Assembly (NCBI GenBank): GCA_039654915.1
Contig: JBDJPA010000012.1
Coordinates: 1,364,001-1,428,000 of the forward strand
Source: Aquilaria yunnanensis
Lineage: Eukaryota > Streptophyta > Magnoliopsida > Malvales > Thymelaeaceae
Direction: 5' to 3'
Length of the DNA: 64,000 nt
The position numbers and the translations under genes are program-made. The first letter of the stretch is position 1, and every line of letters begins with the position of its first letter. Positions 1 through 64,000 of the stretch are shown one piece after another. The notes under the pieces are model-generated. The model had not been told where the DNA came from, ran no database searches, and saw only the letters and a list, made by a program, of their open reading frames with translations.

Positions 1-74
1 TCTCGGTCATGTTTTTCATAAATATTTTCAGGATTTTTTTGGGTATTTTCTGGTTGTGTGGTGGAACCAGCCAT
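1..74 (-). CDS. possible N-terminus of a gene running off the left edge
   Basis: On the minus strand an ATG at 74-72 in good context (gccATGGCTGG) opens 24 codons without a stop before the window ends. The peptide begins MAGSTTQPENTQ and is polar, rich in Asn, Gln and Glu. I do not recognise it. No TATA or splice signal decides the start. It could equally be a chance open stretch in transposon-derived DNA; the only support is the start context and the open frame. Confidence 0.25.
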   Translation of the reverse strand, partial: MAGSTTQPENTQKNPENIYEKHDR

Positions 75-2656
75 GGCTGTGAATGGAAGGAAGGAAAGGG
101 GAAAGCTTGGAACCTGCTCAGCAAACAATGACCAACTGCAGAAAAAGGCAACAGATAGAGCTACCGTGGGCGCCGCTCACGTAATCTAATGATTCTTCAA
201 TGCGCTTCTTGGCGGGTGGGACGGAATTGGGTGCGCAGGCCTAGATGTAAATGGGCTGGGCTATTGTCAGACAGCTCGGCTTGAACCCTTTTGGGTTGAG
301 TCTTTTCAAGCTCGGGCATGAACTCAAGTCAACAATATTTTCAAGTCCAGTTTTGAGCTAGCTAGGTGAGTTTGAGCTCCAGTCTTATCAAGTCAGCAAT
401 TGTGGTGAGTGGTGACAAGGGTTAATTACTTTCATCCTCTCTAAAGTTAGGTCGTGATTTCACATAGGTCCCTGAGGTTTAAAAACTTTCGCTTAGCCTC
501 CTGGTTGGAAGGGAGTGTAGTGGTATTCGTTTGGTTGGTTCAGTTCCAAACCGATCCGAATAGAACAATCTAATTTGTTTTTTGTTTTTATAAATTTGAT
601 CCAAATCATCCGAAGTAAATACTAAAACCAATCTGGATTATTTGAATTATAATTTGATTTTTTTGTTTTTATCCGAATCACCCCAATTATAATTCAGTTT
701 ACAAATTTTTATAACTCTATTCTTTTTTGTTTGAACTAAACACATGGTAATTGACAAATTATAACTTGCAAAAATATAATAAAAATTGATAATATTCCAT
801 TTTATACCTAAAGTTAATGGTTGATTCATAACATATAATTTAAAATTGAACAAAAATAATCTTATTTATGTAGAGTTGACCGGTATGATTACAAAATACA
901 TATTACATTTCAGTTTATTCAATTTTAAGCTTAAGAAGCAATAACTGATCTGATAACCAAATAAAAGATTCAGTTTTGATCTAATCTGAATCAAATAATT
1001 AAATAATTGAACTATTTTATCCAATTCAAATAATTCACCTAGCTTATTCAATTTTATCTAAATAATGAACATCCAATAAGTGTCATTATATATAGTATTA
1101 ACCAAAATGTGCCCTCTAGATTTACATGATACCTACAGTCAGACACCTAAGATTTTAAAAGTAAAAATTTTCCGCACACATTTTCATCACACCTTTATAA
1201 AGCAACAGACAAGGAACGTACACGTCCATTAATATTGGAAAATGCTTCAAACGGATGCATACTGCCAATCTGCCATTTGATGTTATCTTGCCACATCATA
1301 ACGCCCAAGTAGCGCTCTGCTGCAGGCAATTTAATAGCCACGTTTAAATCGGCTATGCATCACATAAAACTTTCACATCTAATATATATTATAAAAATAT
1401 CATACATTTTAAAATAATAATATCTTTTCACTTAAGTGATATAAAGGTGACACGTGAGAATATTGTTATTTAAGGTAAGGATTTAGAAAATTTTAATACT
1501 TGAGTTTCAAAATTACCCTTAATTGTATTACCTCAATTTTGACCATTTTAATTTACAAGATTTGACCTATTTGAATTAGTTCCTTCCACTTATTAGTTTT
1601 CATATTGTAATTATCTCTTAATTGACGTCCTTTTGAATTTCAAACTATCTAGTCAACCTTGTCAGACAAGTATATAAAAAATAAAATGTTCCAATTAAAA
1701 TCTAAATTTACATTTTTTTAAAAATTTTAAAACGTTTAGTGTCAACAGTATTTTAATTTCCTTAATTGCCCATTTTGATTTGAAATTGGGCAAACGTCCC
1801 ACAACTTCCTTTCCCTTAGTCATCATTTTTTGATCTTCTTCTCTGAATCTTTTTCTTTGTTTTCTCTTTTCAGTAAGTCGGAAAGGATAAACACCTCATG
1901 CTTTGAAAATAACCTCACATTTCTCACATTTTTTAATCAATTATGAATGGTTTCCATGACTGCAAAAGACGACACTTGGAGGGAAATGGAGCTTCAAAGG
2001 CAGCAAATCAATACTTTAGGCCTAGGCTGGAAATCACCACATGAGGACATCATCAGTAGTGAGTCAGTGATATACAATGGTCTTATTTGTGTAAAGAAGG
2101 AATGAAAAGTTTTGGTCATTATTTGTGATGGTTTTCATCTACGGCATCAAGTAGAGAAGATCGAGATCAATTGGTTTCTTTCTTTGCTTCATTTTTTTTG
2201 GGTGCCAAAACCCACCCTTTAAAACCTACAAACCTACATCATAAGCCTACTCAAATCTCCATGGAATTTCTCTTTGTTCCTCAAATTTCTAGGAGAGAAA
2301 AGGTCAAAAGTAGTCTCTACAATTTCAGCTTGATGGTGAATCTAACTACTCTTGGTGAATTTTGATTTCTCTAAAGTACATTGTGACCTTTTAGAATTTT
2401 TTTTATTTGGCTTCTGGAAATCTACTTATAGCATTTTTTATGTCTTATGGATTTGGATTGAGAGTGTGCTCAAGGAGGAGCTTAGGCTCGAGTAGAAGAA
2501 AGATGAGCATCACCATAAATAGGATAAAAGGTCCAACTATATATTGAGCAAAAACAGGTGGCTTTCCTTTTTTTTTGGTTGTTGAATTTTGATTTCTGCT
2601 GAAGTTGTTACTGCTTCTTTTATATAATTTCTTTATTTTGTAACCGTTTCAGCAGG
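75..2656. other. AT-rich intergenic stretch, no gene seen
   Basis: Only short spurious open frames. Around 515-1080 there are repeated Asn/Ile-type AT-rich words and motifs such as ccgaat/gattcgg that look like an eroded hAT-type MITE, but I could not pair its ends. The 1480-1760 stretch resembles eroded MITE sequence as well. Confidence 0.4.
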
Positions 2657-3030
2657 ATGCCAAAATGTAAACTTGGTTTAAATGATAGAGTATTACAAGA
2701 GGTGCAAGGTAGAACAACAAAAGGAAAGGCGATTGACTTAGAGGATACAAAATTTCACCAGTATGCTGTGCACCTATTTCCTTGTCTTGAAAATTTGGGG
2801 TTACCTTTTAGGTGGGAATAAAATTTGGCTAAGAGCTGACAGGGCTCTATGTAAATAGGTCATGTAAGAACCTTTTCCATGTGATTTAATGTTGGAAATT
2901 TTCTTTTTCAATAAATTTCCATGTTTCATTCAGGTGTGTGAAGTTGGCTCGAGTGAAAAACGATTGTACTTCTTTATACCACCTGATAGGCCTTTTAATC
3001 TCAGGACATATAGACTTAGTACAAAGGTAC
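2657..3030 (+). pseudogene. coding-like fragments of an unidentified gene
   Basis: An ATG ORF at 2657-2821 encodes 54 residues of coding-like composition (MPKCKLGLNDRVLQEVQGRT at its start, ending FRWE). About 110 bases further, after a cag at about 2933, a second coding-like stretch reads VCEVGSSEKRLYFFIPPDRP. They could be two exons or relics of one gene. I cannot name the family, and no longer frame links them. Confidence 0.2.
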
Positions 3031-6000
3031 ACCTTTGGTTTGTTATATTTCAGGCACCTGCTTCTCTTATATTGAAAATGTAGTAGGATTTAGAAACCTA
3101 TCTTTGCTTATTTAACTTTAAGGATCGAGCAAAATGTGAAAGTTGAGTGTTTGCATGTTCTAAATTACTTCCACTTAAGAATTGAGTCATAACTCAAAAC
3201 CATGTGCTTGTAGGTATTTGCCTTGTGTTGCTAGCTTTGTTTGAGTGTTTATTAATTGGTTTGCAATTGTTTGTTAATTGCGGTTTCCTAATTCTTTGTT
3301 TACTATGTCATCTAGTATGAGAATTTTTTTGCTAATTTTGTGTGGTATATTGCTTTATAAATTACCATGAGTTCCTAGAATTCCAAAATTTCTTCATTGA
3401 CCATATAAATGATATTGGCTGCAAGGATGTTTGTTTGTTTGCTTTTTTTTTTTTTTTAATTTCATCTAAATGCACTTGATTTACTCTTCTATCATTTTTT
3501 AGTTTAGTGTTATTCCTTCTTTGATGTGCGATTGTTTTTTTTCTTATAAAACTGAGTTGGTAGTGAATAGTATTTTCATTTCATTTTTGGAAACATAATT
3601 CAAGCATTCTCATCAGTATTCTTTCTGGCATAAACTTGGTTGGTATGTGCTTTTCTTTCTAGCATAAATAATAAACAGGCACATATAAGTGATGAGCTGG
3701 AGTTGAAAATTGCCATTTATTGAAATTAATATATATCTGAAATAAAATAAAGCTTACAATATAAAGGCTTAATGAGTTGGTGAAAATTATGTTTCCAATT
3801 AAAAGTTTTGCAGTGTCTATTCTTTCACATTTAGTTTTTCTCTGGTTTATAAGAGATTTTAGGATTATTTGCTACCACAGGAAGGAAAGCTTGCCCTTTG
3901 GGAGTTGTATTCTAATGGAACTTCCCCCTATTTGCTACTTTAGTTGCTTTTGTCATGTTTCAGAATAAGTTTCGTAATGAAATATTGAGGTATGAAGGTA
4001 TTTGTAGAATCAGCTGGCTTTCTTGGCGCTTTTACATTTTCATTGCTAAAAGAGTAGTGGTCATTGTGTTATCACTTAATATTGTTAATGTAAATTTTTA
4101 ATGTTAATGGTTTTTTGTTGATAATACTTAAGCTCATATTGGGATCAATTTGGTTATTTTTCAATTTCTGTTTTGATGATAATAGCTTTCTTAATAATAT
4201 TTGTTTAGCATTAAAATATATGTTATTTTGTAATGTAGAATACAAAATAGAATCTCGAGGCAATGTTGGATATGTAAACTAATTATATATACATACATTG
4301 TACATAAAAATAGATAATACATAGGGTAAACGATCTAACTACATGAAAGTATTCTCAGGATATATATATATATATATATACACTAAAAGTAAGAGGTAAC
4401 AAATATCGATTAAGGGGGATAAGGCTAACATGGAAGAAAGAACAAAAGTAGTCAGCAACAGAAAGTTGTATATATATTAAAAGTTGAGGATGCAGGGCAA
4501 GCCAAGTTCAGTCACACAGTTCAACGAACTAATATAGTTTTTGGAGATAAATACTTTAAATCCATACCTCATCCGAATGAAGAACCTGGAGTTGACATTT
4601 AAAACAAATTAATATTGCTAAGTTTTTAGTGGGAAAATATATATATGTGAAAGAAGCTCGTGAATTGAAGTGAGGAAACGGTAAACCTGCTGTAGTTAAT
4701 TATACACTAATAACATGCAGAAGCAAACGGAGAAGGTATATATATAGTAGCAAAATCATTGTACTATTTTAATTTGTTATATATAGTAAGTTTTCCATCA
4801 AACACAAATCAGCAGAATACAACTCAAGTTTGCATAGCATGATCATGACCATCATTAATTCTATCAGAGAAACCGGCCGGTCATTCTCTCCTATCCTAAT
4901 TAAACCAAAACTTGCATACAATTAATCACACTGAAGCACGTCATTTGCCACCTTCTCCTGCTCCGCCAAGACATAATCACCCTCTGTTTTAAATTTCCAA
5001 TTACTTAACATCACATTCTCCTTCACAGTTTTCACACCATGAGCAATAATTATCACCCTATATATGTAAGCCTCAAGTGCAAAACATTCTTAACATAAGG
5101 GATCGGGTTGTTTGAGCCCCTTTCTCTGTTGAATCCCAACAAGTGTTTTGGTATATGTTGTTGGCTTATTAAGGTAAGAAATCAAGTACAGGAGAGCAAG
5201 AAGGCTGGGAAATTACACACTTTATTTATTAATTTATGGAGCAGCAATTTTATACAGCCACATGAAAGCAACAAAAATACTAAAAATCAGTTAACAAACT
5301 CCATACAAATTGCTAATAACAAAAACTCTTAACTTATGAAACTAATTGTAACAATTAGTTTATTTAAGTCATAGTCAGTAGCTTCATGGTCATAGAATTA
5401 ACATGTGCAAGAGTCAGTTTCTAGTGCTAATGAGGACAGCCATTTCATTCAGGATTTATTCTCATAGTATCAGTGCCAACAACCAATGTTCTCTCCCCCA
5501 ATACTTAGTCAAAAGTCGGATATCATTTTGTACCACCCAGACAAGTTATTGGTAGAAGCAGATTCTTTCAAACTTTAAAAGTTCATGGTTTTACTTAATC
5601 TCCATTATCAGAGATCATGTCTCCGAATTATTTTTTTCTTCCATCGTTCTCTCTTTTTTGTTCTGATTACAGAAAAAAAAAACCAGTTGCTACCCGATAC
5701 CTTTTTATTTTCCTCACACTAACACTATCAGTCGTTCTAATTTATTTTGTTTTTCACAGTTTGGCCTTTAGTGCCTATATATGGTAAATTGTAAAACGGC
5801 TAGGATACATCTCTAGATTTCCATGCATATATATACGCATCTTTCTTGCCTTGGAAAATTATTTTTTTATGTATTTTTTAATGATATTGGATAAGAAAGG
5901 GTGTTAGTGGAGCTTTATTCCACAATATTTCATGTGTATGGAGTTGCAATAAAATAATTGAGCCATTTTATCTTAGGTGTGTCATGACTCAGACCACTGC

Positions 6001-6134
6001 TCCCATGTGACAAAAAACATTCAAAAGCGAGTGGGTAGACTTATAATTTATCTCAAATATTCTTGATGTTTTATCAATCTTCATGCCACCACTAAGATCA
6101 AAATGTGTTCTAAATTTTATATTATTTTATTATT
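3031..6134. other. AT-rich intergenic stretch
   Basis: No supportable gene. It holds a short (TA)n run at about 4360-4380 and several tatata-rich stretches. Open frames here are short and of low-complexity composition. Confidence 0.5.
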
Positions 6135-6136
6135 TA

Positions 6137-6990
6137 CTCCCTCCATCCTGCTTCTTTTGTAACATTTGATTTTGCATGTAGTTTTAGGCATATTAATTGT
6201 TTTCACACATTTTTTGGATTTGCCCTTCCTCTTTCCTCTTCCTCTCATCAATCTCCAAAAAATTTCACCAGTTGTCGTCATATCTTCAGTGATACCACCG
6301 GCCCTCTGTCTCAGCCTTTCACACTACATCTTGGCCCCACCTTCACCGCCATCCCCTTCCCTTCAGATCTAATGCTCATAAGGACGATTGAAATTAGGAT
6401 GAAGATGACGAGAACAAAGCTAAAATCTACCAATTTCAAGCTTCCCAACCGATTCAAAGCTCAGATTTTTTTTCTCCCCCTTCTTCACTATCTCTACTTG
6501 CTAATATTCAAGTCCTTGTAGAAGATTTTCATCACAATTTTAAAAACCAATCAAAGCTTCCATCAATCTTGGTCGCGGCTCTGTCCTCGCTCGGCTACCA
6601 TCATTGATTGCATGTTCGTTCTCGCTCAGCCTCCATCATTGATCACTAGGCCTTTATCGTTCTCGCTCAGCCTTCGTTGTCAATTGCTTGACCTCCATCC
6701 TCACTCAGCCTCTGTCATCGATTGCTTGGCCTTCATCATCAATCGACCTTTGTCAGATTCACCATGCAACCTCACTGGAGGAAGAGAGATAGAAAGAGCT
6801 GAGATGGGAGAAAGCGAGAGAGAGAAAAATAGTGGAGCTATTGTCAGGTGTGAGAGATTGGTTAAAATACTGAGTTAGGGATATATAGTGGTAAATAGAG
6901 TGTAAAAAAGTTACTTAAAAATAAAATAATGCAAGAGATTTGGAACTATAAAAAAAGGAAAATGGTGTAAAAGATATAGGACAGAGAGAA
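6137..6990. mobile_element. non-autonomous mariner/Stowaway-type element
   Basis: The left end CTCCCTCCATCCTGCTTC directly follows TA (6135-6136). The right end, read in reverse complement, matches it imperfectly over about 28 bases (ggacagagagaa on the plus strand) and is followed by TA (6991-6992). TA duplications with CTCCCTCC ends are the hallmark of plant mariner/Stowaway elements. At 854 bp it is longer than typical Stowaway MITEs. Its interior (6200-6800) is CT-rich and less AT-rich than its surroundings, with no transposase, so it may be a deletion derivative or carry captured sequence. Confidence 0.55.
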
Positions 6991-7524
6991 TATAAAATTT
7001 CTCATATTTTTATAGTGGAAGAACAACAACAAGAAAAGAAGAAGGTCCATGATCTAATGAACACAACGTTCACCATTGCCGCTCACTCTAGATCCCATCA
7101 ATCGTCACACGCCTTCAGAATCTTTTCGTTTTGTCGTCGGAAATGTTGTTGAAGGCACTGATAACTAGAGAAGATGAAGGTTTGAGAGTGGAAACGCTGC
7201 TACTGGTGACCGAAAGAAGAGGAAGATGGCAATTAGCTAGATAATAGAGAGATAAATCGGTTAATTTGAGCCCTATATGCAATTACACATATACGCAGGT
7301 TAACCCTCCTCTGATGCTTAAGGTGAAAGAGGTTTCGTTAGTATTGCCATCACCGATTGAGTTAATAACAAACAATTACACGATCAAGTTACAAAGACAA
7401 AAACAGAAAACAGAAAAAGCAAAGAGGACAAAAATGCATAGGAACCTCAGAAACTTGATCAAAACAAAAAAAACAATTGTAAGAGCCTGATGATAACATA
7501 AACAAAACATGAGGCCTAAGAATG

Positions 7525-8510
7525 TCCACCATGGTGTACGTACACCACGAACAGTAAAATTAACGGTGTTAAATAGTTATTATTAAGATATAAGAAGTTA
7601 CCATTTTAAATAAATATATGTAATTATGGGGTAGATATGGTAGTTATTATTAAGGGAGGGGGTTGCCAATTTATATAATTTTTATAATCATGGAATAAAT
7701 AATTTTTAAAACTTTAATTATTTCTGTAGAGAACAAAATTCTCATTTTCACACAAAAATGCTAGTATCTTTATAATTTAGTGCGCAATGTATATGAAATT
7801 GGTGTCATATATTGGCTGACGTAATGTCTAGAACTGTTTGTTCTGATATCTATAATGACTATTCTGATGTCTAGTACCGCTTTGTTGATATATACTTATG
7901 TTTCATTGATGTATAAATTAGTTAGTGTAGTGTACAGTGCTACTATCTCGATGTCTAGTACTGCTATTCTAATGTCTAAAACTGTTGTACTAATTATCTA
8001 GTAATACTTTCATGGTATCTAATTATGTAATATTAGTATATAAATTTATTACTCTAATGTCTAAGACTACTGTTCTGGTGTCTGCGACTGCTTTCTTGGT
8101 GTCTAACTATGTTATATTAATGTATAAATTTATCAGTCTAGTGTCTAAAGACTAAAATGGTGTGATTATCTTCTTATTAATTTTAAATTTAAAATATCAT
8201 GATTACCGTAAAATATGAAATCAATTATGCTTCATTTTCTAATTAAAGCATCATTTTCCTTAGCTTGTGAAACAAAAAAACAAACAAGAAAATGGGAGAG
8301 AGAGGGGAGCAGAGAATAAAGAAGAAAAGAATTATTTAATCAAGCTAACATTTTAATAGTAAGAATAAATTTTTTACAAAGATATTTTTAGAAAAAATTA
8401 TAATTAATTTTCAATTAAATGTGAAATTTAAAAAGATTGGATTTTTATTTAAAAAAAAAATTGAACGGACGTTATGCATTCCGTCCCTGGCGTATGTCTG
8501 CCAGGGCGGA
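7525..8510. mobile_element. TIR element with degenerate minisatellite interior
   Basis: The left end (gtccaccatggtgtacgtac) and the reverse complement of the right end (tccgccctggcagacatacg) align as terminal inverted repeats, and both continue into AACGG/TTAA-containing sequence. The flanks cctaagaat and cgcgagaat match at 6 of 9 positions, a weak candidate for a Mutator-type 9-bp duplication. The interior at 7770-8150 is a degenerate array of about 30-40 bp words such as gatgtctagtactgct. No transposase ORF. Confidence 0.45.
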
Positions 8511-8522
8511 CGCGAGAATTGC

Positions 8523-8970
8523 TAGGGGTGATCAGTATTCAGTTTAAATCGAAAAAACGAAAAAAATTTAAAATTCGGTTCGGTTTTAGAATTCGGTTAA
8601 TTCGGTAGCCGAAATTTTTTATACCAATTTTTTTTTATTTGTTTCATGAACAATAATGGTACCAAGTAACCCAAATTAGCTTGGATTCTTATTTTCTTTC
8701 TTTCCATGGACAATGAATCTTCTATATTAAATGGAATTTGAAAAGAAAAATAATATCTTTATCTCATTTCATCTCTTATAGAATTTAATTAACATTTTTT
8801 TTCGGTTAATTCGGTTTAAACCGAAATGAACCGAAATATTTCAGTTCGGTTTGAATTCGGTTTTATTGACGAATTCGGTTATTTCGGTTTCTTATCATCC
8901 AAAACCGAAAACTGAATAAACCAACTAATTCGGTTCGGTTTAAACCGAACAAACCGAATAATCACCCCTA
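8523..8970. mobile_element. hAT-type MITE with perfect 8-bp target duplication
   Basis: The flanks are identical: agaattgc at 8515-8522 and at 8971-8978. The ends are TAGGGGTGATCAGT and, in reverse complement, TAGGGGTGATTATT. An 8-bp duplication with TAGGGGTG ends fits hAT elements. The 448-bp body contains many inverted ttcggtt/aaccgaa words and would fold back strongly. No coding capacity. It sits immediately beside the right end of the preceding TIR element. Confidence 0.85.
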
Positions 8971-8978
8971 AGAATTGC

Positions 8979-10133
8979 CCACAAAACATGCCCTAACTAA
9001 TTAACCGGCGGAGCTTCTGTCTGGACATATATATCCGACGCTCGGCCGGCTACAAATATTTTTTGCCCACAATTTGTTCCTCCTCGTAGGGATAATAAAT
9101 TATTTGTAATAAGCCCAATCTACCCTCCGGCAAGCCCAAGAACTCACCTGGCTAATTCCAGTTTAAGTGTTTGAACAAGATCTCTCACTAATATTCAATA
9201 GAACTATTCGTACAACCTGAAATCTTTAGATATTATATATTGAAAAAAAAAAAAAAAAGAAATGCTAATAAGAGTTGCCTCAATTGCACAAGGGTTGGAT
9301 ATTTTACTTCGAAGTGCTTAAGTTTGGTTTTCTTCTCCAACATTTTCTTATTGGAGAGGGATTTCTAATTAGTGTTAATAAGAGATTATTTCAGTAAAAC
9401 AAAAATTTGAGAAAATATTGGTGTAATTACTCCTGGCAAGTTGTTTTGGATTTAATGCATAATGCGGAATCTCTCTACAAAAAAGAGGACACACACATGT
9501 TATCTTCTGGAAAGAGTCAAGGACAACCACATGCTAGCTGGTACACAAAAACAAAAACAAAAACAAAAAAGAGCCAGATGTAATTTATAGGTGTAATAGA
9601 ATTATTTGTCGCATAATGTATATAAATGTGCGTGCGTGTTTTGTTAACAATCGGGTAAATGTAAAGTCTCTTCAGTCAGAAGATGTCTATATATAAGTAG
9701 GTACTTCTTGTTGTTTTATGATCTTGAAGGTAATCATATTGGCTTCACCTCTAGATCGATCCATAGCCTTTTTCTTTGGGAAGGAGAAGAGAAATCACTC
9801 CCAAGCCTTTACTCATCACTACAAGAAACTCTATGCGGCCGACAATTCTCACTTTCGAGTCTCAGAATTCAATCAATCATGTCGTGAGGTGAGGTCGCAA
9901 AGAGCATTTGGATTGGTGGTCGTGGTCCCTCAACAACTCACAGCCAGATTTTGTTCCACGTGAGCTCGATATTAATATGCTGAGATCTGGCCCCGTCCAT
10001 CCACTCATGTCGCTACTGCTCCCCACGTCGTTCGTCCCAGCCACATCATCATATCCCCATCCGTCCCCTTACTGCTAAATCTAAATCCTCTAGGGTTTTC
10101 GATATTGCTTGTGATTTTGCTCGGCAACCAAGC
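8979..10133. other. intergenic stretch leading to the myosin fragment
   Basis: No complete gene. It contains a poly-A run at about 9243-9259, a (caaaaa)n stretch near 9547-9570, and CACTACAAGAAA at 9817-9828, which is like a CACTA terminus but has no partner end. From about 9990 the sequence becomes less AT-rich and resembles the 5' untranslated leader of the fragment that follows (ctctagggttttcg). Confidence 0.4.
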
Positions 10134-10214
10134 ATGAGTGTGCGCAAGGGCTCCAAGGTCTGGGTCGAGGACAAGAACAACTTGAGGCCTTTTCGGGCAA
10201 TAGGATGTACGTAA
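10134..10214 (+). pseudogene. relic of class XI myosin exon 1
   Basis: An ATG at 10134 opens a frame beginning MSVRKGSKVWVEDKN. This matches the start of plant class XI myosin heavy chains, which begin with a basic residue, then KGxKVWVED and the SH3-like subdomain. After residue 15 the similarity stops; a 26-codon frame closes at 10212-10214 with unrelated residues. No motor domain follows in the next kilobases. The leader-like sequence upstream suggests a fragment of promoter, 5' UTR and first coding exon, either moved by a transposon or left by a deletion. Family assignment rests on a short but characteristic motif. Confidence 0.5.
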
Positions 10215-11777
10215 TTAAGTAAATATGCTTGAGAAAATGCCCATTGTCGTTCAGTTCAGCACCCAACCTGCAGGTCAAACCTGACCCAACCCAAATCAGT
10301 AAAACAAATCCTTTTCCTTTTAACACGTGTACACCAATTAACAAATTGGGGCTGAGTGATAAGGCATAAACACCCCTGCTTGCCAAGTTTTGGGTCTGTG
10401 ATTTGTCATAGTCTTGGAGTACCGGATAGGTAACCCCCCACCTATACTTTTGAGTACTAAAACTTATAGTGAGTACAGGTCAGGTCAATCGCAAAGGTTG
10501 GTTGAAGAATTTTGAATGGCCCATAAATCTGACCAACCTGTCCATTGCTAAGACCCATGGTGCCACCATCAAGAAGAAAAGTAGGCAATCAAAATCAAAT
10601 CATCAACTAAATTAACATCATAAACTCATATGACCCAAAACCGGCCGGCTACTAAATTCACTGTCATCTATATTGCAGTATTTATGGGGTTTAGTTTTGT
10701 GCTACCTTCTTGGTTTTACTTTTTACCTTAATTGCAGCGACGAAAATCCCTCCTGGCCGCTAGCTAGTAGAGCAAGCAAGAGGGCACAATTGATTGTTCA
10801 GAATCTAACCTTTTAGCAGGACATGGGAGATCACATGGAAAGCTTAATTTATGGCGATCCAAAAGCCACAACGTCATGAAACTTGAGGCAACTTTTGAGA
10901 TGCCTTGATTTCTCCACAGCAAGCTCCATTTGTTGCTTCCACATAAAAAAAATAAGGCCACCATTCCATCATGAAGGACTCATATTTTATTCAATTGGCG
11001 AGAAAATAAATTGCATCATTAGAAGTACTGGAAAGCTACAAAAGATGAACTATTGAGAGTGCTAATTGCTACTGGGAAAAAAACCCAAAAACAACAGCAC
11101 AGACTAAAACCTGTCATAGCCTCGACCTCTTATCTGTAGGAAAAGGAAACAAGAGAGCTTTCTGACATTCCTCTCCCGAACCAAGGGATGGCAGAAGAGG
11201 GCTGGGACCTGTGTTTGTATTTCAAGTCAGGGGCTAATTTTAGAATTTTGCCTAAAATTTTCATTAACACTGAAGAATATAATAGAAGGAGGGACATTTT
11301 TTTCTACAAAATGTTAATTTAATCCTATATTTGTAACATTCGACAATTCAGAAGTAAATATATAAAATGAAGTATATTTTAGGAGCAGAATGTGCAATTT
11401 AACCGATTAATTTGCACTTGCCATTTCCTTTTCCTGATAGCTTTCATTTGTTATCTTTACTCCCAATAGCAATATTATATACAAAACCAAATAAAGGCTT
11501 AATATGTAATGGACTTAAAATTGAAACTTAACCAAAGTAGATAAGTAAAACTATTGTATATATGTTGTTATAAACTAGGGGGTAAAAAGGTGTGGTTATT
11601 CAGATGGGGGATTTTTGGAAAAGAAGAAGAGAAACCATTATGCGAGGCAGAAAAAAAAATTGAAACTTGAGCTAATTAACTTTTATTATTCCTCTCTTTA
11701 TATAAATCAATAATTTAATTGTGACATCCATTCTTTTATGCTTGGTAAATCATTATATTCAGACTTTTGTTTAGATA
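10215..11777. other. intergenic stretch without recognisable gene
   Basis: Open frames on the minus strand at 10090-10386 and 10764-10964 have no recognisable domain and no splice or start support. Nothing else stands out. Confidence 0.4.
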
Positions 11778-12008
11778 CTCCCTCGCATTAATTGACCATT
11801 TTTACCTTTTTTTACTGAAATTTGACCTAAACTTATTTATACTAATATGTATTAAAAAATTATTAAAAATGATATTTAGAAAATATAATTTTTAAAGTTT
11901 CATTTTCATATAAAATATTCATATTTTTATAATAAATTTTTAAAAAATAAAATTATAAATTAATTGCTGTGAATAATAAAATGGTCAGCTTTTATAAAAT
12001 AGATGCAG
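11778..12008. mobile_element. Stowaway-type MITE, copy 1
   Basis: The left end CTCCCTCGCATTAATTGACC follows TA (11776-11777). The right end includes aaaatggtcagc and finishes before TA (12009-12010), giving an imperfect inverted repeat (AATGGTCA shared). The 231-bp AT-rich body resembles the element at 33273-33503, including the tttgac..ttatttatact and taaattaattg blocks, so both belong to one family. Confidence 0.65.
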
Positions 12009-12256
12009 TACTTTTTTTTGTCAACAATATTTTTTATTTGATATTCTAAGAACTGGTGAGCAAATTTTTCATGTTCAAGATGAATAGGGAAGATGTAACT
12101 GTAAGTTTTACTTGATTGATAGACTATATGTATGTCACCTTTTTTTTTATATTTTTTTTTACTTTTATGTATGTATTCGGACGTATTTTGTTAACAACTA
12201 GCTAGAATGAAGTATTCCAAACATTTTGAAGAAAAGTTTCATAAACAATTGCAGGC

Positions 12257-12344
12257 ATGAAGATGAAGTTTCGTCCCAAGATTTCTACTTCCTGCTGTGT
12301 TATATTGATGCTAATGATGGTATTATGCTTTATTGGCCACACCA
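12257..12344 (+). CDS. possible first exon of a small secreted peptide gene
   Basis: An ATG at 12257 encodes MKMKFRPKISTSCCVILMLM and continues to MVLCFIGHT. This is a textbook signal peptide: a basic N-terminus, then a hydrophobic core of about 15 residues. The frame reaches a canonical donor CACCA|GTAAGT at 12344/12345, and ttgcag just before the ATG could be an acceptor of an upstream exon. A coding-like stretch at about 12786-12886 (DLGRLRRCLLDCRGRAEG) could be exon 2 with a tgaag acceptor, in frame with phase 1. The family is not recognised, and expression evidence would decide. Confidence 0.4.
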
Positions 12345-12980
12345 GTAAGTCTCACTCCCCATTGATCTTTTTTTTTTTTTTATTGTAAATAGTTTGAGAT
12401 TTTATGTTATACTCTCTTTGATAAAATGTGAATAAAGTCTTCAAGGTGATGTAGCATAGACCCTTGGCCAGAGACTGAAATTAATAACATTTTAAAAAAT
12501 ATTTAGGTAGTACCATGGACGGACCTAGAATGTCTATAAAAAAGTGGCCAAAATAAATATTTTCTAAACTAAAATCCTTGTTTCGCCAGAAGTCAGAATG
12601 ATTTTACCTTAAATTTTTAAAAAATATTATACAGTTGATATTTTGTCATTTTTGGGGCCGGGGGCCAACCCCTCCCCGTACTTCTATCATGTGTTTATAG
12701 TTTTTTAGTACAAAAGGAAGTGTAAATATTTTACAGCGAAATGAGCTTGCTAATTATTTTTTTCTTTATTAGAAATCTAGTGAAGTCGATCTTGGTAGAT
12801 TGAGGAGATGTTTGTTGGACTGTCGAGGCCGAGCAGAGGGAGTGGAGAGGCGAGGGGGAGTGGGAACAAGTACAGATGAGTTAGGCTAAATATGGGCCTA
12901 TTTTATTCGTGGGCTGGGTTACTTCAAGAAACCCAAAATTTATAAAATAAATATAATTTCTAGTAGTCAAGTCTTATAGT

Positions 12981-13308
12981 CAATTCATTTTAACTTAAAT
13001 CAATTAGTTTAGTTTTTACTTTTATATTTTATTTTTTTGAAATCAATTTTATTTGAAAGTCAGTATTATACAGAAGTAATAGTCCATTTGAAAATAAAAT
13101 TTCATATTGTTAAATCTTTATGAATTTTTTTAATACCTAAAACTAGAAAAATTCATAAAAATTTAGTAAGATTATAAAAATTATATTTTCAATGGATTAT
13201 TGCACCTATATAATGTTGGATTTTAATTAAAATTAGTTTTGTGTAAAAAAAGAGAAAGAATAAAAATAAACTATTTAAAATTCAATTGATTTAAGTTAAA
13301 ATGAATTG
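12981..13308. mobile_element. foldback MITE with 25-bp perfect inverted ends, copy 1
   Basis: The 25 bases at 12981-13005 are the exact reverse complement of 13284-13308 (core cattttaacttaaatcaatt). The body is AT-rich and itself partly palindromic around the centre (ttcataaa/tttatgaa). A second member of the same family lies at 26402-26730. No clear target duplication, so the superfamily is unassigned. Confidence 0.75.
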
Positions 13309-13542
13309 AATGTTATTTTTGGATTATGATTATAAGGCTAGAAATTAGAGGAAAATTTGGGCTACGAATGATTGATTAGTAACTACTAAAGTAATTTCAT
13401 TCGATGAGGTGACTGTAGAAGCATACAAGGCAAGTTGGACAGAGTCAGACAGCGATAGTGATAATGATTCAAATCTAGATTATGATCCAAATAATAATGA
13501 GATGGTAATTGATTCAGACTATTATTCATGAGATATTAGAAT

Positions 13543-14902
13543 ATCCACTCGATGTATATACATCAATTAACGCCGTTAAGTCCCAAAGAGTTAACTTCCA
13601 TTAGGAAGTTTTGAAAAAGATGGAACATGCAAAAAATCTGGAGATAATCAAGTAGTTATCCTTTTTAGAGTCCTACTTTTATGCAATAACTTTCCAATAA
13701 ATCATAAAACCCACGATCTATGCCTCCCAAAAATCCATTCTCGCCCTCTCTCCCGGAAAAGAAAAACCAGAGTAGAAAACGCGCCGTTCGCTGGAGCCAT
13801 TTTTCTCGTCCTCCGCTGTTGGGTTTCTTCTGTTGGGTTGTTGCGTCGTCGTTGGGGAAGCCGCTGTAGATCTCAGATGGCGTCGTAAGAGGTGCAATGA
13901 TGGCCTGCATTCGGAGGGGAACAAGGGAGGACGCATGTGCTCCAGTGGGTAGTTTGACGTATGGGGGATTCACGATTCGTGATTCACAATTTGCGCTTTT
14001 CATTAGTAAAAATCAATCGGTTCATCAACTTGCGTATGAAACCAAAATTGGTGTATTGTGAGCGTGTTCAGATTGTGTTTTTCAATTTGATTATGCCTTT
14101 GTTTTTTGTATTGATTTGTAATACAACTAAATTTAGTTTGTATTGTTCTATGTGTGTGTTGTGTTGTTCGGGTCCGATTCTGTAATATGTGAAGCATGTA
14201 TGGATATGAGCATGAAATGTATTGATCTGAATATTGGATGTATTGATCTGAATGGGAACAAAGTAACAACCCAATATTTTTCAGAATGATACATTTGTGG
14301 TGCAGTTTGATATATTTGAAATGTATTATTGGGGTTTTGGGTTTAATTGTGGTATGTATCACGTGGTTGAATTGTTTAATATAACGAATGTATAGAATAA
14401 TACAATGGATTTCCAGATTAATACATTGAATTTCCAGTTTAATATAAGGAATGTATAGAATGATATTTTGGATTTCCAGAATAATACATGTAATTTCTAG
14501 TTTAATACAAGGAATATATATAATGGTACATTAAATTTTCAGATTAATACATTTAATTTCCAGAATTATTTTCAACCGGTGGGTTTTCTTTCAAGTAAAA
14601 AACTATGATATACCAACTATCAAAATGCAGAACTATTTCAAAAAATAAATAAATAAATAAATAAAAATTGATAAAATTGTTGAATAAATTATAAGTTGGG
14701 TGAAGAAGATGGGAATCACTGAATTTAAAATTGGTATGGATCATAACTATATTAAATATTTTATTAAAGGTAAATAGATCACATTTATCACCTAATTGTG
14801 ACAATTATCCTAACCAAAACTAATTTTCATATATTTTTTAAAATAACCGTCTGCTTAACGTTGCTTAATGTTTCTTAACCTGGTGTATGTCCACCCGGTG
14901 CA
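13543..14902. mobile_element. TIR element with captured-looking segment and minisatellite
   Basis: The left end (atccactcgatgtatatacatc) and the reverse complement of the right end (tgcaccgggtggacatacacc) pair imperfectly. The flanks tattagaat (13534-13542) and tctaagaat (14903-14911) match at 7 of 9. The ends resemble those of the 7525-8510 element. Inside, 13690-13960 is clearly less AT-rich and holds overlapping open frames on the minus strand without known domains. 14370-14570 is a degenerate array of ggatttccagattaatacat words. It could be a Mutator-like element carrying a gene fragment. Confidence 0.45.
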
Positions 14903-14911
14903 TCTAAGAAT

Positions 14912-17900
14912 TTTCGATTATTCACCAAGGTGGCATTGTAGCCAAGGGAGTGGTATGGATTAAAGTTTCCTAAGTGTTTGAGGCTTTTCTTTCTTTATTT
15001 ATCTTTTCGAGATAAAAATAGAAAAAAAAATAGAGAATATTAATTAGTTTAGTTCCGAAGAATGAAAGTCAAGAATACAATGATTTACTTGGAGGATAAC
15101 ACTACCAACATTAAAAAATAAAAACTAAATGAAATACTTCTATGATATATAATATCTTTCAATTTGCAACAATCATATTTGTAATTATGCTAAACCACTT
15201 GCTGAATTTATGGAGAAGCAAATCACCTAAAACTAGCTACTAACCAGTAAGAACAAATTATTTAAAATACTAATTAAGCCGCTAATCAAGAAACTTAAAC
15301 CAACTTAACTGCCCGCAACCACTCAGGTCTCAGAATAGTTAGATGGGGACGCTCTAATGGACGGGCCAAAAAGATTCTGAAGTAAATAATGGTGATGGGT
15401 TTGCACTCATCAGAATCCAAGTGGAATGGCCCAAAACACTGGACCTTGATTTATGGGTTGGGCCTGCCCTTATCTTCAGTCTGCTTTTGTTGAGCCCCAA
15501 CGTTTCTTTGTAATGGGCCTTGGCCCTCAATGTCTCAATTACCAGGTGAAGTATATGGTTCATTGATCAAGGCAGTCCCCATTTTTTTTTTTTGGCGTTT
15601 GGATTACAAGAAAACAGAAAACAAGTCATTTACATCTGGGTTTCTGAGTATTTGAACCTGTGCAAGTGAAACATACCCATTTTCTCTGTCACATTTTTCT
15701 CAGGCAAGAATTCAAGTTGCTCTTTCCCAAACAAAAGGAACATGTACCCCTAGTAAAGCCTGCCTTGGCTTTTGCTCAGGAAGTTCCATTTCCACAAGTC
15801 ACAGAACAGGAGAAAAAAAAAAAGAATAATAAATAATTAGTTTTTCTTTAAAATAACAAAAGAAAGAGAAAAGCTCGTTGAAAAATTTGCACTAATTAAT
15901 TTTATACACTAACCTCAACATTATCCAAGACCCCAGCTTTTTCAAGTGACTCTCTTAATGCTGCTTCTTCGATTCATCAAGCTCCCATCCACCCTAATAA
16001 TCTAAGAATATCAATATAAATTTTGCTCTAATGATTAAACAAAAGAGCCCAATGTCCAATTAAATTTCAGATAATAAGACAAAGGACAAAAAAAAAATAT
16101 TGCAAACAAAAACCTTAGGAAAACATCATCCCCTTTGCTTGGCCTTTCGGGGAAGTGATCACATGCACTTCTAATTCATCACCAAAAGTTCCATCGCTGC
16201 AGCATTTGAATCTCTATGGGATGCATCTATAAGAATTAAAATTTGAACACAAACAAAAATAAGTGTGTGTAAACACACACACACACACATACATATATGT
16301 ATGTATGTATTCGACAAACTTGATAGCATTTGGGAAAAACTGTAACTTTTAAAGCTTTATGGTGGTAATATGTAATTATGAACTAACTTTAGGGAGAATA
16401 AGTATATTAACTGCACCATTTTGTAAATACTAAATGCTTGATAGGCTTGTTCGTTCTTGAGCTCAAACACTCAGGATTGAAGCTCAGCTTGATAAAATAC
16501 TGGATATTTTTCAGACAAGCTCGAGTTTGAACTGCTGATTAAAAGCTCAATTCATTACCGCCCCTATCAATAATTATATATTTACATTAACTTAGGGCAC
16601 CATCACACTGAAGCCACACATGTTTTGCTGATTTTTTTTTCTGTACTCATTAGACTAAAAACCAAAAGATTAGACGTTAACTGGCCTATTTCTCGAAACT
16701 TGGAGGATTTGCAAGCCATAAGTGAGCGGCTGAGCTGCACCTCAAAGATGGAATTTTCTACAAGAGAATATATATTGATAAATGGTATATACACCTGAGC
16801 ATTCTTTTTTGGTACATATAGGATAGGCCAATGAAGGAGTGGGATATTGAAGCTTGGACCTTTTAGTAACGGTTATAAGTTTTAACAACTATGCTTAAGT
16901 TCCACAAATCTTAATCACTGTATTGAAGTTTTGGTTATACCCAAGTATATCCATGAGAAATATTAATCTGGCCTGGTAGTTTTTTAAGCCAACACAAGGC
17001 TGAAATAAGTGACACGGGCAGCCTAAATAAGGGACATAAGTTTCCTCTCAATTCTCAACCACATGCATGTATTACTTACAATTAAAGTAGCCCAATTTCC
17101 TTTGACGCATAAATTTAAGGAAAATTGTACATACTTAACCACACATATATATACTTAATGAATTTTAACAAAGTTAGCCCTAACTTTGTACTACTATTAA
17201 AAAATCTCTTGAACATAAATTTTGGACGGATTAAGCTTATTTTACAACTTTCACCAATATTATATATAATGAATACCTGAACTTATAAAATCTTTTATTA
17301 GTTATTATTATTTTTAATTTAAAACTAATAATTAATGTTATTTAATCACTTATATATTTGGTAAACTTTATACTAAAATTTTGTGTTATTCCATTTATAA
17401 AAAAAAACACTTTGATACCTAGAAACCCTTTCACACAAAGAGGGTATAGATAAATTAACTATTGACCTCGCGTATTTGAGTTGGTGCCTTACACAGTCAA
17501 AATGGTAATAGAACCATGGGGTTAATCTAATCTACTTAAAAAGTTATAGGGGTTCAACAATATTCTAACTTGAAGCTTGCGGGTTTAAATGGTTCATTTG
17601 CAGAATAAATGAATGTTTGAGAATTATTCCCTTATTCTTTCTTCATGATTTTATTTTACATTCTTTTGGTTAATATAAACACATCTGATATTATATACTT
17701 CTCTAGAAATTTCTTAATGATCTACTGCAAATTTTTTTTATTTCCAAAAAGGCCAAAAATATGGGAAACTCAGTCATCATGAATTGATTTAGTTCAATAG
17801 AAAAATTGTTGAGATAGAAATATTACTATCTATAATTCATTATAATATCATTGCTTGATCTTGATGTATAACAAAAAGTGTGAATATATATAATGTGACT

Positions 17901-19300
17901 TGACCCATTTGGCTTTAAGTTACAATTTTTTTTAATGAGTCTCAAATTTTGTATAGTATATTTATTATAAATGGGCAGAAAACAAAAGGAATCTAATTGG
18001 GTTTATAGTGCAATTTGTGCACATTTACCCTAACTTTTTATGTAAAAATTCTTGAGTTGCCACTAAAGGCCAATTTTTACAACAAAATGCCATTCATTTT
18101 ATATTATTATAAAACAGGCCCTCAAAAACAAGAATATATCAAATTCATTACTTTTAAACTTGAATGAAATAGTTTATTAGAATTATATGTACAACTAAAT
18201 ATTTTTAAAACTTTCATACTTAAATCTTTTATATTGCTAATTAATGTTTATTGAAAAGATTGTTCGAATTTATTTTGAATATTAAAATGTATAGTTTAGA
18301 AATAACTAGTTGAGGTTTGATAGAAATGACATGTATTCCCATGAGGTATTAAATTATACTTCTAACCCCTGCTTTTTTTTAATACTACAACATGACAATT
18401 AGATAGATTAAACTTGAGAATTTAAAATTAAAGTTGAAATCTCCAATAATTATTTATCAATAAAAATCAAAACTGTGTGTGCAGCGATTAAGATACAGTT
18501 TACATCAACTGCTTTTTTTTCTTTATTTCGACGTAAAATAACTTTTTCCTACTGGCTAATATTATTAAAAATCAAGTGGTAAGAATATGTTCCAAAACCA
18601 TATGGAATAAGTGTATTCTCCTGACCTTTATCTTTGATGATGAATAGATTACTCATTTCTACCAAAATTCACGGGATAAGTGTAAATTTTCCAAAAAAGC
18701 TCAATAAGTCAAGACTTTAGCTTTATGGTTAGGTTCAAGTTTTTCTATGGTTGATGTCCTATATTTTGCTTCTTTTCTTACAATAGTTAATTTTATAAGC
18801 CAATAATCATTTGATGTACATTGAGAAATTTTCTTGCTCATTACTTTTCAATTTTCCACAATAAGATAATAAATATTTCATTTTTATGCGAAATTGGTAT
18901 TGTTGGGATAACCACATGCCGCAGAACATGAGGGGGCCCAGGGGGGGGGGGGGGACAACTTCAATCATTATTAAAGTACTTATTATTTTTTCATTCAGGG
19001 GCAATAAATTAGTATACTACAGATTATTATTGTTTTTAATTTCCTAAAATACTGAACAACTAATAAAAATGCATTTGAATACATGCATGTTGTTATTTTT
19101 TTGCAGGAAAGGTACATATTATAAAAGAACGAATAAATTACTTTTATTTCATGGCATTACCATTACCAAGGAACGAACAAAAAACTAAAACCGAAAAAAA
19201 TAAAGAACAAAGTTTCAACCAAGTCTCCTTACTAACTCTAAATAGCTTCGATGCACACAAATGTTAAAACAACTTTTATCAATAACTTGCTGAATACACA
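14912..19300. other. AT-rich intergenic stretch
   Basis: No gene supported. Notable items are a poly-T run near 15581, CA/TA microsatellite at 16257-16310, a possible eroded hAT MITE at about 16442-16566, and a run of 14 G at 18941-18954. The minus-strand open frame at 15354-15563 shows no known domain. Confidence 0.45.
16257..16310. repeat. CA / GTAT microsatellite
   Basis: A gtgtgtgtaaa start, then (AC)n, then alternating acatatatgtatgtatgtat. A simple sequence repeat with a self-complementary character. Confidence 0.85.
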
Positions 19301-19654
19301 TGTATTGTTATTGTGTTGCATACTTCTATACGTTAAATTCTTATGTGCATCCCCAACTAACGGAAATTATTAAAGTTAACGGTTTTTACTTTTTTGGGTA
19401 AGTATAAGTTAGTTAAATTTAGCAAGATTAAAGGAATTTCATAAGGAAATTATGAAAGAAAATATTTTTAACTAGGTAAATTTGAATTTGAATTCATTTG
19501 AAGAGATAATTTTAAGAATATATATATATCAAAGTCATTTTTATTTTATGATCATGCGCAAAGTGCTAAAATGTTTTATTTTTTTTGTTTCACATAATTT
19601 TCTTAGAACATTAAATATAAATGTGGTAATTATCATATATGGTAACTTCATGTA

Positions 19655-20340
19655 CCTTTTTTTTTTGTACAATAAGAATTCAATTTTATATATTAATATA
19701 TTAATTTTGTAAAATAGAAACTCAATTTCATTTAATAAGAACCTAATTTCATATAATTACAATTCAGTTTTATAAAACAAGAACTCAATTTTATACAAAA
19801 GAAACTTAGTTTGATATATCAATATTCCAATTTATTATAATAAGAACTTCACAGTTTTACAATACAATTTTAGTTTCATATAATATGATCTTAGTTGAAT
19901 CTATGAATCATCTCGACTTTGTTTTTCTACCAATTGAAGTATTGAGTGTATCATCAAGTTTTATTATTGTATCAGCACACTATATTCCAAAACATATACT
20001 TTGTTTCATATAAATAGTTTATAACTTTATACAAATAAATCTTAGTTTCATACAATTTATTTTCAATTTCATACACTATCAAAACTCAAAACTCATACAG
20101 TGGGAACATGGTTTCATACGTATATGAACATACTTTCGTACAATAAAACCTATTTTCTTACATCAGATTTCACACTTTTAAAATTCCACAACTATACACT
20201 GTCACCCCAATTTTATATAATTCATTTTCTATGTATATATAAAACACTATAACCCCACTTTCATACAATTCATTTTCAATTTTATACACTATCAAAATCG
20301 AAAACTCAAGCAATACAAACATAGTTTCAAATATATATAA
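19655..20340. repeat. degenerate tandem repeat of about 25-30 bp
   Basis: The words ataagaactcaattttatac and tttcatacaataa recur about twenty times with many substitutions and spacing changes. The style is the same as the interiors of the TIR elements at 7.5 and 13.5 kb. A candidate TIR-like sequence with attaaagttaacgg lies upstream at about 19340-19400, so this may be the interior of a third, less well-preserved element. Confidence 0.5.
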
Positions 20341-20822
20341 ACCATTCTAATACAATAGTAGCAACCCATAAACACGCGGGTAAACACACACACACCCACA
20401 CATATTTGTTTTCTTTACGAAAAAGAATCCAAAAGCACATATATAAAATTTAGAAGCATATACGTATATTTATACTCACCACAAAAAAAATCAAGAACAT
20501 ACATATAAAACTCAAAAGCAAATGTATATATTTGTGTTCATCATAAAAAAAAAACATACATATATATTTGTATTTGGGAAAATTGTCCCGCCTGAGCTAT
20601 ACCCTAACCTATAGTTGTGTCTCCCTTTTTTCAAATATCTATAATTACCCCCTCTAAAGCTAACTCCATTAACGACTATTAAAGAAAAAAAGAAAAAAAT
20701 GCCTAAATTTGCTAGCCTTTTTCCTTAGAAACTTTGCTCCCAAAATTTGCAATTCTATTTTCTCAACCAAATTAAACGTTTCTTTCTCTCTCCTTTTTCT
20801 TTCTGCTCGATTCCGCCATTTG

Positions 20823-21050
20823 ATGTCCTCATCGTTTGTTCGTTGCTCGTGTGGGTGCAGATTCCATCATTCGATTCTGCCAATTAGAGTGGATCAGAGA
20901 ATCAAATCCACAGTTTCATCGCTCGATAATATCGGTTTCAATCAAGGAATTGACCCAAGTTTCTTTGCTCGAGAATTAAATCGGTTTCTTCACTTGATCA
21001 AAAACGCCGACGAGATCTCCACGGTTTCAATTGAGGAATTTGCAGTCTAA
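20823..21050 (+). CDS. 75-codon ORF inside the Mutator-like element, unknown
   Basis: Begins MSSSFVRCSCGCRFHHSILP and ends SIEEFAV. The in-frame region upstream is also open (from 20709) but lacks an ATG. It has no domain I recognise. Its location between the TIR and the nested hAT, and its less AT-rich composition, suggest a captured exon fragment rather than a functional gene. Confidence 0.2.
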   Translation: MSSSFVRCSCGCRFHHSILPIRVDQRIKSTVSSLDNIGFNQGIDPSFFARELNRFLHLIKNADEISTVSIEEFAV

Positions 21051-21388
21051 AATGGTTCGTTCGCATATTTTGGTTGTTAGGAGAACGACGGTGAAACGAG
21101 CATGGCCGGCACCCACTTCTGAGAATTGGAGGAGGAGGCGGTGCAAAGATCGACTGGTAACACTGAGGGCATTGACCCGGAGTGGGACGGCGGCTGATTG
21201 AACTAGTGATTTGAGGTTGGCAAAATCAAACGACGGTGAAATCAATCGAGCAGCAGAATCAAACAACGAGCGAACAATCGTGAGGAGGGCATCGACTTGG
21301 AGCCGGATGCTGGCCGATTGAATGAGGGATTTGAGGTCGGCGCCATCTTCGATTCTGCCATTTGATGTGGGTGTAGATTTATTTGATC

Positions 21389-22591
21389 CAGGGGCGAAAT
21401 CAAGATTTTAAGTTGGAGCGGGCCGAATTTTATTTTGAAAATTTTAGAGAATTAAGAATTAAATGTATTTCTACAATGTAAAAAAAAGATAACAAAAATA
21501 AATTAAAATTTATTAAAATGCTATATTTATAGGTTATCCACTTTCAAAATAGCAAGTAAAATTTACTAAATCTCAGTTTTCATCCATATAATGAATAGGT
21601 GATTATAAGCTTCAAATCCATATTAAATCACGAGTTTTCCTCTCAATGAAAAATTAGTTATATTATTATACATGTACACATATTCAATTAATATCAAATA
21701 GCAAATAAAACCATAATACCTTGTGCATCTTGAAGTAGGCACGTCTTTCTTTAAATGCATAAAAATAATCTATTTTCTTGTCTATTAAAAAGATCCAAAC
21801 AATCTCTCTTTTAATATAAACAATCAAGTGATTCTTGAGAAAAATATCACTCATGTTATTATGAAGTCTTATTTTTACAATTTTCATTACTGAAAATGCT
21901 CGTTTTGTTGTTGTAGTCAAAACAGGAAGAGTCAATATAAGATGAATCAATCTATCCACCAAAGGATAAATTTCTTACTTTCTTATTTCATTTAGTTTTC
22001 TATACAATCAGTAATTGTAGATACATTTTTTCAATTGTGGATGGTAAGGCACATCAAACTCATAATGCAGCAGCTAATATTTCAAATGAATCTTTTCTTA
22101 TTTAGTGAAATCTGAAGGATAAAAATTGTCAGCCAATCTACATATGTTCTCAATATTAAAGAACTTATAAGAATTTATGGGATCCAAAACAACACAAAAA
22201 GAAGAAGGTCATCATCTGTTTGCTAAAGTACTTCCTCTATTTCTCATAAAACATATCTTAGTTAATGCAAAAATTTGCAATAGAAGTGAAAAAGTTGTAC
22301 TTTTACATTTCTAACATTTTAGAATATAACTAATTAGTTTTTATTAAGAGAGCAAAATTAACTGTTTGATGTTGAACTTTTGCTACATTTCTCACACAAA
22401 TCAATCACACGCATTTATGTATAATTTTAGTGAAATGGAGAAAATTATTACTATTTTATATATATACTTATTAAAAATTATTGTTATGTTTTATAATTTT
22501 TTATTATTATTTTTTACGCACGCACACACACACATATATATAATTTACAAAAAAGTTGGGGTGCCCAGCCCCTCTATTGGCTCCGCCACTA
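21389..22591. mobile_element. deleted hAT element with perfect 8-bp target duplication
   Basis: Identical flanks atttgatc lie at 21381-21388 and 22592-22599. The ends are CAGGGGCGAAATC and, in reverse complement, TAGTGGCGGAGCC, typical hAT termini. The 1203-bp body retains the C-terminal transposase dimerisation region on the minus strand (21684-21962) but no catalytic core, so this is an internally deleted copy. Confidence 0.9.
21684..21962 (-). pseudogene. hAT transposase C-terminal dimerisation domain remnant
   Basis: The 92-codon frame reads LIHLILTLPVLTTTTKRAFS and VMKIVKIRLHNNMSDIFLKN near its start, followed by a KERRAYF block. This is the conserved hAT dimerisation signature (TLPVSxAxxERxFSxxKxxKxxLR...) of plant hAT transposases. 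The zinc finger and DDE-containing parts are absent. It is carried by the enclosing hAT and cannot encode an active enzyme. Confidence 0.85.
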
Positions 22592-22943
22592 ATTTGATCA
22601 ATTCCACCAATCTTCACGCTGCCGCCTTCTCTGATTTGCTCGCTGATACTGGAACCTAGACTTCCAAACCCAGATTCGCCTCCTCCTTTAACTTCCTCAT
22701 CATTTGTTCAGTAGACTGTTCGCTCGAACATCAATTACTTCTTCTGAATCAAGTAGCGGATGTAAGACATGAAGACAAATTTGGGTTTACTTGAGGGTAA
22801 GGGTTAGGTCGATAGATGAAGAAGTTTGTGGGGTAAAGTTTCTGTAAAAGGACGTTATGAGGGTAAAATCAAATTTTCCTCTTTTTCAGTCTAACAGCAA
22901 ATCATGGTGTTAATTTTGTAGGGGTAAATATATGTTTTTGAAA

Positions 22944-23403
22944 GGGAAATTTACAAAAACCCCCCTGTGGTTTGGTCTAACCTATACTTTGTTCCCTCTA
23001 TTTTCAGAAACCTACACTTTACCTCCTGTTTGTTTTATAGTATCCGACAATAACTTCTAAAACCTTAATTTAAACTATATGATAATAATGTTCCAGTAAT
23101 TTCAAGATTTTTAATATTTTTTTCACAGCCAACCGACCTTTAAAAAATATTGATATGTAATTATAGAGGGGAAAGTATATTTACAGAAAAGAAAAACTGA
23201 TAGTTTAAAATGTCTATTAACTATAAGAAAAAATACTAGAGAGATTAAAATTACTGGAAGATGATTATCGTATAGTTTAAATATAGTTTCAAAAGTTATT
23301 ATCAGGTAGTGTAACAAACATAGGGGGCAAAGTGTAGGTTTCTCAAAATAGAGGGGGCAAATTGTAGGTTCGATATACTTCAAGGGGTAATTATAAATTC
23401 CCC
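22944..23403. mobile_element. Mutator-type MITE with perfect 9-bp target duplication, copy 1
   Basis: Identical flanks tttttgaaa lie at 22935-22943 and 23404-23412. The ends are GGGAAATTTACAAAAACCCC and, in reverse complement, GGGAATTTATAATTACCCC. The TIRs extend about 90 bp (aacctacactttgcc/aacctacactttacc). The 460-bp body is non-coding. It inserted into the right TIR of the enclosing Mutator-like element. Related copies are at 27002-27448, 28364-28794 and about 28795-29180. Confidence 0.9.
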
Positions 23404-23769
23404 TTTTTGAAATAGGGAGGACACAAATGTAGGTTCAACCAAACCATTGGGGGGTTTTGATAATTTTTCCTTTATATTTTTCATAAAAAATCCATAAGGA
23501 TACATATAATATATGTTTTTTCTACAAAAAATTTCAAAAAACATACATTTAAAACCCAAAAATATATATGTTCTTCATAAAAAAATCTAAAAGCATACAT
23601 ATCAAACCTAGAAGTATAAATATATATCCATCTTATTTACTCTATTTGCTACTACTACTACTACTATTATTTAGAGAGGGGAGAGTAAGAAATCAATTGG
23701 CAACGGGTACAAAAAGGGCAAACAAACAAAAACTAGTAATCAGGAGTCATAAAATCATATGCAACCAAT

Positions 23770-24050
23770 CTTGGTCGTCAAGACTTGGAAGTCCCGAATT
23801 TTGCATTTATTTGGTGGGTTGGCTCTCGTTTTGCTGCTCATCTCAACAACTCTTGTCCTTTTAGCCTGATTTTACAGAAAGCGCTCACCATCGTCGGATG
23901 ATGCCTTTTAAAAGTTCATCATGAACTACTTTGTTGAATGCTGATGCGACTCCTAAGATCGTCGTCATCATGGCCAAGAACAACAGGCCCGCCTACCCTG
24001 CTCAACCGATTGCCATGTCTGCCCAACCACTATTTTGTAAGGGAGTCTCT
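23770..24050 (+). pseudogene. GDU: GLUTAMINE DUMPER (GDU) family pseudogene
   Basis: GDU proteins are small plant membrane proteins with one transmembrane helix and a conserved VIMAG motif, linked to amino-acid export. Here a transmembrane-like stretch HLFGGLALVLLLISTTLVLL lies at 23804-23863, followed by an in-frame TGA and then FYRKRSPSSDDAF. In another frame TPKIVVIMAKNNRPAYPAQP appears at about 23950, the counterpart of the VIMAG block, with G changed to K. The reading frame shifts at least twice, and there is one internal stop in or at the end of the helix. The order and spacing of the two motifs fit the family (normally about 100-150 residues). Clearly inactive. Confidence 0.65.
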
Positions 24051-26401
24051 GTTCGTTGTGATTTCTCTCTACCGTATTTTGAAATATTGGTGAATAAGAT
24101 TTTGGAAGAATTGGAAAGGGAAGATCAATACATTTGGAATAATATTGGGGAGTGATAATAGGGTTTCAATTCTGGAATGAAATCAAGGAGATTTTTTTTT
24201 TTTTTTTGCATCAATTTTGCACTTATTTGATTTGGTAGGAAACATCTCCTAACATCTTCTAATGTCGTGTATATAAACCAGGTGGACACCCTCAAATCTT
24301 CTTCTATACACTTAAAAATCAAGTAATAACATATATTAGATGTTATTAGTACTATTACTACTCTCTTCCTTTCATAATATTTTTCTCTTTATTTAAAAAT
24401 AATATTTCTCTTCTTCCCTTTTTTGTAAAAGTATGAATGTTGTACCACAAAAGTATATATATTAAGTATGTTTCTTTTTTAAAGTTACCATTCACTAAAT
24501 AGTATAATTATAACAAGAAAAATAAACATGTAATTCCTTGCCTTTACGCAATGAGAAAGGTAAATTGAATAAGAGTGATGCACCTACCATATATATAATA
24601 ACTACTTTAAAAAGTAGTTCTTCATGAGATGGGTAAAATTTATTGCCACAAATGCAATGTTTCGAATATTGGTTACCATGAAATTAAGGTAAAACATAAA
24701 TTTTTTTCATATCTATTACATTAGGTGTATGTATACACATGTAAGCTGGGTTAAAAATGTGGTTAGACAAAGCTTTTAATACCCACGTAAAATTGATCTC
24801 TACACAAAATTAGAATGTAGAAAACTAGAAGAAGAATCATTGCGAGCAAAAGAATAAAAAAAAAAACCTGAACCTCAAGAAAGTTTATGTAGATACAACC
24901 ATAATAAAAAAAAAAAAACGATAATGGGGAAATACTCATAAATGTCCTTAAAATGAAACATTGAAAATAACCACTGATTCAATCAAATTGTTTGTGTAAC
25001 ATTTTGTAAGGGTTTCATTTTCACATTTAACTATATGAATATATCCTTATGTAGCAAAAACAAGTTAGTTGTTCTATATTTATAATAATTTTAAAATTTA
25101 TTGGAAATGTTAAATTTTTGTGCAACGCACGTGCCTATTACTAGTATTTAGAAAAAGGCAAACATCGTGAAAACCCTCCAAATGTTTATTGTCTGGCTCA
25201 GCTAGAGGTCACTGATCTTTGTTTTAAGTCGTCGAAGCACATTAAAAAGTGGGCAAATCCAACATTTTTCTTAATCTTAGGTTACAAGAAAATTGCTAAT
25301 TACTCACTAGATTAGTATTCCAAGTTTGTCGGAAGGAGGCTCATCAGGCGGCTCAGATTCTCCGACTTCTTGAAGAGGTTAACTGAGGGCTCCAAAATGG
25401 TGGGGCGAGCTCTGCAAAGTGCTGTAATGCTTGGGCAAGAGATAGAGAAGGCGCCTGTGTTTGTCAGTAATAAATGCTAGACCTTAGGGGTCCCCTTAAT
25501 AAGGAGAGAGGACATTTCATAGGCTTCAGCTTGTATGGAATTCCTCATATCAAAGTAAGGTGGCACATGTAGAGACCCTTATACTCTCTCGATCAGGGAT
25601 GTAAACGAGCCAGGTTTATAGAGAGTAGAATTGTTTCTGAACCCTCCCTGCAGTACAAGAGCACTATCTAAATCCTTACAAGCCATTACAGGAAGGGTTT
25701 CCTCATGTAAACCCAACTTGCCTTCCATGTCAAGATGGATAGGATTGAATATGAGAATATCACACCAATAATACTCACGCAAATTATTCACATAACAGAA
25801 AATAAACTCAAAACATTAAACTACTGTAGTTTAGTACAACCAACATAAAAATCAAAATAAATATTATGAACAAATATGACATTCAAACACATATAGGAAG
25901 TTTTTTTAAATAAAATTGAAAATGTCAAATATAAAAAACAAAGTTTGAGCTAGGTGTCAAACAACATTGCTGCAATTTTGGAACACAACAAAGCAAAAAA
26001 AAGGAAATTGATGGTCTACACTTAAATTATATTGTATATCATATATAACTAATGAATTTTAGGAATTTAGAATTGAATTGTATTGGATAGGATGTGTATG
26101 TATTATTTTAAATACTCAAGCATTGTACATTGCATGTGGGGAGGGTATAGGTCGGGTTCAATGAGGGTAGATTCTTAAACCCATATCCTCCCCATATCTA
26201 ATTCGGGTATTAATTAGTTAAAACTCGTACCTTCCCAAGACTATGTGGGTAGAGACAAGTTTGGATTTGGGTGGCAAGGTTTGGGAAGGGTAGAGGCAAA
26301 TAGAATATTTTTTGACATCCTAATTACAGATCCCTCTATGAGACTTATAAAGGGTCAGGTTGGCATAGTTATGATGAAAAGAAAATACTGGATTTATAGG
26401 A
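24051..26401. other. intergenic stretch with eroded elements
   Basis: No gene supported. A coding-like minisegment at about 25320-25480 (RRLIRRLRFSDFLKRLTEGS) cannot be assigned. At 25593-26320 the ends cagggatgtaaacgagc and gacatccta suggest an old hAT MITE, but no matching 8-bp flanks were found. Confidence 0.4.
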
Positions 26402-26730
26402 GTTTTAACTTAAGTCAATTGACTATAAAATAAGTTATTTTTATTCTTACATTTTTTTTACTCGAAACTAATTTTAATTAAAATTCAATATTATGTAGCT
26501 GCAATAATTCATTGAAAATAAATTTTTTATAACCTTACTAAATTTTTATGAATTTTTTATATTAAAGTCTTAACAAAAGAAAATTTCATAAAAATTTAAC
26601 AATATCATGAAAATTTAATTTTAAATGGATTATTGAATCTACATAACATTAGATTTCAAATAAAATTGATTTCAAGCAAAAAAGATGTAAAAGTAAAAAT
26701 AAGTCAATTGACATAAGTTAAAACGAATTG
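26402..26730. mobile_element. foldback MITE, copy 2
   Basis: gttttaacttaagtcaattgac at the left pairs with gtcaattgacataagttaaaac at the right. The interior matches the copy at 12981-13308 block by block (aattttaattaaaattcaatattat, ttatgaattttt, tttcataaaaattta). The left terminus appears about 10 bp shorter than the right one. Non-coding. Confidence 0.7.
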
Positions 26731-27001
26731 ACTCATCCAATCAATTAAGTTCCTATTTCTCTCCCCAAGTTTCTCGAGAGTTTTCTACCCTATCACTTGA
26801 TCCATTATAACTAATGTTCTTTTCCAAGTTCCACAGTCAACCACTTTAAAGTTCACTAGCAAAACTCTCATGCCAAAGAAGTTCTCATCAGCTACTAATG
26901 TGTTTATAGGATACAGCTTACAAGCTCAAACAAATATAGCACTCTTAACTAGATATGTAAGTGTTGGTATAGGAACATTTAAAAATTTCTTATTAAAAAA
27001 G

Positions 27002-27448
27002 GGATTAATAACAATTTAACCCCTGAGATTTAGGTAAAATCACACTTTATCCTTTATGTTTCAAAAATATACACTTTACCTCTTACCTTTTTTATACAGT
27101 CTAATAATAACTTTTGAAATCTTAATTTAAACCATACGGTCGTTATCTTCAAGCAATTTCAATATGTATAGTATTTTTATAATTAATTGACATTTAAAAA
27201 ATATTGTTTCAAAAACTGAAAGAAATATAGAAAGAAAAAATTGATAATTTAAAATGTCCATTAACTGTAAAAAAAAATATCATACAGATTGAAATTACTA
27301 GAATATAACTACCGTAATGTCTAAATTAAAATTTTAGAAGTTATTGTCAGATTATATTAAAAAGCAGGGACAAAATGTATATTTCTAAAATAAGAAAAGA
27401 CAAAGTGTAATTTCACTTAAATCTCATAAGGTAAATTGTAAAGATCCC
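27002..27448. mobile_element. Mutator-type MITE, copy 2
   Basis: Same family as the 22944 MITE by shared internal blocks (taataacttttgaaatcttaatttaaacc, aaaatgtccattaactgtaaaaaa). The ends are GGATTAATAACAATTTA and, in reverse complement, GGGATCTTTACAATTTACC. The flanks ttaaaaaag (26993-27001) and ttaagaaag (27449-27457) match at 8 of 9, a Mutator-type duplication with one change. Confidence 0.75.
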
Positions 27449-27739
27449 TTAAGAAAGAAAGATATATTCAGCCAAGTAACAAGTAAGAATAATTAACAAA
27501 TTTAAAATATATATTGAAACAAACAACAAACAAGCACAACTAAATTAAAGAAGCAAACTAATTTTGAGGGCTGTCTTAGTCATATTTATTGGGTGACTTA
27601 TGCGTGTTAATTACTTGTTTTCAGTAAAATGCAACACACTTTTTTTTCTCTTCAACTAGTAACAATGCTAGCCGTCTGTCACATACCATGTTTTTCTCGG
27701 GGGATTGGGGGTTCAATCATGGGGCAACCATAAGGAACT

Positions 27740-27840
27740 TATATATACATACATACATATACATATATGCATACATACATACACACACACATACATATAT
27801 ACATACTTATACATATGCATATATACATGCATACATACAA
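27740..27840. repeat. ATAC / AC microsatellite
   Basis: Alternating atacatac, acacac and atatgcat units over about 100 bases. All open frames here (Tyr/Ile/His-rich) are artefacts of the repeat. Confidence 0.9.
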
Positions 27841-28363
27841 TATGGTCCAAGTCCAGGCAAAGAAAAAGAAACAGCACTGTAATCATTATAGGGCTACACG
27901 AACGTGTTGAGGCCACCTGCATTGGCAATGATATAACTGACGTTTCATATGAAATTATTAATTAATTAACGACTATTTTTCACGTTATTCTTTGCTTTAT
28001 AGAGTTTTCTCCCATTAATTGTTGAAAGGGAACTCCAAAAATTATCCCCATCTGGACCTTTCATTGTTAGTGAATGCACATATGCCAGGCTAATTTCACT
28101 CACAATCAAGCCATAAGTTTTCTATTTATGTATGATATATGTATGAAAGGTTCTAGCTAGTAATGTTGCAAACAGTAACTGAAGTAGAATTACGTGCATT
28201 ACCCACTTTAATATGAATTATCCAATTATTATCCGACACATAATTTTGTCGAGGTTCACTTTTGCATTTTTTTTTTTTTTGTGGATATCCAATTACATTA
28301 GGAAAAAAAATTAAACAAAAAAAAAATGAGTGTAGAATCCTTTTGATTGGTTAATGAACTAGG

Positions 28364-28794
28364 GGGAAATTACAAAAACTCCCCTATATTTTGGTTTAAC
28401 ATATACTTTACCCCTTGTTTCCCAAAGCTTACACTCTACCCATGCTCCTTTTACATTATTTGACAACAACTTTTGAAACTTTAGATTAAACTATTTAGTA
28501 AATATGTTTTAGTAATTTTGAGTTTCTGACTTTTTTTTTACGGTTAATTAACATTTTAAAAATAATTTTTTACATTTACAGATAGAAAAACTGATAATCT
28601 AAAATGTTTATTAACTGTTAAAAAAATATTAAAGAGATTGAAAATACTTGATGATATGTAGTTTAAATTGGGGTTAAGAAGTTACTGTCAGATAGTATAA
28701 TAAAAATTAGGGAGTAAAGTATAGCCTATAGGTTTTTAAAAAATAAGAAAAACAAAATGTAGGTTAAGTCGGTTTTTGTATTTTTTTGTAATTT
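28364..28794. mobile_element. Mutator-type MITE, copy 3
   Basis: Starts GGGAAATTACAAAAACTCCCC, nearly the same as copy 1, and has the same internal order of blocks (gacaacaacttttgaaacttt, taaaatgtttattaactgtt). The right end near gtatttttttgtaatttc is poorly defined because a diverged copy follows directly. No matching flanks found. Confidence 0.65.
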
Positions 28795-29180
28795 CAGCTA
28801 TTTTAGACCATATTTTTGTTTGAAACTATATACTTTTCTATACTTTTTTTTTTTAACATTCTCTAGGAAAAAGAAACTTGTAAAATCATAATTTAAATTG
28901 TAGAACAACTATCTCCCAACAATTTCAGTATGTTTAATTTTTTTTTACATTTAAAAAATATTGTTTTTCCTTTACAGAGTAGGAAAAGTGATAATTTTAA
29001 ATATATATTAACTGTAAAAAAAAAAATTACCAAATAGACTAGAGTCACTAGGACATAGAGATCATTCAGTTTAAATTATGAATTCAAAATTTTCCCAGGA
29101 CAATGCGAAAAAAAAAACAGTGGAAAAATATATTTTCAAACCTTATGAATAACTGTAATATCAGTTCAAGAGTAACTGTA
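28795..29180. mobile_element. Mutator-type MITE, diverged copy 4
   Basis: Shares the family's middle blocks (atcataatttaaattgtag, tttaaaaaatattgttttt, tatattaactgtaaaaaa) but its ends have eroded. It lies back to back with copy 3, either an insertion beside it or a rearranged pair. Confidence 0.5.
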
Positions 29181-29316
29181 AATAGCCTTTGAAAATAGTT
29201 TTCAGAAGTGTTTAGTAGTAAGTACCTAAAACGCAATTTAACTAAACAGTGAAACTCATTATGAATTTGAAACAAAACTAAAAGACGGATATGTCATTAA
29301 TTGGAATTCTTCTGTA

Positions 29317-30013
29317 CAGAACCTGAATCCAAGTATAGCATTGATAATTTTGTATCAACACCGACCAGTCAACCAAAGCAAATCTACTAACAAGTGTCCA
29401 AAGGCGGTCGGCCAGCCACCTTTCCTCCTCAAAACTTGGCATATGCCAATTGGATTACTTGCTTCCTCAACAATCAGCACAAAAAGAAAATGCATCAGAA
29501 AAAACTTTACCTAAATCAGCAATGTCGTTAGATGGGCAATCTCGGGATTCAAAATATGAAGCAATTAAAGGGGCCTCCTTAATGCATAAATTGATCCAAG
29601 CGTACGGACTAAATACCTCCCCATCTTCCATTTCCTCACAATGCATTACCAAAACCTTTCCTTTTCATCGGTCATTATATATACAGGGCTACGTTTGAGA
29701 GGCCTCCAGCGTCAAGCATTTGAGCTCTCGAAGAAGGCCTAAGTTTTCTTCTGGGGCTGGAAAGATGGAGCAAAAGATGGTTAACAGCATCGGCAGTAGT
29801 TCCAACAGCAATAACACAGAGCGTTATGGAATTGAGGGCGGTGCTCTAATTCACAACCAGGTAATGAAGATAAAGAAAGAGTTTGAGAAGATAAAGCATC
29901 CATCCCTGCAGCAGCCAGGGATGAGACGGGTGCTAATTGAGATCACCGGACGGCAACGCTCACGTTCCCCTTTGGGATTAGATGGGAGACCTCTATCAGT
30001 TGGAAATTCATAG
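29317..30013 (+). pseudogene. fragment(s) of an unidentified plant gene, C-terminal part intact
   Basis: Coding-like sequence runs through shifting frames: EPESKYSIDNFVSTPTSQPK (about 29321), then SAMSLDGQSRDSKYEAIKGA (from about 29515), then an open frame from 29720 to the stop at 30011-30013. That last frame contains MEQKMVNSIGSSSNSNNTER, a basic helical IKKEFEKIKHPSLQQPGMRR segment, and an RSRSPLGLDGRPLSVGN tail. The tail looks like a conserved C-terminus of a plant-specific protein, but I cannot name it. Internal frame changes and stops suggest a decayed gene, unless introns that I did not resolve explain them. A downstream stretch to about 30220 may be its 3' UTR. Confidence 0.4.
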
Positions 30014-30936
30014 AGTGTTTTCTGAGATGATGGGATCAGCAAATCCTTCCCCCTAAGTCTCTGTTCTGTGTTTCGCTTCCCTTTTTCCTCTTCCTTGTTA
30101 TTGTTTCTAGTTTTGCACCAACCGTTCTGGAAACAGTTGTACATACCTTTGTGATACCTACCCACATATGGTGAAAATCTTCTCTCCCCTCCTCTTTCTC
30201 TTGTTCCCTTCCTCTCCATGGTCTATCAATCCATTGAAAACTTTAAAGCTACTTCATATAACCAATTAGCTTAGCAAATATTCACCATAATTTTCAGATC
30301 ATTGCAGCCTAACTCTTTTTCTCTTCGTGAGATCTATTTCTGTTGATCTAACGGAGGTGGTACATCAAAATATAGCTTAAACTCTTATATATCTGTTAAC
30401 TTTTTGTTCATATAATAGTTAAATATATATATATACACTGTGTCCAAGTGGGGTGTGCATGCGCGCGTCCTCGTCCAATTTGGAAAACTATTCCAGGTGA
30501 TAAACCAAGAAAGATGTATTTCTTGTGAGGGGGAAAGGTAAAACTTAATCACGGCAAGGAGGAAGAAAGAAATGAAGGTACTATCGATCAGTCTATTTCT
30601 AGAACCTGAGTTACAAAAAACTCAGAGGAAGTAAGTATTTGTCTCTATTAGTATCAGACTCTTGAACATGTAAATTGCAAATGAGACTCCCTACCAATAT
30701 TTGACTATAAGCAGCTGCAGTTTCCTTTCAAGAAAGCTTTTCACCCTAAACGTGAGATCTCCTATTACATCTTATATGGGTTAACTAAACCAAAACAAGC
30801 TTATAGTATCTATAAGATCTTCATCTGTTTGAGGCCGATATGACCATAATAATTAGGTAGTAATCATAGATTAGATGGCCCTAATTTGATAGCACTAGGT
30901 TGTTTAGACTGATCTTTTGTTTCTGCCAGTACCTGC
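30014..30936. other. intergenic stretch, no gene seen
   Basis: Contains only a (TA)n run at about 30426-30438 and short frames without domains. Confidence 0.4.
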
Positions 30937-31568
30937 TCAAGATTGTGTGAGAGGGAGTGGGCAAGACAGGTTCATTTCTTCTGTTATCAAATTGCAAACC
31001 GTACCCATTGAAACACGTAAGGGTCGATATCCAGTTTCTTTGTTCTCCAACAATTTGGCCATTTTGATTAACTCTGTGGCAGATGTATCTGCATTTTGGT
31101 GACCCAATAGTTGGTCATTTGGTTCCACATTTTCAAGTGTGCGTTTCCACATTTTCAAGTGTGCGTTTAACATCTTCTAAAGTTCGAGAAGTTGAGCACA
31201 TCATTTTTTTACCAATAAGTTTGAGGCAACAGCGTGATCAGAGGCTAAGGATCAAAAGAATGGAATGTGAATCCCTCAACAGAACAAGAAGAAATGAAAG
31301 TTCACAACTTTCTCTTAATAAATTTATCATGTATGAGAGGCCAATCAAGATATTGATATCCATGAATGACAATTTAGTCTGAAAAAGATCACCATGCAAA
31401 TCTTCTGGTACGTCTGATCATATACCTGGGGAAGAGGAGAGGCATGCTGCAGAAGCTGTGCATTTTCTTCACCAATGAACACAGGAGTGCTGACGTTTCG
31501 GGAACACTGCTGACATATTGCTCTTTCTCGCATAAGCTTTGGGTCCAATGTCTTACTCCCAAGCACCT
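30937..31568 (-). pseudogene. two exon-like segments of an unidentified minus-strand gene
   Basis: On the minus strand an exon-like segment at 31568-31426 is bordered by ttttgccag|AGGTG and CCCCAG|GTATAT, both canonical splice sites, and encodes VLGSKTLDPKLMRERAICQQ followed by CSRNVSTPVFIGEENAQLLQ. A further open stretch ends at 30937 and contains TSATELIKMAKLLENKETGY and SMGTVCNLITEEMNLSCPL. In this second segment a 22-bp direct duplication (cacacttgaaaatgtgga, around 31119-31165) shifts the frame, so the gene looks damaged there unless the acceptor lies inside the duplication. Family unknown. Confidence 0.35.
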
Positions 31569-33108
31569 CTGGCAAAAGATAAACCAATTACTAGTTTTTA
31601 AACAACAAAAACTATGTTTAGGAAACTTTATGTTCGTGTCCCTTCTTCATTTGTTTGGCAAGAAAATAATAAAGAAACTTGAAGTTAGAACATGCAGGAT
31701 TTCTGAATCTAAAAGCAGATTTTCATCATTTCTGTTGAAAGGAAATGATTCTTGGTCAAATCATTTAATTTAAACAGTGATGCAAAATCTACAGAAAGTC
31801 ACCTTAAATGATAGCACAGATTCTGTGGACTGATAGCTTCCAATGGGCAAAGGTCATAGTTTAGATACAGAAATCGGGAAAAGAAGCAAGGAAACGCCTA
31901 AACTTACGAGGTTAGAAAAAGTACAAAAAAATTCAGGAATTTAGAACTTATGGAGGAAAGCCCTCAATCTTGCATGATGGAGACAGAAGCTTCAAGTGGC
32001 TGACCCAAAATAGTTGGAGCAATGTCTTAGTTGATTAAATGATTAGCGAACTGATATGAAACCTAGAATGGAACAATTTATCTTCAAAGGAACCCAAGTT
32101 AATGGTCTAATCTTCACTTAAAAAGGTCTTGAACTCATAATAACAAAAAAATATCAGTTTGATGGAAATAAACAAAGTGAAAATTGCTCGGCGAACTATA
32201 TTGGCTGTATCAGTTGTCCTACTTCTGATGAAAAAATAGTCCACAGAAAGCAAGACCTTATAGATGGATATGACTAGTTCTGACCTAAGACTAGGAGCTG
32301 ATGGCTGCTAATAGATGAAAGTCTGCTACAATAAGTTATGCCCAAAGTGTTCACAAATCAAATAGGGGACAATTTAATTGGGATGCTAATTGAACATATT
32401 AAGCATGTTTTCACATAATTCATTGCAGAATTCAATTTTTCTTTGTGACCACAATCCTATGGAAGAAAGATACAGTTGGCTACTTCATTCCGCTTTCTCT
32501 GGAAAATCCCCCCCAGCAGTAGATATAACCCCCAGTTCTATCTAGTAAGACCTAGCAGGAGTCCTATCTACATATAGCTGCAATCATATCACTGTTATTC
32601 TGGTAGTCAGTTCTCAAAAGCTCCAAATTCAGGTTTCAGGTGCCAAATGGGAGCTTCAAGTTTCAATTAAAAACTCTCCCAGCTAAATAAGTACTCCTAT
32701 TGCAACAAACAAGACAGCAAATCCAGGCCACTTCTGGATTGTCTTTGAAAAAAAGTTCAAAGAGCTCAAGGCATATATGCACTTCTTAAGTTAACAAAAT
32801 CCAGAGAAACATCATAAAAAGCAACTTGCCCTGAACTCGAGACCATCCAACCCAGTACAAACATGCCAATTAATAAAAATGAATCCAAAACAAAGAACGA
32901 TTCGACTAACATTATAAAATTCGAGGACCAGAATGAAAACCAATGAGGATGCCAGGATTCGGCGAGACAAATTAAGCAAAACGGACTCAGGTCTCATCTC
33001 CGGCCGCCATGTCTGTCTGAATAGAACCTTATGGGAAGATGGCCCAGAAGGATAAGAAGAGTGCCGGCGGGAAGCTAAACATGAAAAAAAAAAAAAAAAA
33101 AGGAAAGG
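31569..33108. other. stretch without a confident gene
   Basis: It may be intron or flank of the minus-strand gene fragment. At 33039 on the plus strand an ATG opens MAQKDKKSAGGKLN before running into a poly-A tract and the adjacent transposon, possibly a gene start cut off by the insertion. Too short to identify. Confidence 0.35.
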
Positions 33109-33272
33109 AAAAATTAGCTACCCCCAAAGGGAGGTATCCCTTAATCTACATTTGTGTCCTAGGTTAAAATACCTGCACTTACTCTAGAAAAGTTAACGTC
33201 ATTATTCACCATTATCACGAAAAGTGAAAATACCTGACTTTCCCCTCTTAACCTTCAATTACAAACACTTTA

Positions 33273-33503
33273 CCTTTCATCCCATAAATTTTGATACATT
33301 TGACTTTTTATTGTATTTTGACTCAATTTTATTTATATTATTATTTGTTAAAAAAAATCAAAAAAAATATATTTAGAAACTATATCTCTTGAATTATCAT
33401 TCATATACAAAGATTTTATATTTATATATTAAAATGTTAAAAATAAAAAATCATAGATTAATTGTCAAAAACAAATGGAATAAAACTTTTGGGACGGAAG
33501 GAG
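33273..33503. mobile_element. Stowaway-type MITE, copy 2
   Basis: Flanked by TA (33271-33272 and 33504-33505). The right end gggacggaaggag in reverse complement matches the left end with several changes, and the pairing continues into aaattttgatacatttg. The interior resembles the copy at 11778-12008. It inserted just inside the left TIR of the Mutator-like element. Confidence 0.7.
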
Positions 33504-33987
33504 TAGATCACAAGAACAATTACTCAAAACCCAAATTCTACAAACCATGAACCCTGGTTTTATCATTAGAACAAATCATATACCCATAAATCAAAAAATT
33601 GGCTATGTTTCTTCTCTGTTCAATCCTTCATCGCCATCTGCCCCTCTCTCCGATCTGTTCATCCTTCACCGCCTCTCTCTCCGCCCTTCTCTCTCGCCTG
33701 GATCTCTCTTCATCTACCTTGCTTTCACGCAAAATCCGACATACGAGTGAAGAGGAACCTTCCTCTGATGCCGCCTTGATCTCGCTGCCGTTCCATTGCT
33801 CGACCGAAGCACGAAAGGGTGAACACGCTTTCCCGAACAGTGACACTCGCCTCCATTCAAGCCTTCGATCCCAGCCGTCATTCGCCGATCCAATTCAGCT
33901 TCAAATCCTCCGAATCGTTCAAGGTCCCAAATGCGTTCGAATAGTTCAAATCGTTCAAGGCCCCAGATGAGTTCTGACTTGTCATCA

Positions 33988-34152
33988 AAGATCAGCATGT
34001 CGAGGCTTGGCTTCAATTTCTTCCACAGTCAACGGAGTCTTGCACTCAGCGAGAAGCCTCTTCCTTATCCTGTTCGGAACCCGGGAGTATGACGGCATTT
34101 CACTCATCGGAAACTCTAAGGCCACCGCTCTCCCCGTCTCCGGTGATTCCAT
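33988..34152 (-). pseudogene. TCP11: captured N-terminus of a TCP11-like gene
   Basis: An ATG at 34152-34150 encodes 55 residues starting MESPETGRAVALEFPMSEMP and ending ECKTPLTVEEIEAKPRHADL, then a stop. Plant T-complex protein 11 homologues start with the same arrangement: a hydrophobic ALEFPxS block, a RIPKRLRRRL-like basic segment, then TPxTVEEIEAKLRxADLRRQ. The match stops exactly after HADL, where unrelated sequence follows, as expected at a capture breakpoint or exon end. The frame is open upstream to 34635, which would be captured 5' UTR or promoter. Lacking the rest of the protein, it is a gene fragment, not a functional gene. Confidence 0.6.
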
Positions 34153-35159
34153 AATCGCAAATAAGACAAATCGGCCCAAGAAATGGTCGCGTATAATTAT
34201 GCTTCCAAAGCAGCAATTGCGATGATGTTGAGCTTTTGAATTAGAATTGCTTTGTTTCTTCACTGTTTCTACTTTCCTCTCGATTTCGAGAGCTTTCTGG
34301 GGAAGAAAAGAGTTTGGTGTGTATCGTGTATGGACTCTGAGACGATCGAAGTAAAGCCTAAAGCATGTTGGTAGATTACATCTTGCGATTGAATTGTGGA
34401 ATTTAATGCTCCCGATTATTCGGCCCTCTGCCACATCATCGAGGCCCCTCTGCCGAACCCAGACCACACGATCTCCCTCTCTCTCAGTCTCCACTCTTGT
34501 CAGAATGTCGGAATGCAAACAGATCTGAGGAAGAGTACTGAGAGGAAGATTGTTGGATGTACGAGTTGGTAGGGCAAAAATTTTAAGGAAGAAAATTAGG
34601 AGGACAAAAGTAGATATTTTTTCTTTTTTATTCATAACAGTGATTAACGGTTTTAAATTCTCAGGTGGTAAGTGTAGTTATTTGAAATAAGCATGACATA
34701 AATGTAGGTTAGGGTACCTCTGGAGGAGGGGATAAAGACCTAAGGTTTTGTAAAAAGCATATAATCATAAATAGCTCCTGAACTTTGGTGACTCAAACAT
34801 AACCCCTTAGACTTTGACTTGCCTCTCCAACTTTGCTAAGTGGCACACTTAAGTCCCTTGAATGACAAAAATGAGGCAAGTGATTTATTTATATTATATA
34901 ATTGATACAATTGGTTGTACGATGGCTAAAACAAAAATCAGGGACAACTCAAAGGACTTGATTTTGATTTTCTTTTCATAAACCACCGTCTATCTATACT
35001 AGATGACCCTTCGCTGTCTCCCAAGCCACCACCATTGACCGCCACATTGACAAATCATTTCAAATCCTTGTCGCCTCCCTTACTGTCTTTTTCGTTGGTA
35101 ACATCCTCTTTATAATCCTAGTCTACAACCTTCTCATCATCCCCGTTGCTAAAAATTAA

Positions 35160-35468
35160 CAAAACATGAGTAGGTGGCCCATTGAAATTAACACTCTGTA
35201 CTTTCTTCTTTGATGTGAGGGTGTTGCTCACAATAACGCCCCTCCTTCAGTCTGTCTTTAAGGCCATCGGCGGTGTTGCTATTCCTTTTTCTTGCTTACC
35301 TAGACCCTGCCCCTTCTTTAACCCCATCTTTGTCATCATCTGCCCGCTGGTACCTAGGCCCAAACTGCTAGTCTCCAACTTTCCAATGTTAAAACCCTCA
35401 CTGTTGCTAGGTAGAGAACAGGACCTCGGCTTTACCCCACCCAATTCCGCATGTCTCCAAGCCTCATT
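35160..35468 (-). pseudogene. SPF45: captured fragment of an SPF45/DRT111-like splicing factor
   Basis: On the minus strand the reading frame runs EAWRHAELGGVKPRSCSLPS, then NSEGFNIGKLETSSLGLGTS, then MMTKMGLKKGQGLGKQEKGI, then a TGA where the family has Arg (KTD*RRGVIV), then KKVQSVNFNGPPTHVL. This is the order found in plant SPF45/DRT111 proteins: the region before the G-patch, the G-patch itself (MGxxxGQGLGxxxxGI), KTDRRxGVIV, and the linker to the C-terminal RRM. SPF45 acts in the nucleus in 3' splice-site choice. The fragment is intronless over this stretch, lacks the rest of the protein and has one nonsense change. Confidence 0.75.
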
Positions 35469-36131
35469 GTGAGATCTATCACTAGGGTTCTTTATGAGCT
35501 CACTTCATGAGATCATGCACAATAGGCTGGTCGAGATTGGTTTCCAATTGGATAAAGCTAATCAGCCTTCTTTCCATTAGTATTGAAAATAGACCAAGCT
35601 TCAAATGTATTATCGATCAATCGATTCATTATTTCTGCTTTGTTTTGCTAGTAATTAATTATGTACATCTTTGATTAGCTTTATCCTTCATGAAATTCAT
35701 CATAATTAATAAGCTTTTGTTCGTAATTAATTACCTTCGTGTATAAAAGAATGGAAAGAAAGGTAGATATGTACAACCCGGCTCTGGTAGTTGCTAAAAT
35801 GGCCAAATCTACTCATGGATGTTGCATCGTGGCCTATGAAGTTATCAGAGGCTGCGTTGTAATAGAGGTCCTTTAAGTTTTCGATGAGTTTCATTTTGGT
35901 CATCATAAAACTAATTGCATCAAATCTACTATGGAAATAGATCATGGCTCACACGTAGGGATGAGCATGGGTTGGGTAAACCCGAAATTAAACCTGAACC
36001 ACCTCCTTTGGGTTGAGTTAGGATGGGTAAAAATGGACCATGGTTCACAGGTTGGTTCTACATATAGGAGAACCGATAGTTTCTGAGTTGGTTTTAGTTT
36101 TATATGGAACCAACCGAAGGTGGAACCGAAC

Positions 36132-36134
<3 letters not shown>

Positions 36135-36178
<44 letters not shown>
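36135..36178. repeat. (TA)n microsatellite
   Basis: About 20 uninterrupted AT units inside the outer hAT element. Confidence 0.95.
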
Positions 36179-36182
<4 letters not shown>

Positions 36183-36290
36183 AAAAATATAATATTACTA
36201 ATATATTTATATATATGTGTATTTCTTCAAAGAATTACAATGATCATATTGTGTTTTTATATTAAACCCTTAAACTGATGTAGGGGCGGA

Positions 36291-36938
36291 TGCATGTTTA
36301 AAATATAGGGCTTCTATGGATCCCTTTTTTCCTAGAAAAATGTTGATTAGAGATATATAATTAAGTAATTTGAACCTTTTAAATTTTTTAATGGACCTCA
36401 TAATTTTTATAATATCTATTATAACACAATAATATACCCTTCTTACCTCATGAATTATAAAAAATAAGTTAGTCTTTCATTTACGTTGACAATTAGAATA
36501 ATGGAAAAAATTCTATATTTTCCCTTTAACTTTCACACGTTTCCCTATCTAGCCTTAAACTTTTTTTGCCACTCATTTTTTTAATTTTTTTATAGGCATT
36601 TTTTTTCTAATTCAAAAGAAAATTTGTGAAGCAAGATAAAGTTAATAAGCTAAGTGGAAAATGTATATAGGGGCTAAAATAAGGTTTTTGTCTCTTACAT
36701 TATATACAATACGAATATCTCACACATTTTCTTCATAATTTATATATTTTTTTAGTCATTCGATTAACGATAAAAAAATTGTTAAATTATAGCATTTTTC
36801 AAATTTTCATCTAAAAAATATTTTTCATCATTACATTATTGTACATGCGAATTTATATGCTTCATTATTTAATGTTAGAATTTAATACTTATATATGTAT
36901 ACGGACCTCTCTTTTTGAAAATTCTAGATCCGCCACTA
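36291..36938. mobile_element. hAT-type MITE (inner)
   Basis: The flanks aactgatg (36283-36290) and aactaatg (36939-36946) match at 7 of 8. The ends are TAGGGGCGGATGCA and, in reverse complement, TAGTGGCGGATCTA, the same terminal family as the hAT at 21389-22591. The 648-bp AT-rich body is non-coding. Confidence 0.85.
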
Positions 36939-37756
36939 AACTAATGTCCCAAATTGAAACAACATAAAAGTTGTAAGATCATGCATGAAATTTTTTCATA
37001 CTTACTTGAATTACTTCGTTTCCTTGACTGATTACTTCTGGGTCATTTTGCTTTTGATCTTTTTACTCCAAACTACTATCTATGACATAATCCTCATTTT
37101 TTTTCATTTATGAGCCATGTGAAACTGAAAATTCATGATATCAACATATTTTAGGTTATGATACTGAAGAATATGGTTTTAAAGGCTCAACTTTTCACAT
37201 TGAATGTCGTGCCAATGCTAGGATTACTAAAGAGAAATAAAATGGTTAAGGTGGAAGATACTCCACAATCAACTATTTTGAACCATTTTGGTAACAACAA
37301 TGTTAAAATCTTTTAAATGTGTCTAAGTGCATGTATTTAAACACTAATTTAATTATATATTATGTTGAATATTTCATACACTGGTTATGGATGTAATTTA
37401 ATTGAATTTTGGTGTTATTATATGTATATGATATAAACCGAAAAACCCAAGAACCAAAACCAAAAAACCTAGAACCATGGTTTTTGTTCTATTTGGTTCT
37501 CTGTTCTCGGGTTGGGAATAAAAAGTTTGGAATCAATACTATTTTTGGTTGGTTCGATTCCACCATAAAATTGAACCAACCCGAACCATGTTCACCTCTA
37601 CTCGCACGTTCCTTTTTCCCGTCACTCAAGGGGCTTAAGTGTCCCACTTAGTAAAGTTGGAGCGGCAAGTTAGCTCGAGTCAAAGTCTAAGGGGTTATGT
37701 GTATGAGTTACCAAAGTTCAGGGGCTATTTATGGTTTTAGGCCTTTGTAAAATAAT

Positions 37757-39756
37757 GTAACTGCCACTTCAAAATGTCTGGAGGTCTGATGAGAACAAAA
37801 AAAAAAAAACTTGCTAGAATCCTACATTAGGTTTAAGGATGAGGGGCACGTGTCTCTAGCTGAGTGGGCATATACCTATAATATTTGGAACTCCAGCAAC
37901 CAAAACACAACAAAGCCAAACACTGGAGGATGAAAAAAGACATTTGGCTCCAACTCTAAGGACACCTGGCACCATCTCCTCACATACTTCTCCTTTTCTT
38001 ATATATGTATAGATGATGATATATTAGGATAAGTTTCCGCACTCTGTAGTAAATACACAGTTGTAACTTGATGAATAAAAAAGGTATTTGGCAATTGGAT
38101 TCCACATGTCTTGTTCATTAAAATATTTTTCTGCAGATTTTTCAAAATATTACATGTTATTGTCATTTATTACATGTTCTTACAACATAGTTCAACTAGA
38201 ATTGTTTTTAGTGATAAACAAACCAGCTCTATATTGTGAAAACAAATAACTGCTACAATAAAAATATTATAATCCTATAACATTGATAATAAATAGAAAG
38301 ACAATCCAAGAAAGGAATATAAAATAGTAAATCTTCTTTAGAATGACTTATTGAGGCCAATAATCTATAACATAAACAAACAGTAATTGCATTCATGTTA
38401 GTGATATTAAAGGAAACATACAATGGAAACCTCAACTACAACCAAGTGAACTTATCAATGCCTTCGTTTGAATTAACCAAATAAACACATTGCAAACATC
38501 TCATTAATCCCCTAAGTTTTCCTTATTATAAATACATAGCATTCAAATTAAAGATAGATATCAAATTAATAACAAAATAGAAAAATCTATAAATATATAT
38601 GTACCCAATTATAATAATTAAAATTAAGATATAAAATTAATTTGATAAGATTATTTTATTCACCTAAAAATAAAATTTCTTAATTAATTTTTTTTTTCAA
38701 CCACCCTAAAATACAAGCCTAAATTTTTTTCTTCAATTTACCATGTAATAGCATTATCATTTAGCAGACATTAATTTTCTACCTGAATTTTTTTTATCAA
38801 TAATTAATTTCTCAGAGGGAAAAATTTTGTTTGAATTTTTTTATTAATTATAATTTTTGTTTTAGAGTTTTTATATGCCCCTTAATTATCACTTTAGTTT
38901 TCATCACTAGAACAATTACCATTATATGATTGGCAAGTTTTTGTGTTTCATTTTCGATGGAATACTGGCACTATCTTAATTTTTATCTAACGGAGATATT
39001 GGAAAAATGATTTAGTACAGCTATTGCAAGGTTTGTGTTTCTTTTCCTATCATACTTGCTCATCATATTTTCATGTAAGGATACGATTGGTTCAAAAATT
39101 TTAAAAATATCTTAAAAGCAAGATTTTGAAAAAGTAAGGATATATAAAAATAAAATTTTGACCTTTCGATAGTTGTTCACATCTCATGAAGGATGAAGTA
39201 AGTATATTTCTATATTTTTTCATAAGAATAAAATTTTATGCTTAATAGAGGAATTTTGTCACTTTTTTTAAACTTTCAGCACAATCACTAAAATGCCATT
39301 TTTTAACTTGAGTGAGATATTGTATGATTTATAAAAGTTGTGGGATTATCTTATGTATATTTTTAAGAGTTCATGGACAAAATATTTTTTTAGGACTTTA
39401 TCAAAATTTTCAAAAAAATTTAATTATTAAATTAAAAAATTTTGAAAAGGGTTCCTTAAAATTTTCCAAAACGTATATACTTTGTAGATTCTTAATACAA
39501 TTAACTTAAAATTGGCAGAATAAATCCTACAAAATTTTCAAAGTAAGAGAGTTTGTGAATTGTGAGAATATTAACGATTTAATTTTTCAAATGTTACCAA
39601 ACACAATTATTCCTTCAAGTTTTTCTTATAGGATCCCATTCATAGTTTTATTGTGATTCAATTTTTAATTGTCTTTTGTAGGTCTATATTTTTACAAATA
39701 CATGTGCTCGATCTAAATTTTTTTTTGTTTATTAATCCAAGTGAAGAAAATATGTT

Positions 39757-39811
<55 letters not shown>

Positions 39812-42657
39812 TTCTCATGTTTCCATTTTCTAACCTTTAACCTTATATTCAAAAGCATATTATGTTTTTATTATCATTATTTTATAGATCCTTTATTTAT
39901 AAAAGATGTCACAATTTGAAGGTTTCAACAATGTTTAGTAGTGTTAAAAGATAAAAAGATATAATCAGTTTCTTTATAATTCAAATAGATGATCATGTTA
40001 AAATTTTTTCCTTAAACTATGATTTTGTAATCTCATATTAACACTTTTCGTGTATGATTTTTGGAGAAGAACGATTCCTTTTAGAGTTATGACAGAAGAT
40101 GATAATATATCTGCTTGAATTGTTATTATTTAAAACTTAAAAGTTTGACATAAATAAATAAATTCATTGGTGATACTCAATGTCATGCTATAATAATTTG
40201 ATACTTTTTAAACTATTGGTTTGATTGTATATTTTTATAATAATATTTATATAATTATTATTTTATGAAACTTAATACAATTTGTAATTCTGGAGCAACG
40301 CCAAATATGTAAACTAGTTAACACCTAAGAACTTGTACAACAAATGAAAAAGGACAACGACCACTGTAAATGACAATTTTTACACAAGATTATGATTGCA
40401 ACATTTAAAGAAAGGTTGAAATGTGAGCACATGACATATGCAATTATCTCAGTTGAATTAGGTTGGCAATGCGAGGACAAGTATCTTCATCCAAATGTAG
40501 ACACAACTATAACCTTCAAGACAACAAGACCCATTAAGACATAACTACAAAACCGGAAAGACCAAAACTAGTATTAACCCCTAAAGAAAATCACACATTT
40601 CACTTTCACCTCACTTTCTTGTATTTTATAGTATTATATAGACACATACACTCTTGGGCATGTTATCTTTTACAAAGGTGATCCGTTAAGTAAGAAAGTA
40701 CATATGATTATGGTCTTACACTTATTTCCAAAAGCTTAAGTATATAGGACAAAAATGTATAATATATGTACGTATCTCATTTTGAACAGTTTCAACTATA
40801 TGAAAAAAAAAAGAGTCATATAAAGTTATAAATACTATATCAAAATCAATATTCGCCAAAGTTTTGTCAAAATTATGAGTAAATTATTTCTTTTTTTTTT
40901 AGAGCAAAAGTTCCTTATAGGGCCATATTGGTCAAAGCTAAGAGCAAGGAATATATAAGGGGTAAAAATTCACAATCATGAACTTCTACCAAGATAATGA
41001 AATTTCATTTCGAATTCACACGACCCTGTTAATGCGCTCTCCAATCCGGTCATGCGACCTGCTTTTACCCAATTTCCAAACCCACCTTAAACTTGCCAAT
41101 ATTCATTTTCATACCTCAACCTCTACATTAGTCATCGGGGCCCAAGTTCATCCTTTCTCGTGTGGCCTCTAGCAACCCTGGTAATAGTAATTCTCATCAT
41201 CTACCGCCACTAGCCACGATGTTGAAATGGACCATCATCATTAACTTAAGTGCTAGAAAAGCCACTCACTAGGGAGTAAAACAACTGGTAAGGGGCAAGG
41301 CATCATCAAGACCCTCAAGTGCTCGGCCAGTGGCTACCACTACAAATCAGCCAATACTAACTGTGATTGCCACGGCTCCGGATTCCCGCACCACTATACG
41401 TCCTACTCCCTACGGAGTCGACGAAGAAAGACACGATTCTTGTGGTAGGGCAGTGGTGACAATAAGGAGAGACATGAATCTCATCCCAGTCTTATTTTGC
41501 CACCCTTTTTCCTCACCCTCTTCCATGCAATCAGATTAGATCGCATCCCAACTTTTTGGATTCGGTTTCATAGGCAACGAGTGGCACACGATGTAATAAT
41601 GCCAACTTATGTGTCTATTCGCATTCAAAAGTAAACCAGGCCAAGTTTGACTTGCGCATTATCTCTCAAATAACGCATTTTTGGGCCACGTTAACTTAAA
41701 ATGAACTGGGCTAAAGCAACAAGGTTGATTTGACATTAGCAACAATAGGGTTGCTGCTACACTAACCTTCTTTTTTAGGTTAAGACTGGCCCATTTGTAT
41801 GTTTTCATGGCTGTTTTGTTTTTTGTTTGCTTTAGTTTGGCTAGCCCTACTACAAGTTTTTTTTTTGTTTGCATTTGATCTTTTTGTCATTTGGACTATT
41901 TTTTTTCTTTGGGCCTGAAGTTGATTCATTTTTTAGGGCCAATTTTTTGGTGTTTTGGTTAAGCTCATTTATTTTTCTTGGCCGAAAAGGATGTAAAAAG
42001 TAAAAATGGTAAATTACATAATAAGTTTTTTTTTGTTTGATGATATCTTTTGGCCTTTAAATTTTGAGATCAGACATTTTGGTCACTATTTTCCAATAAA
42101 TAAAAGATGGTCCAAACTTTTGGTTTTTACATGTTAGGCCTCAAACTTGGATGAGTTATAATCAAGAACTCATTTTGTGCTTAAATTCTAAAATAAATTG
42201 ATTACCAAAAATTGTGAAACATTTGTAAGTTTTCCAAAACCTTTAAATTGATCATGACAGTTTTAAAATTCATAATGTTTGAAACATTTTTTTAGAATGT
42301 AAAAGTACTTAGTATGAAAAATTTGTATCTTTGTTGACTAATTAACAACAAAGTATGGGCCAATTACTAATTCCTAATTAAAGCAAGGTCAGTTTTATTA
42401 ATGGCCATATGAAAAGATAACCGTTCATAAAAAGACTAATTTTTTATAAATGACCTTTTCTATAAATATACACACACATTGCATCGTTGCGAGTTCCTAC
42501 TTGAAGATGAGCAGTTAATTTTTTGTTCTAAGAGGAAACTTAGACCTGTATGTATATATGATGACAAAGTTAAAAATAGAAATATGGAAATCGAGTATGA
42601 TAATTTAAACAAAGAAATTGGTTCGACGGAGCCGAATATGAGGCCTCATAATTTATA
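37757..42657. other. AT-rich intergenic stretch
   Basis: No gene supported. It holds the (TG)n microsatellite at 39757-39810. 40978-41540 is less AT-rich with short frames of no known family, and the frame at 42479-42715 (LLEDEQLIFCSKRKLRPVCI) is coding-like but unidentified and runs into the left end of the mariner element. Confidence 0.4.
39757..39810. repeat. (TG)n microsatellite
   Basis: About 26 TG units. The Cys/Val and His/Thr open frames across it are artefacts. Confidence 0.95.
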
Positions 42658-44586
42658 CTCCATCCGTCTTGATTTCTTTGCTCCATTTAGGTATGACACG
42701 GAGATTAATAAATGATGAAAGTATGTAATTGTTGACAATATTACACCTGAAAATGAAAATTAAAAATAAACTTAATGCAGGTACTAAAGGTGGTTTTTAA
42801 AAGTGCCAGACAGTGGCGGAAGGATTTAAGTCAATCAAATCACTTCGCTCACAATCATCAAATTACATGGGAATTTCTTTAGTTGTCTTACTTAACACAA
42901 ATGCATTGATTGCTAATAGTAGGAACAGAATACATGTTTACTTGGTTCCAGCTTATTTCTGTTGCAATTAACCAAAATCGATGAGTTCACATTCGGATGA
43001 TGAAATTAAGAGGAAGCGCTACCATGTGTTGAGTAAGGATGAAAGGGCAACAATATGTGTGGCTTTGTTGAAGGAGCACAACAATGAGGGCAAAATAAAA
43101 AAAGTTTGATTTCAGCAATTGGTAATTAGTTTTCCATCAGCCGTCATATAGTTCGACGAATTTGCAATGAGGCGAAGGAATAAATCGCTAATAGTAGACC
43201 TATTGAGTTGATTATGAAGCTTCCTGGTTACACTAGACAGAAACGAGTGGCTGTTGATCCAAGTATAGTGATGGAAATCCTTTTACATCATTGGACAACC
43301 ATCAGAACAATGGCAACTGAGCTAAATATATCCAGGTCCACTTTGCACAGACAATTCAAAGAATGAGCTCTAAGGCACCACTCAAATGCCATAAAACCTT
43401 TCCTGACAAAAGAAAACAAAAAGGAAAGATTGAGGTTTTGTCTCTACATGATTGAAAATAACTTTATTGTGCCTAATCCGATGTTCATTGATATGTATGA
43501 TTATGTCCATATAGATGAAAAATGGTTTTACCTAAGCAAAAGATTATAGAAGTATTATTTGTTACCTAATGAAGCAGATCTTGTTCGCAACTGTAAAAGC
43601 AAACGGTTCATAACCAAAAAAAGGTTGGTTATTGCTAGGCCAATATATGATCTAATAAAAGAGACAAGATTTTCTAGGAAAATTGGAATTTTTTCCTTTC
43701 ACGTATAAAGAGCCTGCAATGAAAAGAAGCAAAAATTGAGCCGCTAGAACTTTGAAGACTAAGGCTATAGTTTTTGTTACAAAATAAGTTGTTAAAACTT
43801 GCTTAATTGAGAAGGTTTTACTTGCCATTCGATAAAAATGGCCTTACTAAACTCCTGGAAGAACAATTTACATTCAGCTAGATAATGCCAAACATCATAT
43901 TAAGGCTGATGATTTTGATTTCTGGGAAGCTACAAGAAGAAATGGCCTTAATGTTCATTTAGTATGCCAACCTCCAAATAGTCTTGACTTGAATGTGTTG
44001 GCTTTGGGTTTTTTTCGGGCCATTCAATCTTTATAACAACAATATTTGTTGAAGAATATTGATGAATTAGTAGCTGCCATTGAGAAAGCCTTTGATGAAT
44101 TCCCATCGACAATGTTGAATCACATGTTCGTCACTTTACAGCTATGTATGCTTAAGGTGATAAAGGTGAATGGTTGCAATGGGTGCAAGATACCACATGT
44201 AAACAAGATAAGGTTGGAGCAAGAAGGTAATCTGCCAACATAAGTCCCTGTCCCTACTAAACTGATCGAGGTAGGACTGGCATTGTTAGAGGGTTAAAAT
44301 GGTTAGCATTTTGTATGGAAATGAGGCATTGTTAGATGGTTAAAATGGTTAACATTTTGTATGGAAATGATACATAATGTTGGTGGTGTACAGAAAAAGA
44401 CGTTTGAATGTGTGTTAGGAGGGTGAAGAAAGTTTTTGTTGGTAGATAACATATTGTAAGGGTCCTATAATCCACAAACTTAAAGCTGGGTTTTTTTTGT
44501 TTTAATGTTAGTTTCCAGCATTGTGAATGGATTTCTTACTTGTTCCATGTATTTTAAAACTGGTGTGCTTGTTTAGCAAAGATAAG
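42658..44586 (+). mobile_element. mariner element, left part, interrupted by the LTR retrotransposon
   Basis: The left TIR CTCCATCCGTCTTGATTTC follows TA (42656-42657), typical of plant mariner elements. A decayed transposase spans 42981-44243. No right TIR or TA appears before the LTR retrotransposon starts at 44587, so the right end should lie beyond the 3' LTR, outside this window. Confidence 0.75.
42981..44243 (+). pseudogene. mariner transposase (plant DD39D type), inactive
   Basis: An ATG at 42981 begins a helix-turn-helix region (YHVLSKDERATICVALLKEH). The catalytic block DYVHIDEKWFYLSK is at about 43500-43540, followed by YYLLPNEADLVRNCKSKRFI. The second block QLDNAKHH is at about 43878, then CQPPNSLDLNVLALGFFRAI to about 44030, and the C-terminal LLKNIDELVAAIEKAFDEFP. 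The frame is broken by several stops and shifts. The third catalytic Asp, expected in NVLDLGFF, is Ala (GCT at 44001-44003). The first and second Asp are visible. Length and motif order fit plant mariner transposases of about 450-500 residues. Confidence 0.85.
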
Positions 44587-44930
44587 TGTTGATACCCAAT
44601 TTCGTCCGGCTTAAAAATAAAAAAAATTAATTAAATAAAAAAATTAATTATTTATTTTAAAAATTAAAACTTATTAAAAAAAAAAAAATTATTGAATTAC
44701 TTAATTAATTGATTACTTAATTAAAAAAATGATGATAGTAATAATGGCAATATTATTTTAGGGGCGTTCTTTTTAGTTTGTATGTTAAAAAAAAAATGGG
44801 AAGAAAAAAAAATAATAATAATAATAAATAATAATAATAAATTAAATCTAAATTAATTAAAATTAAAAATTATTAATTAATTAATTAATTAAAAAGAAAA
44901 AGAAGAAAAAAACAAAAATAATAATAAAAA

Positions 44931-45866
44931 ATGGGGAGAGTGGCCGACAGAGGCTCCCCCTCCCCTTATCCCTTATCTTCTCTCGCATTCTCGATCTTCA
45001 TCTATTCTCTCCCTCTCACTCAACGCACACACACAGAAAAAAAAAAAAAAAGACAACTCCTCTCTCTCTCACGGAGAGCTCTGACTCTCTGGCTCCCTCC
45101 ATCGAGCTCTCGTCTCTCCCTCTCCAAACAAAGCTCTCTCGTTCTCCTTCTTTCTCCCATCACCAGCTCGCCTCGCCTCCGTCTCTTGTCCCGCCGCCGC
45201 TGCCAGCCCGTCGTCACTGCCGCTTCTTCCCCTGTCTCCGTCAATCCGTCACAGCTCTGCCCGCCGCTTCTGTCCGTCGCTCCAGCCACATCGCCGCCAC
45301 CTCCAGTCTCCACCTGTCCCGTCCGGCGCCGCGCCCACCTCTGCTGCGTGCAGGCACATCTCCCTCGCTCGCGCTCCATCACCGACGCCCATCACTGCTT
45401 CGCCGCGACGCCGCGTTGCTCCACCGGCCAAGGACGACGCCTCCAGTCCTCCGCCGCGCCAGCACCGTTCCGGATCCCCCTCGCGCCGTGCTCCCGGTGT
45501 CCGCCGTCGCGTCCAGTCACCTCTCCTGCTTTTTCCCTTCGTGTCGCGCCACCTACTCCGTCGTGCCTTCCTCCCGCCGCCTCCTTGCCTGCTGCCATAT
45601 TTCCGATCGCCGACGTCGCGCCTGAAGCTTCAGCCTCCTCCCGTCACATCCGTGCCCGCCGCGTCTTCCCTGCCGTTCTTCCTTCACCATCGTGTCTTCC
45701 CTCCACCGCCACCTCGCCTCGCGCCACCGGAAGGCCTCCCTCCTCCATCTGCTGCGCTTCCTCCTCTGCCACGTCTCCCAGCCGTCGCCTCCTCCACCGT
45801 CGTGCCACTCCTGCTCACGCCTCCCTGTTGCGGAAACAAGAAACAGAAACGAAAACAACGATTTGA
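44931..45866 (+). CDS. 311-codon Ser/Pro/Arg-rich open frame inside the LTR
   Basis: Starts MGRVADRGSPSPYPLSSLAF and is rich in Ser, Pro, Arg and Leu with no domain. The same block is open in several other frames on both strands, which is expected from its CT- and CCG-rich composition. It is identical in the 3' LTR copy (61048-61983). The ctctctctc and ccgccgcc content resembles a transcribed plant 5' leader, so this may be the R/U5 leader rather than a protein gene. Confidence 0.2.
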   Translation: MGRVADRGSPSPYPLSSLAFSIFIYSLPLTQRTHTEKKKKRQLLSLSRRALTLWLPPSSSRLSLSKQSSLVLLLSPITSSPRLRLLSRRRCQPVVTAASSPVSVNPSQLCPPLLSVAPATSPPPPVSTCPVRRRAHLCCVQAHLPRSRSITDAHHCFAATPRCSTGQGRRLQSSAAPAPFRIPLAPCSRCPPSRPVTSPAFSLRVAPPTPSCLPPAASLPAAIFPIADVAPEASASSRHIRARRVFPAVLPSPSCLPSTATSPRATGRPPSSICCASSSATSPSRRLLHRRATPAHASLLRKQETETKTTI

Positions 45867-46192
45867 CCAAGTCAAAATTTTAAAAATTTTGGGTAAAATT
45901 ATTACTTAGCCCTTAATTCTTTTTATTTTATCCATTTAAGTTATTAATTTTATTTTCCTTACAGATTCATCACTGACAGCAAACTTTTTGTTTGTTTTTA
46001 TTTTTCTTTGTTTCTTCTATTATTAGTTGATTTTATCTTACATTAATTTTGATCATTAAGAGAACAACATGCGACTTTGATTTGATATGTATATTCATGT
46101 ATATTTATTGGATTTTAGAATAGTTTAATTGTAATTCTTGTAATACATTAAATGTGTATCAATTTATTAGAAATCCGTCCTAAGATGTAACA

Positions 46193-46362
46193 TATATCCA
46201 TGTCCAAATGATTCGGTTAGAATCCATGGCTTGGATATTAATTAAAATTAAATAACGAGATCCTAAGACGGATCATATCCATGTCCAAATGATTCGGTTA
46301 GAATCCATGGCTTGGATATTAAATTCCATATCCGAATGATCCGGCAGGATCCACGGTTTGGA
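46193..46362 (+). repeat. 38-46 base hairpin motif, three copies in the LTR
   Basis: The motif atatccatgtccaaatga, then ttcggttagaatccatgg, then cttggatat occurs at 46193-46239 and 46275-46320, with a shorter relative at 46329-46362. Two more relatives lie at 47845-47881 and 47891-47930 (ccgtgtccaaatgactcggc). ATATCC/GGATAT and CATG pair, giving a hairpin. The same copies recur in the 3' LTR as far as the window reaches. Confidence 0.75.
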
Positions 46363-46670
46363 AGAACAAATTATATCCTAAACTTCTAATAAAAAATAAT
46401 AATCGCCGCGACATTCAACAAAACCACCACCAGTCGCAAATAAATCGTTCGCCATCGTTCGACATCGAATCAGGAAAAAAAAATCCGTTCGCGAATCCTC
46501 AGCTCGATTAAAAGTCGATTCAAATTCACGGTATAATCCTTCTTTAATCCTCCAAATTTTTTTTATTTTCATTTATACAAGTCACTAACCTTTTTTATTA
46601 TTTCTGCAGAGTTAGCAATAATCTTTGTATGTTTATTATTATTATTGTTATTATTATTCTATTCAAGTCA

Positions 46671-47480
46671 CTAACCATTTAATTTCTGCTATACTAACAA
46701 CTAACTTCACTAACCACTAACTTTTATTATTATTGTTATCACTAACATTTAATTTCTGCTATACTAACAATTAATTATGCTAACCACTAACTTTTATTAT
46801 TATTGTTATCACTAACATTTAATTTTTGTTATACTAACAATTAATTGTGCTAACCAATAACTTTTAGTATTATTGTTATCACTAACATTTAATTTTTGCT
46901 ATACTAACAATTAATTGTGCTAACCACTAACTTTTATTATTATTGTTATCACTAACATTTAATTTTTGTTATACTAACAATTAATTGTGCTAACCAATAA
47001 CTTTTAGTATTATTGTTATCACTAACATTTAATTTTTGTTATACTAACAATTAATTGTGCTAACCAATAACTTTTAGTATTATTGTTATCACTAACATTT
47101 AATTTTTGTTATACTAACAATTAATTGTGCTAACCACTAACTTTTAGTATTATTGTTATCACTAACTTTTATGTTTGTTATACTAACAATTAATTGTGCT
47201 AACCACTAACTTTTAGTATTATTGTTATCACTAACTTTTATGTTTGTTATACTAACAATTAACTGTGCTAACCACTAACTTTCATTATTATTGTTATCAC
47301 TAACCATTTAATTTTTGCTATACTAACAATTAACTGTGCTAACCACTAACTTTCATTATTATTGTTATCACTAACCATTTAATTTTTGCTATACTAACAA
47401 TTAACTGTACTGACCGCTAACTTTTATTATTATTGTTGTCACTAACCATTTAATATTTGTTATACTAACAACTAACTTTA
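46671..47480 (+). repeat. 70-bp tandem repeat in the 5' LTR
   Basis: About 11 copies of a 70-bp unit containing actaacatttaatttttgtt, atactaacaattaattgtgc and taaccactaacttttattat. Unit starts fall at 46741, 46811, 46881, 46951, 47021 and 47091. Outer copies are more diverged than the middle ones. The matching array in the 3' LTR is at 62788-63597. Confidence 0.9.
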
Positions 47481-48193
47481 CTAACTTTATTTATTGTTAT
47501 TTAATTTTTCTTTATTTTATGGTTAAACTCATTTCATTTAAAGAAATTAGCCATAAAAAAATATATATGTAAAATAAATCTGAACCATGTTGTTAAGTCA
47601 AAAAAATTGTTTTAGTTCATGGTATATTGGCTGGAAACTGTCTCGTGCCCGCTTTTGAGCTGCTTCACCTGGTGAAGAGGGTCTGGCTGAGTAACAACGC
47701 CCCGTACCATGATCAAAGATTTTTTTAAACTCTTTGATTTCTTTAAATTAGCTTCTTATTTTTTAACTAAATAAATTAAATAAATATAAAGATAAAAATC
47801 CATATTTACAATATGGATAAAATTCTTTAAAATTTCGTCAAATTCCGTGTCCAAATGACTCGGCAGAGTCTATGGTTCGGAATCAAATCTTCCGTGTCCA
47901 AATGACTCGGCAGAGTCCATGGTTCGGAAGTATCAAATTTTATACAAATTAACTTAAAAATCCACATTTCGACTAATTCAGTTAAAATTTCTAAATTAAC
48001 TGAAAGTTATTTAAAAGCAAAGTAAAACAAAATTAAAATCAACTAAGGTGCCAATTTTGGGCGCTATAACAAAGTTGTTTTAGCGTAACCGTACTCCCGA
48101 TCCCCGAACTCTCGCAGACCAATTTTAAGGTGACCAATCGACCTAAGAAAACTGATTGGTGGCGACTCCCGAAAACCCGACGTTGCCACAGCT

Positions 48194-48213
48194 TGGCGAC
48201 TCCGCTGGGGACC
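48194..48213 (+). other. primer binding site
   Basis: TGGCGACTCCGCTGGGGACC begins with TGG, the complement of a tRNA CCA end, and lies three bases after the inferred LTR end. PBSs of this form are reported for Ogre-type elements and assigned to tRNA-Arg. A near copy (tggcgactccc) lies at 48166-48176 inside the LTR end. Confidence 0.75.
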
Positions 48214-49140
48214 CCGGTTAGTGAGTCGAGCCTAAAACTTGATTTGTTTTGTTTTGCTTTGCTGCTTATTATGTGGATTTATATGTTATATTTACTTATT
48301 CTAAACATGCATAATGCATTCACAATATGAAGCTCTATACCCGAGCTTTCTCAAATCGAATACAATTCTTTCTAAGCGGAATTGGTGTTGCTGTCCTTGT
48401 GAGGCCACGGTCTCCAAGCCTTCACCGGTTTCAAAGTAGCAAAGTAGTGTATTGCCTTCTGAGACGGTTAGTCTCTGCATGGGCCCACGAAAAGCTACGA
48501 CTCGAATTAATCCATTCCTTACATTAACCCTAGAGGGTAAGGAATCGGGCTGTCACTATAATTTAGTGACGGGATTCGGGAACTATCCCTGGCCTTTTTG
48601 ATAAGCCACCTTATGCATATAGAATTCCCCACTTAACCATAGAACTGACCATAGAATTTCTACCATTTACCAACACTATAAGCATGTTATTGTTATGCCA
48701 TTTTTGTTACCTTATCCTTGGGTTTCTTTGTGTTTTATATTTATGGCTCAGACTTCTTTTCGTAATAGTTCATGTGTTATTAATTGATATCTAACTCGTT
48801 GTTAACCTTGTTATTCTTTTGTTATACTTCTGTTTTGTACAATTTTTCGTCATGCATCAAAACCACGCACCAAACTGTAATAACTTTTGATCTTTCTAAA
48901 TGACAACTAAAAATCTCGAAGTTCTACGATAGTTGATAATCAAACTCACTTATTGCATGCATCCATTACATCAATCATGTGCATACAAAGTCTGATAAAA
49001 ACATAATCTCATTTTGTATTGCACGCATCCATTACATTAAATACATGCATACAAAGTCTGATAAAAACATAATCTCATTTTGTATTACATACATCCATCA
49101 CATCAATCAATTGCATATAAAGTTTAATAAAATGAATCTC
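48214..49140 (+). other. retrotransposon untranslated leader with a 72-bp repeat
   Basis: No coding support. Three copies of a roughly 72-bp unit (gcatacaaagtctgataaaa, acataatctcattttgtatt) lie at about 48950-49130, just before gag. Confidence 0.7.
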
Positions 49141-49202
49141 ACTTTAGAAACGGTAAAATTGGCCATCAACACCGATATCCAGCTCGGCTCCAAATAAGAT
49201 TA

Positions 49203-50305
49203 ATGGCAGAACAAACCAAAGGACGTCTCATAGATATGAAGTCCAATATAGAAAGTATGGCTGAGCAAATGAAACAGTTAATGGAGTTAGCGACCCAAGT
49301 CCCCGTCAATGACCCACAAGATCTAACCTATCCTCCCCAATTCACTCAGAACAGGTCTCAGTTCAAGAGAAGCTCTTTCATGACTCAGGTCTATCTGATA
49401 TCATTCATCTAAGGCACAGTCCAATTTTTGAAGAAAAGAAGCTCCTGCTTAAAGAAGAAGAGAATACTAAAAAAACTCAAGATCATAGAAAAGAGACTGC
49501 GGACCATTGAAAGAGGCACTTTATCTCTTTTGATGAACAATCTTTGCTTGATACCAGATGTTGTGATTCCCTCATACTTTAAGATACCTGACTTTGTGAA
49601 ATATGATGGAATAAGTTATCCCATCAATTATATTACGCTGTTTCTAAGGAAAATACAACCACTCACAAGAGACGAGAAAGTGTTGATAGCACTTTTTCAA
49701 AAAAAATCTTATAAAGTCAGCACTACAATGGTATCTAAGTCAAGGTCTGAGAAACATCAAAGCCTGGAATGACCTCGTTTAAGCTCTCAATCAGTAACTG
49801 TGAGCATGTTATAGACTTACCCCTAGATCACCAAATTCTCCAGAATATAGAGAAGAAGGAACAAGAGACCTTTAAGGAATACGCATAAAGGTGGAGACAC
49901 TTAGCCGCACAAGTTTAACCATCTATGATAGAAAGAGAATTGATCACCCTGTTTACCCAGGCATTAAATAGACCATTTCATGAAAAACTAGTTGGGAACA
50001 CTTCAAGTAGCTTTTCAAATGTGGTCTTATCTGGAGAAAAGATCGAATTTGGAATCAAAACAGAAAAGCTGGTCGATTCTTCAATTGAAGGATGTTTCAA
50101 TGAAAGAACCGGAGCTATCCAAAACATCATCTCCAAGTCCTATGATCCAATACCACTCAAGTTACAAGTGAAAGGATATCCTATTGAGACTGTAATCTTC
50201 AAGGCTCCCTCATCAGTGCCACATACCACTCATGGGAAGAAAGGCTACTCAAGTCGATTCAATTTTCACAAGTTACAAACCTGCTACCACCCATACCAAC
50301 GGTAA
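49203..50305 (+). pseudogene. gag of a Tat/Ogre-like Ty3-gypsy element, broken
   Basis: Gag would form the particle that packages the RNA. The N-terminal part starts MAEQTKGRLIDMKSNIESMA and continues EQMKQLMEL, a coiled-coil-like start typical of these gags. The central part reads VIPSYFKIPDFVKYDGISYP, the conserved PxFxxPDFxKYDGxxxP block, followed by HL-Y-RK-type sequence. Further on KEYA*RWRHLAAQV*PSM gives in-frame TAA codons at 49886-49888 and 49916-49918, followed by ELITLFTQALNRPFHEKLVG and EKIEFGIKTEKL. At least two frame changes separate these pieces. No CCHC knuckle is seen. The element cannot make an intact Gag. Confidence 0.8.
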
Positions 50306-53300
50306 CAAAGATCAAGTAGCCTCCTCTTCCAAGTTGGAATGACCCAAACGCCAAATATAAAATGTTCAATTGGGCATTGTGTGGCACTAAAACTCAAGGT
50401 CCAATAGTTGGTCGAGTTTAAATTCCTAGGCCATGATGTGATTGGTAAATGAAAGTGAAGATTTCGAGCTGGAATTACATTGATTTTGGAAGGACTCCAA
50501 GTCAGATCTGACCTAATAGTCCGCACACACTTTTGAATGACAGGGAATCCTTTGAATAAACTTGTATCTTTGAAAGCTTGCAAAAGTAATTTAATAGTAA
50601 AAATCTCCTAGATTTAGTCCAGAATCTAGGGTGTAGTCTTTGTTAAATGGACACCTGCTATTCTTTTTCTGGTACAACAAAAAGATGTGATGCGTGCATT
50701 CTACTACTTTCCATTTTTACACTCTTTGCCATTATACTATCCATTATTGCTATCACACTTTACTTTTTCGACAACCGGTAATTCTTTTTGTTCTCTAACA
50801 AAAAGATGTTGCGTGTGCATTCTACCACTTTTTAATTCCATTATTACATCTACACATTCTACCAATTTTTACCAAAAATTCAATTATTACACCTACACAT
50901 TCCACCACTTCTTACCAAAAATTCCATTTTTACATCCATCTCTCACTCCTTTCCATTATACTATCCATTATTGCCATCATACTTTGTTTTCTAAATGATA
51001 CTACTCGTGGGTGAAAATAAAAAGTTAAGGAAAATTTGATAGTAGTGATCTTGAAAGTGCTGCCAAATCTAGTAAGAAGGATTTCAAACGTTGCACCTCA
51101 ACCCTCAAAAGGAATTCACAGTGGTTATCAACATCCTTGCAAGAAGTCCGGGGTTAGCTTCCAAATCCAAAGAAGTTAGCTCTCATATTAAATGGCTTTA
51201 ATGGTCTCTCAATTCTCATGAATGCTCAATACAAAAAAAAATTCTCAGTTTTCCGCAACACAAGTTCCAACAAAGGAAAGAAGTTCATCCCTTCCATCAA
51301 AAGCCATTAAAGGGAAAAATCCAAAACAAAAAAAAGAGACTGAGAGCAAACACAAGCAGCTAAGGCCACTTGAATCATTTCACTTCAAGAGGGCTATGAT
51401 CTCAGTTCTTTGGCAACACAAACTCCGAAAAGAGAAATTCATCCCTTCCATCAAAAGACAACAAGGGAAAATTCAAAACCAAAAAGGACTGAGAACAAGC
51501 ACGAGCAAGCAAGGCCACTTGAGTCATCTCACTTCAAGAGAGTTATCAAGTATGTCATCACCATAGCTCACAAAAAAAAAAGAGGGAAACAAAAAAAAAA
51601 AAAGGAAAAGGGGCTCAAACTAGAAAAAAAAAAAGAAAAAAAAAGAAAAAAAGTGAGTTATGGATTCTAGACTGAAAACCTGCAAAGGCGGTCTAGAAGA
51701 CAAAAGCAACCCTCAAACCAAGCATACATAAAGATTACGATAGTTGGGGGGCAACAGATGAGGTCTAACTTTCTGAAAAAGGTGGCAAGTTTGAGGTCTT
51801 CACTATTGAATTTTTCACCGTAATCAGATATGCTCACGAGTAGTATTAAAAGACTCTTCTTCCACACCACTTAAACTTAACTTTCCTCAAACCGAACATC
51901 CTCATTCAGTTAAAAGACTATCATTGTGAATCATGTTTCAACCTTATTTAATACTGCTCATGAGTAGTATTAAAAGACCCTTCTTTCACACCACTCAAAC
52001 TTAACTTTACTCAGACCTAATATTTACCTCTTAATATTATTCTCATTCAGCTAAAAGACTGCTACAAAAAAAAAAAAACATTCAAACTTAATTTTCCTCA
52101 CGCCTAACAGTTACCTCTCGATATCATCCTCATTCAGCTAAAAGGCTATCCTTGTGAATCATGTTTATACCTTATTGCCTTGCATAGTTTATGTCTTTGA
52201 GTTGGAAAGGGAAGAGTGGCAGGATATTTTAATTAAAAATAAAGACCGTAAATTACTTTGTCAAGCTTTGCAAATTGATGAAAGTTTTTCTTTAAGGCGA
52301 AACCATTATTCATTAATGTATGTAGACTTAAAAGTGAGGAGATAGCTTGAGTCTTTCTTTAATAAGATGTGGTTCTTGTAAGAGAAATTTACGATCAAGT
52401 GCCATCACAAAGGTCTAGAAATCCTCAACCTTCTGTTAAAGGCGAGGTGATACCTTTTATCCATATAAATACCATATTCAGGAGGGCAAAGTAGTCTCTA
52501 CTAAGCGTAAGAAGAGTACTGCCAAGAAAGAAGCTCAATAGACAATGGGGTAAGTCTTATGGATCAGAACCTGAGTCTAAGGAAGAGCAATCATTCGGAC
52601 TGTAACATGAGGGTAAACAAGTGTCGACAAGGCCACAAGAAAAGGGACAATGAAACATTGAAAGTTAAGCCTTTGATAGTATGAAATCCATGACAATGGA
52701 TGAGTACCCGAAAGAGATATAAATTATGAGGCGGGCCAACTTTAAAGAAATTGAGGCCAAAATTCAAGAACAAGTCAAAGAAAGGGGATTTTGAAAAGAG
52801 TTGGGCTTTTGAGGCAGCAAACAAAAGCTGGAAAGCATAAAGAGATTCAATGATAGTCCAAGAAGGCCATCACAAAGAGGATCCAGTAAAACAAAGACAT
52901 GAAGAACTAGATCCATAAAAAAAAAAAACATCAATTCCACATGCTCTGCATTCATGCATTTCACATCATGCATGCATGGCTTTTGCATAATAGGAACCAA
53001 ACGGGAATCACATTCACAGCACAGTTACAGCAATATAAGCTGAGATCTCAATGTCATCAGCTCTTACCAATCTATCACTGGATACACAGCTAATATGCGG
53101 GACCAACCTGCATCAGGAATTCAAGGATAAAGTAGACAATATTGTCAAAAGCTTGGCTACCGATTCAATAATCGAGGCTACACCTAGAAGGATAGGATTG
53201 ACGCCAGCTAGTAGTATCCAAGATAAGAGATAGCTATAGCCAAGGATAAGGCAGATATCAAAAAAAAAATATAAAGTAGACAATATTGTCAAAAGCCTGG

Positions 53301-53646
53301 CAATTGATTCAATAATCGAGGCTACACCTGGTAGGACAGGATTGATGCCAGCTTAGCAGCATCCAAGATAAGAGATAGCTGTGGTCAAAGATAAGGCAGA
53401 CATCAAGAAATATTGTCGTTGAAACTTTGTCAAAAGCGGACAAAAGATTCAATAATCAAGGACTCGATCGACGTCAGCTGGGTGGAATATCAAAGATAAG
53501 AAATATCATTCACATCAAAATAAAGTAGGATCCACTTTTCCGGTTAAACGGCGGATACGGTACTCCGTGACTCTCAAGTCGGTTCTCTCAGTTGCCCATA
53601 ATAACTGATTCCTTCACCCCTTCTTTCTTTTACTTCCTCCTAGAAA
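50306..53646 (+). other. internal region without pol; several local duplications
   Basis: No protease, reverse transcriptase, RNase H or integrase motif is visible in any frame. The stretch holds direct repeats: about 170 bp twice at 51235-51550 (ggaaagaagttcatcccttc, aaggccacttgaatcatttc); ctcatgagtagtattaaaag and cattcagctaaaagact units at 51830-52160; and about 150 bp three times at 53115-53470. Open frames here are Lys/Ser-rich or short, without domains. Confidence 0.6.
53115..53470 (+). repeat. about 150-bp direct repeat, three diverging copies
   Basis: The unit carries aaagtagacaatattgtcaa, then gattcaataatcgaggctac, then atccaagataagagatagct. The third copy is shorter. It lies directly upstream of the first cargo ORF. 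Confidence 0.8.
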
Positions 53647-54195
53647 ATGGATCCTACTTTTTTCGCCTTGCGAAAGTATTTCCCTTCTCTCCCAATGAAC
53701 ATCCTCAAAAAGATCTACCAAGTTCGCTGTGAACGATTAAGAGCTCTGATGCATAAAGGAATCCCTGAAGATGTGCGGTGGTTAGTTGAAGCTAAGGTTC
53801 GTCTGGCAGGTGAAATCCCAGAGGCATTTGTGTCTCACATGCCTGGTGTAGGCAAAAGCTCTTATGCCAAAAAGCGAAGAGCGAGGAGACTAGGCGTCTG
53901 TCATAAATGCGGACGCTGGACCTGTAATACTAAATGTCGTTCTTTTGGGATGATCTCTGATAATCGAGAAGATAAAATACGATTCATTAAGAATGGCCTG
54001 AGTAAGGACTCATTGGATGATATCCAATTGACTCTTGAGACGCATTCTTGTGGATCCGTGCAACGTGAACTACTTGGTTTGTGGAGCATTTTTCATGAAG
54101 AACGAAACCGTTACAGTCTCGGGAATCTGACTGTAAATGACCCTGTTTGCCAGCTTGTAAGAAAACTGGATGGGAAGCAAATCCTCGACTCATAG
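53647..54195 (+). CDS. cargo ORF A: carlavirus-CRP-like zinc-finger protein
   Basis: An intact ATG ORF of 182 codons. A short basic stretch YAKKRRARRLG (residues 73-83) leads into a compact Cys cluster, C85-x2-C88-x4-C93-x3-C97, then a segment with FIKNGL at 113-118, and a C-terminal part with HSCG and NDPVC. The basic patch followed by a zinc-binding cluster and an F-I-x-x-G block resembles the cysteine-rich nucleic-acid-binding proteins of carlaviruses, which act in host nuclei and as silencing suppressors. That relation is by motif memory, not a search. A is about 70% identical in protein to B, without indels. Unlike B and C it lacks the upstream TATA module; homology with B's leader begins only at agtcggtt (about 53577). 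It lies in the sense of the retrotransposon, downstream of broken gag. Confidence 0.75.
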   Translation: MDPTFFALRKYFPSLPMNILKKIYQVRCERLRALMHKGIPEDVRWLVEAKVRLAGEIPEAFVSHMPGVGKSSYAKKRRARRLGVCHKCGRWTCNTKCRSFGMISDNREDKIRFIKNGLSKDSLDDIQLTLETHSCGSVQRELLGLWSIFHEERNRYSLGNLTVNDPVCQLVRKLDGKQILDS

Positions 54196-54340
54196 AAGCC
54201 GTTAATGCCGTTATTGGACGTAAAACCAGTGGAAGATGTGAGCCACAGTCACAATTACTGCACATACAGTTTGTTGTATTTGGAAAAGTTTGCATTTTCT
54301 TTTGACAGATGTACATGCTCTCCTAAGTGTAATCGACACG

Positions 54341-54363
54341 TTATCCATTTCATCGCTATAAAT
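54341..54363 (+). promoter_or_regulatory. TATA promoter module of cargo ORF B
   Basis: ttatccatttcatcgc followed by TATAAAT at 54357-54363, 81 bases before the ATG of ORF B. The same module precedes ORF C and LOG. Confidence 0.6.
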
Positions 54364-54443
54364 GCATGTTTTTCCAGTCGGTTATCTAAGTTTCCTTCAA
54401 TAACTAATTCCTTTCCATCATCTCTCAAATTCTTCTCTCATCA

Positions 54444-54992
54444 ATGGATTCTACTCTTTCTGTACTGCGAAAATACTTTCCTTCCCTCCCACTAAAAGTC
54501 CTTAAAAAGATCTACCTTGCTAGATGTGAAAGAATCAGAGTTTTTACACGCAAAGGCATTCCCGATAATGTGCAGTGGATAATTGAAGCTAAGGTCCGTT
54601 TGGCGGGTGAAGTTCCAGATGCATTCATGCCCCGCATGCCCGGTTTAGGTAAAAGCCGTTATGCCAAAAGGCGAAGAGCAAAGAGACTAGGCGTGTGTTA
54701 TAAATGTGGGCGATGGAATTGTAATACTAAATGTCGCTCTTTAGGATACATCTCCATAAATCGTGAAGATAAAAGAAAATTCATTAAGAATGGCCTGCGT
54801 AAGGAATCTCTGGAAGATATCCGAGAGACTCTTGAAACGCATTCTTGTGGAAAAGTGCAAGGTCAAATTGTCAAATTGTGGAGGACTTACCATAAAGAAC
54901 GAGACCGTTACAGTCTTGGGAATGTGACTGTAAACGACCCTGTCTGCCAGCTTGTAAGAAAACTGGATAGGAAGCAAGTCCTCGACTCATAG
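54444..54992 (+). CDS. cargo ORF B: carlavirus-CRP-like zinc-finger protein
   Basis: An intact 182-codon ORF, start context catcaATGG, colinear with A and C along its whole length. The Cys cluster sits at the same positions (85, 88, 93, 97), preceded by RYAKRRRAKRLG. C28, H133, C135 and C168 are also invariant among the three. The start MDSTLSVLRKYFPSLPL is amphipathic. It is preceded by a TATA module and followed by the shared tail sequence (gaagccattactaga..gtggaagatgagagccacag). Compared with A it has 54 amino-acid differences by eye, yet no stop or frame change. It is likely a nucleic-acid-binding protein, and a role in the host nucleus or in silencing suppression is inferred only from the resemblance. 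Confidence 0.75.
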   Translation: MDSTLSVLRKYFPSLPLKVLKKIYLARCERIRVFTRKGIPDNVQWIIEAKVRLAGEVPDAFMPRMPGLGKSRYAKRRRAKRLGVCYKCGRWNCNTKCRSLGYISINREDKRKFIKNGLRKESLEDIRETLETHSCGKVQGQIVKLWRTYHKERDRYSLGNVTVNDPVCQLVRKLDRKQVLDS

Positions 54993-55126
54993 AAGGCATT
55001 GAAGCCATTACTAGATATAAATCAGTGGAAGATGAGAGCCACAGTCATGATTGCTGTACATATAAGCTGTCATTTGTCTTTTCTTTTGACAATAATGTAC
55101 TTGCTTCTGTAAGTGTAATTAACGCA

Positions 55127-55150
55127 TTATCCCTTTCATCACTATAAATA
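55127..55150 (+). promoter_or_regulatory. TATA promoter module of cargo ORF C
   Basis: ttatccctttcatcac followed by TATAAATA at 55143-55150, 59 bases before the ATG of ORF C. It matches the ORF B module at nearly every position. Confidence 0.6.
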
Positions 55151-55208
55151 TGTGTTAGTTATTTTCGTTTCCTACAATCACTAATTTCTTTCTTTGCCTC
55201 CTTCATCA

Positions 55209-55757
55209 ATGGAGTCTTCTCTTTCCGCCCTACGAAAGTATTTTCCTTCCTTCCCAATAAATGTTCTTAAAAAGATTTATCAAGCTAGATGTGAACGATT
55301 CAGAGTATTTATGCACAAAGGCATTCCTGATAATGTGCGGTGGCTAATTGAAGCTAAGGTTCGTTCAGCTGGTGAAGTTCCAGAAGCGTTCTTTCCCCGT
55401 ATGCCCGGCTTTGGTAAAAGCGCTTATGCCAAAAAAAGAAGAGCAAAGAGGCTAGGCGTTTGTCATAATTGTGGATGGTGGATTTGCGGTAATAAATGTC
55501 GTGCTCCAGGAGTGATCACCAGAAATCGTAATGATAGAATAAGATTCATTAAGAATGGCTTGCGTAAGGAATCTCTAGAAGATATTCGAGAGGTTCTTGA
55601 AGCGCATTCTTGCGGAATAGTGCAATTTGAGGTTGTTGGATTATGGATAATTTTTCAAAAAGAACGAGATCGTTACAGTCTTGGGAATCTGACCCTAAAC
55701 GACCCTGTTTGCCAGTTTGTGAGAAAGCTAGATGAGATGCAAATCACCGATTCATAG
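55209..55757 (+). CDS. cargo ORF C: carlavirus-CRP-like zinc-finger protein
   Basis: I chose the ATG at 55209 (catcaATGG, same context as B); the frame is open a few codons further upstream but without an ATG. It gives 182 codons starting MESSLSALRKYFPSFPI. The basic stretch AYAKKRRAKRLG and the Cys cluster at residues 85, 88, 93 and 97 are in register with A and B. Between the cysteines C has WW and I where A and B have GR and W, so the finger loop varies while the ligands do not. Third member of a tandem triplication with a period of about 780 bp. Downstream the tail sequence expands into the 87-bp tandem array. Confidence 0.75.
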   Translation: MESSLSALRKYFPSFPINVLKKIYQARCERFRVFMHKGIPDNVRWLIEAKVRSAGEVPEAFFPRMPGFGKSAYAKKRRAKRLGVCHNCGWWICGNKCRAPGVITRNRNDRIRFIKNGLRKESLEDIREVLEAHSCGIVQFEVVGLWIIFQKERDRYSLGNLTLNDPVCQFVRKLDEMQITDS

Positions 55758-55802
55758 AAAGCATTGAAGCCATTACTGGACGCAAAGCCAGTGGAAGACG
55801 AG

Positions 55803-56345
55803 GATCAAAGTCACGATTACTGTACGTGCTAGCTGTCGCTTTTGAAATTTTCCTCCCCTTTTGGTTATAATGTATCCACTCCTGACGTGAACCAAAGTCA
55901 CGATTACTGTACGTACTAGCTGTCGCTTTTGAAATTTTCCTCCCCTTTTGGTAATAATGTATCCACTCCTGACGTGAACCAAAGTCACGATTACTGTACG
56001 TACTAGCTGTCGCTTTTGAAATTTTCCTCCCCTTTCAGCGATAATGTATCCACTCCTGACATGAGCCATAGTTACGATTACTGTACGTGCTAGCTGTCGC
56101 TTTTGAAATTTTCCTCCCCTTTGGCAATAATGTACCCACTCCTGACACGGACTACTGTATATAGCTGCTACTTTTGAAATTTTCCTTCCCTTCCAACAAT
56201 CACATACCTACTCCTGACGTAAGCTACAGTAGTGACTACTGTACATGCTAGCAGCTATTTTGAAAATTTTCCTCCTCTTTTAACGATAGTGTACCCATAC
56301 CTGACCAGAGTCATACTCGTGACTACTGTGTATAGCTGGCAATAA
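55803..56345 (+). repeat. 87-bp tandem repeat derived from the cargo ORF 3' flank
   Basis: Units start at 55807, 55894 and 55981, then more diverged copies follow to about 56345. The unit contains aaagtcacgattactgtacg, tactagctgtcgcttttgaa and attttcctccccttttgg, then aataatgtatccactcctga. The first unit is continuous with the tail of ORF C, and the same tail follows A and B once each, so the array grew from that flank. Its last copy leads into the LOG promoter. Confidence 0.85.
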
Positions 56346-56376
56346 TGTATCCACTCTTGAAAATAAAATTATTGCC

Positions 56377-56399
56377 TTATCTCTTCATCTCTATAAATA
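56377..56399 (+). promoter_or_regulatory. TATA promoter module of the LOG gene
   Basis: ttatctcttcatctc followed by TATAAATA at 56392-56399, 33 bases before the ATG. Same order and spacing as the modules of ORFs B and C, with one base less between ttatc and the TATA box. The transcript leader would be very short. Confidence 0.6.
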
Positions 56400-56431
56400 T
56401 ATCCTCTTTTCTCACAAGGATAAGGATAGGA

Positions 56432-57061
56432 ATGGAGAAAACCCCAACTCGTAAATCCCGAAGTATTTGTGTATTTTCTGGGGCTTTTCCTGGAAAAGAT
56501 GAAGAGTATTTAAAGGCAGCCAACCATTTGGGTAGAGTATTAGCTGAGCGAAAAATACATTTAGTTTATGGAGGAGGTAGTGTCGGATTAATGGGAGGTG
56601 TAGCATCAGCAGCATCTTTAGGAGGAAGTCAAGTTCTGGGCATTATCCCTGGACCTCTGAAATTTATTTCTGGGGGCACGATTGGAGAAGAATTAGTGGT
56701 TAAAAATTTGCAAGAGCGTGTGTTACAAATGCTTTTAAATGCTGATGCTTTTATCGCTCTACCAGGTGGTTTTGGCACATTGGGAGAAGTCTTTCAAATT
56801 GCTTCCATGGCCCAACTTAATTTGCATAAGAAACCCATTGGGCTTTTAAATGTTAACAATTTCTTTACAGGTCTGATAGCTTTTATGGATTATGCTATGC
56901 AGAAGAATTTCATATCAAGAGTGGCACGGCGAATCATAATATCCGCAACAACTGCTGAAGAATTGCTAGATAAAATACAAGCTTTTGTTCCTGAACCAGA
57001 TCCAGCAATGATTCAGATAGACTGGACACGACAGTCTTTCCCGACCAGTTCACTCCCATAA
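56432..57061 (+). CDS. LOG: LOG-like cytokinin riboside 5'-monophosphate phosphoribohydrolase
   Basis: LOG enzymes release active cytokinin bases from nucleotide precursors in one step, in cytosol and nucleus. I take the ATG at 56432 because it follows the TATA module and fits the family start; the frame is also open upstream to 56345. The product is 209 residues, normal for LOG. Visible are the Rossmann start SICVFSGAFPGK (11-22), LVYGGGSVGLMG (44-55), an Arg in the QER block (96), ADAFIALPGGFGTLGEVF (104-121) with the PGGxGTxxE signature and its Glu 119, and KKPIGLLNV (133-141). Plant LOG genes have several introns; this copy has none. It is diverged from ordinary plant LOGs, for example at GPLKFISGGTIGEE. 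It lies after the three cargo ORFs inside the retrotransposon, on the same strand. Whether the enzyme is active needs assay. Confidence 0.9.
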   Translation: MEKTPTRKSRSICVFSGAFPGKDEEYLKAANHLGRVLAERKIHLVYGGGSVGLMGGVASAASLGGSQVLGIIPGPLKFISGGTIGEELVVKNLQERVLQMLLNADAFIALPGGFGTLGEVFQIASMAQLNLHKKPIGLLNVNNFFTGLIAFMDYAMQKNFISRVARRIIISATTAEELLDKIQAFVPEPDPAMIQIDWTRQSFPTSSLP

Positions 57062-57589
57062 TGGTCCTCTACTCACCCTTTTGAAGTATTGTGGAAGAAA
57101 GAAGCGATCTGATCCGTTTTTCTTGTCCTTTAGTTTTATTATCAGCATTTTCTTTCGCGTTTCAGTTTTTCTTTTCAGGGAATTTCTTTTTATAAGATAG
57201 TTTCGTCCATGCTGATATTAAAACCATGCGACAATGCCTTTAGGTTGGAATGGCTGAGTAAAGAGTAATTTTTATTACTCTTGAGACGCATCCTATTAGG
57301 TCTACTAGGCATAACATTTTGGGGTAGTTAAGCTTTAACCTTATTCGGATGACATATCTCACAAGGGAATCTATATTTACTGAAGAAAATATTAGATGAA
57401 CCTTGAATATTGATTCCAAACATCCACTCCATTTACATAATTTGTCAGTGTTATTGTCATCATCAAGATTCACTCGTTTTATCGAAGCCTAATTCTTTGC
57501 GCTCGCCAATTATGAAAATTCACACTTTCGAAGAAAATTATTCCAATTTCAATTGCTTTTATATAAATTTCGCTCGAGGTCCTAAGGAA

Positions 57590-58890
57590 AGCTCCTTAGC
57601 CTCAAAATCAATTTTCATCATCGGGGTTTTAAGGATGGAACCTTTGCCTCGAAAATAATCAATTTTCATCATCGGGGTTTTAAGGATGGAACCTTTGCCT
57701 CGAAAACAATCAATTTTCATCATCGGGGTTTTAAGGATGGAACCTTTGCCTCGAAAATAATCAATTTTCATCATCGAGGTTTTAAGGATGGAACCTTTAC
57801 CTCGACATCAATCAATCAATCCGAGGTTTTAAGGATGGAACCTTTGCCTCGAAAACAATCAATTTTCATCATCGGGGTTTTAAGGATGGAACCTTTGCCT
57901 CGAAAACAATCAATTTTCATCGGGGTTGTAAGGATGGAACCTTTGCCTCGAAAATAATCAATTTTCATCATCAGGGTTTTAAGGATGGAACCTTTGCCTT
58001 GAAAAGAATCAATTTTCATCATCGAGGTTTTAAGGATGGAACCTTTACCTCGACATCAATCAATCAATTCGAGGTTTTAAGGATGGAACCTTTATCTCGA
58101 CATCAATCAATCAATCCGGGGTTTTAAGGATGGAACCTTTGCCTCGAAAACAATCAATTTTCATCATCGGGGTTTTAAGGATGGAACCTTTGCCTCGAAA
58201 ATAATCAATTTTCATCATCGAGGTTTTAAGGATGGAACCTTTACCTCGACATCAATCAATCAATCCGAGGTTTTAAGGATGGAACCTTTGCCTCGAAAAC
58301 AATCAATTTTCATCATCGGGGTTTTAAGGATGGAACCTTTGCCTCGAAAACAATCAATTTTCATCGGGGTTGTAAGGATGGAACCTTTGCCTCGAAAATA
58401 ATCAATTTTCATCATCAGGGTTTTAAGGATGGAACCTTTGCCTTGAAAAGAATCAATTTTCATCATCGAGGTTTTAAGGATGGAACCTTTACCTCGACAT
58501 CAATCAATCAATTCGAGGTTTTAAGGATGGAACCTTTATCTCGACATCAATCAATCAATCCGGGGTTTCAAGGATGGAACCTTTGCCTCGAGATCAATCA
58601 ATCAATCCGAGGTTTTAAGGATAGAACCTTTGCCTTGAGATCAATCAATCAATCCGGGGTTTTAAGGATGGAACCTTTGCCTCGAGATCAATTATCAATC
58701 CGAGGTTTTAAGGATGGAACCTTTGCCTCGACATCAATCAATCAATCCAAGGTTTTAAGGATGGAACCTTTGCCTCGACATCAATCAATCAATTCGAGGT
58801 TTTAAGGATGGAACCTTTGCCTCGAAATCAATCAATCAATCCGAGGTTTTAAGGATGGAACCTTTGCCTCGAGAACAATCAATCATCAAT
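57590..58890 (+). repeat. hairpin repeat array 1 (47-51 bp units)
   Basis: About 25 copies of cgaggttttaaggatggaac followed by ctttgcctcg and a spacer of either aaaataatcaattttcatca or acatcaatcaatcaatc. CGAGG/CCTCG and AAGG/CCTT pair in each unit. The block at 57816-58080 recurs at 58260-58524 (offset 444), a higher-order duplication. Open frames across it are repeat artefacts. Confidence 0.95.
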
Positions 58891-59715
58891 TTTTCTTAAA
58901 CGATAAGAGAGTTCTTATCGTAGAGGTTCTAAGGTAGGGCCCTTAACCTCAAACTTGCAACGATAGGAGAGTTCCTATCGTTGAGGTTCTAAGGAGAGTT
59001 CCTTAAACCTCAAACAATCAATCATCAATTTTTCTTCAAATGATAAGAGAGTTTTTATCGCAGAGGTTCTAAGGTAGGGCCCTTAACCTCAAACTTGCAA
59101 CGATAGGAGAGTTCCTATCGTCAAGGTTCTAAGGAGAGTTCCTTAAACCTCAAACAATCAATCATCAATTTTTCTTAAACGATAAGAGAGTTCTTATCGT
59201 AGAGGTTCTAAGGTAGGGCCCTTAACCTCAAACTTGCAACGATAGGAGAGTTCCTATCGTTGAGGTTCTAAGGAGAGTTCCTTAAACCTCAAACAATCAA
59301 TCATCAATTTTTCTTCAAACGATAAGAGAGTTCTTATCGCAGAGGTTCTAAGGTAGGGCCCTTAACCTCAAACTTGCAACGATAGGAGAGTTCCTATCGT
59401 CAAGGTTCTAAGGAGAGTTCCTTAAACCTCAAACAATCAATCATCAATTTTTCTTAAACGATAAGAGAGTTCTTATCGTAGAGGTTCTAAGGTAGGGCCC
59501 TTAACCTCAAACTTGCAACGATAGGAGAGTTCCTATCGTTGAGGTTCTAAGGAGAGTTCCTTAAACCTCAAACAATCAATCATCAATTTTTCTTCAAACG
59601 ATAAGAGAGTTCTTATCGCAGAGGTTCTAAGGTAGGGCCCTTAACCTCAAACTTGCAACGATGGGAGAGTTCCTATCGTCGAGGTTCTAAGGAGAGTTCC
59701 TTAACCTCAAACAAT
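58890..59715 (+). repeat. hairpin repeat array 2 (140-bp double-hairpin units)
   Basis: Six units starting at 58901, 59041, 59180, 59320, 59459 and 59599. Each has two self-complementary blocks: cgataagagagttcttatcg or cgataggagagttcctatcg, and gaggttctaagg paired with ccttaaacctc. Alternating 139 and 140 bp units give a 279-bp higher-order period. Confidence 0.95.
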
Positions 59716-60290
59716 CAATCATTCAGTCCATCTTACAACGATAGAACCTTTCCTATCGTTAGAGGTTCTAAGGACCTTTCCTTAAACCTCAAACAAACAA
59801 TCAATCATTCAGTCCATCTTACAACGATAGAACCTTTCCTATCGTTAGAGGTTCTAAGGACCTTTCCTTAAACCTCAAACAAACAATCAATCATTCAGTC
59901 CATCTTACAACGATAGAACCTTTCCTATCGTTAGAGGTTCTAAGGACCTTTCCTTAAACCTCAAACAAACAAACAATCATTCAGTCCATCTTACAACGAT
60001 AGAACCTTTCCTATCGTTAGAGGTTCTAAGGACCTTTCCTTAAACCTCAAACAAACAATCAATCATTCAGTCCATCTTACAATGATAGAACCTTTCCTAT
60101 CGTTAGAGGTTCTAAGGACCTTTCCTTAAACATCAAACAAACAATCAATCATTCAGTCCATCTTATAACGATAGAACCTTTCCTATCGTTAGAGGTTCTA
60201 AGGACCTTTCCTTAACCTCAAACAAACAATCAATCATTCAGTCCATCTTACAACGATAGAACCTTTCCTATCGTTAGAGGTTCTAAGGTA
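59716..60290 (+). repeat. hairpin repeat array 3 (86-bp units)
   Basis: Seven units from 59739 at about 86-bp spacing: cgatagaacctttcctatcg, then agaggttctaaggacctttc, then cttaaacctc, then a spacer aaacaaacaatcaatcattc. The two stems are kept, with loop sequence different from array 2. Confidence 0.95.
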
Positions 60291-60600
60291 GGACCCTTAA
60301 CCTCAAAACAATCAATTTTTCTTCAAACGATAGGAGAGTTCCTTTCGTCGAGGTTCTAAGGTAGGACCCTTAACCTCAAAAACAATTAATTTTCCTTCAA
60401 ACGATAGGAGAGTTCCTATCGTCGAGGTTCTAAGGTAGGACCCTTAACCTCAAAATCATCAATTTTCCTTCAAACGATAGGAGAGTTCCTATCGTCGAGG
60501 TTCTAAGGTAGCACCCTTAACCTCAAAATTATCAAATTTTTCCTTCAATGATAGGAGAGTTCCTATCGCAGAGGCTCTAAGGAAGATTCCTTAACCTCTG
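60291..60600 (+). repeat. hairpin repeat array 4 (about 70-bp units)
   Basis: About five units of cgataggagagttcctatcg and gaggttctaaggtaggaccc followed by ttaacctcaaaa, with a spacer atcaattttccttcaa. It ends with a variant unit before the polypurine tract region. Confidence 0.9.
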
Positions 60601-60635
60601 AGTTTAGGCGACGAGAAAATTCTCAATGCCTAGCT

Positions 60636-60729
60636 AAGCCGGACGAAATTTGATAACGACTTTGCATACATCATGTCCCATGAAGCATGCAAAGGGGGGC
60701 AGCTGTTGATACCCAATTTCGTCCGGCTT
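60636..60729 (+). other. 15-bp inverted repeat enclosing the polypurine tract
   Basis: aagccggacgaaatt (60636-60650) is the exact reverse complement of 60715-60729, which lies inside the first 26 bases of the 3' LTR. The polypurine tract lies in the 64-base loop. Confidence 0.8.
60690..60703 (+). other. polypurine tract
   Basis: caaaggggggcagc immediately precedes the 3' LTR start TGTTGATACC, as expected for the plus-strand primer of reverse transcription. Confidence 0.8.
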
Positions 60730-63700
60730 AAAAATAAAAAAAATTAATTAAATAAAAAAATTAATTATTTATTTTAAAAATTAAAACTTATTAAAAAAAA
60801 AAAAATTATTGAATTACTTAATTAATTGATTACTTAATTAAAAAAATGATGATAGTAATAATGGCAATATTATTTTAGGGGCGTTCTTTTTAGTTTGTAT
60901 GTTAAAAAAAAAATGGGAAGAAAAAAAAATAATAATAATAATAAATAATAATAATAAATTAAATCTAAATTAATTAAAATTAAAAATTATTAATTAATTA
61001 ATTAATTAAAAAGAAAAAGAAGAAAAAAACAAAAATAATAATAAAAAATGGGGAGAGTGGCCGACAGAGGCTCCCCCTCCCCTTATCCCTTATCTTCTCT
61101 CGCATTCTCGATCTTCATCTATTCTCTCCCTCTCACTCAACGCACACACACAGAAAAAAAAAAAAAAAGACAACTCCTCTCTCTCTCACGGAGAGCTCTG
61201 ACTCTCTGGCTCCCTCCATCGAGCTCTCGTCTCTCCCTCTCCAAACAAAGCTCTCTCGTTCTCCTTCTTTCTCCCATCACCAGCTCGCCTCGCCTCCGTC
61301 TCTTGTCCCGCCGCCGCTGCCAGCCCGTCGTCACTGCCGCTTCTTCCCCTGTCTCCGTCAATCCGTCACAGCTCTGCCCGCCGCTTCTGTCCGTCGCTCC
61401 AGCCACATCGCCGCCACCTCCAGTCTCCACCTGTCCCGTCCGGCGCCGCGCCCACCTCTGCTGCGTGCAGGCACATCTCCCTCGCTCGCGCTCCATCACC
61501 GACGCCCATCACTGCTTCGCCGCGACGCCGCGTTGCTCCACCGGCCAAGGACGACGCCTCCAGTCCTCCGCCGCGCCAGCACCGTTCCGGATCCCCCTCG
61601 CGCCGTGCTCCCGGTGTCCGCCGTCGCGTCCAGTCACCTCTCCTGCTTTTTCCCTTCGTGTCGCGCCACCTACTCCGTCGTGCCTTCCTCCCGCCGCCTC
61701 CTTGCCTGCTGCCATATTTCCGATCGCCGACGTCGCGCCTGAAGCTTCAGCCTCCTCCCGTCACATCCGTGCCCGCCGCGTCTTCCCTGCCGTTCTTCCT
61801 TCACCATCGTGTCTTCCCTCCACCGCCACCTCGCCTCGCGCCACCGGAAGGCCTCCCTCCTCCATCTGCTGCGCTTCCTCCTCTGCCACGTCTCCCAGCC
61901 GTCGCCTCCTCCACCGTCGTGCCACTCCTGCTCACGCCTCCCTGTTGCGGAAACAAGAAACAGAAACGAAAACAACGATTTGACCAAGTCAAAATTTTAA
62001 AAATTTTGGGTAAAATTATTACTTAGCCCTTAATTCTTTTTATTTTATCCATTTAAGTTATTAATTTTATTTTCCTTACAGATTCATCACTGACAGCAAA
62101 CTTTTTGTTTGTTTTTATTTTTCTTTGTTTCTTCTATTATTAGTTGATTTTATCTTACATTAATTTTGATCATTAAGAGAACAACATGCGACTTTGATTT
62201 GATATGTATATTCATGTATATTTATTGGATTTTAGAATAGTTTAATTGTAATTCTTGTAATACATTAAATGTGTATCAATTTATTAGAAATCCGTCCTAA
62301 GATGTAACATATATCCATGTCCAAATGATTCGGTTAGAATCCATGGCTTGGATATTAATTAAAATTAAATAACGAGATCCTAAGACGGATCATATCCATG
62401 TCCAAATGATTCGGTTAGAATCCATGGCTTGGATATTAAATTCCATATCCGAATGATCCGGCAGGATCCACGGTTTGGAAGAACAAATTATATCCTAAAC
62501 TTCTAATAAAAAATAATAATCGCCGCGACATTCAACAAAACCACCACCAGTCGCAAATAAATCGTTCGCCATCGTTCGACATCGAATCAGGAAAAAAAAA
62601 TCCGTTCGCGAATCCTCAGCTCGATTAAAAGTCGATTCAAATTCACGGTATAATCCTTCTTTAATCCTCCAAATTTTTTTTATTTTCATTTATACAAGTC
62701 ACTAACCTTTTTTATTATTTCTGCAGAGTTAGCAATAATCTTTGTATGTTTATTATTATTATTGTTATTATTATTCTATTCAAGTCACTAACCATTTAAT
62801 TTCTGCTATACTAACAACTAACTTCACTAACCACTAACTTTTATTATTATTGTTATCACTAACATTTAATTTCTGCTATACTAACAATTAATTGTGCTAA
62901 CCACTAACTTTTATTATTATTGTTATCACTAACATTTAATTTTTGTTATACTAACAATTAATTGTGCTAACCAATAACTTTTAGTATTATTGTTATCACT
63001 AACATTTAATTTTTGCTATACTAACAATTAATTGTGCTAACCACTAACTTTTATTATTATTGTTATCACTAACATTTAATTTTTGTTATACTAACAATTA
63101 ATTGTGCTAACCAATAACTTTTAGTATTATTGTTATCACTAACATTTAATTTTTGTTATACTAACAATTAATTGTGCTAACCAATAACTTTTAGTATTAT
63201 TGTTATCACTAACATTTAATTTTTGTTATACTAACAATTAATTGTGCTAACCACTAACTTTTAGTATTATTGTTATCACTAACTTTTATGTTTGTTATAC
63301 TAACAATTAATTGTGCTAACCACTAACTTTTAGTATTATTGTTATCACTAACTTTTATGTTTGTTATACTAACAATTAACTGTGCTAACCACTAACTTTC
63401 ATTATTATTGTTATCACTAACCATTTAATTTTTGCTATACTAACAATTAACTGTGCTAACCACTAACTTTCATTATTATTGTTATCACTAACCATTTAAT
63501 TTTTGCTATACTAACAATTAACTGTACTGACCGCTAACTTTTATTATTATTGTTGTCACTAACCATTTAATATTTGTTATACTAACAACTAACTTTACTA
63601 ACTTTATTTATTGTTATTTAATTTTTCTTTATTTTATGGTTAAACTCATTTCATTTAAAGAAATTAGCCATAAAAAAATATATATGTAAAATAAATCTGA

Positions 63701-64000
63701 ACCATGTTGTTAAGTCAAAAAAATTGTTTTAGTTCATGGTATATTGGCTGGAAACTGTCTCGTGCCCGCTTTTGAGCTGCTTCACCTGGTGAAGAGGGTC
63801 TGGCTGAGTAACAACGCCCCGTACCATGATCAAAGATTTTTTTAAACTCTTTGATTTCTTTAAATTAGCTTCTTATTTTTTAACTAAATAAATTAAATAA
63901 ATATAAAGATAAAAATCCATATTTACAATATGGATAAAATTCTTTAAAATTTCGTCAAATTCCGTGTCCAAATGACTCGGCAGAGTCTATGGTTCGGAAT
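60704..64000 (+). mobile_element. 3' LTR, cut by the window end
   Basis: Repeats 44587-47883 at a constant offset of 16117 with no net length change. I see one mismatch (62894 G against 46777 A). It includes the second copy of the 311-codon low-complexity frame (61048-61983), the hairpin motif (62310-62479) and the 70-bp array. By comparison with the 5' LTR about 307 bases are missing at the right. Confidence 0.95.
62788..63597 (+). repeat. 70-bp tandem repeat in the 3' LTR
   Basis: Same copies in the same order as 46671-47480, including copy number. The only difference seen is g at 62894 (attgtgc) where the 5' LTR has attatgc. Confidence 0.9.

Follow-up and report, generated by a model that had tools for sequence, protein, structure and literature searches.

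A pol-less member of a Tat-clade Ty3/gypsy family with viral NABP-like genes and a LOG-like gene in Aquilaria yunnanensis

The window analyzed here, a 64,000-nucleotide stretch of A. yunnanensis contig JBDJPA010000012.1, contains a genuine, young LTR retrotransposon. The element is 19,721 bp long (44587-64307) and ends 307 bp beyond the window, this last part being read from the contig. Repeat and LTR comparison places its 5' LTR (TG...CA; 3,604 bp) at 44587..48190 on the + strand, with tandem repeats of ~70 bp at 46668-47485. The 3' LTR, on the same strand, occupies 60704..64000 within the window and 60704-64307 in full, also 3,604 bp. The two LTRs differ by one mismatch and no gaps over 3,604 bp (99.97% identity). 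They are flanked by the target site duplication ATAAG, at 44582..44586 and directly after 64307, outside the window. The primer-binding site (PBS), TGGCGACTCCGCTGGGGA (48194..48211, +), is complementary to the 3' end of tRNA-Arg(ACG). Read as its reverse complement, it corresponds to the end of a tRNA-Arg(ACG) gene, matched once in the genome, plus CCA, with the discriminator base outside the matched pattern. The polypurine tract, AAAGGGGGGC (60691..60700, +), was read from the sequence. The copy thus has paired TG...CA LTRs, a target site duplication, a PBS, and a polypurine tract, as expected of an LTR retrotransposon. A preliminary description had reported two nearly identical 3.6-kb LTRs, a PBS, and a polypurine tract, and had proposed looking for a complete 3' LTR and a target site duplication; both are present.

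Between the LTRs lie a gag remnant and four intact ORFs, and no pol. The remnant (49152..50080, +) is spread over three frames with stops and corresponds by tblastn to residues 2-316 of the 1,106-amino-acid gag ORF of a pol-bearing copy, L022 (58-69% identity); Pfam gave no significant gag match for the remnant pieces taken alone. With the reverse transcriptase (RT) and RNase H-integrase frames of L022 as queries, tblastn gave no match in 48191-60703 at E<=1e-3. The place that pol takes in the pol-bearing sibling is held by a stretch without recognized genes (50303..53646, +), partly common to the other two pol-less copies inspected. Downstream are four sense ORFs (53647-57061, all +). ORF1 (53647..54195), ORF2 (54444..54992), and ORF3 (55209..55757) each encode a 182-amino-acid protein resembling viral nucleic acid-binding proteins (NABPs; Carla_C4 / Viral_NABP). 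The fourth, LOG-like ORF (56432..57061) encodes 209 amino acids from a probable MEKT start; it is open from 56345 (238 amino acids). The broken gag, the missing pol, and the four intact sense ORFs, three of them tandem zinc-finger-like genes, had all been correctly described before. Tandem repeats of ~87 bp (55797..56315, +) lie between ORF3 and LOG, and further arrays (57574..60598, +) between LOG and the polypurine tract. By eye, the ORF3-LOG distance varies among copies in steps of approximately the 87-bp repeat.

The family to which the window copy belongs is a high-copy one of the Tat clade of Ty3/gypsy; this copy inserted recently and lacks pol. A pol-bearing copy at C3:30515172-30539502 (LTRs 99.49% identical; target site duplication ACATC) encodes Retrotrans_gag, G-patch, RVT_1, RT_RNaseH, RVT_3, and rve domains, followed by three NABP genes and LOG. 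The window copy and the pol-bearing copy have the same PBS and polypurine tract, and their LTR 3' ends are 88% alike over ~440 bp. Pol-bearing siblings have the NABP and LOG genes in the same position, after pol, so these genes belong to the normal set of the family, and the window copy represents a derivative that lacks pol. The earlier suggestion that the genes are a cargo carried instead of pol is therefore ruled out for the family. Two pol-bearing siblings, L022 and L048, have an additional RNase H (RVT_3 beside RT_RNaseH), which places them in the Tat clade; the window copy, having no pol, is assigned there by relationship. A tRNA-Arg PBS, as found here, is linked to the Ogre subclade. 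The ORFs scanned against Pfam, which in the pol-bearing copy started at gag, gave no match to the plant mobile domain. We hold the anatomy and family relationship described here with high confidence.

The NABP-LOG module is found in the same order across the genome. An RT search scored 118 matches, 101 of them within an open frame of 1,144 amino acids; the copy that supplied the RT bait had itself been located by way of ORF3. All eight RT-selected copies carry three NABP genes, with ORF3 open in each and ORF1 shortened in one; LOG follows in seven and is absent from the fetched stretch of the eighth. Among 20 ORF3-selected copies, a sample biased to young, intact copies, every one has three to four open NABP frames and then a LOG frame. 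LOG reaches at least 209 amino acids in 19 of these and only 156 in L041; L029 lacks an open ORF1 frame of >=120 amino acids, and two ORF1 frames are of 166 amino acids. These 20 stretches extend ~3 kb upstream of ORF3, short of showing whether pol is present. ORF3 is encoded at 100% amino acid identity, and LOG at a rounded 100%, at at least 150 places each, counts that are lower bounds. The genome includes eight contigs of 87-120 Mb, suggesting n = 8.

The three NABP-like proteins are probably related to a carlavirus protein family. All match Pfam Viral_NABP/Carla_C4 (PF05515/PF01623) above the gathering score (E-values 5.7e-8 to 1.7e-4). Of 33 aligned homologs, 31 match Viral_NABP and 30 match Carla_C4 at E<=0.001; none of 10 shuffled controls had such a match. 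The matches span just ~30-90 of the 182 residues. In this core, which is kept across the family, a basic stretch precedes a C4 finger, CX2CX4CX3C. Carlavirus cysteine-rich proteins (CRPs/NABPs; PF01623, PF05515) likewise have a basic, nuclear-signal-like stretch and then a C4 finger. One carlavirus finger is spaced CX2CX12CX4C (PMC8839810), a pattern absent from the NABP-like ORFs. With this different finger spacing, the proteins are best classed as a relative of the carlavirus family and not as a viral CRP. They differ from the latter also in their length of 182 amino acids, their conserved N- and C-terminal extensions, and their encoding by a retrotransposon in tandem arrays. No viral relatives were recovered in an IMG/VR scan, and neither PHROGs nor solved structures gave a match to the NABP. 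Predicted structures were weak (mean pLDDT 53 and 63).

The fourth ORF, judged from its sequence, is a divergent LONELY GUY-like protein. It keeps PGGxGTxxE and the conserved Arg, and the Lys of the RK motif is missing (RV instead), as it is in 115 of the 116 sequences of suitable length among 120 matches listed. Its score is 98.8 bits, against a cut-off of 300 for the NCBIfam LOG equivalog. Given the missing Lys and a score far under the cut-off, its cytokinin activity is uncertain. The earlier identification as a LOG cytokinin-activating enzyme thus holds as far as a LOG-type protein, and not for the equivalog.

The module ORFs look to be under purifying selection. Mean pN/pS among copies is 0.156 for ORF1 (n = 17 sequences), 0.598 for ORF2 (n = 21), 0.160 for ORF3-like, and 0.149 for LOG, these pooled ratios across related copies counting shared changes many times. 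Between the window copy and RT-selected copies, dN/dS is 0.17-0.19 for ORF1, 0.47-0.67 for ORF2, and 0-0.18 for LOG, the three genes covered, in frames of exactly the window length from the first Met. The ratio for ORF2 is relaxed, at ~0.6.

Three of the four genes are likely to have internal promoters, based on TATA motifs. In the window, TATAAAT occurs 87 nt upstream of ORF2 (54357..54363), 66 nt upstream of ORF3 (55143..55149), and 40 nt upstream of the probable LOG start (56392..56398), all on the + strand. Among copies, it stands 40-127 nt upstream of ORF2 in 21/21 frames, ORF3 in 21/21, ORF3-like in 15/15, and LOG in 21/21. No such motif precedes ORF1 (0/14 frames, with five further frames having too little upstream sequence), so the claim that the ORFs have their own promoters would apply to ORF2, ORF3, and LOG but not to ORF1.

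Homologs occur in Xanthoceras, Populus, Acer, Citrus, and Parasponia, several of them rosids, and in Orobanche. Full-length matches in other genera are 48-57% identical to ORF3, with the Cys/basic core conserved.

The best explanation is probably that the window holds a pol-less Tat-clade member of a family whose sense NABP array and LOG-like gene serve the element. Pol-bearing members encode, ahead of the module, gag and G-patch and then reverse transcriptase, RNase H, additional RNase H, and integrase, and sibling-supplied proteins may move the window copy; its mobilization in trans, as proposed earlier, is plausible. The NABP proteins could bind nucleic acid in the nucleus through their basic stretch and C4 zinc finger. 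Carlavirus CRPs are reported to suppress silencing or regulate transcription for their viruses, and by analogy the NABP proteins might aid the element either as suppressors of host silencing or as regulators of transcription, its own or that of the host. The LOG-like enzyme might raise active cytokinin locally, or have a changed but still selected activity, and its effect would favor dividing meristem cells, the source of inherited new insertions. Internal TATA boxes may allow expression of most of the module independently of the full-length RNA. We propose these specific functions tentatively, as one possibility.

Could the element merely carry these genes along? NABP and LOG might have been captured once and amplified as a useless passenger, and plant LTR elements are known to capture genes (PMC7264820). 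Intact frames would be expected anyway in copies as young as the window copy (99.97% LTR identity) and some others, including a second pol-less copy (99.93% over 2,839 bp). Against this stand the pN/pS of ~0.15 that ORF1 and LOG show across copies whose synonymous difference reaches 22-24%, the conservation of the core in other genera, the retention of NABP and LOG in RT-selected copies, and the array of three to four open NABP frames; we regard a passenger origin as quite improbable. That the LTRs flank a host locus or an assembly join by chance, a reading for which we found no evidence, is excluded for practical purposes by the perfect target site duplication, the near-identical LTRs, and the repetition of NABP then LOG in 20/20 ORF3-selected and 7/8 RT-selected copies.

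Two further readings concern the NABP array itself, and we consider both unlikely. It might be a structural or packaging component, with nucleocapsid- or chaperone-like RNA binding, instead of a silencing suppressor or transcription regulator. The conserved basic stretch before the C4 finger would suit such a role, and an array could reflect a dose requirement; but TATA boxes precede all frames except the first, the genes are separate ORFs distal to pol and not fused to gag, and the pol-bearing copy already has its own gag. The resemblance to viral NABPs might also reflect convergence on a basic C4 finger and not common descent, given that the core alone aligns, its cysteine spacing differs, and E-values are modest. 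Yet all three ORFs match two viral families, themselves related, above gathering scores; most homologs match them too, and no shuffled sequence does.

Extra ORFs are common in plant LTR retrotransposons, and their use is mostly unknown. LARD-type elements are large non-autonomous LTR elements with LTRs, a PBS, and a polypurine tract and without pol. The window copy shares these features, and its four intact, selected-looking ORFs set it apart. The presence of LOG in Ty3/gypsy elements is already in print. Steinbauerova et al. reportedly described in 2011 two Athila-like elements similar to LOGL4. Citrus and Populus LTR elements have a LOG (YgdH) domain, a LOG-type extra ORF in plant Ty3/gypsy elements as here, and the accessible portion of that survey (PMC9289625) mentions no NABP array; as it used reverse transcriptase as a marker, pol-less copies would be missed. 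For NABP arrays in Ty3/gypsy elements, our literature searches listed no paper. Tat-clade elements (Ogre, Retand, TatI-III), as covered in the available text of PMC6317226, are alike in gag, in the additional RNase H of pol (here in the siblings), and in having extra ORFs, and tRNA-Arg is among the primers given there for non-chromoviruses. Their extra ORFs, according to the same text, encode a plant mobile domain (57% of Ogre) or Transposase_28 (23% of Retand), in contrast to the sense NABP and LOG genes here. Retand elements also have a long pol-3'LTR region, often with tandem repeats and extra genes, and some members are non-autonomous, but the additional ORFs there lie in antisense and are for the most part TRP28 (PMC11963269). 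Orchid Ty3/gypsy elements with an AlkB-type m6A demethylase comparably carry an accessory gene thought to counter host control; the protein and host group are different, and binding and demethylation were assayed there (PMC9289625 and PMC12786077, available sections).

Relatives of the module genes have recognized roles that were tested in other systems. The genes themselves look selected, have multiplied inside the element, and reappear across eudicots. These characteristics make it a testable question whether retrotransposons encode suppressors or regulators and manipulate plant hormones. A broader reading, which we consider speculative and somewhat doubtful, is that eudicot Ty3/gypsy elements have long carried a host-manipulation module partly shared with plant RNA viruses. 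In this reading, nuclear NABPs of flexivirus type, arranged in an array, would act against silencing or reprogram transcription. A dedicated LOG-like clade would drive cells to divide in a cytokinin-rich state, and the element would thereby multiply in the cells that found the next generation; the CRP gene may have passed from element to virus or the reverse. With the NABP array, a gene family of plant viruses gains a cellular relative. An annotation of "LOG" or "Viral nucleic acid binding" on a plant gene may mark a gene of a transposon; NABP is joined to LOG-type domains in Citrus and Acer gene models.

The element at 44587-64307 is a pol-less LTR retrotransposon of 19,721 bp, the final 307 bp of which lie past the window edge and were read on the same contig. 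With the contig read 307 bp further, the 3′ LTR proves complete at its full 3,604 bp, and a 5-bp target duplication, ATAAG, is present at both element ends, the two points that the preliminary description had proposed to check. The two LTRs, 3,604 bp each, differ at one site. Given substitution rates of 0.7-1.3e-8 per site per year, this single mismatch would place the insertion roughly 10,000-20,000 years ago. The PBS (48194) is complementary to tRNA-Arg(ACG), whose gene was found once in the genome by pattern match, and the PPT lies at 60691-60700. A broken gag in three frames (49152-50080) is similar to residues 2-316 of the gag of a pol-bearing sibling, L022. It is followed by ~3 kb of filler without recognised genes, then three 182-aa ORFs (ORF1 to ORF3) and a LOG-like ORF, after which come long tandem-repeat arrays. 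The suspected loss of pol holds: nothing in this copy is similar to the sibling's reverse transcriptase (RT), RNase H or integrase. Each LTR also has a 311-aa Pro/Ser/Arg-rich open frame (44931-45866 and 61048-61983), probably a by-product of GC-rich composition.

The three 182-aa proteins resemble viral nucleic-acid-binding proteins. All three match the Pfam families Viral_NABP (E 5.7e-8 to 4.8e-6) and Carla_C4 (E 1.2e-6 to 1.7e-4) above gathering score, and among 33 aligned homologs, including the three ORFs, Viral_NABP is matched in 31 and Carla_C4 in 30 (E<=0.001). Shuffling ORF1 and ORF2 gave ten control sequences, none of which matched either family. In the NABP-like core, CX2CX4CX3C comes after a basic stretch, KKRRAK. 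One carlavirus CRP, according to a passage in PMC8839810, likewise has a basic nuclear signal before a Cys finger, although the viral spacing is CX2CX12CX4C. In literature searches judged by titles and abstract beginnings, we found no published description of NABP genes in plant retrotransposons.

The fourth ORF belongs, by its motifs, to a distinct LOG-like group. Its nearest solved structure is Arabidopsis At2g37210 (E 1e-51), and it scores under the cut-off of the NCBIfam LOG equivalog. Its RK motif retains the Arg but lacks the Lys, and PGGxGTxxE is intact. Among the matches listed there were 120 homologs, 116 of them of suitable length; of these 116, 115 likewise lack the Lys, 112 have the Arg and 114 have the final Glu of PGGxGTxxE. 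The group assignment follows because Lys loss is common to the homologs while the Arg and last Glu persist. LTR elements with LOG (YgdH) domains have already been described in Citrus and Populus, as a passage in PMC9289625 states, citing Steinbauerova et al. 2011.

The gene array recurs throughout the genome (842 Mb, 345 contigs), which encodes ORF3 at 100% identity in at least 150 places and LOG in at least 150 places. We chose 20 copies over four contigs from the 150 ORF3 matches listed. The same internal order is repeated in 20/20: NABP frames, then a LOG frame. Three open NABP frames are found in 7 copies and four in 13; ORF1 is 166 aa in two copies and not open in L029, and the read of L045 is incomplete. 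The LOG frame reaches at least 209 aa in 19 copies and is 156 aa in the other. Three more copies were read over ~20 kb each.

Pol-bearing siblings carry the same genes. The sibling L022, one of these three further copies (C3:30515172-30539502; 24.3 kb, LTRs 99.49% identical, TSD ACATC), has a PBS and PPT identical to those of the window copy, and encodes Retrotrans_gag, G-patch, RVT_1, RT_RNaseH, RVT_3 and integrase domains ahead of three NABP genes and LOG. Its pol is split over two frames, but 101/118 RT matches lie within a single 1,144-aa open frame. Eight copies with this frame were chosen blind to cargo, the RT bait itself coming from an ORF3-found copy. All eight have three NABP genes (ORF1 shortened in one), which lie within 4-9 kb past the start of RT, and seven have LOG. 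An additional RNase H distinguishes the Tat clade, as a passage in PMC6317226 describes. The RVT_3 beside RT_RNaseH in the sibling fits this clade. In L055, a pol-bearing copy with three NABP genes (G000:C7:33880444-33884844), LOG was not found in the 4.4 kb read.

Other copies have also lost pol. Two of the three ~20-kb copies, L021 and L025, contain nothing that matches the pol of L022, and one of these two has LTRs 99.93% identical over 2,839 bp. Both share the same large internal gag deletion, joining residues 1-54 to 259-507 of the sibling's gag, and both partly share the window copy's filler. Their deletion differs from the window's gag remnant, so that, judged by gag sequence, pol-less derivatives come in two or more kinds. 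At L020/L021 (G000:C1:88822000-88841800) the LTR ends are only ~83% alike, yet the ORF3 protein is 100% identical to that of the window copy; either the LTRs are chimeric or recombined, or the insertion is old and its genes have been conserved.

Most of the module shows few amino-acid changes relative to silent ones. Because pairs are non-independent, these figures are descriptive: among copies including the window, mean pairwise pN/pS is 0.156 for ORF1 (n=17), 0.598 for ORF2 (n=21), 0.160 for ORF3-like, the extra NABP frame of some copies (n=14), and 0.149 for LOG (n=20); dN/dS between the three window paralogs is 0.21-0.36; and dN/dS of the window against RT-selected copies is 0.17-0.19 for ORF1 (7 copies), 0.47-0.67 for ORF2 (8) and 0-0.18 for LOG (7). 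ORF3, itself the bait, has zero amino-acid changes among copies.

The best reading, we infer, is that the NABP and LOG genes form an accessory module aiding the element. The NABP proteins would act as nuclear nucleic-acid-binding regulators or suppressors, and the LOG-like protein as the module's cytokinin-type enzyme. Internal promoters may account for at least part of the module's expression. TATAAAT lies upstream of LOG and of every NABP frame except the first in all copies examined, against a chance expectation of ~0.03 per 160 nt, these cases being non-independent since the copies are related. Pol-less copies probably use proteins of pol-bearing siblings; the window copy and one such sibling have PBS, PPT and LTR 3′ end in common.

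Relatives of the module occur in other plants. Two protein searches returned 122 and 284 NABP relatives (E<=0.01), those named among the best 120 of each coming from Xanthoceras, Populus, Acer, Citrus, Parasponia and Orobanche. A precomputed domain list places NABP and LOG-type domains together in gene models from Citrus (P0082, P0103) and Acer (P0120); in a fresh domain scan, P0082 falls below gathering score for both kinds of domain, while P0103 reaches it with the LOG-type domain alone and P0120 with the NABP domains alone. The N-terminal part of P0085, an Orobanche minor NABP gene model, resembles by eye an Athila-type retrotransposon aspartic protease, an identity that Pfam did not confirm. 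The module may thus occur in another retrotransposon lineage too. LOG-group relatives among the matches listed include many in Reevesia, and others in Paulownia and Populus. Many LOG-type “hypothetical proteins” are annotated in the single genome of Reevesia pubescens (within P0127-P0221), and are possibly unrecognised transposon genes.

Outside the element, the window contains inverted repeats of 75-82% identity (12978-13301 with 26403-26733, and 22999-23354 with 27051-27392), probably other transposon pieces. A 230-aa open stretch on the minus strand (33985-34677) looks like a host exon.
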